Of a DNA stretch of 64,000 bases, positions 1 to 64,000 are shown one piece after another. The position numbers were made by a program, and so were the translations under genes. The number at the start of each line of letters is the position of its first letter. Position 1 is the first letter of the stretch. The notes under the pieces are model-generated. The model worked only from the letters and a program-made list of their open reading frames with translations. It was not told the origin of the DNA and searched no databases. Source of the DNA: Antedon mediterranea (lineage: Eukaryota > Echinodermata > Crinoidea > Comatulida > Antedonidae); contig NC_092678.1 in the NCBI RefSeq assembly GCF_964355755.1, positions 21,424,922 through 21,488,921 on the forward strand. The letters run 5' to 3'.

Positions 1-1890
1 CTTATTGAAGGGACACTCCTATTCTGAGGACATCCTTATTGAGAGGACACTCCTATTTTGATGACATCCTTGTTGAGGGAATATTCCTATTCTGAGGACA
101 TCATTATTGAGGGGACATTCCTATTCTGAGGACATCCTTGTTGAGGGGACACTCCTATCCTGAGGACATCCTTGTTGAGTGGACACTCCTATTCTGAGGA
201 CATCCTTATTGAGGGGACACTCCTATTATGATGACATCCTTATTGAGGGGACATTCCTATTCTGAGGACATCCTTGTTGAGGGGACATTTCTATTATGAG
301 GACATCCTTGTTGAGGGGACACTCCTATTCTGAAGACTTCCTTATTGAGGGGACACTCCTATTCTGAGGATATCCTTATTGAGGGACAATCCTATTCTAA
401 GGACATCCTTATTGAGAGGACATTTCTATCCTGAGGACATCCTTGTTGAGGGGACATTCCTATTCTGAGGACATCCTTGTTGAGGGGACATTCCTATTAT
501 GAGGACATCCTTGTTGAGGGGACACTCCTATTCTGAAGACTTCCTTATTGAGGGGACACTCCTATTCTGAGGACATCGTTATTGAAGGAACACTCCTATT
601 CTGAGGACATCCTTATTGAGAGGACACTCCTATTTTGAGGACATCCTTGTTGAGGGAATACTCCTATTCTGAGGACATCATTATTGATGGGACATTCCTA
701 TTCTAAGGACATCCTTGTTAAGGGGACACTCCTATCCTGAGGACATCCTTGTTGAGTGGACACTCCTATTCTGAGGACATTCTTATTGAGGGGACACTCC
801 TATTATGAGGACATCCTTATTGAGGGGACATTCCTATTCTGAGGACATCCTTGTTGAGGGGACATTCCTATTATGAGGACATCCTTGTTGAGGGGACACT
901 CCTATTCTGAAGACTTTCTTATTGAGGGGACACTCCTATTCTGAGGACATCCTTATTGAGGGACAATCCTATTCTGAGGACATCCTTATTGAGAGGACAC
1001 TCATATTCTGAAGACTTCCTTATTGAGGGGACACTCCTATTCAGAGGACATCCTTATTGAGGGACAATCCTATTCTGAGGACATCCTTATTGAGAGGACA
1101 TTCCTTTTCTTAGTACATCCTTGTTGAGAGGACATTCCTTTTCTGAGGACATCCTTGTTGAGAGGACATTCCTATTATGAGGACATCCTTATTAAGGGGA
1201 CACTCCTATTCTGAGGACATCCTTATTGAGGGACAATCCTATTCTAAGGACATCCTTATTGAGAGGACATTCCTTTTCTTAGTACATCCTTGTTAAGAGG
1301 ACACTCCTATTGTGAGGACATCCTTATTAAGGGGACACTCCTATTCTGAGGACATCCTTATTGAGGGGACACTCCTATTCTGAGGACATCCTTATTGAGG
1401 GACATTCCTTTTCTTAGTACATCCTTATTGAGAGGACATTCTTTTTCTTAGTACATTCTTGTTAAGAGGACACTCCTATTGTGAGGACATCCTTATTAAG
1501 GGGACACTCCTATTCTGAGGACATCCTTATTGAGGGACAATCCTATTCTGAGGCCATCCTTATTGAGAGGACATTCCTTTTCTTAGTACATCCTTGTTGA
1601 GAGGACACTCCTATTCTGAGGACATCCTTATTAAGGGGACACTCTTATTCTGAGGACATCCTTATTGAGGGACAATCCTATTCTAAGGACATCCTTATTG
1701 AGAGAACATTCCCTTTCTTAGTACATCCTTATTGAGAGGAAATTCCTTTTCTTAGTACATCCTTGTTGAGAGGACACTCCTATTCTGAGGACATCCTTAT
1801 TAAGGGGACATTCCTATTCTGAGGATATCTTTATTGAGGAGCCGGGACACAGCTATTCTGAGAACATCTTTATTGACAGTCTTATTCAAA
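1..1890. repeat. 34-bp minisatellite array 1
   Basis: About 55 tandem copies of a 34-bp unit, recognisable by alternating blocks GAGGACATCCTTATT and GAGGGGACACTCCTATTCT. It enters from the left window edge, so its true start is not seen. Variants (ACACTCC/ACATTCC, CTTATT/CTTGTT, CTTAGTACATCC) are mixed along the array, with 33-bp units caused by single-base losses. It ends in a degenerate unit beginning GCCGGGACACAG near 1852, about 600 bp beyond the stop codon of gene A. There are no unique spacers and no plausible coding use. Confidence 0.97.
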
Positions 1891-2495
1891 AGACACTTTC
1901 AGGTTAAATAAACGAAGGCCAATCTATATTAAGGAGATACTTTGAGTGGTCTTAATATGAGTTCTACTGTATGTTTAAATGACGCCACTAAAGATAATTA
2001 AAATATAGTTTTATTTCGAAATTAGTTATCGAAGCGTGGTAGTCTGAAGGCGATTTAAAATATTTAGTGTTGTCAGTAATGTCAATCTTCTCTGGTGTTG
2101 TCCACCATACTGTAACAGCCGCTCAATATAATCTCTTTCTTCCTTATATCTTTACTCTCATTAAAAGTTAATACTAACAAACTTCATCAAAAATAAATAA
2201 ATTGTTATCTCGTCACAATTTATATACAAAGTTATTAAACATAACTAACAAAAGAAATTAGCAACAAAACATATTACAACATTATTTTATTTATTTATGT
2301 CTTTTCCTCTTTTAACAAACATTACAAGATTAAATAAGACAATTATAATATATTATTCTATTTATAAATAATTAAAAAACAATAAATAAATAAATAATGT
2401 AAATACATTGTATACATCTTTCCTTTTTAAAAATCGAAAGCCATGTCTCGGGTCCATTCTATTGATTTCTTCATCAGTACTTCTATGAATGAATT
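1891..2495 (-). other. 3' flank and 3' UTR of gene A
   Basis: This is the AT-rich stretch between array 1 and the stop codon of gene A. On the minus strand two overlapping AATAAA signals lie at 2286-2295, about 200 bp after the stop, and are the likely polyadenylation signals. The same block recurs beside genes B, D and E, so it belongs to the duplicated gene-plus-array unit. I see no gene here. Confidence 0.6.
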
Positions 2496-5400
2496 TTAGT
2501 CACCACTTTCACCGTGTATAGTGTTGTATGATTTCATCTCTTGTTTTGTAATATTTCCATGTGACCATTCTTGTTGCTCTGCTTTTGCAAATATTAGAAA
2601 GAAAATCATTGCAAAAATATGGAAAGCAGCAATTATTCTAAACATCAAAGACCACTGATTGGCTGTATTCTGAAAAAAAAAACCCCAAAAAACAACTCAG
2701 ATTTAAACAAGTAAACAGGACGCGTGATGAGGTGTTTTCAATCAAACTTAAAACTTACATCTTCTTCGATCAAAGCTCCAAGAATAAGTGGACCAGTAAA
2801 ACCAACCGCAGCGGCTCCAGTTGTCACCATTCCTACGATTATTTGTGAGTGTTCCTTTGATATCTCCGTTATGTTTGTAAGTGTGCTCGTCGCATATATT
2901 CCTCCACAAGTAAACGCCACTGTAAGAAGTGTAACAGACGCGACTGCATGGTTTTCAAAGTATCCAATGAAAAATAGACAAATAGCAGGTATTCCCATAT
3001 CTACAAATAAGTCATGGAAATTCATTTTCATTAAAAAAAATTAAAACAGGAGATAGTTAATAAATGTAAATGTAATCGTCCACAAAATGAAAGAAGCAGT
3101 CACAATTTAAGAATGCATTTAATAATTTTAAAAACCCCCACAAAATAAACAATTTTTCTTACGTAAAATCATAAAAAACTTTCTAGTATTCAGAACATTC
3201 AGGTATTCCCGCCGAATGATGACGTCAGCAGCCACACCAGACAGCAGCGTAACTATGAATTCTAGAATTGGTGGAATTGATGTTAAAATTGCGATCTAGA
3301 AATACAGAAAAAAAGTATTATACGCCTATTCCTATGTTATATTCTATGTTTCTAGAAATATTTAGGTTATTTTATTATTAATTCATTCCTTATTATTCAC
3401 GGTTTCTGCCTTAAAACATTGGAAAAATAATACTTCTGCTCTCTTCATTGGTCGTGTTTCTGCAGCCAAAACAAAATTATCGGTTAATGTCCTAATAGTG
3501 TGCGCATGATCAGTCATTACCGAACAACCAGATGTCCAATCACATTATTGCAACAAATGTTCTTTCATGCCAAAGGTTTAAAATGATCCCATTTATCCCA
3601 TTATTATCCGATTTGAATGAGATAATTATCGGTTAATTTTTCTGGAGTGAAATCTGTTAAACCCCGTTTCCAAAGGCAGTTTATCGGTTAGTTTGTGGCT
3701 GCGGACACACAGCCTTTGACATATTTTTTTTCAATATATATTTTTTAGATATTTTTCCAGTGATTTTTTTCACTCCGCCACCATAAAATGAGTGGACACA
3801 ACAAGCGCAGTTCATATAATCTATCGCTTGTGATTGGTCAAATCAATTGCGTCGCGCTAACATCCTTGGGTTGCGCGCGTCCCGATGTGAATGTGATGGT
3901 GCTAGTTACTCTTCTGTCACAGGATCATATATTGAAGTGTACTAGTGTGTTCACTGTTGGTATCTGATAGAACAACGTAAGAAAGCATTTGGTAAGGCAG
4001 TCCAGAGATAGGTTGTAAATTAGAAGGAGAGAGGTCGAATGTATTGTAGTGCGATATCGCCATGGTGTTTTTAAAATCAAAGCCCTGTGTGTCGACAGCG
4101 CGCTGCGCGGACTTTTTGACAAAGTCAGCCCTCTATCAATAGGAGGCGAGAGTCTCAATTATACACAAACAAACACATATACTTTTAACATGCGCAGTGC
4201 TATCTTTTGTGATATAATAGTTGCGCAATCAAAATGTTTGCTTCCCGCTTAAAAATCCCTAAATGTTGATACCAAACTCGTTTACATATGACATTTTATT
4301 TTTATTTTTATACCTAGATGCTTGAACGACGTTAACAGGTATATTGCTGTTTGGAAAAACATGGAATAAATAAAATAAAAAGAGTTTTCCTTACCTTTGT
4401 TGGATCAAATCCAAATATCAATAACAAAATGGGTCCTTCAGTAAGAATAAAGGTAAAATTGAGAGTGTACGCCATGTAAGCAAACATGATAGACCACACT
4501 GCAGTTGATGTCAACATATCATACCATGGAACCGGTATGTCCTGATTAAAAAAACGTTTGAATTTAAAATGTGTTTATCACAGAATGATCAATGATTTAA
4601 CTCAACTATAGATTAATGAATATTCATTAACACATGACTCAACAGACGTTGATTACAAACATGTCAGCTTGACTCCTCCCATTATAATACCTTATTAGAG
4701 TCTTTAACTTCAAAACTTTTCAAATATTCGAGTTGCTGTGTTGAAATATATGGATCGTCAACAGGATTATCAAAAACGAAAGCTATGAATATTATTGATA
4801 ATAAACCACTAATGGTACCTAAAACGAAGAAGAAATGGTTGCTTATTATGCGAAAATGCATAGGGGAGGGAGGGGCTAAAAGTCACAGGGGTAAGTTGTC
4901 ACAGTGCTTTTTCAACCCTTTAAAGAAATGGAATGTTCCAGTTAGTGACCTGATTTGTGACCCCTTACTGTGCACTTCACACATACCGAAGACCAAGACA
5001 AAACTATTTCTAGATTTCATGTACTAAAAACACCCCATTTTTTGGCCTATAGATCAACTTTTTGTATTTCTACTAAAAACGGTATGTATGCATATCATTG
5101 TGGTTTACAAAGGAGAAATTTATGTTATAATGTAGTTGAATATCAGTGCTAAACAATGTACAAGTATGGTCGCTTGATTACCACGGATTACGTGTAACGA
5201 GTGGGTTTTCTATAAAATATGGTAGTGGGGCAAGTTGTCACAGGTTGTGACAACTTTCCCCTAAACATTTTATTTTAGTGTTTTATCTATCCCAGTCCTA
5301 CGGCCTAAGAAACGTTCCCTAGTCATATACACTCTCTTATAGACTATTTACTATTTTAGGCCTCTATTACTGTCGTATAAATAAATAAACTGCTAGATAG

Positions 5401-8400
5401 GCCTATTCTTGCTTTGTAGGCCTTAATCATTTTGTTTTCTTGTCAATTGGATATAGGGACCCCTAATAATCGAGAAAACACAATGTTTATATTATTTTTT
5501 TCTATTTTATTCATATGGTACGCAATTAAAAGCGTAAAAAAAAGTTTTAGATGAACATCAGAACCAAAGAAGAAGAATAAACCTAGTTCAAAAGATAAAG
5601 TGCACAAGAAAGAAATTGGATGTGTTTGTAGGCCTACTGCAAAGAAGATTATTCCGTGTCAGTTTCAGGAGGAATCTGGATCATGTTCTCTGTCTGTGAA
5701 GAATAGGCTCATGAAGATTGTGCTGTATCAATGAATCAGATGCAGACTTCACATGTGAATTATGTTGCTAGCTAGATTTTATTTAAAGTGACATTGTAGA
5801 TAAATGTATTGCGGACTCTCTGCAACAGGACTATAAATAGACCTATATCGATTACAACATACTTTAATACTTATTATTATTGTTTTTAATACATTATTCA
5901 TCATCTAAACTCACTAACTTATGTATAAACACACTTTCTATAAATAAATAAGTTTTAAGCAGATCTTTTATGCATATTGTCTTATTTTTAACGATGTGAC
6001 AAAGTGCCCCACTGCATGTGACAACTTGCCCCATGTACGGGGCAAGTTGTCACATCTGACCCATTGGGGAAAAAGTGCTCCCCTGGGTCACGGTCAAGAG
6101 TATTTTCACAATCAATGGTCCCCTTATATAGACCATACCCTAGGCTATATTTGAAGGTACAAACTAAGTTAATTTAGCCTAAAACTTAATATTTAGAGGA
6201 GATTAGAATGAATTTGTGACTTTTAGCCCCTATCTCCCCTATATTAATATACATCAAAATATTAATGATCATTTAAATATTTCTAAAGAAAGTATGTTTG
6301 GGTTTGATTAGTCACATTCAGAAGAAACACGCTTATTATTATTATTGTAAAGTGGAACCAGAAACAATCTCTCAACTGTAGGCCTAAGTATTTACTTTAC
6401 CAAAAATACAAAAAGAATATTATTTGCGAACTGACGAGATAGTTTAGGAGTATGTTTTAGTTCAAAAGCCAATTCAATTTTATTTAATCAACAATAATCA
6501 TTTGCAGTATAATATATGCGATAGTTTTTTCTGTTATCTTGTTAATGTGTTTACATTTTATTTAACCCGGCTCACTAAAGTACTGTCCTATTCTCTTTAT
6601 TCTCTTTAAATAGTGTTTATATTATTATTATTAATATTGTTAGGTTAAACTCACTGAAAGTATAATATGACGTTGGCCATCCTCCTAAACTGGGAGAAGT
6701 AGAAATCCACATAGATAAAGGATAACAGAAAACTTCAGCTATGCTCGTGCCTTTAGAAAACAAAGTAAACAACATAGAGTTTCCAAACGTTAAACATTTT
6801 TCCAGTAGCTTTAAGCTTGATTCCCACAAGTGACCAAATCATAAGCGACAGTTTGGATGACCTATCGTGTCGTGATTGGTCAAAGTTACTTACGATGTAC
6901 TATTAAGTCCATAATCAGGTTAAAAGATGTCATAAAATAGGGTCCCGTGTGCAATTTGTGGTGAAAGTTGGCAACTTGTCTAAATATCTTTAGTGGGTCA
7001 AAATAAACCAGAAAAACGTTGTTGCCCCACACGGAATACCTCTTTTAACCTGACTACCAAGCATTATGTTCAACAAAGAAGAAAATTTGCTTTCTTAAGC
7101 TCTGTCTAAACTATCAAACTGTAATAATAGTGTAGACAGAGCTTTAGATATTAACTATAAAAACACGCAAAAAACACTTTTTCTTGTACACAATTACTTA
7201 CCAGAATATGCAATAGATAATAATGTACTCCGTTCAGACGGAACAATCCATTTTTTTAAAGTGATATAAACCGCCGGCATGATTAATCCCTAGAAATATA
7301 AATAATTTTTATAACGGTTGAAAAAAAACCACGTAATACCGTTTAAACGACGTATTACCGTTACGCAGCACAATTTTGTCTTTTTGGTTGTTTGTTGCGT
7401 AACGTACATTTTTACGCCCTATCAATAGTAGCAATAACGTATGCGTAACAAAGGTTGTTAACCAATGACAAGCGAGAGTTTGGGAAATCCAGAGCGCGCG
7501 TGTCACTTGGTCAAATTAATTGCGTTGCGCTTACGTACTTGCGCTGCGTCCTAGTGGGAACCAAATTGTAACGTTATGGCGTTAAGTTTGTATAAGTGTA
7601 AATAGTATCGTTGTATACGCAACACATCCTATAGTCAATAGCCAATGGTATTGGCCGCCCATTGAAAAAAAAAACAATCGTTTCTCCATACAGTGCAACA
7701 TAATTGAACTGCCAATAAAGACACTAACTTCTACGACGCCTTGTAAAACCCGTACGATGGTCAAAAGACTGGTTCCAACGCCGGCAGCCCAAGGTATCAT
7801 GGCAGACAGTAAACCTTGCAACAGAAGAACTATTACAATTGATCGTTTTCCGCCAATTTTACCAGCCAACCAACCGCTCGGCAGTCCGCTTATTATATAA
7901 CCGTAATAAAATGATCCAAGTATATGTTGTTGGGTTTGGTCGTCCCAATCAAAAGTTGGTATCTATAAAGCAAAATCGTATACATAGAACAGCACATAAT
8001 GTGTACAAAGTGTTTTAAAATAATAATTTCCCCGAGATTTAGACTTTTTGTTCCACTCCATGTTTATTAACTTTGACCTAAAGTAAATAAATGCCCATTC
8101 CCTATTTGTGACGTTTTGAAAAAATAATGCATATATATTACTTTAAAAAACATTAAACCAGGTCATTCCTTGTCTTAACTGTACGTTTTATGGTAAATTA
8201 CGATAAAAAAAGAGAAACAATGCACGCGGTGAATTTCCTCTCGTGGACGGTCTTTAGGCCTCCTAGCTAGGCTTAGTTTTGTTTTGTAAGCCTAGCTGGT
8301 AAACATCGTTAACGTACGAACACCGTACGCTAGCTATAGGCTAAAATACCAATTCGCGCGGGCCGCTACAATTATTAGAATCGACTTATTTTTCACATTT

Positions 8401-9325
8401 TTAAAGATGTATTTTATTTTGAAACACACAAAAATGAAAGTCAAAATACACACAATTTTAATTGGCCATATCAAAGTAATATTAAAGTTATTCACTTTAA
8501 GTCAAAAAATTCGAGACAAAAACAACAATTTTACGTAATTAATAGCTAATAATTTGATTACATTTCGTCTGGAAAACAAAGTAAACAAGGATTTCAAACC
8601 ATGAGTATACATTATGCATGATGCTAATTAGGATTGTTGACAACTTGTCATGGCTGAGAAGGTGTTTTCACACAGATCGCGAGAAAGTTTTATGATTATG
8701 CATACAGAGTAGCCAAATATCCGCATTGCATTATGAGATAGGCCTATGTTTTGATCGAAAACTTTGACTTGAAGTCAAAGTTATTTTTTAACCAAAAAAC
8801 GTCTGTTTTTCAGTTAAATGATTTTTTTTTCGACTATTTTTTGGTGAAAGTTAATAACTATTATAATACTTCAAAATGACCCACTTTTTTTCGAAATCTT
8901 TTTATTTTTATTTTTTTGGAATTTGACAAAGGGACAATACATCTTTAACCGTTTAAAGACGAAAACACTTATCTCAATAGGATCACAGTATTTATTTTTA
9001 CATTGTATGTTGTTTGTGACCCTAATTAGATCTAAAAAACGTAGAGAATGGGACTTTAAGACTAATGTAACGATTGTTGTATCCGTTACTATATATTCTA
9101 TAGTCTCGGCAGGATGTCAAACAGTCACAGAATATACAAACAATAACTTACCGAATGTGTTGCACTGTCATCTGAAATCGTCGTCGCATTATGATTTGAG
9201 TTCTGTTCTTCTGTGGCATTCCATTTGTTTACCATGCTTATAATGGTAATGTTTATGTTCAATCTGGTACAGTAAACACAAATCCATGCAAAGCAGCACA
9301 TTACTGCTACAAAATATCGTTTCAT
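2496..9325 (-). CDS. SLC17-family anion transporter, gene A (9 exons, 471 aa)
   Basis: Predicted major-facilitator carrier of the SLC17 family, moving organic anions or phosphate across plasma or vesicle membranes; the substrate cannot be told from sequence. Exons in transcript order: 9152-9325, 7729-7962, 7202-7289, 6655-6750, 4691-4818, 4395-4541, 3163-3295, 2759-3000, 2496-2669. All junctions are GT-AG, phases agree and the sum is 1416 bp with stop. Residues 4-19 form membrane segment 1, followed by R21-L-N and a loop with glycosylation sequons at N36 and N46. Exon 2 carries ILGSFYYGYI and the MFS loop GWLAGKIGGKR (88-98). Exon 3 carries the family ERS motif (155-157). The last helix is at about 426-442, with a hydrophilic tail. 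The start is the first ATG before helix 1. Length is normal for the family. Intron 1 holds a MITE and intron 4 a 1.38-kb insertion. It is almost identical to gene B. Confidence 0.9.
4863..6239. mobile_element. 1.38-kb TA-flanked inverted-repeat element in intron 4 of gene A
   Basis: The ends are inverted repeats of about 25 bp, reading GGGGAGGGAGGGGCTAAAAG on the left and its near-complement on the right. TA is duplicated at 4861-4862 and 6240-6241. Gene B has the intact empty site with one TA near 19459. This fits a non-autonomous Tc1/mariner-like insertion that arrived after genes A and B separated. The interior repeats GGGGCAAGTTGTCACA and its complement (for example near 5228 and 6039). 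No transposase reading frame is seen. Confidence 0.85.
6916..7052. mobile_element. collapsed fold-back element in intron 3 of gene A
   Basis: It begins CAGGTTAAAAGA and ends with the complement TCTTTTAACCTG. It matches the outer ends and one arm of the 698-bp element at the same place in gene B, but lacks the centre and most of the second arm. Best read as an internal deletion of the gene B form, or as the ancestral short form. Confidence 0.65.
8405..8944. mobile_element. TTAA-flanked MITE in intron 1 of gene A
   Basis: A 540-bp AT-rich element flanked by TTAA at 8401-8404 and 8945-8948. Its terminal inverted repeat reads AGATGTATTGTCCCTT; the left end is mutated here. TTAA targets point to a piggyBac- or Kolobok-type non-autonomous element. 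It has no coding capacity. Related copies are at 22201-22721 and, inverted, at 26011-26547. Confidence 0.8.
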
Positions 9326-10232
9326 TTTGGAAGTAATTCGTATTCGTGTTGCCGATATATTCGGTTGAATTTAGGCCTATAAGGAATGCGGTTGGAGGGT
9401 CGCCTATTATTATTATTATTAGGCCCTAAGTAGTAGTAGTGATCTAGCTTTATCTTTTAGTAATCCATTCTTCCGGATCACTAACTCATAAACAATGAAA
9501 TCTTTGGATACCATTGTTGTACGTGACCTCACACCCCAGACATTACATTTTGAAATGGGACAAAATAAAATATTATATTAATTTTGCGCGCGTTTCCGGC
9601 CGATATCAATATTTCAAAGTATTTAGCGTAGAAATGCAGTCTTTGTCATTGATTTTTGTTCTTTAAACTTTTGGTGATACATTCCTTTTTTTATGAACTT
9701 TAATTGCAAAATAACAACGCACATTGTGGTGGTGGGAGGGTGTGTACTTTTAAGAATTCAAAAAAATTTTTTATAAGAAATGACATTCAAATCACAATTT
9801 CTGTTTTTTTTTAGAATTAAATATAAGGACTTTTTCCCTTACTATGAGTTATGTATGTTAAAATGCATACAAAGTTAATATCACTCATAAGCTAGATTAA
9901 TATTTAGCTTAATTAATAATTAAAAATGTGTTTATTTGTATTTTACTTGTACCCTTTCCTGAATTCATTCATTCATTCTTTTCTTTTAGATAAATATCCA
10001 CAGACATTTATTCTGAGAAATATCAGACTATAAAAACAAATTATTTTACACACCATCTATATGGTACAATTTTGACTATTTAACAATGTTAGTGATTGTT
10101 CTAATTAAATTAGTCACCGATTTCATCTTGTATAGTGTCATATGCTGGCGTCAGCAGACGTAATACCAGGGGATGTTTAACGTCACTAGACGTGATACCG
10201 TACGATAATTTGCTTATTAGTTTGCATTGTCA
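9326..10232. other. intergenic region upstream of gene A
   Basis: AT-rich spacer. The first 450 bp match the upstream region of gene B (23071-23520) and hold short ATT and AGT microsatellite runs. The part from about 9960 matches the 3' flank of copy C (23830-24000), so it is the 3' flank of the relic copy at 10233. The promoter of gene A should lie just right of 9325, but I could not identify a core element. No gene is seen. Confidence 0.5.
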
Positions 10233-10877
10233 TCGTGTATAGTGTTGTATGATTTCATCTCTTGTTTTGTAATATTTCCATGTGACCATTCTTGTTGCTC
10301 TGCTTTTGCAAATATTAAATGTCGCCCATCCACCTAAACTGGGAGAAGTAGATAAGGGTAACAGCAAACTTCAGCTATGCACGAACCTGTAAAGAAAAAA
10401 TGGGAAACGACACTCGTTTTCCAACGTTAACGGTAGTTAAGGCGCCGGAAAATCCAATCGAACGTCAATGTTACATTTTCACGCGGCGCATATCGATTGG
10501 CGCATAACTGGCCGTGTGGAGCGTATAGTGAAAACGAAACATTGATGTTCGATTCGCCGGACCGGAACCGTGCCGGAACAGTTGTGAAAGACCTTTTACT
10601 CAGTAATTCTGAATTTTCTTTATCAAAAATGTCGATCGCTTAAATCATTCAACTAGCTCATTGATAACGATTGTTCCGAATTTGTTGTCAGACATCCTTA
10701 TTTTACTCTAACTTTGCGTTGCGTCCAAATGGGAACCAAGCCATCAAACCAGAAAGCGATTAGCTTTCTTTTACATTTTAAATACTTACCCGAATATGCA
10801 ATAGATACTAATGTACTCCGTTCAGACGGAACAATCCATTTTCTTAAAGTGATGTATATCGCTGGCATGGTTAATCC
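10233..10877 (-). pseudogene. relic SLC17 copy (pieces of exons 9, 4 and 3)
   Basis: Reading the minus strand, 10790-10877 is a full-length 88-bp exon 3 with the ERS-type motif, and about 10317-10386 is an exon 4 fragment missing about 12 bp. This is fused directly to about 10233-10318, the 3' part of exon 9. Exons 5-8 and their introns are gone, and roughly 100 bp of unrelated sequence interrupts the exon 9 remnant near 10140-10230. It cannot encode a transporter. Its flanks resemble copy C more than A or B, so it marks a further, older gene in the cluster. Confidence 0.85.
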
Positions 10878-10984
10878 CTGAAAGTAAATAAGGGGTTTTT
10901 TACGTCACTTGTGTGTGAACGACTTATTACCGTTTACGCAACATATCAAGGACAGCTGGTGATCAGTCTACCTGTCTGGCTAAG

Positions 10985-11515
10985 CTTAAAGAATTTATTT
11001 AGAAGGTGATCGGGATCTTGACGAATTTTATTGACAGTTTTTATGATGTTCTTTCATGAAGTGAAATAAGAGGTTCAAGGCTAATGAGGAATCATTTACA
11101 CCACTCCGTTCTCACTTTCAAGCTCTCATATGAGAGCTGACTTGTACAGTTTTCACAGGAGCTCGAGTGAAACTGTCTACCCATCCTACCATCAAAATAA
11201 GAAGACAAAAGATGTGGCAGATCATTCCAAAGACCAACAGATGAAAAGATAAATGAGCTGTTGCCATAGAAAACAGTGGCGGATTTTAAAACATTAACTT
11301 AGGACAATATGGTGTGATAAGCTCATCTATGTAGTATAACGAAGTTGAGTTCAAACTCTTGTAATAGTCAACAGACTCTTTAAATTAATTCTTTCTTGGA
11401 TAGAAAGCCAGTGGAGATCTTTGAGGATTAGAGTTATATTGGCAAATGCTTTGGTCCTAGTGAAAAAGGTGCAGCAGTATTCTGAGCTGAATCAGTTGTA
11501 GTTTTGTGATTTCAG
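10985..11515 (-). mobile_element. L2/CR1-like non-LTR retrotransposon 3' remnant
   Basis: Conceptual translation of the minus strand, with stops, shows the typical C-terminal end of a non-LTR reverse transcriptase. From about 11450 it reads RTKAFANITLILKDLHWL, then the segment RINLKSLL, and later SSVGLWNDLPHLL near 11240. A closely related remnant is at 29095-29580. It contains a palindrome AGCTCTCATATGAGAGCT-like motif near 11123. It is heavily decayed and abuts minisatellite array 2 directly. Confidence 0.65.
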
Positions 11516-13318
11516 GACAACCTTATATTGAGAGGACACTACTATTTTGAGGACATCCTTCTTGAGGGGACACTCCTATTCTTAGGAAATCCTTATTGAG
11601 GGGACATTCCTATTCTGAGGACATCATTGTTGAGGGGACATTCCTATTCTGAGGACATCCTTGTTGAGGGGACACTCCTATTATGAAAACATCTTTATTG
11701 AGGGGACACTCCTATTCTGATGACATCCTTATTGAGGGACAATCCTATTCTAAGGACATTCTTATTGAGAGGACATTCCTATTTTGAGGACATCCTTGTT
11801 GAGGGGACACTCCTATTCTGAGGACATCCTTATTGAAGGGACACTCCTATTCTGAGGACATCCTTATTGAGAGGACACTCCTATTTTGAGGACATCCTTG
11901 TTGAGGGAATACTCCTATTCTGAGGACATCATTATTGAGGGGACATTCCTATTCTGAGGACATCCTTGTTGAGGGGACACTCCTATCCTGAGGACATCCT
12001 TGTTGAGTGGACACTCCTATTCTGAGGACATCCTTATTGAGGGGACACTCCTATTATGAGGACATCCTTATTGAGGGGACATTCCTATTCTGAGGACATC
12101 CTTGTTGAGGGGACATTCCTATTATGAGGACATCCTTGTTGAGGGGACACTCCTATTCTGAAGACTTCCTTATTGAGGGGACACTCCTATTCTGAGGACA
12201 TCCTTATTGAGGGACAATCCTATTCTAAGGACATCCTTATTGAGAGGACATTTCTATCCTGAGGACATCCTTGTTGAGGGGACATTCCTATTCTGAGGAC
12301 ATCCTTGTTGAGGGGACATTCCTATTATGAGGACATCCTTGTTGAGGGGACATTCCTATTCTGAAGACTTCCTTATTGAGGGGACACTCCTATTCTGAGG
12401 ACATCGTTATTGAAGGAACACTCCTATTCTGAGGACATCCTTATTGAGAGGACACTCCTATTTTGAGGACATCCTTGTTGAGGGAATACTCCTATTCTGA
12501 GGACATCATTATTGAGGGGACATTCCTATTCTAAGGACATCCTTGTTGAGGGGACACTCCTATCCTGAGGACATCCTTGTTGAGTGGACACTCCTATTCT
12601 GAGGATATCCTTATTGAGGGGACACTCCTATTATGAGGACATCCTTATTGAGGGGACATTCCTATTCTGAGGACATCTTGTTGAGGGGACATTCCTATTA
12701 TGAGGACATCCTTGTTGAGGGGACACTCCTATTCTGAAGACTTCCTTATTGAGGGGACACTCCTATTCTGAGGACATCCTTATTGAGGGACAATCCTATT
12801 CTGAGGACATCCTTATTGAGAGGACACTCCTATTCTGAAGACTTCCTTATTGAGGGGACACTCCTATTCTGAGGACATCCTTATTGAGGGACAATCCTGT
12901 TCTGAGGACATCCTTATTGAGAGGACATTCCTTTTCTGAGTACATCCTTGTTGAGAGGACATTCCTTTTCTGAGGACATCCTTGTTGAGAGGACATTCCT
13001 ATTATGAGGACATCCTTGTTGAGAGGACACTCCTATTCTGAGGACATCCTTATTAAGGGGACACTCCTATTCTGAGGACATCCTTATTGAGGGACAATCC
13101 TATTCTAAGGACATCCTTATTGAGAGGACATTCCCTTTCTTAGTACATCCTTATTGAGAGGACATTCCTTTTCTTAGTACATCCTTGTTGAGAGGACACT
13201 CCTATTCTGAGGACATCCTTATTAAGGGGACATTCCTATTCTGAGGATATCTTTATTGAGGAGCCGGGACACAGCTATTCCGAGAACATCTTTATTGACA
13301 GTCTTATTCAAAAGACAC
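11516..13318. repeat. 34-bp minisatellite array 2
   Basis: About 53 copies of the same unit as array 1, with the same order of variants over long stretches. The block CTTTTCTGAG/CTTAGTACATCC and the terminal GCCGGGACACAG unit both recur. It therefore belongs to the roughly 14.6-kb duplication that produced genes A and B. It begins abruptly against a retrotransposon remnant, and the equivalent flank of gene B follows on its right. Confidence 0.97.
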
Positions 13319-13828
13319 TTTCAGGTTAAATAAACGAAGGCCAATCTATATTAAGGAGATACTTTGAGTGGTCTTAATATGAGTTCTACTGTATGTTTAA
13401 ATGACGCCACTAAAGATAATTAAAATATAGTTTTATTTCGCAATTAGTTATCGAAGCGTGGTAGTCTGAAGGCGATTTAAAATATTTAGTGTTGTCAGGG
13501 AAGAGTGAAAGTAATGTCAATCTTCTCTGGTGTTGTCCACCATACTGTAACAGCCGCTCAATATAATCTCTTTCTTCCTTATATCTTTACTCTCATTAAA
13601 AGTTAATACTAACAAACTTTATCAAAAATAAATAAATTGTTATCTCGTCACAATTTATATACAAAGTTATTAAACATAACTAACAAAAGAAATTAGCAAC
13701 AAAAATTATTACAACATTATTTTATTTATTTATGTCTTTTCTTCTTTTAACAAACATTACAAGATTATTAAATAAGGCAATTATAATATATTATTCTATT
13801 TATAAATAATTAAAAAACAATAAATAAA
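13319..13828 (-). other. 3' flank of gene B with displaced polyadenylation signals
   Basis: Matches the 3' flank of gene A at high identity. Minus-strand AATAAA signals lie at 13721-13730, but a 3.18-kb insertion separates them from the stop codon at 17112. A transcript using these original signals would have a 3' UTR of about 3.4 kb. Confidence 0.55.
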
Positions 13829-14149
13829 CTAGATTTAATTCGTCACTATGACGAATTATAGGTTATATGCATTGATTCAAATAAAGATAATTGATTGATT
13901 TAAGATATATTGATTGATTGATTTTCTCAGAATCATTAGTTATTTATAATATATGACAGGATCTTGCTAACGCAAATACAATAGCCGGTATCATAATCCG
14001 ATCAAAGATCTTTCTGCGTATATAATGTCATAAACCACATTTGTGTTTTTATTTAGATTTCATTATAAATCATGTGTATAATCTATACACTAAGAAATAT
14101 AATTGAACAACCAATACGGATAATAAAAAAATCTTATTTCGTTTGGTTT

Positions 14150-14235
14150 CCCAAGGTGAGACTCGAACTCGGTACTTGACTGCTATAGACACGAGCAAAG
14201 AACACCGAGCCATACACAACTGACTAACAGTTATG
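14150..14235 (-). other. tRNA-like module 1 of the composite element
   Basis: The minus strand contains a B-box-like GAGTTCGAGTCTC (14158-14172 region) preceded by an A-box-like TATGGCTCGGTGT. Spacing resembles a tRNA gene, but the acceptor stem does not close, so this is a tRNA-derived Pol III promoter of SINE type and not a working tRNA. Confidence 0.6.
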
Positions 14236-15189
14236 GAAAGATTCCTCCGTGTATTTACTATGCAGTAACCACTTTGGTGCAGATAGATTATTACATACCG
14301 CAATGGATTATAATGTTTTACTATGATGACATCTTTAAAAATTGAAAAAAATGATGCACTGTCAAACTATATACTTTTAACTTTAATATATGAACTTCTT
14401 AAGGAAGAAAGTTAATGTTAAGTTTGTTATTTTGGCCTAAGAAAATGTTATAATTTGTTTGATTGTCGAAATTAATTTTGTTAAATTTAATATGCCATTA
14501 ATGATGACTTAATCAACTTTTGTTTTTCTAATTTCATAATAAATCATACATATGATACATACACTTCAAGAAAATGAAATAAAAAATCGGTGTTCCCGAG
14601 CATTCTAACGATATATATTAATTTTAAAATTTAGCATATTTTCACCATTTTGTTAACTTACACGTGCGTAGCCTGTCACTTTTGACGTACTCGTATAACG
14701 CTGTTTGGCGTTGAAAAGTTAATACAATATGATGATATTGTTAAAGAAAGGTTATACAACAGTAATCGGACAAAAACAGTGCGCAATAACGTTTGACGCG
14801 CAGTGCGCGTGCAAAAATCTGCGCACTTATGGCAATTTTTAAACGCCTAAAATTGCCTGAAACGTACTCTAATTTCATCGAAAATAAATTCTGACAATTT
14901 TGAACATTTTAAGCGCGCGTACGCATGCGTTATATGCGCTACGCACGTAATTGTATTGCCATATGATGAAATATGACCTGAAATTTATGAGTACCAAATT
15001 TTGTTTAAAAGTGATTCATGCTTGTGAAGATATGATTACAAACGTGATTTCGTTAAATCGCGCGTAGACCGCGTAATGTTTGATTGCGCACCGTGAAAAC
15101 ATAACCACATCGATTCCTGGCCATAAGGAATATACTCTGAAAAATTGACTTAGTTAGATGAAACTGATATCAAGATAATTGACGGACAA

Positions 15190-15207
15190 ATAGTGCTAAG
15201 GAAAGAA

Positions 15208-15258
<51 letters not shown>

Positions 15259-15260
15259 AG
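15190..15260. repeat. (AAAT)n microsatellite
   Basis: About 14 AAAT units near the end of the first unit of the composite element, followed by the palindrome ATTCTGACAGAAT. A shorter run occupies the matching place in the second unit near 16933. Confidence 0.9.
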
Positions 15261-15478
15261 ATTCTGACAGAATCAAGAGGTTATATGCATATCATGCATA
15301 TAACCTAACTAGATCTAAACTCGTCACTTGAGGACGAGTTTGGTTATCCGCCAGCAACAAAACGTATCTTGCGTATTCAAGTACTTCCAAGTTATGACTT
15401 TTCCAAAAAAAAATTAGGCTATTCAAAATTAAAACTGCCCTGTAAGTGTAATAACCAAATAAACCTTTTTAATTAATT

Positions 15479-15560
15479 GTTTTCCCGTGACGGGTTTCGA
15501 ACCCGGTACCTCTGATACCAAAGTCGGTTGCACTACACATCGAGCCATATGAGCACCTGC
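15479..15560 (-). other. tRNA-like module 2 of the composite element
   Basis: The minus strand has an A-box-like TGGCTCGATGTGTAGTGC and a strong B box within GGGTTCGAAACCCG (about 15490-15506), typical of tRNA-derived SINE heads. The T stem-loop folds; the acceptor and anticodon stems do not fold as a functional tRNA. Confidence 0.65.
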
Positions 15561-16244
15561 TGAAGAAAATCCGAAGAAAGAGTCCTCGTTCATCCGGTAT
15601 GTCGTGAACCCCCCTCGATGCAAGTTGATTATTACATAATGAACTTAAATCATAATTTTTACTATGATGAAATCTTCAAAAATTTTAAACAGTTACAAAT
15701 TATGAAAGCGCATACTTTCAAGTTTTATATATTAACATGTAAAGAAAAAAGATAAATGTTATGTTTATTGTTTTGCTCTTTGAATAAGTTTATGTTTGTT
15801 TGATGATAAATATTTCAAAAATTATATTTAATATGCAAATAATGTAGCCATCAAACACGTTTTAGCATTCAACACTATAATAAATCAGACCTATGATTCA
15901 TACACTGCAAGAAATTAAAATAAAAAATGGGGGTAACCTTGCATTCTGATGAACTGTTTCATTTTTAAAAGTAGACATATTTTGGAACATTTTCACAATT
16001 TGTTGACGTTTTCGTGCGCAACCTGTCATGTTTAACGTGCTCGTAGAACGCCATTTCAAGTTGAAAAGTGAATAAAATAACGTAAAATTGTTAACCGAAT
16101 ATTTAAAAACACAAATCGTGTAAAAGAAATGCTCATACCTGTTCCCTGCGCCGTGCGCGCGTAAAAATGTGCGCACCAGTGGCAATTTTTTAAACGCTTA
16201 AAATGACCTGAATCGTGCTCTAATTTAATCAGAAATTGATTTGA

Positions 16245-16858
16245 AGCATTTTAAAATTTCAAACGCCATTTACGCGCGCACTTTCTAATGTTACAAATTG
16301 CGGTAGCGTTTAAAAAGTTAACTATTGATGTGAAGCAAACGTGGCTGAAAATGACGTTAAAAAATATTCATTTGTTTCGAAGTTATAACCAATTTAAGAT
16401 TTTCAGAAAATCACGCGTAACTTACGCTACGCGGCTCTGACATCGTCAAAAAGCTTGGCTGGACAACTTCAGTAAAATGTCTATATGTTGAACAAGTTAC
16501 AAAATGTTATGTTAACGCGTTACAGAGAAACAGCGTGCACAAATTAGGAGCATTTTAAAATTTCAAACGCAGTTTACGCGCAGACTTTCTAGTGTTCAAA
16601 AATTTGCTGAAGAGCGAAAAAGTTAGCCATTCATGTGAAGAAAACGTGGCTGAAAATTTCGTTAAAAAATATTTATCGGTTTCGAAGTTATGACCGATTT
16701 AAGATTTTCAGAAAATCGCGCGTAACTTACGCTACGCGGATCTGACATTGTCAAAAAGCTTGGCAGTACATCTTCAGTTAATTGTCTATATGTTGACCAA
16801 GTTACAAAATGTTATGTTAACACGTTCAAGAGAAAACGCGTACACAAAATCTGAGAAA
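16245..16858. repeat. tandem pair of about 310-bp repeats inside the composite element
   Basis: Two direct copies (about 16245-16553 and 16554-16858) share blocks such as GCATTTTAAAATTTCAAACG and GATTTTCAGAAAATC. They also share a CGCGTAACTTACGCTACGCG palindrome-like core. They differ at many positions, so the duplication is not recent. Confidence 0.85.
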
Positions 16859-17111
16859 GAAAGAAGAATAATAAAAAAAAAAAAAAAGTAACACTACAAT
16901 AACAAATGCTTATCCGCTTGAGGCGGATAACCAATAAATAAATAAAGATATAAATAAAGATTCTGACAGAATCAAGAGGTTATATGCATGAATGCATGCA
17001 TATAACCTAATAATGTAAATACATTGTATACATCTTTCCTTTTTAAAAATCGAAAGCCATGTCTCGGGTCCATTCTATTGATTTCTTCATCAGTACTTCT
17101 ATGAATGAATT

Positions 17112-20100
17112 TTAGTCACCACTTTCACCGTGTATAGTGTTGTATGATTTCATCTCTTGTTTTGTAATATTTCCATGTGACCATTCTTGTTGCTCTGCTT
17201 TTGCAAATATTAGAAAGAAAATCATTGCAAAGATATGGAAAGCAGCAATTATTCTAAACATCAAAGACCACTGATTGGCTGTATTCTGAGAAAAAAAACA
17301 AAAAAAAAACAACTCAGATTTAAACAAGTAAACAGGACGCGTGATGAGGTGTTTTCAATCAAACTTAAAACTTACATCTTCTTCGATCAAAGCTCCAAGA
17401 ATAAGTGGACCAGTAAAACCAACCGCAGCGGTTCCAGTTGTCACCATTCCTATGATTATTTGTGAGTGTTCCTTTGATATCTCCGTTATGTTTGTAAGTG
17501 TGCTCGTCGCATATATTCCTCCACAAGTAAACGCCACTGTAAGAAGTATAACAGACGCGACTGCATGGTTTTCAAAGTATCCAATGAAAAATAGACAAAT
17601 AGCAGGTATTCCCATATCTACAAATAAGTCATGGAAATTCATTTTCATTGTAAAAATTTTTAATTAAAACAAAATGAAAGAAGCAGTCACAATTTAAGAA
17701 TGCATTTAATAATTTAAAAAACCCCCACAAAATAAACAATTTTTCTTACGTAAAATCATAAAAAACTTTCTAGTATTCAGAACATTCAGGTATTCCCGCC
17801 GAATGATGACGTCAGCAGCCACACCAGACAGCAGCGTAACTATGAATTCTAGAATTGGTGGAATTGATGTTAAAATTGCGATCTAGAAATACAGAAAAAA
17901 AGTATTATACGCCTATTCCTATGTTATATTCTATGTTTCTAGAAATATTTAGGTTGTTTTATTATTAATTCATTCCTTATTATTCACGGTTTCTGCCTTA
18001 AAACATTGGAAAAATAATAATTCTGCTCTCTTCATTGGTCGTGTTTCTGCAGCCAAAACAAAATTATCGGTTAATGTCCGAATAGTGTGCGCATGATCAG
18101 TCATTACCGAACAACCAGATGTCCAATCACATTATTGAAACAAATGTTCCTTCATGTCAAAGGTTAAAAATGATCCCATTTATCCCGTTATTATCCGATT
18201 TGAATGAGATAATTATCGGTTAATTTTTCTTGAGTGAAATCTGTTAAACCCCGTTTCCAAAGGCAGTTTATCGGTTAATTATCGGTTAATTTTTGGCTGC
18301 GGACACACAGCCTATGACATATTTTTTTTCAATATATATTTCTTAGATATTTTTCCAGTGATTTTTTTTCACTCCGCCACCATAAAATGAGTGGACAACA
18401 AGCGCAGTTCATATAATCTATCGCTTGTAATTGGTCAAATCAATTGCGTCGCGCTAAAACGTCCTTGGGTTGCGCGCGTCCCGATGTGAATGTGATGGTG
18501 CTAGTTACTCTTCTGTCACAGGATCATATATTGAAGTGTACTAGTGTGTTCACTGTTGGTATCTGATAGAACAACGTAAGAAAGCATTTGGTAAGGCAGT
18601 CCAGAGATAGGTTGTAAATTAGAAGGAGAGAGGTCGAATGTATTGTAGTGCGATATCGCCATGGTGTTTTCAAAATCAAAGCCTTGTGTGTCGACAGCGC
18701 GCTGCGCGGACTTTTTGACAAAGTCAGCCCTCTATCAATAGGAGGCAAGAGTCTCAATTATACACAAACAAACACATACTTTTGACATGCGCAGTGCTAT
18801 CTTTTGTGATAAAATAGTTGCGCAATCAAAATGTTTGCTTCCCGCTTAAAAATCCCTAAATTTTGATACCAAACTCGTTTACATATGACATTTTATTTTT
18901 ATTTTTATACCTACATGCTTGAACGACGTTAACAGCTATATTGCTGTTTGGAAAAACATGGAGTAAATAAAATAAAAAGAGTTTTCCTTACCTTTGTTGG
19001 ATCAAATCCAAATATCAATAAAAAAATGGGTCCTTCAGTAAGAATAAAGGTAAAATTGAGATTGTACGCCATGTAAGCAAACATGATAGACCACACTGCA
19101 GTTGATGTCAACATATCATACCATGGAACCGGTATTTCCTGATTAAAAAAACGTTTGAATTTAAAATGTGTTTATCACAGAATGATCAATGATTTAACTC
19201 AACTATAGATTAATGAATATTCATTAACACATGACTCAACAGACGTTGATTACAAACATGTCAGCTTGACTCCTCCCATTATAATACCTTATTAGAGTCT
19301 TTAACTTCAAAACTTTTCAAATATTCGAGTTGCTGTGTTGAAATATATGGATCGTCAACAGGATTATCAACAACGAAAGCTATGAATATTATTGATAATA
19401 AAACACTAATGGTACCTAAAACGAAGAAGAAATGGTTGCTTATTATGCGAAAATGCATATATTAATATACATCAAAATATTAATGATCATTTAAATATTT
19501 CTAAAGAAAGTATGTTTGGGTTTGATTAGTCACATTCAGAAGAAACACGCTTATTATTATTGTAAAGTGGAATCAGAAACAATCTCTCAACTGTAAGTAT
19601 TTACTTTACCAAAAATACAAAAAGAATATTATTTGCGAACTGACGAGATAGTTTAGGAGTATGTTTTAGTTAAAAAGCCAATTCAATTTTATTTAATCAA
19701 CAATAATCATTTGCAGTATAATATATGCGATAGTTTTTTCTGTTATCTTGTTAATGTGTTTACATTTTATTTAACCCGGCTCACTAAAGTACTGTCCTAT
19801 TCTCTTTATTCTCTTTAAATAGTGTTTATATTATTATTATTATTAATATTGTTAGGTTAAACTCACTGAAAGTATAATATGACGTTGGCCATCCTCCTAA
19901 ACTGGGAGAAGTAGAAATCCACATAGATAAAGGATAACAGAAAACTTCAGCTATGCTCGTGCCTTTAGAAAACAAAGTAAACAACATAGAGTTTCCAAAC
20001 GTTAAACATTTTTTCCAGTAGCTTTAAGCTTGATTCCCACAAGTGACCAAATCATAAGCGACAGTTTGGATGACCTATCGTGTCGTGATTGGTCAAAGTT

Positions 20101-23070
20101 ACTTACGATGTACTATTAAGTCCATAATCAGGTTAAAAGATGTCATAAAATAGGGTCCCGTGTGCAATTTGTGGTGAAAGTTGGCAACTTGTCTAAATAT
20201 CTTTAGTGGGTCAAAATAAACCAGAAAAACGTTGTTGCCCAATCTGTAACCCCGTGGGGGTCTTTTATGGGCCTTTTCAAAATGGCGGCCAAAATATTCA
20301 AATAGCTTATATCTTTGTAATGGCTGGTGTTACAGGTTTCATTTTAGTATCTAATAATTCACAACATATATATTTATATTCACTCTAATACAACTTTTTG
20401 TCAAAAAATTGCTGCAACTACCATTTCTGGCATTTTGACCTTTGACCTTGTCTTCTTATATCTCTGTAACCAATAATCTTAGAGAGAAAAAGTTTAATGG
20501 AAATTGCTCAGAACGACTATATTTATATTTGATCTAATGAACTTTATTGTCGAAAAGTGAACGGAAATATTTTTATTGACCTTTGACCTTCACCTTCTTC
20601 TATCTCGATAACTACTGGTCACAGAGACATGTTTTTGGTCTTAAATTTTTCAGAGCATATATGTTTATATTCACTCTAATGAAACATTTTATCAATATAA
20701 AAGACCCCCCACGAGGTCACAGGTTGAGCAACAACGTTTTTCTGGTTTATTTTGACCCACTAAAGATATTTAGACAAGTTGCCAACTTTCACCACAAATT
20801 GCACAAGGAATACCTCTTTTAACCTGACTACCAAGCATTATGTTCAACAAAGAAGAAAATTTGCTTTCTTAAGCTCTGTCTAAACTATCAAACTGTAATA
20901 ATAGTGTAGACAGAGCTTTAGATATTAACTATAAACACGCAAAAAACACTTTTTCTTGTACACAATTACTTACCAGAATATGCAATAGATAATAATGTAC
21001 TCCGTTCAGACGGAACAATCCATTTTTTTAAAGTGATATAAACCGCCGGCATGATTAATCCCTAGAAATATAAATAATTTTTATAACGGTTGAAAAAAAA
21101 ACAAGTAATACCGTTTAAACGACGTATTACCGTTACGCAGCACAATTTTGTCTTTTTGGTTGTTTGTTGCGTAACGTACATTTTTACGCCCTATCAATAG
21201 TAGCAATAACGTATGCGTAACAAAGGTTGTTAACCAATGACAAGCGAGAGTTTGGGAAATCCAGAGCGCGCGTGTCACTTGGTCAAATTAATTGCGTTGC
21301 GCTTACGTACTTGCGCTGCGTCCTAGTGGGAACCAAATTGTAACGTTATGGCGTTAAGTTTGTATAAGTGTAAATAGTATCGTTGTATACGCAACACATC
21401 CTATAGTCAATAGCCAATGGTATTGGCCGCCCATTGAAAAAAAAAACAATCGTTTCTCCATACAGTGCAACATAATTGAACTGCCAATAAAGACACTAAC
21501 TTCTACGACGCCTTGTAAAACCCGTACGATGGTCAAAAGACTGGTTCCAACGCCGGCAGCCCAAGGGATCATGGCAGACAGTAAACCTTGCAACAGAAGA
21601 ACTATCACAATTGATCGTTTTCCGCCAATTTTACCAGCCAACCAACCGCTCGGCAGTCCGCTTATTATATAACCGTAATAAAATGATCCAAGTATATGTT
21701 GTTGGGTTTGGTCGTCCCAATCAAAAGTTGGTATCTATAAAGCAAAATCGTATACATAGAACAGCACATAATGTGTACAAAGTGTTTTAAAATAATAATT
21801 TCCCCGAGATTTAGACTTTTTGTTCCACTCCATGTTTATTAACTTTGACCTAAAGTAAATAAATGCCCATTCCCTATTTGTGACGTTTTGAAAAAATAAT
21901 GCATATATATTACTTTAAAAAACATTAAACCAGGTCATTCATTGTCTTAACTGTACGTTTTATGGTAAATTACGATAAAAAGAGAGAAACAATGCACGCG
22001 GTGAATTTCCTCTCGTTGACGGTCTTTAGGCCTCCTAGCTAGGCTTAGTTTTGTTTTGTAGGCCTAGCTGGTAAACATCGGTAACGTACGAACACCGTAC
22101 GCTAGCTATAGGCTAAAATACCAATTCGCGCGCAATGCATGTTGGGATTTATAGCGGGCCGCTACAATTATTAGAATCGACTTATTTTTCACATTTTTAA
22201 AAATGTATTGTCCCTTGAAACACAAAAAAATGAACGTCAAAATATACTAAATTTTAATTGGCCATATCAAAATAATATTAAAGTTATTCACTTTAAGTCA
22301 AAAATTCGAGACAAAAACAACAATTTTACGTAATTAATAGCTACATTAATTTGATTACATTTCGTCTGGAAAACAAAGTAAACAAAGATTTCAAACCATG
22401 AGTATACATTGTGCATGATGCTAATTAGGATTGTTTACAACTTGTCACGGTTGAGAAGGTGTTTCACACAGATCGCGAGGAAGTTTTATGATTATGCATA
22501 CAGAGTAGTCAAATATGCGCATTGCATTATGAGATATGTTTTGATCGAAAAGTTATTTTTTAACCAAAAAACGTCTGTATTTCAGTTAAATGATTTTTTT
22601 TTTTTCGACTATTTTTTGGTGAAAGTTAATAACTATTCTGATACTTCAAAATGACCAACTTTTTTTCGAAATCTTTTTATTTTTATTTTTTTTTGGAATT
22701 TGACAAAGGGACAATACATCTTTAACCGTTTAAAGTCGAAAACACTTATCTCAATAGGACCACAGTATTTATTTTTACATTGTATGTTGTTTGTGACCCT
22801 AATTAGATCTAAAAAACGTAGAGAATGGGACTTTAAGACTAATGTAACGATTGTTGTATCCGTTACTATATATTCTATATACAAACAATAACTTACCGAA
22901 TGTGTTGCACTGTCATCTGAAATCGTTGTCGCATTATGATTTGAGTTCTGTTCTTCTGTGGCATTCCATTTGTTTACCATGCTTATAATGGTAATGTTTA
23001 TGTTCAATCTGGTACAGTAAACACAAATCCATGCAAAGCAGCACATTACTGCTACAAAATATCGTTTCAT
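17112..23070 (-). CDS. SLC17-family anion transporter, gene B (9 exons, 471 aa)
   Basis: Near-identical paralogue of gene A with every exon the same length. Exons in transcript order: 22897-23070, 21501-21734, 20974-21061, 19867-19962, 19288-19415, 18992-19138, 17750-17882, 17376-17617, 17112-17285. All junctions are GT-AG and the frame is open from ATG at 23070 to TAA at 17112. Amino-acid differences from A are few (for example T to I and A to T in exon 8, T to N in exon 6) and look conservative. Membrane layout, sequons and ERS motif are kept. Unlike A it lacks the TA-flanked insertion in intron 4, has a 698-bp fold-back element in intron 3, and has the 3.2-kb composite element just past its stop. 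Substrate is unknown. Confidence 0.9.
20129..20826. mobile_element. 698-bp fold-back element in intron 3 of gene B
   Basis: The ends read CAGGTTAAAAGA and its complement. Inside, long arms (20162-20240 and 20725-20805) are nearly exact inverted repeats containing GGTGAAAGTTGGCAACTTGT and GGGTCAAAATAAACCAG. The centre holds two or three diverged copies of a motif with ATATTTATATTCACTCTAAT and TGACCTTTGACCTT. It has no coding capacity. Gene A holds only a 137-bp version. Confidence 0.75.
22201..22721. mobile_element. TTAA-flanked MITE in intron 1 of gene B
   Basis: Same element, place and orientation as 8405-8944, flanked by TTAA at 22197-22200 and 22722-22725. It was therefore present before genes A and B separated. 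Confidence 0.8.
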
Positions 23071-23992
23071 TTTGAAAGTAATTCGTATTCGTGTTGCCGA
23101 TATATTCGGTTGAATTTAGGCCTATAAGGAATGCGGTTGGAGGGTCGCCTATTATTATTATTAGGCCCTAGTAGTAGTAGTGATCTAGCTTTATCTTTTA
23201 GTAATCCATTCTTCCGGATCACTAACTCATAAACAATGAAATCTTTAGATGCCATTGTTGTACGTGACGTCACACCCCAGACATTACATTTTGAAATGGG
23301 ACAAAATAAAATATTATATTAATTTTGCACACGTTTCCGGCCGATATCAATATTTCAAAGTATTTAGCGTAGAAATGCAGTCTTTGTCATTGATTTTTGT
23401 TCTTTAAACTTTTGGTGATACATTCCTTTTTTTTATGAACTTTAATTGCAAAATAACAACGCACATTGTGGTGGTGGAAGGGTGTGTACGTTTAAGAATT
23501 CCAAAAAAAAAAAAAAAAAATTATAAAAAATGACATTCAAATCACATTTTTTTTTTTCTTTTAGGTTTATTGATTTATAATGTTTTCCCAATGTGATTTC
23601 GTTAGTATAATTACTATATTAAGTAGATTTTAATCAAATTAATTATTTATAATGACATTTATATGACTTAATACGAGTTATGTTTGTTAAAATGCATAAA
23701 AAATGCATAAAAATTGCATACAAAGTTAATATGACTCATAAGCTAGATTAATATTTAGCTTAATTAATAATATTTCAATTAAAAATGTGTTTATTTGTAT
23801 TTTACTTCGTAAAATGTACCTTTTTCCTGAATCCATTCATTCATTCTTTTATTTCAGATAAATATCCACAGACATTTATTCTGAGAAATATCAGACTATA
23901 AAAACAAATTATTTGACACACCATCTATATGGTACAATTTTGACAATGTTTAACAATGTTAGTGATTTTTCTAATTAAATTAGTCACCGATT
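23071..23992. other. intergenic region between gene B and copy C
   Basis: AT-rich spacer homologous to 9326-10130, including the TAGGCCTATAAGGAATGCGG block just upstream of the first exon and a poly-A run near 23503-23520. No minisatellite lies in this interval, unlike beside A, B, D and E. No gene is seen. Confidence 0.5.
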
Positions 23993-26900
23993 TCATCTTA
24001 GTGTATAGTGTTGTATGATTTCATCTCTTGTTTTTGTAATATTTCCATGTGACCATTCTTGTTGCTCTGCTTTCGCAAATATTAAAAAGAAAATCATTGC
24101 AAAAATATGGACAGCAGCAATTATTCTAAACATCAAAGACCACTGATTGGCTGTATTCTAGAAGAAAAAAAACAAAACAAAACATGCACTTTAAAACTTT
24201 TTCCATTTTAGGACGATTTGTGATCCGCGTAATACGTTGTTCCCACTTTTTGTTGACTCAACGTGAGGGCGTAAGCGTACCGCTATAATAACTTGACCAA
24301 TAATGATGCGTTGTGCCTACGTCATTGCGTTGCGCCTACATCATTTCGTTGCGCCTACGTCATTGCGCTGCGCCTAAGTAGAAATAAAGTATATGCTATA
24401 GTGTTGTCTGTCACAGTTTTATTTGATATGCCACAACATAATTCTATCTAAAATGATTTATGAAAATTTAAGGTTAACACTCAAGTGGCTAGGTAGGCCT
24501 AATGTATTGTGTGTCCTCGAAAAACCTGCTCTTATAAGGATTTGAATGTGATCATGGTACGATCGATCAGTTTTTTTCGAAAAGAGATTATTATTTGTTT
24601 TCAATCGAACACAACATCAACGTCACGAGTAATGTAAGTCTGTTCAAAGACTATTAAATAGTACCACATCTGTCTGATTCTACGTTATTTTACAAAGTGG
24701 CCTTTTTCCTCACGACGAGGCGGCACACGCACTACGCGCGCGTGGTCATGTGCGTTCAATCGTACCCGATACTTACATCTTCTTTAATCAACCCTCCAAG
24801 AATAAGTGGATAAATAAAACCAACCACACCGGCTGTAGATGTTACTATTCCTACAATTATTTGTGAGTGTTCCTTTGTTATCTCCATTATGTTTGTAAAT
24901 GTGCCTGTATACATTCCACCAGAAGCAAACGCCACTGTAAGAAGTACAACACATTCGGCTGCATGGTTTTCAAAGTATCCAATACAAAATAGACAAATAC
25001 CAGGTATTCCCATATCTACAAAAAAGTCACAGAAATTGTAACAAATAGGCATAATAAAGAAGATAGGCCAAATTATGGAATGCAATGGAAAAACCTAGGA
25101 AAAGTAATACTCACCAAATAAATAGAACTTGACAATGATATTTTGGTTGCAATAATTTAGGTTGTGAAATAACAGCCCAGTTAAAAATGATTATTGAATT
25201 TTTGTTGTGTAATAAAATTACATTGGATTCTATATAGCAAGCCTATTGTTTTTAGTGTTAACCGTTGTTTAGAAAAAAAAAACGATGAATGAATTAAATC
25301 ATATTCTTTTTTTAAAGACATAAAACCGTTTTATCTTACGTAAAATCATAATAAACTTTCTAGTATTTAAGACATTCAGGTATTCCCGCCGAATGATGAC
25401 GTCAGCAGCCGCACCGGACAAAAGTGAAACCATAAATTCTAAAATTGATGGAATTGATGTTAAAACTGCAATCTATAAATTTAGAAAATAATAACACTTC
25501 AGATACATTTTTTTAATTTCAAAATGTGACGTTATAAGAGATCAGGATAAAGTAAAACACAACGAGGGATGTGCCGAAAAAAGACAATAATTATAAGAGG
25601 CCCACAAAAGTGAAGTAGACTTACAATTATATCAAAACAAAAAGAGAAGTTTACTTACATGTATTGTAGTAAATCCTAATGTCAATAAATAACTTGGTCC
25701 TTCGGTAAGTATAAAAAGATAACTAGAACTGAACGACGTTTGAGCAACAATTATCGACCACACTGCAGTTGATGTAAATATATCACACCACGGAACCGGT
25801 ACATCCTTTTAAATAAAAGTATTAAATTGCATGTGCATTAGTAGGCCTAATCAATGTTATGAAATATCATTCTAGGGGTTAATCAATGTGCTACTTGAAT
25901 AATTGTATTTATAATTTATTTACTTATTTAATTGGCTTCCTTTTTTAGTTTATACCTCTTTCAATTTCATTCCATTCACTTTATTGCAAAACAAAAATAA
26001 GTATTATTAAAGATGTATTGTCCCTTTGTCAAATTCCAAAAAAATAAAAATAAAAATATTTCGAAAAAAGTGGGTCATTTTGAAGTATTATAATAGTTAT
26101 TAACTTTCACCAAAAAATAGTCGAAAAAAAAATCATTTAACTGAAATACAGACGTTTCTTGGTTAAAAAAAATGACTTTCACTTCCAGTCAAAGTTTTTG
26201 ATCAAAACATATCTCATAATGCAATGCGCATATTTGGCTACTATGTATGCATAATCATAAAACTTTCTCGCGATCTGTGTGAAAACACCTTCTCAACCGT
26301 GACAAGTTGTAAACAATCCTAATTAGCATCATGCATAATGTATACTCATGGTTTGAAATCTTTGTTTACTTTGTTTTCCAGACGAAATGTAATCAAATTA
26401 ATGTAGCTATTAATTACGTAAAATTGTTGTTTTTGTCTCGAATTTTCGACTTAAAGTGAATAACTTTAATATTACTTTGATATGGCCAATTAAAATTTAG
26501 TATATTTTGACCTTCATTTTTTTGGTGTTTCAAGGGACAATACATCTTTAAGCATTTGCTTTCTTGGTGACGCAATCATTATTTGGAAATAAATGTTATT
26601 TTTTTATAAGTATATAATCAAAAAATCATTCCGCAAAGAATAATTTATTTTCTTATATATGTTGTAATAGTTTGTCTAAAATACAGGCAAGTAAGCATTG
26701 GTAACGCAAGTTTACAAGCTCAAGTAGTATACGTATGAAACGCCATACGTGCTAAAATAATTATGTTTTTACTAATATTAAGTAAAAACTCCGTCTGGCA
26801 GCCATACTAGTTACATTCAAGATGTTCTACCAACATGAGAAATAAAGAGGAGTAGAATCAAGCTTTGAATAAGCCACTTTGTACCTTTAACAAAATTATA

Positions 26901-28525
26901 CACTTTCGACGAACCAAAAATGATACACTGTAAGAGTTAAAACAGTATTCATATGTCAAACAATGAGCTTTCTTCCAGTTTACTAATTTCCTTCGTAAAT
27001 TTACGAGTCAGGTAATACTTATTTTAAGGTGGCATTAAAATGGCCTATTTTAAAACTTATATTATTTTTAGTCTGTAGAAGGACAATTTTTTTTTCAATT
27101 GAATTTATGATACGATATTATTTCTTAATGTAATTTTTACAACTAGGTTCAATGAAATTTGGTTGGTTTATATTTGATATACATACAATATACAAATATA
27201 ATGAAAACAAAAAAGCGTTTAAGCAATAAATCTAATGAGGACTATTTCAAAATAATATTCATTTATTTTGAAATCTGTTTATTACAGGATTGATATCGAA
27301 TGATGGTAAGATTACCTTATTTTGTACTTCGAGTTGAAAACCTTTCAAATATTCAACTTCCTTTGTTGAAACATAAGGATCGTCAACTGGGTCGTCATAA
27401 ATGAAAGCTATGCAAATTATTACAAAAAGAGCACAAATAGAACCTACAACAAGAATTCAATGGTTGCTTAGAATATTGTTGAGAAGGTTATCTTTTTGTA
27501 CAATAACCAATATACGAATGACCGATTTGGGGTAGGCTTTTCTCAAGGTTGTTTATTATAAAGAATATTGTATGCTTACTTAGTGGCATTAGTGAACATT
27601 ATACATACTATATAGACAGTATGGGTTGTTTATCAATAATATTGAACTCACTGTAAGTATAATATGACATCGGCCATCCACCTAAACTGGAAGAAGTAGC
27701 AATCCACGTAGATAACGGGTAACAGCAAACTTCAGCTATGCACGAGCCTGTAAAGAAAACGTTACCGGTAGTTAAGGCGCCGCGTGAAAATGAAACATTG
27801 ACGTTCGATTGGATTGCCGGCGCCGGACTGGAACATGTGTGAAAGACCTTTTAATAAGTAATTCTGGATTTTCTTTATCAAAATGTCGATTGCTCAAATC
27901 ATTGAACTAGCTCATTGAGAACGATTGTTTCGAATTTGTTGTCGGTCCATCCTTGTTTTACTTTGCGTTGCGTCCAAATGGGAACCAAGCCATCAAACCA
28001 GAAATTAGCTTTCTTTTACATTTTAAATACTTTACCAGAAAATGCAATTGATACCAATGTACTCCGTTCAGACGGAACAATCCATTTTCTTAAAGTGATG
28101 TATATCCCCGGCATGATTAATCCCTGAAAGTAAATAAGGGGGTTTTACGTCATTTTTTTCAAATCGTAAACACAGAACATCAGCTAATCACTATAATGTG
28201 TAGAACATGTTTTAAAATAATAATTTACACGCGATTAGATTTATTGTTTTCCATTTGTTTATCAATCAAAACCGACCATAACGTAACTCAGAAAACTATA
28301 CTTGTTTGCAAGGACCGAACTTGTGTTTTAAGAGAATGCTATTAGCTTACGAACTTATTGCACTGTCATCTGAAATCTTCGTCACATTTAAGTTCTGTTC
28401 TGATCTTCTGTGGTGGCATTCCATCTTTTTACCATGCTTATAATGGTAATGTTGAGGTTCAATCTAGTACAGAAAACACAAATATATGCTAAACAACTCG
28501 TTACTGCTACAAAATATCGTTTCAT
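23993..28525 (-). pseudogene. SLC17-family copy C, pseudogene lacking exon 2
   Basis: Recognisable exons in transcript order: exon 1 28351-28525, exon 3 28036-28123, exon 4 27652-27747, exon 5 27316-27443, exon 6 25659-25805, exon 7 25340-25472, exon 8 24777-25015, exon 9 23993-24157. Exon 2 (78 codons, phase 0/0, helices 2-4) is missing: the sequence jumps from intron 2 to intron 1 near 28145-28170. Exon 1 has a 5-bp insertion near 28403 leading to an early stop after DQNRT, and its donor has lost a base. Exon 9 has an extra T that shifts frame after HGNITK and ends in a different tail. Exons 3-8 are still open with good splice sites, so decay is moderate. Confidence 0.88.
26011..26547. mobile_element. 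TTAA-flanked MITE, inverted copy, in intron 5 of copy C
   Basis: A 537-bp element flanked by TTAA (26007-26010 and 26548-26551) with terminal repeat AGATGTATTGTCCCTT at both ends. It is the reverse complement of the elements in intron 1 of genes A and B and the best-preserved pair of termini of the three. It is an independent insertion. Confidence 0.88.
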
Positions 28526-28707
28526 TTTAAAAGCGACTAATTTTAAATTATAGCGAATGCGGTTTGAGGGAAGAACACACAATACTATGCTCTTATTATA
28601 TTACAACAATGAAACCCGTCACCCGTTAATACTAGTAATAATAACGGTAGTCTTATCATGGACTTATAAGTCTACTACAATGTTTTCTAAGCCCTTTAGG
28701 CTTACAT
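28526..28707. other. upstream flank of copy C
   Basis: Sequence shared with the upstream flank of copy D (51772-51955), including an in-frame upstream ATG (28582) that would add 19 residues to the N-terminus. Other copies do not support that extension, so I prefer the ATG at 28525. Confidence 0.45.
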
Positions 28708-28863
28708 GACCCGATTCTGCTACTGTACTGTCAATAGGTATGTATCTGTATAACTATTTAAAGTGTATGCTGTCTGCATAAATGCTGTACAGTACTTTTA
28801 ACATACATATATTATAGAAGACGCTATACAGATACTACCTATTGACAGTAGCAGAATCGGCTG
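28708..28863. mobile_element. hAT-like MITE (156 bp)
   Basis: Inverted ends CCGATTCTGCTACTGT and its complement, with a shared CAATAGGTA/TACCTATTG inner block. They are flanked by CTTACAT at 28701-28707 and 28864-28870 (8 bp if a G shared with the terminus is counted). The size and 7-8 bp duplication suit a non-autonomous hAT element. A truncated sister is upstream of copy D. Confidence 0.75.
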
Positions 28864-28870
28864 CTTACAT

Positions 28871-29094
28871 ACTACATAACACACAAAACAATGATACATA
28901 CAATATTCCTAAAATAATCCCCCCAAAAAAGAAGAAAAGCAGAGGATACGATAGTATTTATTGTCATTTATACAACAAGGTACAAATAAAATTTGGTTGG
29001 TTGATTACATTTTATATAAATACAATAACAAAGAAATTACAGATCTAACAAACTTGACATTAAATACATGAATAGAATTATAAAAAAATGAATT
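28871..29094. other. intergenic spacer without recognised feature
   Basis: AT-rich spacer between two repeats. I see nothing beyond short A runs and no homology to the rest of the window. Confidence 0.4.
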
Positions 29095-29580
29095 GAGAGG
29101 GTGATCGGGATCTTGACATTGTTATTGACAGTTTTAGGATGTCCCTTTCATGAAGTGAAATAAGAGGTTCAAGGCTAATGAGGAATCATTTACACGACAC
29201 CATTCCGTTCTCCAGCAATTTGAAGCTCTCATATGAGAGCTAACCTGAACAGTTTTCACAGGAGCTCGAGTGAAAACTGTTTACCCATCCTACCAAAATA
29301 AGAAGAAAAAATATGTTACAGATCATTCCAAAGACGAACAGATGAAAAGATAAATGGTTTGTTGCCATAGTAAACAGTGACTGATTTTGAAACATTAACC
29401 TCGGAGGACAATATGGTGTGATAAGTGTAGTATGGCGAATTGAGTTCAAACTCTTGTAACAGTCAACAGAATCTTTAAATTAATTCTTTCTTGGATAGGA
29501 AGCGAGTGGAGATCTTTGAGGATTGGAGTTATATTGTCTAGTGAAAAAGGTGCAGCACTATTCTGAATCAGTTGTGATTT
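29095..29580 (-). mobile_element. L2/CR1-like non-LTR retrotransposon 3' remnant, second copy
   Basis: Closely related to 10985-11515, with the same block order and the AGCTCTCATATGAGAGCT palindrome at 29223-29240. The minus strand retains pieces of the reverse transcriptase C-terminal end and many indels. The two copies end differently on the right: here it continues into unique sequence, there it meets the minisatellite. Confidence 0.6.
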
Positions 29581-29734
29581 CAGATTTTGGTAGCCCATAT
29601 AAGATAGAATTGCATAAATCCAACCAGAATGTTATGTAGACATGTACTATTCTCTCAGAGTCTCAGTGCTTTGTTGTTGAGATTTTTCCTAACGCTACAA
29701 ATCTTGCAAATTCCTACTTAAGCTGCACAACATA

Positions 29735-30664
29735 CGCCCGTATTCTTAAACCGGACTTTAGTCGTAGTTCGAAGTTCGACTTGGAAAATTCGTAGTTCGA
29801 GCTATTACTTCAAATTCGATTCAAAAACGAAGTAGTCGAAGTTTGCAGTTCGACTTAATGAAGTCGAGCTTTTAGTCGAGTTGCACACGTCTGGGTAACA
29901 AAGGCTATACATTGGCCAATGACAAGAGAGTATTTGAGGAGCAGACGAAATTTTGCGCATTGATATCACTTTCTATTTCTTACAACACTTTTTACGCATC
30001 AGGACTATATACATGAAAAATAATTTTAATCGTTAATTATTAGAACAATATCAGTATTAATTTAACAGTGAAGTATATTTGATTAACAACAAATAAAATC
30101 TTAAAAATATATTTAGGAACCATGGCGGTACGGTAACTTTTATATTTTCTAGGCCCCCAACAAAGTATGATCGCCACGAACCACGCACTTCATAGCGTGA
30201 CAAGAAAGCGCTAGGCCCCCTAAACATTCCATCGCGTGGTGAATTGCCGCATCTCCCATTGTCGCTATGGCGTGACGTAGCTCAAGTCGGACTTGCGCGA
30301 AGAAAATAATGTAATTTGTATACAGTTGTTGTAAATAAAGATGATTTTCATTATTATAATTTATACCAATGTATATTTAATTAAGCTAATATAAATATAG
30401 ATATTTCATTCTTCAATATCTGGCCAATATAACAACTCAATGACTGTTACGTTTTTTATAAACATCGTTTAAAAACCATTTAGTCGACCATTTAGTCTGC
30501 CCCCTCCAGGACTAAAAAAATCGATCAAAATCCGTCTCGATTTAGTCGAGGTTGGCCTGATTTAGTCGGTGATTTAGTTGAAGTTCGGTTTATGAATTAA
30601 AATGACGTCATTTTTTTAGTTTTAGCTCGAACTATGACTAAAGTCCGGTTTAAGAATACGGGCG
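29735..30664. mobile_element. Harbinger-like MITE copy 1 (930 bp)
   Basis: Terminal inverted repeats CGCCCGTATTCTTAAACCGG and its complement, extended inward by TTTAGTCGTAGTTCGA-like sequence. The interior has further ATTTAGTCG and GAAGTCGAG motifs and no reading frame. The flanking triplets (ATA and TAA) do not match exactly. Confidence 0.75.
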
Positions 30665-30726
30665 TAAGTTTACAAACTTTTAAAGATTTTAAAACCATAC
30701 AGTATAACGTGACTCTCAAGCTCTTA

Positions 30727-31656
30727 CGCCCGTATTCTTAAACCGGACTTTAGTCGTAGTTCAAAGTTCGACTTGAAAAAGTCGTAGTTCGAGCTATTAC
30801 TTCAAATTCGATTCAAAAACGAAGTAGTCGAAGTTTGCAGTTCGACTTAATGAAGTCGAGCTTTTAGTCGAGTTGCACACGTCTGGGTAACAAAGGCTAA
30901 ACATTGGCCAATGACAAGAGAGTATTTGAGGAGCAGACGAAATTTTGCGCATTGATATCACTTTCCATTTTCTTACAAAACTTTTTACGCATCAGGACTA
31001 TATACATGAAAAATAATTTTAATCGTTAATTATTAGAACAAGATCAGTATAAATTTAACAGTGAAGTACTTTTGATTAACAACAAACAAAATCTTCAAAA
31101 TATGTTTAGGAACCATGGCGGTACGGTAACTTTCATATTTTCTAGGCCTCCAACAAAGTATGATCGCGACGAAACACGCACTTCCTAGTGTTACAAGAAA
31201 GCGCTAGGCCCCCTAAACATTCCATTGCGTGGTGAATTGCCGCATCTCCCATTGTCGCTATGGCGTGACGTAGTTCAAGTCGGACTTGCGCGAAGAAAAT
31301 AATGTAATTTGTATACAGTTGTAAATAATAAAGATGATTTTCATTATTATAACTTATACCAATGTATATTTAATTAAGCTAATATAAATATAGGTATTTC
31401 ATTCTTCAATATCTGGCCAATATAACAACTCAGTGACTGTTACGTTTTTTATAAACATCGTTTAAAAACCATTTAGTTGACCATTTAGCCTGCCCCTCCA
31501 GGACTAAAAAAATCGATCAAAATCCGTCTCGATTTAGTCGAGGTTGGCCTGATTTAGTCGGTGATTTAGTTGAAGTTCGGTTTATGAATTAAAATGACGT
31601 CATTTTTTTAGTTTTAGCTCGAACTACGACTAAAGTCAGGTTTAAGAATACGGGCG
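30727..31656. mobile_element. Harbinger-like MITE copy 2 (930 bp)
   Basis: Same element in the same orientation, about 95% alike by eye, starting only 62 bp after copy 1. It is flanked by TTA on both sides (30724-30726 and 31657-31659), the target typical of PIF/Harbinger. It is immediately followed by a 100-bp duplicate of its own right end. Confidence 0.8.
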
Positions 31657-31659
31657 TTA

Positions 31660-31759
31660 ATCGGTGATTTAGTTGAAGTTCGGTTTATGAATTAAAATGA
31701 CGTCATTTTTTTAGTTTTAGCTCGAACTACGACTAAAGTCAGGTTTAAGAATACGGGCG
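31660..31759. mobile_element. partial Harbinger-like MITE (right end only)
   Basis: A 100-bp direct repeat of the right end of copy 2 (from ATCGGTGATTTAGTTGAAG to AGAATACGGGCG), followed by another TTA. It was probably produced by slippage or unequal exchange. Confidence 0.8.
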
Positions 31760-31834
31760 TTAGCCTCACACTTCACCATCTTGGAACAATTGCCCATAGA
31801 TTGAAGGAGATTTGGAAAACTTTGATTAAGAAGC

Positions 31835-33126
31835 CGGGACACAGCTATTCTGAGGACATCCTTATTGAGTGACACTCTTATTCTGAGGACATCCTTATTG
31901 AGAGGACACTCCTATTCTGAGGACATCCTTTTTGAGTGGAAACACCTATTCCAAGGACTTCCTTATTGAGAGGACACTCCTATTCTGTGGACATCCTTAA
32001 TGAGAGGACACTCCTATTATGACGACATCCTTATTGAGGAGACACAGCTATTCTAAGGACATTCTTATTGAGGGAACACTCCTATTCTGTGGAAATCCTT
32101 AATGAGAGGACACTCCTATTATGAGGACATCCTTATTGAGGAGACACAACTATTCTAAGGACATTCTTATTGAGGGAACACTCCTATTCTAAGGACATCC
32201 TTATTGAGGGGATTCTGAGGACATCCTTATGGGGTTGGGGACACACCAATTCTAAGGACATCCTTATTGAGAGGACACTCCTATTCTGAGGATATCCTTG
32301 TTGAGGGGACACTCCTCCTATTCTGAGAACATCCTTATTGAGGGGACACTCATATTCTGAGGACATCCTTGTTGAGGTGACGCTCCTCATAAACACATAT
32401 TCTGTTGACATTCCTATTGCGGGGACATTCCTAATCTGAGGAAATCCTTATTGAGGGGACACTCCTATTCTGAGGACATCCTTATTGAGGGAACATCCTT
32501 ATTGAGGGTATACTCATATTCAGAGGACATCCATATTAAGGGGACACTCTTATTCTGAGCACATCCTTATTGAGGGGACACTCCTATTCTGAGGACATCC
32601 TTATTGAGGTGACACTCCTATTCTGAAAACATCCTTATTGAGGGGACACTCCTATTCTAGAACATCCTTATTTAGGGGACACACCAATTCTAAGGACATC
32701 CTTATTGAGAGGACACTCCTATTCTGAGGATATCCTTGTTGAGGGGACACTCCTCCTATTCTGAGAACATCCTTATTGAGGGGACACACCAATTCTAAGG
32801 ACATCCTTATTGAGAGGACACTCCTATTCTGAGGAAATCCTTATTGAGGGGACACTCCTATTCTGAGGACATCCTTATTGAGGGAACATCCTTATTGAGG
32901 GTATACTCATATTCAGAGGACATCCATATTAAGGGAACACTCTTATTCTGAGCACATCCTTATTGAGGGGACATTCCTATTATGAGGACGTCCTTATTAA
33001 GGGGACACTCCTATTCTAGAACATCCTTATTAAGGGGACACTCCTATTCTAAGGACATCCTTATTGAGGGGACACTCCTATTCTGAGGACATCCTTATTG
33101 AGGGGACACTCTTATTCAAAATACAC
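31835..33126. repeat. 34-bp minisatellite array 3
   Basis: About 38 units. It starts with GCCGGGACACAGCTATTC, the variant that closes arrays 1 and 2, and uses a distinct set of variants shared with array 4 (CTGTGGACATCCTTAATGAG, TATGACGACATCC, GGAGACACAGCTATTC). A block of roughly 250 bp (from CACACCAATTCTAAGG) is itself repeated within the array. It ends about 555 bp beyond the exon 9 stop of copy D. Confidence 0.96.
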
Positions 33127-33679
33127 TTTCGGGTTAAATAAATGATGGACAATCTATATTAAGGAGATACTTTGAGGGGTCTTTATATGAGTTCTACTAT
33201 ATGTTCAAATGACTACTAAATATAGTAAAATTTAATATATAATACAATGAGACAATTAAAATATATAGTTTTATTTCGGAATTAGTTCAATATTTAAAAT
33301 CAAGACTTGACGCTTATTGACTTTAAAATACTTAGTGCTGTCAGGGAAGAGTGAAATTAATATCACTCTTCTCTGGTGTTGTCCACCATTCTGTAACAGC
33401 CGCTCAATATAATGTCTTTACTCTCATTACAAGTTAATACTAACACACTTTATCAATACTATTTATTGAAAGTATGATCAAATAAATTGTTATCTCATCA
33501 CAATGTATGTATAAAGTTATAAATAATTAAAAAAAACAATAAATAAATAATCTAAATACATTGTATACATCGTACATTTCTATCTTAAAATCATCTAAAA
33601 GTCGAAGAAAGTCAGGTCTCGGGTCCATTCTATAGTCGTCGCGGATTGATTTCTTCATCAGTACTTCTATGAATGGTAT
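33127..33679 (-). other. 3' flank of copy D
   Basis: Homologous to the 3' flanks of A, B and E but shortened and more diverged. A minus-strand AATAAA remains near 33466. No gene is seen. Confidence 0.5.
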
Positions 33680-35287
33680 TTAGTCACCACTTTCATCTTG
33701 TATAGTGTTGTATGATTTCATCTCTTGTTTTGTAATATTTCCATGTGACCATTTTTGTTGCTCTGCTTTTGCAAATATTAGAAAGAAAATCATTGCAAAA
33801 ATATGGACAGCAGCAATTATTCTAAACATCAAAGACCACTGATTGGCTGTATTCTGAAAGAAGTATATAGATATGATAAAATGTAGATAAATAAGATAAG
33901 CTTTATCGCAAATAACTTGATACATCGCGAGGAACGTCATTGCACAGTGCATGATGGGAAGGAATTGGTAGAAAAATTAAATAACGTCAAAGATCTTATA
34001 TACTAAAGATAGGACACTCTCGGAATTTTACGTGCAATTCATGTAACACACATGGAGCTCATTTTATAGGGCGCCCTCTCACTCAAACGAGTAGATTTAT
34101 GGATCAGATATGTCTACTGTATTGTAACTGAATACTCAATTTTTTTCATCACAATAATAGTATATGATCTTTGGTTTATTCCAAAGATCTTATATACTAC
34201 TTTTCATCCAGCAGCAAAACAGTGCATATTAGGAAAATATATTAGTCAAATAGTGTGTTATAAACAATTAAAAAAGAACAAGAAGTCACTTTTTAAAATC
34301 ACTACTTCGACTATTTTATTGCAGTAATTTTTAGGAATATATTTATAAACAATCATAGGCTTAAGCCTACAGTCATGACATGAAACAGATTATGATAGTC
34401 AATTCTGAGACAATTCATACTAGGACTACTGCATTATGTACCCATCATTTGCCATGACATTCATTTGTTATTATAATTTATTTAAAACCTGAGATAGCAA
34501 TTAGTTATGTTATAGTAGTCTCAGTTTAAAATTAACTCAATAACTATTGCAAAATGATGCACGGGCCACCCAGAGGAAATATAAAAAATGTAGAAACATT
34601 GAAATAAAATCATCATATTTACAATTATTCAATCATCATACCAGACCGTCGTAATGATCATTATTTCTAGCCGATAATGCACAGACCGGGGCGCGTACAG
34701 ATCTCCTACAACTTTACCATACCTCATAAATGTGATACTTTAATTAATTTTTTACTCTTCTTCTTATCACTGATTATGTCTTTGTTGAAAAATTTAACAG
34801 CATAGAATATGCGTAGGTTTACGTACGTTTCAATTAGCAATGTTTCAATTGCTGGTGAACAAAGATTCAACTTCATACCAAATCTATGTAACATGGTAGC
34901 GATTTTTAACTTTATTTTTCTGCTGATGTTTGATGTATGTAAGTATTTGTTAAAGTTAGAAACAAAAATCTTTTCACAGATAGATAGGACATTAACTACA
35001 TTGTCAGTAGGCATAATTAATCCTCCGAAGTCGTTGTACTGGTTGATGGGCATATAAGACTTAAAATGTGTTAGGAACTGCCTTGGGTCTTCCAGTTTTC
35101 GATTGGTTTCTCGCATCGCACTGTTACAGATATCACAGTTGTGCTTTACACTTACTTTCTTGACGACGTAACCGGCTACATATACTAAAGTATTTAGCTG
35201 AGTCATCTCAAAGTCTTCTAAGCAGCAGTCGTCGTCAGTGGTGGCATCGTTGTCTTCTTGATCGGTAACATGATGCGATTGTGGCGT

Positions 35288-35332
<45 letters not shown>

Positions 35333-35333
35333 C
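35288..35333. repeat. trinucleotide microsatellite inside the transposase remnant
   Basis: About 14 GATGAT-type units. In different frames they read as poly-Ser, poly-Ile or poly-His. The run sits exactly at the deletion joint of the transposase, so the homopolymer tracts are not real protein domains. Confidence 0.9.
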
Positions 35334-37199
35334 GACAAACTGATGGTGCTTTAAGTTGTTTCGAACACTCTTGATTAAATGCGGTGGGTCGAACAGCGCA
35401 TACACTTTGTATGTGGTGTCTGTCGTACGTTGACTGTGAAGAAAGTAGGGCTTAGTCTTCTTTATACCCAAGGTATGAAACATCCTTCTGTTGTTCGAAC
35501 CCTGGTCTGCTATTACAGCTTTAACAACTAGTCCAGTTTTAAAAAGCCGAGCGAGACACTCTTTCAGAAGAGCGGTCTGTGTGTCACCATACGTAGCGCC
35601 ATTTGCTAGGAAATATCCAAGTGGCTGCTTCCATCTAGATGTCATACTCCTAACCATGAACACTAGCGCCTGTGTAGCAACCTTCTTTGTTGTGCCAATG
35701 CTCCCATAGTCTTCTAACCCTTCCTTCCATGCAATCTTTATAACGATTGTATTTGATGGCAGCTTTCAGGGACATTTCATCAAGGGACACGGCCACCACA
35801 CGTTCACGTTCGTTGAATGTTGCACATCTAATTTTTAATGATGAAAAAGTGGCATCATTAAATCCTGGTTTCACTTCGACTCGTTGTAGCCACCTTTTCA
35901 GTGATCTTGGGTTGGAAGGACAAACATCTTTCTACAAAACCTGTAAGCCTTGGGACCTTGGAAATGTAACGCCATTGAAAACAAGCGGTCTTTCACTGTA
36001 TAACGACGGCCCTTTGGTTTATTCTTGCCAATTCGTAGTTGACCGGCAAAGAAATCTAAGGCATTAGTACTCATGTAGGTTTTAGCTTTCTGAATTATAC
36101 TTTCGATTTGATCACCACCTGCTAGTTCAATGATGGTAGACTGTATCTTCTTCATTTTTGCTTTAAGTCGGCATACCCTCACTCGATATTTCAAAGTACT
36201 GGCATGTCTTGAAGTTGACGGACATGATTGTCTAGCCGGCGTCTCATTTAAGGGTATCGGTATATCTGGAAATAAAAAGGGAACACATGCATCTGTGATT
36301 GAGAATGATAATAATAATAATTATTATTATAATATTAATAATAGTAGTAGTTGGAATCAGTCAGTTAGTTATCCAATCAGTCAATCTAGACTTTAATAAA
36401 TAACAGTTTGTGTATAGGGTATATAATGCTTACTTGGAACTTGGCACTCATCTTCAGTCCTGTCTTGTGTTGAAGGAGTCACGGTAGACGTCATAGCATA
36501 GTTATGATCAGAATGATGACGGGGAGCCCCTACACAAAAACAACAATTAAGAATAAGTACCACGTCACACAACGAAATATTAAATGCCAACATAACTTTT
36601 TTTGACAGGCCAAATACGGTAAGTATAAAAAGAGAACATTAGTGAACGATATGTTTGTATCAGGAAGAAAATAAGAACTTTCACAATCTAATTATTGTAA
36701 TGTATTTTATTAGTACACTAGTACTATATTCACTTACTTGTTTCACTGTGAACAGTCTGTAACGTTCGAACATTGTTTTCTGGAGTTGGTGTTGCCTCCG
36801 AGTGTCTTGTGGGTAATTTACGCCGAACTGTTACTTGGTGTGGTGGATTTGGGACATCAAATATTGTAGGGACTGCATTCCATACAAGTCTTCTTGTGAC
36901 CATCAGTATTTGAGATTCTTCGAAATGAATATTGCACAAGCGGCAATTACGATGTAAATAGGAACTTGGTTTCCTTCTCAAATCCGCGCGTCGTGTGTTC
37001 TGGGCCCATTTTGCACACCTGTAAATTAATAATTGTCTGGTGAGTTTTTGCTTTATGATAATTAACGTTTACGTAATTATAGGACGTCTGCGTGCATGCT
37101 AATTGATTTTCAAATTGGTTAGGGCCTAAAGTCAAATACTTAAGCCTAACCTAAAACCACTAACTAACGGTTGAATTTTATAAATATTAAGTATAAGAT

Positions 37200-37770
37200 T
37201 CAATTAAAAATTGTTTGTTAGGGCTACTCAACGGATAAGTAATATAACCAGGGAACAATAAAAATAGTGTAATTTCACTGTTATTATAACTAATGTCCTA
37301 GCCTAATAATGATAATAATAATCATTCCATGCGTTAATATACTGTAATGTACGTAACGGCTAGTTAAATTAAACAAAATAAAATAACCATGAGACAAAAA
37401 GCAAATATTAACCATGAGACGGAAAGCATGAAATAATTAAGATCACAATTTGTTTATATTAAGTATTATTATTATTATTATTTGTATAATGTAAAAAGAG
37501 GGACTACAGCGACATGCCAATTGGGCTTCTTGTAGTCTTTCGACCAAATTTTTACTTATATGCCAACAATTGTAATGATATAATATTTGGTCAATAAATG
37601 TTTCTTGAATTGAAAGTTTTAAAAGTTGTTTAAGGTACTAAATTTTAAAGGATAAAATAATATAACCAGGGAACAGTGAAGAAATTAGTGTAAGTTCACT
37701 GTTATATGATTAATGTACTAGGCCTAGTAGTAGCCTAATAATGATAATACTAATCATTTCATACCTACGT
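37200..37770. repeat. imperfect direct repeats in the first intron of the transposase
   Basis: Two blocks of about 90-110 bp (near 37240-37330 and 37655-37760) share TATAACCAGGGAACA, TTCACTGTTAT and CCTAATAATGATAATA. They lie in the intron between the THAP exons. Their origin is unknown. Confidence 0.6.
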
Positions 37771-38980
37771 TTAAATAATAATTATTAATAATATGCCTAC
37801 CTAGCCTAGTTTATTAATATATGTATAAATTGAATACACATAAAAGTAAGGTTAGTCCCTACATAGCATAGGCCTAGGCCTATGTTAAGATGTAGGCTAC
37901 TTATTTAATTACATAAATTTACCTGTTCTTGTCTTTGGGAAAATTGTAAAACTTAAGTTCTGGGTTGGCCTTTGAATTGCTTTTACAATTAATTGCAGCA
38001 CAGTATATCCCTCCACTTTTTCTCTTTTCATTCATTGTTTCTTAACCATACAAACTTTGGCGCGACTCCTCAATCCCATTTTCTTAAGAATACTGCGATC
38101 GTCACGCAAAAGTTCGTTACTCGTTTAAGCGATCGAGGGGGCGCACTATAATTTGACGCTTCTAAAGTGTTACGCGTAAACGCGGGAAGTGTCACATCTT
38201 TAGTATATAAGATCTTTGATAACGTACATACGCATCGTGGTGACGTTTGCTATCATTTCCTTCCCATCATTCGTCGCGGACGCTACCTATAGAGGAGTGT
38301 TTGAAGCTTAGGGTCAAATGTCAAATCTGACTGGGTTCATGTTCTATTGAATAGCGCATCTCTAGATATGTTTTTTTATCGCACGGCCCGCGCCCGATTT
38401 TTTTTCGTACATAAGTTGGGGACCCCTCATGAAACGTCACAAAATAAACATGAATAATTCATCAGTTAATTTTTTTGTTCCGTGTGTACCCAAGCGTATA
38501 GCAACAAGTGATTACAACTGCGATACGATTCTTTCTAGGCCTAGGATCGATTCTAGGTCAATTCATGTGATTGCCTTCGCGCACTCTTCTTCACACACAC
38601 ACCACCTATGCAAAATGTGTCGAGGCTAATCGACAGCTAGGCAAGACATTCAACTAAGTAGTAATTAGACCAACCTAACTTATTTCTCCATGATTAGACA
38701 TAGCCCATAGAAAGCTTAGACCCACAAGAAGAATGTGTATAATTTGTGTACTGTAATTTTTAATTCTGCTATTTTATTATCAAACAATATGCATGTACTC
38801 AAATGAACTTTAAAAATGCGCATTAAATTATGAACACATGAGATGGAAAGATTAGAACCACGAGAATAAAAAATGTATTTTTGTGTAATGTAATTGTTTA
38901 ATTTTGCTGATTTATTACTTGGACTGTGTCATACCTAACACTAACACACACGTCACACCCACACAGACTACTAGAATAGA

Positions 38981-40837
38981 CAGGGCCGTAGCCAGGATCT
39001 GTCAAGGGGGGGTTCGGACACTAAGTATTTGGGTCACTGTCCCACTGTCACTGTGTTTCCCTTGTGGCCCGGGCAACAGCCTTAATTTCATACTAAATGT
39101 TGTTTCTGCCACTAAATTGAAATTGAGTTCCATTTCATCGTATACCATCCGGACACGGAACTTGATAGGCTTAGTCATAAAGTAGTTACAGAGTTGCAGG
39201 GCATTTTATCATTGTTGACTGTTTGGATATTAGCCTAATTGTTAAAACGACCTTCACAACCAAAATATTTCTTTGTAATAAAATCTATTTTAAATGGAAC
39301 GCTACAAAAATAATTCTCTGCTTTATCAGAGCATGCATCCTAATAACCAGACAAGGACGTGTCTTTATTACATTTTACTATCAATCTATTTTCAAGTCAC
39401 GCAATCCATTTTTCAACAATACAGTAGTATAATAACATTTTGATTGAATAGTGAGGGATTAGTTACAGTTTGACTTTGAATAAACAATTGGTAATTTACT
39501 GAAAATCCAAAATGAACTTGTGTTATAATACAAAAAAAATTATTCAATCAAAGAAACGCTCTACTACACATGAGAAATAGATGTCGGTCGATAAACTTCT
39601 GACGACGGCTAAAACAACGACAATCAGCTAAATGTTAGTAATTTTATTTCATCTCTGGCTTGTTACATTTTTCATGACACATTACCGGACTTCCCCCTCC
39701 TCTCGCAATGAACGACAGTACAGATCCTCCCTATCTAGGCTCGTGTATGTAGCATACTACACGTTATTCACAAATTACGCACGCATAGCAGTGTTACTAG
39801 AACCATCACAGATTACCTCTAATGGATCAATCATTCACACATGATTTAAAAAATTTATCGACAAACGAAATATAGCCTATATTCATTCCTTTTAAATATT
39901 AAGCATATTGCCAAGGCTAATAATCGATTTGTCCATAATTATTGCGTTTTGCCGGGGGTTTTCCATAACCTAAGGCCAATGTTTAGGCCAAATCATAATT
40001 GTGCGTATAGTGTTGTATTTCCGATGCGTGTAGTACCCTATTTATCTTCATTTCCGTACGTTCGTCGTAAATAGGCCGAATTTCCGTAGTAATTTATAGA
40101 CGTTCCAAAATTTGAACCGTGTTATACCGGTAACAGAGCAAAGTTTGCTTCTTTCTGCAAATTTCCTATCATTATTTTCTTTGTTTTATTTTGAGTGTGG
40201 TTTAAAACAACACTTTTGTAAAGTTTATAGTGGATAAATGAAAATGAATTTTTGGAAAATGTGGTTTTAACATCTGACTTTATTTAGCATTTTTAAATGA
40301 ATTAAAATTCCAAATTATACAATTTAACCTTTTGCTCAATATATTTATAGCAACTGCTTCATATTTTTTGTACAACTTTTTAAAATTATTAATTGATAAT
40401 TAATTTACATTAATTGAGTACAGTTATTAGAATGTATTACCGTACCAAAAGTACCTTAATCGGAGACTTCCCCGCGACGTTTGCATTGAACGAAAAAAAA
40501 TTATCATAAATTTACGTGCGAGAATACTATTTGCGGCCATCTAGGGGTGTCATTTAACAATTTGCTTGCTCAAATACTCAGTGTCTACAGCCCTGGAGTC
40601 TTTGGGCAACCCTCTTAAAATAGTCCTGCGACCGCCCCTGATAGCTCTATCTATATTTATTTACAGCAATTTGTTGAGGAAACTAAATATATCAATGTAA
40701 ATAGGTGGTATTGATACAGTTGAGTAGGCCTACGTATCGGCTGGTGGTCTAGAAAAAAATAATCGAATGCCATAGGCCTAATGTAAACTACAGTATACAT
40801 GATACCATAGATATTATAGTGTAATCTATATATAAAT
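38981..40837. other. non-coding interior of nested element
   Basis: AT-rich, no homology elsewhere in the window and no convincing open frame. I see nothing further to annotate. Confidence 0.4.
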
Positions 40838-41280
40838 TTACGTAAGGGCAAAAATCGGTAAATCGCGCCTTACTTCTAGAATTTTTACTCGATGGTATAT
40901 AAAGTTGGTTCGTACTTTCGGTACTGATTTTAACCACCTGATGTAACCCTGTTTACTAATTAAATTGAGTTAGATAATTAGTTATTGACGATTAAAACGA
41001 ATTTAGGTTCAACGATTTGCCCCAAATAGGGGTGTTTTCCGATCGTGGTATACACTGTCTAATGGATGTCCATCTTGAAAAATACCCGCCACAAAAATGC
41101 GAGGAGGCTTCGCATTTTCCTATCTCCTCCTACGATAATTGTTTTTAATAGCTGAAAACCGGTTGAACAGTTCGAGTACAGCATCATAATGTTGAAGACA
41201 GGCCGATTTTCTTTAAAAAATACTATTTTGATACATTTAATATACGTTTTTACAAATGTATTGATTTGTGATGAATGGAA

Positions 41281-42063
41281 CATTCCAAATTATTTGGTTT
41301 AACCATACAGGTATAGATTTAGATTTATGGGCCCCCTTGGAGAATAAACATAAAATAGTATTGAATGCTGTACAATACTGTTAAGGTATTAACCACTTTT
41401 GATCGCAATTTGAATCGCAAATGTCTTACTGTGAGTGTTGGTACTGTTAGATGTAATATAAAAATATATACAAATAAACTTTATTACTGTGAGTGTGGGT
41501 AGGCCCTACTGTTAGATTATAAACATATAATATACAAATAAACATTCCAAATTATTTGGTTTAACCATAGAGGTATAGATTTAGATTTATGGGCGGGCCC
41601 CCTTGGAGAATAAACATAAATAGTATTGCAATGCTGTACAATACTGTTAAGGTATTAACCACTTTTGATCGCAATTTGAATCGCAAATTTCTTACTGTGA
41701 GTGTTGGTACTGTTAGATGTAATATAAAAATATATACAAATAAACTTTATTACTGTGAGTGGTAGGCCCTACTGTTAGATTATAAACATATAATATACAA
41801 ATAAACATTCCAAATTATTTGGTTTAACCATAGAGGTATAGATTTAGATTTATGGGCCCCCTTGGAGAATAAACATAAATAGTATTGCAATGCTGTACAA
41901 TACTGTTAAGGTATTAACCACTTTTGATCGCAATTTGAATCGCAAATTTCTTACTGTGAGTGTTGGTACTGTTAGATGTAATATAAAAATATATACAAAT
42001 AAACTTTATTACTGTGAGTGGTAGGCCCTACTGTTAGATTATAAACATATAATATACAAATAA
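41281..42063. repeat. three tandem 262-bp repeats
   Basis: Units start at 41281, 41543 and 41806 with CATTCCAAATTATTTGG. Each contains GGGCCCCCTTGGAGAATAAA, ATTGAATCGCAAAT-like and GTAGGCCCTACTGTTAG motifs. Units 2 and 3 are most alike, apart from a GGGC insertion in unit 2. The same triplet recurs at 45175-45957. Confidence 0.95.
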
Positions 42064-42607
42064 ATAAACGTTATTACTGACAGTTGCTTCTCAACGTTTG
42101 TATTAATTAATAATTTAAAAATATATAAACGTCGTAGTGGTGTATCGTAACACATGTACTTTACTATTTCAATCGACTATGACAGTGACAGTTCTAACAA
42201 AGTACCGTATTAAATCGCAAATGTTTTACTGTATTTAGTGGTATATTATTTATAGGCCTATAAAACATTAAAAACAATATTTCGTTACTGAGTGGATAAG
42301 AATATATTTTAAAATGTTTCCTCTTTGTACCTATCTTCTTCCCCCATCCCTCAACCCTTAATGTTACATACAAAACACAAATTGGGTTTTTTTAAATGAG
42401 TCCAAATAAAAAAATTTGACTCATTTTGTTTCTCTCTCGGAAGTAATTCCCAGGGTGCTAATTTTGGTTGACTACATAAATCATTGTGTATATTTATTCG
42501 TTTCTGTAAACGACAATGTATTATAGTCCTGCGGTACGTACATTTGAAATCTCCATTTTTTTCTCGCTGGAAATACTGTGTATTCGAGAACCATCTGTGG
42601 GCACGAC

Positions 42608-42644
42608 CTAGATGGTACGCGAGCGAAGCGAGCGTGCCATCTAG
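42608..42644. other. strong GC-rich hairpin
   Basis: CTAGATGGTACGC pairs with GCGTGCCATCTAG around a GAGCGAAGCGA loop region. It is perfect except for one G-T pair and a small loop. It is repeated at 46502-46538. Such hairpins occur near Helitron 3' ends, but no CTRR end was placed here. Confidence 0.6.
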
Positions 42645-43525
42645 TATATTAAATTCACTATAATCCTCTATGATGATGATACACTATACTTCATAGCCAC
42701 ACATAAATATTGTAGATAACCGCCGCGTTCCATTTTTAAGGCTATATACTTTATGCATGCTGACTGCCAGTGATCGAAACAATAGGTACGCGGTTGTCTA
42801 GCGGTGTTCTTTGTACGATTCGTTCGTGCCCAAGCTCGCGTCAATATCATGTTACATCCTGGGACCAAAAATTCGTATTATTTTTCAGGTGAAAATCGGC
42901 AACCAATTCATTTGTTTAACAATAAGGTATGAGTTATTCACGAACGAGTTTACAAATTTTTCAATTTACAAACAACCTTTTGTATTGTGGGGCACGTATT
43001 TGGAGGATTTTCAGAGATGAGGGTGTGGTGAGGTATTGTGGATGTCGGGGATAGGGGTTCGCAGTCGGTTAAGGGGGGGGGGGGGGGGTCGCTGTAAAGG
43101 GGGGTTCGCCCGAACCATAAAAACCCCCCCTGGCTACGGGCCTGATAGACATGGGCTTTAGAGACTAATAATTAGGCCTAATAGTATTAATAGAAACTAT
43201 AATTTTAACACGTAATTCTTTAGTAATACATTATATTAAAAAACTAAACTAAACTAAAGGCTGATTATTTCAAAAATCCACACAAAACGCCGATATTCTT
43301 TTATGAAATCGCACACAGCGGAGATAGGCCTAGAATCGTATTGCAATTGTCGTGTAATCGCTTCTTGTTGCTATACGCTTGGGTGCACACGGAACAAGAA
43401 AATTTAACTGATGAATTATTCATGTTTATTATGTGACGTTTCATTAAGGGGTCCCCAACTTATGTACGAAAAAACAATCGCGGCCCGCGCGCAGGCGCAA
43501 TGGTATACCAATACCTGATACTTAC

Positions 43526-43767
43526 ATTTTCTTTGACCAAAGCTCCAAGAATAAGTGGACCAATAAAACCAATCGAAGCGGCTGCAGATGACACAATTCC
43601 TACGATTATTTGCGAATGTTCCTTTGATATCTCCATTATGTTTGTAAGTGTGCTCGTCGCATATATTCCATCAAAAGCAAATGCGACCGTAAGAAGTAAA
43701 ACAGACGCGACTGCTAGGTGTTCAAAGTATCCAATGAAAGACAGACACATAGCAGGTATTCCCATGT
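43526..43767 (-). pseudogene. duplicated SLC17 exon 8 (distal copy)
   Basis: A 242-bp exon identical in protein to 47414-47655, with the same GTAG acceptor and GTAAG donor. It begins MGIPAMCLSFIGYF and retains EISKEHSQIIVG. It was duplicated with the surrounding 3.9-kb block. Because 242 is not a multiple of three, only one of the two copies could be used in a functional message. Confidence 0.9.
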
Positions 43768-43829
43768 CTACAAAAAAGTAATGGAAATTGTAACAACTTT
43801 AATTAGGCATAAATCAAAACTAGAGTGTT

Positions 43830-43975
43830 GTATTCATTCTTCCGTTCATTCATTAGTTCATTAATTCATTCGTGTATTAGTCCATTCATTCACTCATTCG
43901 TTTGTTCACTCATTCATTAGTTCATTCATTTATTTGTTCATTCGCTTGTTCTTTCATTCATGTATTCATTCATTT
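43830..43975. repeat. CATT-rich simple repeat in intron 7 of copy D
   Basis: Degenerate run of ATTCATTC and TTCATT tetramers. An identical run is at 47718-47863 in the second duplication copy, and a short version lies near 56505-56525 in gene E. Confidence 0.85.
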
Positions 43976-44323
43976 GGTCAAAATCTATTACAATAACAAT
44001 ATAAGATTCCAAGCAGTATACTATGAAATAGGTGGATATTTAGTTGGTAAAAATTAATAATAGACCTAATGATGTTTTGGTTTCAATATTTTAGTTTGTG
44101 AAATGAGAATCTCATAAAATTAATATTGAATAGGGTTATATGTTTTGATGTAATGAATTGTATTGTTCTATAGTAAGCCTATTTGTGATCAAAACATATA
44201 TATATATAATTTATTTTTATTGATAATAAAGTGCTAATCGTTGTTTATAAAGATAAACGCGGAATACATTCTTAATTTTTTAAAAGACATACACACTTTC
44301 ATCTTACGCAAAATCATAAAAAA

Positions 44324-45140
44324 TTGTAATCGTATATTAAATCTATCAAAATAGTATTTTTTAAAGAAAATCGGCCTGTCTTCAACATTATGATGGTGTA
44401 CTCTAGCTGTTCAACCGGTTTTCAGCTATTAAAAACAATTATCGTAGGAGGAGATAGAAAAATGCGAAGCCTCCTCGCATTTTTTTGGCGGGTATTTTTC
44501 AAGATGGACATCCATTAGACAGTGTATACCACGATCGGAAAACACCCCTATTTGGGGCAAATCGTTGAACCTAAATTCGTTTTAATCGTCATTAACTAAT
44601 TATCTAACTCAATTTAATTAGTAAACAGGGTTACATCAGGCGGTTAAAATCAGTACCGAAAGTACGAACCAACTTTACATACCATCGAGTGAAAATTCTA
44701 GAAGTAAGGCGCGATTTACCGAATTTTGCCCTTACGTAAGGGCAAAAATCGGTAAATCGCGCCTTACTTCTAGAATTTTTACTCGATGGTATATAAAGTT
44801 GGTTCGTACTTTCGGTACTGATTTTAACCACCTGATGTAACCCTGTTTACTAATTAAATTGAGTTAGATAATTAGTTATTGACGATTAAAACGAATTTAG
44901 GTTCAACGATTTGCCCCAAATAGGGGTGTTTTCCGATCGTGGTATACACTGTCTAATGGATGTCCATCTTGAAAAATACCCGCCACAAAAATGCGAGGAG
45001 GCTTCGCATTTTCCTATCTCCTCCTACGATAATTGTTTTTAATAGCTGAAAACCGGTTGAACAGTTCGAGTACAGCATCATAATGTTGAAGACAGGCCGA
45101 TTTTCTTTAAAAAATACTATTTTGATACATTTAATATACG
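44324..45140. repeat. palindrome with arms of about 400 bp
   Basis: 44324-44731 is the reverse complement of about 44740-45150, centred on the 8-bp palindrome TTACGTAA (44732-44739) within TGCCCTTACGTAAGGGCA. The arms differ at several places (for example CTCTAGC against CTCGAAC), so they are more diverged than the two tandem 3.9-kb copies. Confidence 0.92.
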
Positions 45141-48100
45141 TTTTTACAAATGTATTGATTTGTGATGAATGGAACATTCCAAATTATTTGGTTTAACCAT
45201 ACAGGTATAGATTTAGATTTATGGGCCCCCTTGGAGAATAAACATAAAATAGTATTGAATGCTGTACAATACTGTTAAGGTATTAACCACTTTTGATCGC
45301 AATTTGAATCGCAAATGTCTTACTGTGAGTGTTGGTACTGTTAGATGTAATATAAAAATATATACAAATAAACTTTATTACTGTGAGTGTGGGTAGGCCC
45401 TACTGTTAGATTATAAACATATAATATACAAATAAACATTCCAAATTATTTGGTTTAACCATAGAGGTATAGATTTAGATTTATGGGCGGGCCCCCTTGG
45501 AGAATAAACATAAATAGTATTGCAATGCTGTACAATACTGTTAAGGTATTAACCACTTTTGATCGCAATTTGAATCGCAAATTTCTTACTGTGAGTGTTG
45601 GTACTGTTAGATGTAATATAAAAATATATACAAATAAACTTTATTACTGTGAGTGGTAGGCCCTACTGTTAGATTATAAACATATAATATACAAATAAAC
45701 ATTCCAAATTATTTGGTTTAACCATAGAGGTATAGATTTAGATTTATGGGCCCCCTTGGAGAATAAACATAAATAGTATTGCAATGCTGTACAATACTGT
45801 TAAGGTATTAACCACTTTTGATCGCAATTTGAATCGCAAATTTCTTACTGTGAGTGTTGGTACTGTTAGATGTAATATAAAAATATATACAAATAAACTT
45901 TATTACTGTGAGTGGTAGGCCCTACTGTTAGATTATAAACATATAATATACAAATAAATAAACGTTATTACTGACAGTTGCTTCTCAACGTTTGTATTAA
46001 TTAATAATTTAAAAATATATAAACGTCGTAGTGGTGTATCGTAACACATGTACTTTACTATTTCAATCGACTATGACAGTGACAGTTCTAACAAAGTACC
46101 GTATTAAATCGCAAATGTTTTACTGTATTTAGTGGTATATTATTTATAGGCCTATAAAACATTAAAAACAATATTTCGTTACTGAGTGGATAAGAATATA
46201 TTTTAAAATGTTTCCTCTTTGTACCTATCTTCTTCCCCCATCCCTCAACCCTTAATGTTACATACAAAACACAAATTGGGTTTTTTTAAATGAGTCCAAA
46301 TAAAAAAATTTGACTCATTTTGTTTCTCTCTCGGAAGTAATTCCCAGGGTGCTAATTTTGGTTGACTACATAAATCATTGTGTATATTTATTCGTTTCTG
46401 TAAACGACAATGTATTATAGTCCTGCGGTACGTACATTTGAAATCTCCATTTTTTTCTCGCTGGAAATACTGTGTATTCGAGAACCATCTGTGGGCACGA
46501 CCTAGATGGTACGCGAGCGAAGCGAGCGTGCCATCTAGTATATTAAATTCACTATAATCCTCTATGATGATGATACACTATACTTCATAGCCACACATAA
46601 ATATTGTAGATAACCGCCGCGTTCCATTTTTAAGGCTATATACTTTATGCATGCTGACTGCCAGTGATCGAAACAATAGGTACGCGGTTGTCTAGCGGTG
46701 TTCTTTGTACGATTCGTTCGTGCCCAAGCTCGCGTCAATATCATGTTACATCCTGGGACCAAAAATTCGTATTATTTTTCAGGTGAAAATCGGCAACCAA
46801 TTCATTTGTTTAACAATAAGGTATGAGTTATTCACGAACGAGTTTACAAATTTTTCAATTTACAAACAACCTTTTGTATTGTGGGGCACGTATTTGGAGG
46901 ATTTTCAGAGATGAGGGTGTGGTGAGGTATTGTGGATGTCGGGGATAGGGGTTCGCAGTCGGTTAAGGGGGGGGGGGTCGCTGTAAAGGGGGGTTCGCCC
47001 GAACCATAAAAACCCCCCCTGGCTACGGGCCTGATAGACATGGGCTTTAGAGACTAATAATTAGGCCTAATAGTATTAATAGAAACTATAATTTTAACAC
47101 GTAATTCTTTAGTAATACATTATTTAAAAAACTAAACTAAACTAAAGGCTGATTATTTCAAAAATCCACACAAAACGCCGATATTCTTTTATGAAATCGC
47201 ACACAGCGGAGATAGGCCTAGAATCGTATTGCAATTGTCGTGTAATCGCTTCTTGTTGCTATACGCTTGGGTGCACACGGAACAAGAAAATTTAACTGAT
47301 GAATTATTCATGTTTATTATGTGACGTTTCATTAAGGGGTCCCCAACTTATGTACGAAAAAACAATCGCGGCCCGCGCGCAGGCGCAATGGTATACCAAT
47401 ACCTGATACTTACATTTTCTTTGACCAAAGCTCCAAGAATAAGTGGACCAATAAAACCAATCGAAGCGGCTGCAGATGACACAATTCCTACGATTATTTG
47501 CGAATGTTCCTTTGATATCTCCATTATGTTTGTAAGTGTGCTCGTCGCATATATTCCATCAAAAGCAAATGCGACCGTAAGAAGTAAAACAGACGCGACT
47601 GCTAGGTGTTCAAAGTATCCAATGAAAGACAGACACATAGCAGGTATTCCCATGTCTACAAAAAAGTAATGGAAATTGTAACAACTTTAATTAGGCATAA
47701 ATCAAAACTAGAGTGTTGTATTCATTCTTCCGTTCATTCATTAGTTCATTAATTCATTCGTGTATTAGTCCATTCATTCACTCATTCGTTTGTTCACTCA
47801 TTCATTAGTTCATTCATTTATTTGTTCATTCGCTTGTTCTTTCATTCATGTATTCATTCATTTGGTCAAAATCTATTACAATAACAATATAAGATTCCAA
47901 GCAGTATACTATGAAATAGGTGGATATTTAGTTGGTAAAAATTAATAATAGACCTAATGATGTTTTGGTTTCAATATTTTAGTTTGTGAAATGAGAATCT
48001 CATAAAATTAATATTGAATAGGGTTATATGTTTTGATGTAATGAATTGTATTGTTCTATAGTAAGCCTATTTGTGATCAAAACATATATATATATAATTT

Positions 48101-48211
48101 ATTTTTATTGATAATAAAGTGCTAATCGTTGTTTATAAAGATAAACGCGGAATACATTCTTAATTTTTTAAAAGACATACACACTTTCATCTTACGCAAA
48201 ATCATAAAAAA
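44732..48211. repeat. large tandem duplication, second copy
   Basis: Second copy of 40838-44323. Unlike the first, it runs without a break into complete exon 7 (48196-48328), so the right side is in its original context. Its left side begins at the palindrome centre and lacks the left ends of the nested elements. Confidence 0.95.
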
Positions 48212-48905
48212 CTTTCTAGTATTTAGTACATTCAGGTATTCCCGCCGAATGATGACGTCAGCAGCCACACCAGACAGCAGCGTAACTATGAATTCTAGAA
48301 TTGATGGAATTGATGTTAAAATTGCAATCTAGAAATTAAAATTATTATTATTGTTGTTATGTATCTCACAATGTGACGTCATGATAGATCAGGACAAAGT
48401 TTATCTCAGCTAAGGATGAGCTCTGGAAGTCATTTTATAGGAGGCCCACAAATGAACCTCATCGGGACTTTGATTGAAAGGTGGGGGTAGGACGGTGTGG
48501 TGCGGCGCTGCACGTCACCATGTAAACCCCGGATCAGAGCTTTGCTAGACTACAGTAGGTGAAAAGAGTAATATACAAACAAAATGACACTCGGAGAGTT
48601 TCACTTACACTTGTTGTATGGAATCCTAATATCAATAAATAACTTGGCCCTTCAGTAAGTATAAAAAGATAACTGAAACTGAATGCCGTGTAAGCAACAA
48701 TTATCGACCACACTGCAATTGATTTGAAGATATCACACCACGGAACCGGTACATCCTGAATAGAAAAAGAATTTGATCAAGTATAATTCATTATTAATTG
48801 GTCAATATTATGGAAGAACGTTTTGAGGTTGCTCGCTAGGTGCTACTTGTAACTTTTATATAGTTTTTTATAATTTTTGTTGTGTGAATAAATAAACTTG
48901 AAAGT

Positions 48906-49084
48906 AAGTATAAGTCCAAAGGCAAATTACTGAAAACATGACAATGCTGTGGGTATGTGGCTGGATCTCAATGGAGATACAAAAAAAAAAGCGAAAAGCT
49001 AGATTAAAACGATAAAGTAAAACAGCAAGAAAAGTTAGCAGAGCTTTTGGGCAACACAGCCCTTCATCAGTGCGTATAAGTATA
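48906..49084 (-). mobile_element. Penelope-like fragment with hammerhead-ribozyme-like core
   Basis: This roughly 172-bp insertion is in intron 5 of copy D but not at the matching place in gene E. It is flanked by AAGTATA at 48906-48912 and 49078-49084. On the minus strand it has CTGATGA (49064-49070), a GGGC/GCCC stem with a 6-base loop, then AAAAGCTCTGCTAA. That is close to the hammerhead layout found in Penelope-like terminal repeats, but the GAAA box has become AAAA preceded by C. Probably a decayed, inactive copy. Confidence 0.45.
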
Positions 49085-51957
49085 TTTAAGTAAGCGAAAT
49101 GATGACGGTGGTACGTTGGGACGTTTCCACATGAGGGCATGGTTGTGGACTGGTCTATTATGGTAGAGGGGTTCTCTAGGAACTTTTAATTTTTCGTATT
49201 TAAACCGTCCCTCTGGAGAGCACGGGCTATTGTCGGTATATCTAGGTATAAGCTGCACTCATAGACTACCGATACTACTGTGTATTTTGACTTCCTTCTT
49301 GAGCTTAAACCATTTTCATTTTAAATATCAACAGCTTAAAAATGGAAAGTTTAACTCCCTTAAAATGTTTCCAAATAACCACAGATTTGATTTCTTTGTA
49401 TTTGCTATATTAAAACAATTTAGTTTCATCCCTTCATATTACGGTATCAGGTAAATAATTGTTTTATTTAATCCACATTTTGGCCGAAGTGAATAACTAT
49501 CTTCAATTTTCAAAACTGTTATTCGTTTGGAGGATACAATTTAATTTAATGGAACGCCGTTTACGCAACATTTCATTTAATTCATATCGATGCATTTCAT
49601 TCACATGTCGCGTCAGAACATTTTTATCATCGACAGGTTGCATAAAGGGCGTTCCATAGAATTTAATTCAGTGGAGTTTGGAACATATATTATTAACTTT
49701 AAAAATATGTTTATGTTTATTACAGAAAGACGAATTGATATCGAATGATCGATTGTTCCAGCTAACGACGTCACAAGACTTACCTTATTTTGTTCGAGTT
49801 GAAAACTTTTCAAATATTCAACTTCCTTTGTTGAAACATAAGGATCGTCAACTGGGTCGTCGTAAATGAAAGCTATGCATATTATTACCAAAAGAGCACA
49901 AAGTGAACCTACAACAAGAATACAATGGTTGCTTAGAAGATGGTTGTCGAGGTATTTTTTTTTGTACAACTTGTATCAATAAGCTTTCAATACTATTTAA
50001 CAGAAAGATTCAAAGCAAGTAGACCTACATAACAACAATAACCGATCTACGAATGACTGATTTGTTGGAATTGCCAAGGTTGTCTTTATGTAGGCCTAAA
50101 CCTAATTAAAATAATATTGTATAAGTTGCTTTGTAGGAGTTATTATACTTTCTTTCTATTTGTTCTGTTAACCTGCCTGAGAAATGATTGTCAACTCCAC
50201 TATCAATTACTGACAAATAGTCGTTTCATGTTTTGCGTTTTTCTCTAGATTATAAAACTAGATGGATAGATAAAACATACTGTATAGACAGTAGTAAACA
50301 TTAAACATTTATTGAGTAGAAAGCCTAATAGTACTTTTATAAGTGTGTATTATTAATATTAAACTCACTAAGTATAATATGTCGTCGGCCATCCACCTAA
50401 ACTGTGAGAAGTGGAAATCCACGTAGATATCGGGTAACAGCAAACTTCAGCTATGCACGAGCCTGTAAAGAAAAGATGGGAAACCAAACACGGTTTCCAA
50501 ACGTTACCGGTAGTTAAGGCGCCGCGTGAAAACGAAACATTGACGTTCAATTGGAGTGCCGGCGCCGGACTGGAACAGGTGTGAAAGACCCTTTAATCAG
50601 TAATTCTGAATTTTCTTTATCAAAATGTCGATCGCTCAATTCATTCAACTAGGCTCATTGGGAACGAATGTTTCGAATTTGTTGTCGGTCCATCTTTGTT
50701 TTACTCAAACTTTGCGTTGCGTCCAAACGGAAACCAAGCCATCAAACAAGAAATTAGCTTTCTTTTACATTTTAAATACTTACCCGAATATGCAATTGAT
50801 ACCAATGTACTCCGTTCAGACGGAACAATCCATTTTCTTAAAGTGATGTATATCCCCGGCATGATTAATCCCTGAAAGTAAATAAGTGGGTTTTACGTCA
50901 GTAATGCGTGAACGGTGATTACCGTTTACGCAACACGTCAAGGAAATGTTTTCTTGAGTGTGTGTTATGTAACGTACGTCTTTTCGCCCTATCGCCAGTT
51001 GTCGTTTTGACGTTAATAACTATGTAGGCCTATGTAAATAGTACGTAAACATCTTGGTCATAATTGCTATTGGTTTTGAAAAACTTATTTAACGTATTTT
51101 AATCGGTTTTCCATGTCATACAAGAGTGACATTGTTTATATATTGAACTGGTAAAAAGGCACTAACTTCAATGACGCCTTGTAAAACCCGTAAGACGATC
51201 AGCAGACTCGTTCCATTGCCTGCAGCCCACGGGATCATGGCAGACAGTAAACTTTCCAACAGAAGAACTATTACAACTGATCGTTTTCCGCCAATTTTAC
51301 CAGCTAACCAACCGCCCGGCAGTCCGCCTATTATATAACCGTAATAAAACGATCCAAGTATTTTCTGTTGTGTTTGGTCATCCCAATCATAGGTTGGTAT
51401 CTGGAAAACGAAATCGTAAACACAGAACATCAGCTAATCACTATAATGTGTAGAACATGTTTTAAAATAATAATTTACACGCGATTAGATTTATTGTTTT
51501 CCATTTGTTTATCAATAACAACCGACCATAACGTAACTCAGAAAACTATACTTGTTTGCAAGGACCGAACTTGTGTTTTAAGAGAATGCTATTAGCTTAC
51601 CGGACTTATTGCACTGTCATCTGAAATCTTCGTCACATTTAAGTTCTGTTCTTCTGTGGTGGCATTCCATCTTTTTACCATGCTTAGAATGGTAATGTTG
51701 GGGTTCAATCTAGTACAGAAAACACAAATATATGCTAAACAACTCGTTACTGCTACAAAATATCGTTTCATTTTAAAAGCGACTAATTTTAAATTATAGC
51801 GAATGCGGTTTGAGGGAAGAACACACAATACTATGCTCTTATTATATTACAACAATGAAACCCGTCACCCGTTAATACTAGTAATAATAACGGTAGTCTT
51901 ATCATTGACTTATAAGTCTACTACAATGTTTTCTAAGCCCTTTAGGCTTACATGACC

Positions 51958-52062
51958 CGATTCTGCTACTGTACTGTCAATAGGTATGTATCTGTATAAC
52001 TATTTAAAGTGTATGCTGTCTGCATAAATGCTGTACAGTACTTTTAACATACATATATTATT
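51958..52062. mobile_element. truncated hAT-like MITE upstream of copy D
   Basis: Matches the left 105 bp of the MITE at 28708-28863 base for base apart from rare changes, with the same left flank CTTACATGAC. It is cut off where the retrotransposon tail begins at about 52062. The insertion thus predates the C/D split. Confidence 0.8.
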
Positions 52063-53667
52063 GATTGATTGATTGATTTTATTCGATATTCATACATAAA
52101 AGTTAAAATATACAATGTATAAAAGAGAATACCTGGATAACCCATTAAGTCGACAAAAAAGTAAACTTATTTCCAATGGGGTCCAATCCGTAATGACTGA
52201 AAAGTGAGTGGTTGGGCCTAGTACAATTATCATTAAGTATGACTCAGTAAAAATGAAAAAACAAGAAAATACATACAAGACAAGATAACATCAAAAAAAC
52301 AATATTAAAAATAACTTAATTAAACTGAAATTCCAATTCCAAGCTGTTCATTATTAAAATATTCTTTAAGTTTTATTTTGAAGGTTGCATTATTTTGTAT
52401 TGATTTGAGTGAATTGGGGAGCCTGTTCCAGTCACGGATACCTAAGAAATAAAAAGTCGTATCATTAACGCCAGTAGCCTTAGGAGTGACAAAATTAAAT
52501 GTTGTACCCCTGGTAAAATGGTTATGATGATCAGAAATTAACAAAAAGTTATCCTTAAGGAAAGAAGGCGTATTAAAGTTATAACGAATTTTGTGAACAT
52601 AATTTAATCTTAAAAACTTATTTCTGAGGCTGACATTAAGAAACCCAAGATCGGAAAGCTCTTTGGCACCTATGTGAGACCTCGGACCAACATTTAAAAT
52701 GAAACGTGTCATCTTGTTTTGGGCAGTTTTTAATTTATGTTTAAGATTCTTATTGACACCGCCGTACCATGCCGAGGCAGAATAGTCAAATGTACATTGT
52801 ATTAAAGCAGTGCTTAATAGTTTACGACATTTTTTATTCAAGCACGAACTTTGCCTATGTAAAAACTTCAACCTTGACTTAACTTTACTGATAACACTAG
52901 TTGCAATAATATCACATGATACATATTGGTCTAAATCAATACCCAAATATTTAACTTGCTTAGTACTTTTGATTCTACGGCCCATTAATTCTACAGAAAA
53001 CTCTTTAACTTTGTTAAGCTTCGCTCTGCTACCAAAGATAATACTTTCGGTTTTGCCAACATGTAAAGATAATTTGTTTTCAGTTAATCAGTCCTGGCAC
53101 TTAGCTAGGACAGTACTTAATTTATGAGCGATTTTGGTGGCATCGTGATGAGAATACAGAATCGTAGAATCATCAGCATAAAGCAATAATTGAACATCAG
53201 AATCAATACAAGAAGCAATATCATTTAAATAACATAGAAAAAGAATAGGGCCCAAGATGCTACCATGAGTAACTATAAGAGGTTCAGAGCAGGTACCATT
53301 CACACTGACAACTTGTGTGCGGTTAGTAGCGAGATAAGATTGAAACCAGTCAGTACACTTCAAACCCATGCATTTTAGCTTGTTAATTAAAATCACATGA
53401 TCGACGGTATCGAAAGCTTTTTGTAAGTCAATTAGAACCATTCCAGTAAGAAGGCCTTTGGACTTATTGTTTTTTAAACCGTCGATGAAATTTATGAGGT
53501 TGCTTTCAGTTGAATGGGCCTGCCGAAAACCGGATTGATAGGCATAAAGTATATTATTTTTGGAAAGATACTTTTCAACTTGTATAGCTACAGATTTTTC
53601 AAGAATCTTAGATACCGTAGGCAGAATACTAATCGGCCGATAATTCTCAACACTTGTTCTAGTATTT
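52063..53667 (-). mobile_element. non-LTR retrotransposon, 5'-truncated (reverse transcriptase half)
   Basis: The minus strand reads in one frame from about 53663 to the stop at 52320. It shows NYRPISILPTVSKILEKS, FRQAHSTE, IDLQKAFDTVDH, HGSILGPILFL and the catalytic LLLYADDSTI, then the thumb and C-terminal FLGIRDWNRLPNSLKSIQ. One in-frame stop (TGA, 53088-53090) replaces the expected Trp in CQD-LTENKLSLH. The 3' end is a (CAAT)n tail at 52062-52077. Order of blocks fits a CR1/Jockey-type element. The endonuclease and the N-terminal part of the reverse transcriptase are absent; the break coincides with the start of minisatellite array 4. Confidence 0.9.
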
Positions 53668-55071
53668 GAGAGGACACTCCTATTCTGTGGACATCCTTAA
53701 TGAGAGGACACTCATATTATGACGACATCCTTATTGAGGAGACACAGCTATTCTAAGGACATCCTTATTGAGGGAACACTCCTATTCTGTGGACATCCTT
53801 AATGAGAGGACACTCCTATTATGAGGACATCCTTATTGAGGAGACACTCCTATTCTGAGGACATCCTTATTGAGAGGACACTCCTATTCTGTGGACATCC
53901 TTAATGAGAGGACACTCCTATTATGACGACATCCTTATTGAGGAGACACAGCTATTCTAAGGACATCCTTATTGAGAGGACACTCCTATTCTGTGGACAT
54001 CCTTAATGAGAGGACACTCCTATTATGACGACATCCTTATTGAGGAGACATAGCTATTCTAAGGACATCCTTATTGAGAGGACACTCCTATTCTGTGGAC
54101 ATCCTTAAGGAGAGGACACTCCTATTATGACGACATCCTTATTGAGGAGACATAGCTATTCTAAGGACATTCTTATTGAGGGAACACTCCTATTCTGTGG
54201 ACATCCTTAATGAGAGGACACTCCTATTATGACGACATCCTTATTGAGGAGACACAGCTATTCTAAGGACATTCTTATTGAGGGAACACTCCTATTCTGT
54301 GGACATCCTTAATGAGAGGACACTCCTATTATGAGGACATCCTTATTGAGGAGACACAGCTATTCTAAGGACATTCTTATTGAGGGAACACTCCTATTCT
54401 GTGGACATCCTTAATGAGAGGACACTCCTATTATGAGGACATCCTTATTGAGGAGACACAGCTATTCTAAGGACATTCTTATTGAGGGAACACTTCTATT
54501 TTGAGGACATCCTTATGGGGTGGGGGACACACCAATTCTAAGGACATCCTTATTGAGAGGACACTCCTATTCTGAGGATATCCTTGTTGAGGGGACACTC
54601 CTCCTATTCTGAGAACATCCTTATTGAGGGGACACACATATTCTGATGATATCCTTATTGAGGAGACACTCCTATTCTGAGGAAATTCTTATCGAGGGGA
54701 CACTCATATTCTGAGGACATCCTTGTTGAGGTGACGCTCCTCATAAACACATATTCTGTTGACATTCCTATTGCGGGGACATTCCTAATCTGAGGAAATC
54801 CTTATTGAGGGGACACTCCTATTCTGAGGACATCCTTATTGAGGGTATAATCATATTCAGAGGACATCCCTATTAAGGGGACACTCTTATTCTGAGCACA
54901 TCCTTATTGAGGGGACACTCCTATTCTGAGGACATCCTTATTGAGGGGACACTCCTATTCTGAGGACATCCTTATTGAGGGGACACTCCTATTCTAGAAC
55001 ATCCTTATTTAGGGGACACTCCTATTCTAAGGACATCCTTATTGAGGGGACACTCTTATTCAAAATACACT
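53668..55071. repeat. 34-bp minisatellite array 4
   Basis: About 41 units. The left two-thirds is a higher-order repeat of about four alternating variants (CTGTGGACATCCTTAATGAG, TATGACGACATCC, GGAGACACAGCTATTC, TTGAGGGAACACTCC). The right third repeats the variant order of array 3, ending TTATTCAAAATACACTTTCG. It starts abruptly against a truncated retrotransposon and ends about 660 bp beyond the gene E stop. Confidence 0.96.
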
Positions 55072-55729
55072 TTCGGGTTAAATAAATGATGGACAATCTA
55101 TATTAAGGAGATACTTTGAGGGGTCTTAATATGAGTTCTACTATATGTTCAAATGACCACTAAATATAGTAAAATTTAATATATAATACAATGAGACAAA
55201 TAAAATATATAGTTTTATTTCGCAATTAGTTCAATATTTAAAATCAAGACGTGGCGCTTATTGACTTTAAAATACTTAGTGTTGTCAGGGAAGAGTGAAA
55301 GTAATGTCAATCTTCTCTGGTGTTGTCCACCATACTGTAACAGCCGCTCAATATAATCTCTTTCTTCCTTATATCTTTACTCTCATTAAAAGTTAATACT
55401 AACAAACTTTATCAAAAATAAATAAATTGTTATCTCGTCATAATTTATATACAAAGTTATTAAACATAACTAACAAAAGACATTAGCAACAAAACATATT
55501 ACAACATTATTTTATTTATTTATGTCTTTTCCTCTTTTAACAAACATTACAAGATTTAATAAGACAATTATAAAATATTATTCTATTTATAAATAATTAA
55601 AAAACAATAAATAAATAATGTAAATACATTGTATACATCTTTCATTTTTAAAAATCGAAAGCCAGGTCTCGGGTCCATTCTATAGTCGCCACGGATTGAT
55701 TTCTTCATCAGTACTTCTATGAATGGTAT
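55072..55729 (-). other. 3' flank and 3' UTR of gene E
   Basis: Homologous to the flanks of A and B. Minus-strand AATAAA signals at 55511-55520 are about 215 bp after the stop and are the likely polyadenylation signals. No gene is seen. Confidence 0.6.
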
Positions 55730-58700
55730 TTAGTCACCACTTTCATCTTGTATAGTGTTGTATGATTTCATCTCTAGTTTTGTAGGCCTAATATGTCCAT
55801 GTGACCATTCTTGTTGCTCTGCTTTTGCAAACATTAGAAAGAAAATCATTGCAAAAATATGGACAGCAGCAATTATTCTAAACATCAAAGACCACTGATT
55901 GGCTGTATTCTGAAAAAAAAAACAAAACCAAAAATCATGCTGTTTAAAACTGATCAGATTTGAACTCAAGATAGTTGTCCAATGACAAGAGACAGTCCGA
56001 ATAATCCATCGCTTGTGATTGGTCCTAGTGAAACTAATTTAATAATATTATAAAGCTTGGTTCCTACTTTACGCAACGCAAGGACGGAAGTGCACCGTAA
56101 AGCTATGGGAGAATATACAAGGACGTAGACGCAACGCAAACGGTGACAAGCGGCACACACACAAACACACAATATGGTGTGGTCATGTGCCCTCTGATAC
56201 TTACATCTTCTTTGATCAAAGCTCCAAGAATAAGTGGACCAATAAAACCAACCACAGCGGCTCCAGTTGTCACCATTCCTACGATTATTTGTGAGTGTTC
56301 CTTTGATATCTCCATTATGTTTGTAAGTGTGCTCGCCGCATACATTCCACCACAAGTAAACGCCACTGTAAGAAGTATAACACACTCGACGGCATGCTGT
56401 TCATCAAAGTATCCAATGAAAAATAGACACATGGCAGGTATTCCCATATCTACAAAAGTCATGACAATTGTAACAAATTAGGGAAGCATAAATCAAAACT
56501 CGAGTGTTGTATTCATTCATTCATTTGGTCATGGATGGATATTTAGTTTGTAAAAAATGACTAATATTGATGGTTTCAATAATTTAGTTTATATTATAAT
56601 AATACTAATCTAATAACAATAATTATAATATAATAATATGAGTTATAAGTTATTGTGTAACGACCGAATTTTATAATAATCTATATTGTGATTATATATA
56701 ATTTATTTTCATTGATGATAAAAATCGTGTGAACGCAAGCAGTAATTCCTTGATCATGGCCATTAATCGCCACGTTCTTAATGTGTCAAGAATGCACATA
56801 CAATGGAATGCTTTGTTGCATTGACTTTATATATTTACATATCTTTGTTTGTGTTCTATTAGCTGTTAGATTAAGATTTTTTTGTTCTCTCTTTTGCTAT
56901 GGATATAATATTTTGTCACCATGATATTCCGAAATAAAAAGATAAATGAAATGAAAAAAATGAAATGCATTCATAATTTTTAAAAAGACATAACACCGTT
57001 TCATCTTACGTAAAATCATAAAAAACTTTCTAGTATTTAGAACATTTAGGTATTCCCGCCGAATGATGACGTCTGCAGAAGCACCAGACAGCAGCGTAAC
57101 TATAAATTCTAGTATTGATGGAATTGATGTTAAAATTGCAATCTAAAAAAACAAATATTATTATTATTCTTTTTATGTATCTTACAATGTGTCGATGTCA
57201 TATGATAGATTAGGATAAAGTTAATAGCAGCGAAGGATGAGATATTGAATAGAAGGAAAGGGTTTTATAGGAGGCACACACATGGGACTTCTTCGAGACT
57301 TTGATTGACATGTGATGGGGGTGTGCAGCAGGGTGCGACGCTCTACCTCACCGTGTAAACTCCGGATAGGAGCTAGGCTAAATGAAAAGATACCTAGAGA
57401 GTTCCACTTACACTTGTTATATTAAATCCTAATATCAATAAATAACTTGGTCCTTCAGTAAGTATAAAAATATAACTGAAATTGAATGCCATGTAAGCAA
57501 CAATTATCGACCACACTGCAGTTGATGTGAAGATATCACACCACGGAACCGGTACATCCTGAATAGAAAAAGAGTATAATGCATTATTAATTGGTCAATA
57601 TTATGGAAGAACGTTTTGAGGTTGCTCGCTAGGTGCTACTTGTAACGTTTATAATTGTATTGTTGTATATGCTTTGTTGTGTGAATAAATAAACTTGAAC
57701 TTGAAAATACTTGGGACATTTCCACATTAGGGCATGACTGTGGACTGGTCTATTGTGGCAGAGAAGTGCTCTATGAATGTTTAACTATTCGTAACGCCTT
57801 CTCTCTGGAGATCACGGGCTATCGTTGGTTTATCCAGGTATAAACTGCACTCATAGACTACCAGCACGTACTGCTGTGTATTTTGCAATTCTTTCTTGAG
57901 TTGAGAACATTATCAAAGTAAATATTGACAACTTATAATTGGCAAGTTTAACCCCCATAAAAAAAAATGTTTCCCAGATAACAAATTTGGTTTCCTTATA
58001 ATATTTGTTAAATTAAAACAATGTAATTTCCATCCCATAAAATTACGGTATCAGGTAAATTGATTGGTTCAATTTTTGGCCGAAGTGAATAACTATTCAT
58101 TACAATTTCAAACCGTTTTCGTTTGGAGGAAACAGTTTTCTGCGATTGAATTTAATTAAAAGGTGTTTAGAATATAATTATATTATTATAACTTTGAAAT
58201 GTGTTTATTACAGAATTGATAACCAATGATCGTTTGTTCCCGTCATTTAGCGACGTTACCTTGTTAGTTTGTTCGAGTTCAAAACTTTTCAAGTATTCAA
58301 CTTCCCTTGTTGAAACATAAGGATCGTCAACTGGGTCGTCGTAAACGAAAGCTATGCATACTATTGCCAAAAGAGCACAAAGAAAACCTACAACAAGAAT
58401 GCAATGAGGAAGGTAATTTTAAAACAAATTTTATTAATAACAGAAAGCATTGTCAAGCTTTTCATTCTTTTTCTTTGATAACGCAAAAACGTCAAACTGT
58501 TATGTTTTTTAATAAGCAGTCGTCGCATGAATGATTTTGGATATTTCCAAGGTTGTCGTTTATGTAAACGTACGTAAATCATTGTATAACTAAGTACTCA
58601 TACTCTCAAAGAAAGTTTTTAGTCGTATAATATTTCTATTTGTCCTCCCCTTCTCGAGGCACAGTCCATGATTCATGTTTGGCCTGATGAAAGTAGATAG

Positions 58701-60220
58701 AAATGAAACGTACCGGCGGCCTTATGTTTAGACAGTAGACTACATATACAGTGAACACAGACTTTTATAAAGTACGGTAGTAGTAGTAGTAATAGGACTT
58801 ATACTTGTATAGCCACTCACTGTAAGTATAATATGACGTCGGCCATCCACCTAAACTGGGAGAAGTAGAAATCCACGTAGATAAAGGGTAACAGCAAACT
58901 TCAGCTATGCACGAGCCTGTAAAAAACAAAGTAGACAACATAGAAAACAACAACACACAGTTTGCAAACGTTACTTGATCAGCAACTCATTTGAATTTTC
59001 TTTATAAAAATGTCCATCGCTTAAACCACTCATTGAGAATAATTGTTCAGAACTTATTGGTCCATTCTTGTGTTAACTCAGCTTTAATGCCAGTGATTGG
59101 TCTTAAGCTCTGTCTACACTATCAAACTTTATGTGATAAAGAAAAAGTGATGTACCCATATTTGGGCATATCACTACCATATTTGGGCCAATCACAAGAG
59201 ACAGGTCGATGATTCATTGCATCGTGATTGGTCAAATTACTTTACGTTCATGAAGTCATCAAACCAGAAAGAAATTAGCTTAATAAATACTTACCAGAAT
59301 ATGCCATAGATACTAATGTACTCCGTTCAGACGGAACAATCCATTTACTCAAAGTCATGTATATCCCTGGCATGACTAATCCCTGAAAGTAAGTAAGGGA
59401 TTGTTTACGTCACTAGTGCGTGAACGGCGTATTACCGTTAACGCAACACATCAGGGATATTTTTCTTGAGTGTGTGTTGTGTAACGTACCTTTTTACGCC
59501 CTGTCGCCAGTTATCATTTTGAGGTAAATAATTATGTATGTAAATAGTATATAAACATCTAGGTCATAATTGGAATTGGTTTTTGAAAAACTTCGTGTCA
59601 TACATAGTGAATGTTTTATATATCGAACTAGTAAAAAATACACTAACTTCTATGACGCCTTGTAAAACCCGTACGATGGTCAGCAGACTGGTTCCAACGC
59701 CTGCAGCCCAAGGTATCATTGCAGACAGTAAACCTTGCAACAGAAGAACTATTACAATTGATCGTTTTCCGCCAATTTTACCAGCTAACCAACCGCCCGG
59801 CAGTCCGCTTATTATAAAACCGTAATAAAATGATCCAAGTATTTGCTGTTGTGTTTGGTCGTCCCAATCAAAAGTTGGTAACTACAGAACAAACAAGAAT
59901 AAGCAAATAATACTTATATGAGTATAAATTAGATTTAGTTATGTCATGGAGAAATAAGTATTTCTCCATGGTCAAGTAAATCTCAGAAACCAATCATAAC
60001 ATACTTATGCTTAATGATAACAGACGTTGTACCGAAGAAGGCTTACCGAATTGGTTGCACTGTCATCATATGTAATCTTTGTCACATTTGAGTTTTGTTC
60101 TTCTGTGGTGGCATTCCATCTTTTTACCATGCTTATAATGGTAATGTTGAGGTTCAATCTGGTACAGAAAACACAAATATATGCTAAACAACTCGTTACT
60201 GCGACAAAATATCGTTTCAT
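55730..60220 (-). CDS. SLC17-family anion transporter, gene E (9 exons, 474 aa)
   Basis: Intact member of the cluster, more diverged from A and B than these are from each other. Exons in transcript order: 60047-60220, 59648-59881, 59295-59382, 58821-58916, 58260-58387, 57412-57558, 57010-57142, 56205-56449, 55730-55909. Phases match gene A and the frame is open (1425 bp with stop). It retains the CTRLNLNITIISMV block, ILGSFYYGFI, the MFS loop ending GGKR, the ERS motif and a last helix AAVHIFAMIFFLMFA. Exon 8 is one codon longer (FDEQH for FENH) and exon 9 has two extra codons, including an AGGCCT insertion giving HIRPTKLEM in the cytosolic-type tail. Exon 2 begins with Leu where the others have Ile. 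Transported substrate unknown. It is the most compact copy, with no large transposon recognised in its introns. Confidence 0.9.
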
Positions 60221-60600
60221 TTTAAAAGTGACTATTTTTAAAGTCGAGTTTTTAAGGAATGCGGTAAAGGACTAGAATATAGTACTATATGATCCTGAGG
60301 CATTGAACTTAATTGTAGGCTATTGTTGTGACAAACAATGAAACTTACCATCCGTTAAAATAAATACATTAAAAGTTCGCCTACTTACTACCTATTAGTA
60401 CTGTGTATATAAACTTAAATTATGTTTAAACATTGTAATTCCATGAACATTCCCTGTACCAACTCTTGTCTGACAAGTCAAATGGAGTTACAAATTGCAG
60501 GGAGGGGAGATGTCCTATCACTGGTCATTCAATGTTAAATTTACGACAATGTTTCTTTACCTGCTTTTGGCCCCATTTAAAATTGTTACTTTAAAATGAC
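60221..60600. other. intergenic region upstream of gene E
   Basis: AT-rich, with no array or gene recognised. The first bases match the upstream flanks of C and D. The promoter of gene E presumably lies here. Confidence 0.4.
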
Positions 60601-61925
60601 GTCACTTACAACAATAGCACCCAAATAAGGATGTGACTCGAAGGTTGCTATTAGAAGACGCGATAGGCTCAAGCTTTGAATAAGCCATTTTGTACCTTTA
60701 ACAATTAATTATACACTTTCGCCGAAACAAATAATGATAAACAGTAAGAGTTCAGAACAGTCTTCCTGTCACACAATAGGATTTCTCCCGGTTTACTCAT
60801 TTCTTTCTTAAATTTACCGATCAGGTAATAATTTCTTTTTTAAAAGGTGCCACTAAAGGTAAAACTTATATTCTTTTTAGTCTGTCGAATGACAATTTTT
60901 TTTAATTGAATTTACGATACGATAGTACTTTTATTGTCATTTTATTTTACAACAATGTACAAATGAAAGACTTTACCTTATTTTGTTCGAGTTCAAAACT
61001 TTTCAAATACAGTATTCAACTTCCTTTGTTGAAACATAAGGATCGTCAACTGGGTCGTCATAAATGAATGCATGAATGCATACTATTGCCAAAAGAGCAC
61101 AAAGAGAACCTACAACAAGAATGCAATGGTTGCTTAGAAGGTGGTTGACGAGGTAATTGTTTAACAACTTGTATCAAACAATTGTAAAGCTTTTCAGTAT
61201 TTTGTTTTTATAACGCAATAAACGTCACATCATTATTATTGACCGTAACAATAACCAGCCTTCGAATGAATGGTTTTGGTTGTCGTTTATGTAAACCTAA
61301 GTAAAACATTGTGTAACTAAGTACTCTCCTAACAAAAAAGGTTTACCTTATATAATCTTTCTATTTGTGCTAAACCTCTAACTATACAATTCATGGAAGG
61401 ATGTTGTTTCATGTCTGGCTTGGATGAAACTTATAGATATATATGAAACGGCCTTGTGTTTAGAAAATAGACAACATCTACTTTACTTTACGATAGGACT
61501 AATGCTTGTATAGCCATTCACTGTAAGTATAATATGACGTCGGCCATCCACCTAAACTGGGAGAAGTAGAAATCCACGTAGATAAAGGGTAACAGCAAAC
61601 TTCAGCTATGCACGAGCCTGTAAAAAACAAAGTAAACAACATAGAAAACAACAACACACAGTTTGCAAACGTTACTTGATCAGCAACTCATTTGAATTTT
61701 CTTTATAAAAATGTCGATCGTTTAAACCATTCAAATCAGAACTTATTTTGGTCCATCGTTCAGTTATTTTTTAATCAATTTCAGTGAATGGTCTTAGGTT
61801 CTGTTTACACTATAAAAAAAATGTGATGTACCCATATATGGACATGATGATTTCATATTACTACCATATTTGGGCGTATTACCAACATTTTTGGGCATGT
61901 CAAACTAATTTATTGATAGTGTAGA
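60601..61925 (-). pseudogene. SLC17-family copy F, truncated (exons 4 and 5 only)
   Basis: Exon 4 is 61522-61617 and intact. Exon 5 is 60977-61109 but carries a 5-bp insertion (ACAGT near 61009) and a 3-bp change near 61069, shifting frame. Intron 5 sequence homologous to copy C continues left to about 60600, where homology ends; exons 6-9 are absent because gene E begins there. On the right, intron 3 sequence stops at a retrotransposon near 61930, so exons 1-3 lie outside the window if they exist. The exon 4 region is almost identical to that of gene E, including CAACAACACACAGTTTGCAA upstream. Confidence 0.8.
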
Positions 61926-61930
61926 CTATT

Positions 61931-64000
61931 TTTCATTTCATTTCATTTCATAATAACATTTATTTCTTATCATTTCAAAGTAAACAAAATAACAATTTAA
62001 ATATAAATAATTAAGAGGCAACACCAAGAAAGTAATAACATTTGGAGGTTTCCCTCCAAAAAAACTTGTGACGGGTAGCCAGTTAAGAAATTGTAATCAT
62101 ATTGGAGTTTAAACAAACAGAAACAAAACAAGACAATCAAACATGTAAAGCAAGACAACGACAAATTAATAATAATAAAATACTATGGAAGCACAGAAAA
62201 CCCAGAATAAACATGTTGTTTTATTATTACAGTATTAGTTATTTATGGAGTAGAATTTGTTTAAGTTTAAAAGAAAATGTATTTTTTGAAGGTGCCAATT
62301 TGATTTCGTCGGGGAGATCATTAAATAATTTGGTGCCACTATAACGGATATTATGTTGCATTAATGTTAATTTGGTAAGGGGAGGGTGGAGATTACAGGA
62401 GGATCTAGTTTTATGGGTATGAATGCTATTATTTTTTATAAAGCTGCAAGAAAGTTTGGGTGGAAGTAGACAGTTGACATGTTCATAGACGAAGGTGCAT
62501 TGTTGGAGGATATTGATGTTTTGGACAGTTAATAATTTAAGGTCAGAGAAAAGCTCACTAGTGTGATCTAGGCGTGACGCACCAGAGATGAGGCGAATAG
62601 CTTTTTTTGGAGAATAAAAATTTTGTTGAGGGTTGAAACATAGTTGTTTGCCCAGACAATATTACAGTAAGAAATAAAAGGTAAAACAAGGGAACAATAA
62701 ATCATGCGAAGGACTTCTTTGGGCAAGTAAAATGAAAGACGATATAAAATTCCAATACTTTTCGAAATTTTAGTTTCGATTTCTTTAATGTGATGTTTGA
62801 AGTTTAGTTCTTCGTCTATTTCTACTCCAAGAAATTTCGTATGCTTAACAAGAGGAATTTTGTGGGCAGCAAGGTAAACATTATGAGTGTCGTTAATCAA
62901 ATCTTGGTGTCGAAAACCAAAAAGCATAAAATGGCATTTGTTAATATTTATTGAAAGTTTGTTTGCATTGAAATAATCGTTCACGTTCTTCAATTCCCTA
63001 TTAAAAGTATTGAAAATGAAATCAAAATTAGTGTGTGAATAAAAAATGGTTGTGTCATCAGCATAAAGATAAAAAGAAAGGATGTCAGATGCATTTGGTA
63101 AATCATTGATATACAATAAAAAAAGAAGAGGGCCTAATAGAGACCCTTCAGGAACACCACAAACAATAGGTTTAAAATAGGAAGAAACATTGTTGATATA
63201 GGTGCATTGAAGTCGATTGGACAGATAATCTTTAAAAAGGTCAAGAGTAATGCCACGGATAAAATAAAATAAATAAATAAAGTAAAATAGTGTGATAAAT
63301 GGTATCGAATGCCTTAGAAAGATCTCTGAATAGGCCAGACGAAAACAACTTATTATGAATAGCATCCACAATGTTGTTGGTAAGATCAATTAAAGCAAAA
63401 GAAGTGGAATAATTTTGTCTGAAACCGTATTGTTTATTGTAGAGAATGTTGTGTTGGTTAATGAAATCATACGTACGGTCATAGATAAGTTTTTCAAGAA
63501 TCTTTGAAAAGAAAGTAAGAACAGAAATTGGTCGATAATTGTTGGGATCAGATTTGTTACGTTTTTTGTATATAGGAGTGACCTTTGCTGTTTTCATGCT
63601 TTTAGGGAAGGATCCTGTGGATAAAGATAAGTTGCAAATATGAGTAAGTGGAGAAAGAATAAGGTCTATTGATTTTTTAACAACATTGCCACATATATCA
63701 TCAATTCCAGCAGCCTTGTTGTTTTTGAAAGAGTTGACAATTTTAAGAACCTCATGTTCCGAAACTGGAGATAAAAAAAGGGAATTTGGAGTAGGAGGAC
63801 TATTAAGATAGTGACGGAAACTATTGATAGAACTAGTGTCGATTTCTTTTGCTAATTCAGGCCCTATATTGGTAAAATGGTTATTTAATAAGTTGGACAC
63901 CATTTTCGGGTCTTTTGTTAGATTTCCATTACTCATTATCTCAATGTTAGGAATTGTGTTGTTTGATGGTTTAAGTATAGAGTTTATAGTACGCCAAGTA
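61931..64000 (-). mobile_element. non-LTR retrotransposon (CR1/L2-like), 3' part, runs off the right edge
   Basis: The minus strand encodes a reverse transcriptase. From the right: NYRPISVLTFFSKILEKL, FRQNYSTSFALIDLTNNI, SKAFDTI, then VPEGSLLGPLLFLLYIND, FYLYADDTTIFYS and KHTKFLGVEIDEELNFKHHI. The C-terminal part ends KLFNDLPDEIKLAPSKN and the stop is at 62239-62241. The frame is broken in a TTTATTTATTTTA-rich stretch near 63245-63290, where the palm segment after AFDTI is shortened. It breaks again by one base near 62605. The 3' end has an (ATGAA)n-like tail at 61931-61952. The 5' half, including any endonuclease, is outside the window. A decayed copy inserted upstream of copy F exon 4. Confidence 0.9.

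Follow-up and report, generated by a model that had tools for sequence, protein, structure and literature searches.

The window, that is, the whole 64,000-nucleotide stretch of Antedon mediterranea DNA analysed here, lies within a cluster of SLC17 genes that runs on C9 from about 21.423 to 21.525 Mb, past both window ends. Further SLC17 clusters are found on C2, C3, C6, C8 and C10. The gene copies in the window are placed as follows:

2496..9325, minus strand, SLC17 copy A1
17112..23070, minus strand, SLC17 copy A2
24001..28525, minus strand, SLC17 copy C, with no array at its 3' end
33680..51771, minus strand, SLC17 copy B1, with a long insertion-bearing intron
55730..60220, minus strand, SLC17 copy B2

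Exon translations joined by hand yield a 479-residue protein, encoded on the minus strand, that resembles SLC17 proteins over its full length. It matches sialin (SLC17A5), residues 3-458, at E = 3.4e-65 (PDB) and TIGR00894 (NCBIfam) at E = 3.2e-89, below the curated cut-off. Both matches uphold the naming of the genes as SLC17 in a preliminary description of this DNA. Read from the left, the cluster consists of partial copy D (locus L017), array 1, A1, remnant C', array 2, A2, C, array 3, B1, array 4, B2, partial copy E and further copies. Inside B1, positions 40838-44323 and 44732-48211 form a 3.5-kb tandem duplication, 99.8% identical, in which one coding exon is doubled; it is either very recent or an assembly artefact. 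The long intron of the same copy holds open frames (34724-35663, minus strand) that by eye resemble a fragment of a P-element/THAP9-type transposase. Exon 1 and the upstream sequence of C and B1 share a tract of 98% identity (28161-28818 versus 51411-52064), against about 88% in the neighbouring sequence, which looks like gene conversion or recent exchange. Two partial SLC17 copies, one at the far left of the cluster (L017 6921-7466) and one to the right of B2 (window 60609-61162), are 96% identical, perhaps hinting at a larger duplication that would span the array-bearing genes.

The four arrays are built from a 34-bp unit. We propose below that each belongs to a copy of a short element with terminal inverted repeats (TIRs), a MITE. 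Tandem Repeats Finder places the arrays at 1-1876, 11526-13261, 31836-33117 and 53666-55061; the array limits adopted here differ from these by a few bp to tens of bp:

1..1971, plus strand, putative MITE copy 1: array 1 (about 64 units, beginning left of the window; array part 1-1884) and right end of the element
1885..1959, plus strand, inner right part of copy 1, from array to TIR: flanking block (from 1885) and the bases following it
1960..1971, minus strand, right TIR of copy 1, reading AGTTCTACTGTA on the plus strand
11511..13393, plus strand, putative MITE copy 2: array 2 (52 units, array part 11523-13306) and right end
31836..33201, plus strand, putative MITE copy 3: array 3 (array part 31836-33114), left end lost beside an insertion
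53666..55145, plus strand, putative MITE copy 4: array 4 (array part 53666-55058) and right end, left end cut by a 5'-truncated non-LTR retrotransposon
13382-13393, 33190-33201 and 55134-55145, minus strand, right TIRs of copies 2, 3 and 4

The left flank places the start of array 1 about 315 bp to the left of the window, which opens inside the array. The right TIR lies 527 bp from the stop codon of A1, 3721 bp from that of A2, 481 bp from that of B1 and 587 bp from that of B2, so that the earlier placement of every array just beyond an SLC17 3' end fits three arrays (481-587 bp) but not array 2, at 3.7 kb. AATAAA stands on the minus strand at about 2010 and at 2286-2290. No array was found at copy C or in the intervals to the right of B2. 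Because these copies are without one, the rule runs one way only: an array implies an SLC17 copy, and the converse fails. A 28-bp block at the right of each array has exactly four occurrences in the window, where none would be expected; the 354-Mb genome as a whole also has four, each at the right end of an array. The four 34-bp arrays with a common right-hand block, as first described, are thus real, and the block sits beside every one of them and nowhere else in the genome. The pairing of variant order, 1 with 2 and 3 with 4, was likewise borne out: against 200 shuffles of the units, the order common to arrays 1 and 2 has z = 20.5 and that common to arrays 3 and 4 has z = 6.4. Between the A pair and the B pair, unit order is not conserved relative to shuffled units (z from -1.2 to 0.4), and for this reason a single, fully colinear ancestral array was dropped. 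Array 4 has a 102-bp higher-order repeat of its own (Tandem Repeats Finder). Arrays 1 and 2 are 98.6% identical and differ in length by 411 bp, about 12 units; this is a net figure, as alignments place the gap differently (a 405-bp gap or a 101-bp gap first). A single spot for the 12-unit difference was dropped, since the alignments disagree on its position.

Is the unit confined to this locus? With up to three mismatches, the 34-bp pattern has 130 genome matches, against 0 for the reversed control. Among the matches listed, those with 0-2 mismatches all lie here (C9:21,424,655-21,457,795), and those off the locus have three mismatches and take the form TTCAGGGGACACTCCTATTCAGGGGACATCC, two near-identical 17-mers. 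Searched genome-wide, this form gave 411 matches (0 in the control), on all contigs listed (C1-C10), and most of 20 dispersed sites sampled are arrays of period 17. From the two-17-mer form and these period-17 arrays it follows that a 17-bp unit, CTATTCAGGGGACACCC, is dispersed in the genome and that the 34-bp unit is its diverged dimer. The preliminary description had expected the unit to be confined to or strongly enriched at this locus, as opposed to a dispersed genome-wide satellite. Each alternative is half right: among the matches listed, the close 34-bp form (0-2 mismatches), a diverged dimer, is local, but the 17-bp family with its 411 matches is a dispersed, transposon-borne repeat. 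In a related element (L030, G000:C5:6526800-6531400), the 17-bp unit stands within a longer higher-order repeat of 79/98 bp.

The dispersed arrays share their edges. Their left edges have TACAGTAGAACC in common, and many right edges carry its reverse complement. The left TIR TACAGTAGAACC, allowing two mismatches within 60 bp, is present at 13 of the 20 sampled arrays (0.07 expected from shuffles, 0 with the reversed motif), and both ends are present in seven of them. An extended TIR, TACAGTAGAACCYCTMTTWWGGGGACAC, has at least 1,038 genome matches at three or fewer mismatches, against 0 in the control, so the element has many dispersed copies with the same ends. Moreover, the 17-bp unit is identical to the inner TIR part CTATTAAGGGGACACCC at 16 of 17 positions. 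By their shared edges and this likeness, the dispersed arrays are the inner repeats, variable in number, of a short element whose own TIR gave rise to them. By its ends, the element would be pogo or Tc1/mariner-like. A search for an autonomous partner with DDE_1 (PF03184) returned 47 genome matches, and among ORFs of at least 90 aa in 17 TIR loci none was recognised by eye as a transposase. The TIR letters CAGTAGAACC occur in literature text only in unrelated papers, apparently by chance. On C4, the inverted repeat of the MITE itself recurs head to tail about every 56 bp (L056-L058, G000:C4:15881268-15883953) and constitutes a separate TIR-derived satellite.

The four window copies carry the right end of this element. 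Each ends, some 75 bp after the flanking block begins, in AGTTCTACTGTA or AGTTCTACTATA, the TIR in the expected orientation with one or two mismatches; a right-end terminal inverted repeat is therefore present in all four. When 40,000 sampled background 27-mers were compared with the TIR, all scored below every one of the four right ends (28-mers). A profile built only from 24 dispersed right ends reaches its end at exactly these four places in the window, with individually modest matches (E 0.04-0.4 each), and its reversed decoy gave one unrelated match (E = 5.8). Wording similar to the right block is visible in the dispersed copies L024 (GGGGACACTTTCCTGAAACAAG) and L036. With TIR ends following the block and the right-end profile reaching them, the conserved flanking block is best understood as internal MITE sequence that leads up to the right inverted repeat. 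At the left, TTCAGGACAACC (at 11511 and at L017:8685) is a candidate TIR that differs from the left TIR at 3 of 12 positions, but it also resembles an ordinary half unit and could be a worn one; copies 3 and 4 have lost this end. TA stands after the right TIR, and the left side reads TT. Copies 1-4 have no transposase of their own: an ORF of more than 120 aa starting and ending inside them was not found, and they hold only repeats and ends.

The left neighbours of the arrays and the one duplication joint that we could place are as follows:

10964..11510, minus strand, L2-like LINE remnant, left neighbour of array 2, 99.4% identical to the left neighbour of array 1
29084..29582, minus strand, the same LINE remnant left of array 3, before an insertion, 90% identical
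29583..31835, no strand given, insertion or insertions (2.25 kb) between LINE remnant and array 3, with two 0.93-kb copies of 96% identity
52052..53665, minus strand, 5'-truncated non-LTR retrotransposon abutting array 4, 3' end approximate
about 10319, no strand given, A1/A2 duplication junction, where the last exon of an SLC17 copy meets exon 5 of the copy D type

We take the LINE remnant to be L2-like from the translated motifs ILKDLHWL and GLWNDLP. The left junction of array 1 lies outside the window and has the same remnant as array 2; the remnant at 29084-29582 stops at the same base run, GTGATTTCAG, as its counterparts left of arrays 1 and 2. The earlier statement that the left junctions fall on different sequences is not borne out by this comparison, as arrays 1 and 2 share the LINE remnant (99.4%) and array 3 has it too (90%), behind the insertion. 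At array 4, the retrotransposon reading frame continues straight into the array. Given the shared remnant and the insertions, the differing left junctions of arrays 3 and 4 are best read as probable later damage to one common left side.

A1/A2 homology continues across both array edges. Window positions 9900-10318 match the interval between A2 and C and extend into C's last exon, as far as 24086. Starting at 10319, the match changes to exon 5 of copy D (L017:8063-8129; 66 of 67 identical). At this switch, one SLC17 copy is joined by its last exon to exon 5 of another, with about 1 base of overlap and almost no microhomology, and array 2 begins 1.2 kb further right. The youngest gene duplication (A1/A2) thus has its joint in an SLC17 exon, outside array 2. 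An NAHR breakpoint, with the joint inside the array and the flanks exchanged, was not found for A1/A2, whose flanks are concordant. The arrays had been proposed to be the recombination seams of the cluster, and the exonic joint near 10319, together with homology through both array edges, speaks against this. What does hold of the original proposal is co-amplification with the genes, as array, right block and, in copies 1-3, left LINE block were inherited together with concordant left and right similarity. The arrays are best read as passengers of the gene duplication, and seams in the arrays are not supported for A1/A2.

The pairs of copies differ in how far they have diverged. MITE right ends differ by 0% (1-2), 1% (3-4) and 9-10% (A-B); left LINE blocks by 0.6% (1-2) and 10% (versus array 3); and 3' flanks by 0.8% (1-2), 7% (3-4) and 7-15% (A-B). 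Left block, MITE end and right flank all group the copies alike. Since arrays of one pair still agree in unit order, those of different pairs no longer do, and array 4 has its own 102-bp repeat, the units turn over faster than their flanks.

Based on these observations, we propose a model that we hold to be very probably correct: an old VNTR-bearing MITE would have been carried along in SLC17 duplication, with later turnover of its units. One copy of a dispersed, non-coding TIR transposon would have lain between two ancestral SLC17 genes, beside the LINE remnant and just past the 3' end of one gene. Tandem multiplication of the inner TIR part would have given this MITE family its 17-bp VNTR, which at the SLC17 locus would have become the diverged 34-bp dimer array. 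Gene-sized tandem duplications with breakpoints elsewhere could then have spread the LINE-MITE-gene block to four places. Arrays 3 and 4 would subsequently have lost their left sides to transposon insertions, while gains and losses of units changed array length and, after the A/B split, units were presumably reordered. The homologies, the right TIR, the dispersed family, the shared left block and one duplication joint are direct observations; a single ancestral insertion, this order of events and the transposon superfamily are what we infer, and parsimony places the insertion before the A/B split.

The opposite relation of arrays to genes, in which unequal exchange between arrays made the SLC17 copies, is improbable. 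The arrays are of some length, resemble one another and all point the same way, and array 1 differs from array 2 by 411 bp, about 12 units; exchange within them is therefore possible, and the order array-A1-C'-array-A2-C-array could come from exchange between the outer arrays. Such an exchange would, however, leave array 2 like array 3 on its left and like array 1 on its right. Instead array 2 agrees with array 1 on the left (99.4%) as well as on the right (99.2-100%), and its left side is about 10% away from array 3; the A1/A2 joint lies in exon sequence at 10319, and several neighbouring SLC17 copies have no array between them. A different matter is whether the MITE-borne VNTRs, while not the original joints, now pair with one another in unequal exchange that still alters how many SLC17 copies individuals of the population have. 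We regard this as improbable; if true, it would have left its mark in the A/B unit reshuffling and in the 411-bp length change of array 1 against array 2.

A plain local minisatellite of the SLC17 3' region, with no transposon and with a likeness to the dispersed repeats that arose by convergence, would account for the restriction of the close 34-bp form to this locus (among the matches listed) and for left TIRs that are not clear-cut in the window copies. It is nevertheless very improbable in view of the genome-wide 17-bp periodic family, the right-end TIR that all four copies have and the resemblance of the inner right block to dispersed L024 and L036. The MITE family is abundant, so the element might also have inserted independently beside several SLC17 copies through a target preference. 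Against this, the offset to the 3' flank, the left LINE block and the 28-bp block are the same in the copies, the same target-site position is seen in all of them, and the listed array sites have no general link to other SLC17 clusters; we consider it extremely improbable.

What are the implications of a MITE carried along with the SLC17 genes? A locus-specific minisatellite can mimic a feature of a gene family while being the expanded interior of a transposon that was duplicated together with the genes. As flank divergence is known for each pair, the four copies may also act as a small clock for the decay of VNTR order, which is kept at about 1% and 7% flank divergence and lost at about 10%. 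TIR elements with TIR-derived or MITE-borne inner repeats are already known, and in this respect our observation is largely ordinary. A review presents miDNA4 of Xenopus tropicalis as a satellite-carrying Tc1-mariner MITE (PMC9659126), likewise a short non-coding TIR element whose inner tandem repeat expands and homogenises. In our case the unit is 17 bp (locally a 34-bp dimer) and TIR-derived, and the likeness drawn here is one of structure. For Xmix/Xstir of Xenopus laevis, the same review reports a tandem repeat from the TIR of a MITE, with another unit and in another host. Tetris of Drosophila virilis, with TIR-220, has a variable-number repeat that copies part of its TIR, as does the MITE described here, and its repeats seed longer arrays (PMC4079207); it differs in having long foldback TIRs and 220-bp repeats, where this element has short TIRs and 17-bp repeats. 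As for the genes themselves, the yeast CUP1 arrays involve a metallothionein gene and no MITE, but PMC4232551 describes tandem gene copies whose first joint arose by non-homologous joining, as the joint at 10319 suggests for the SLC17 cluster.
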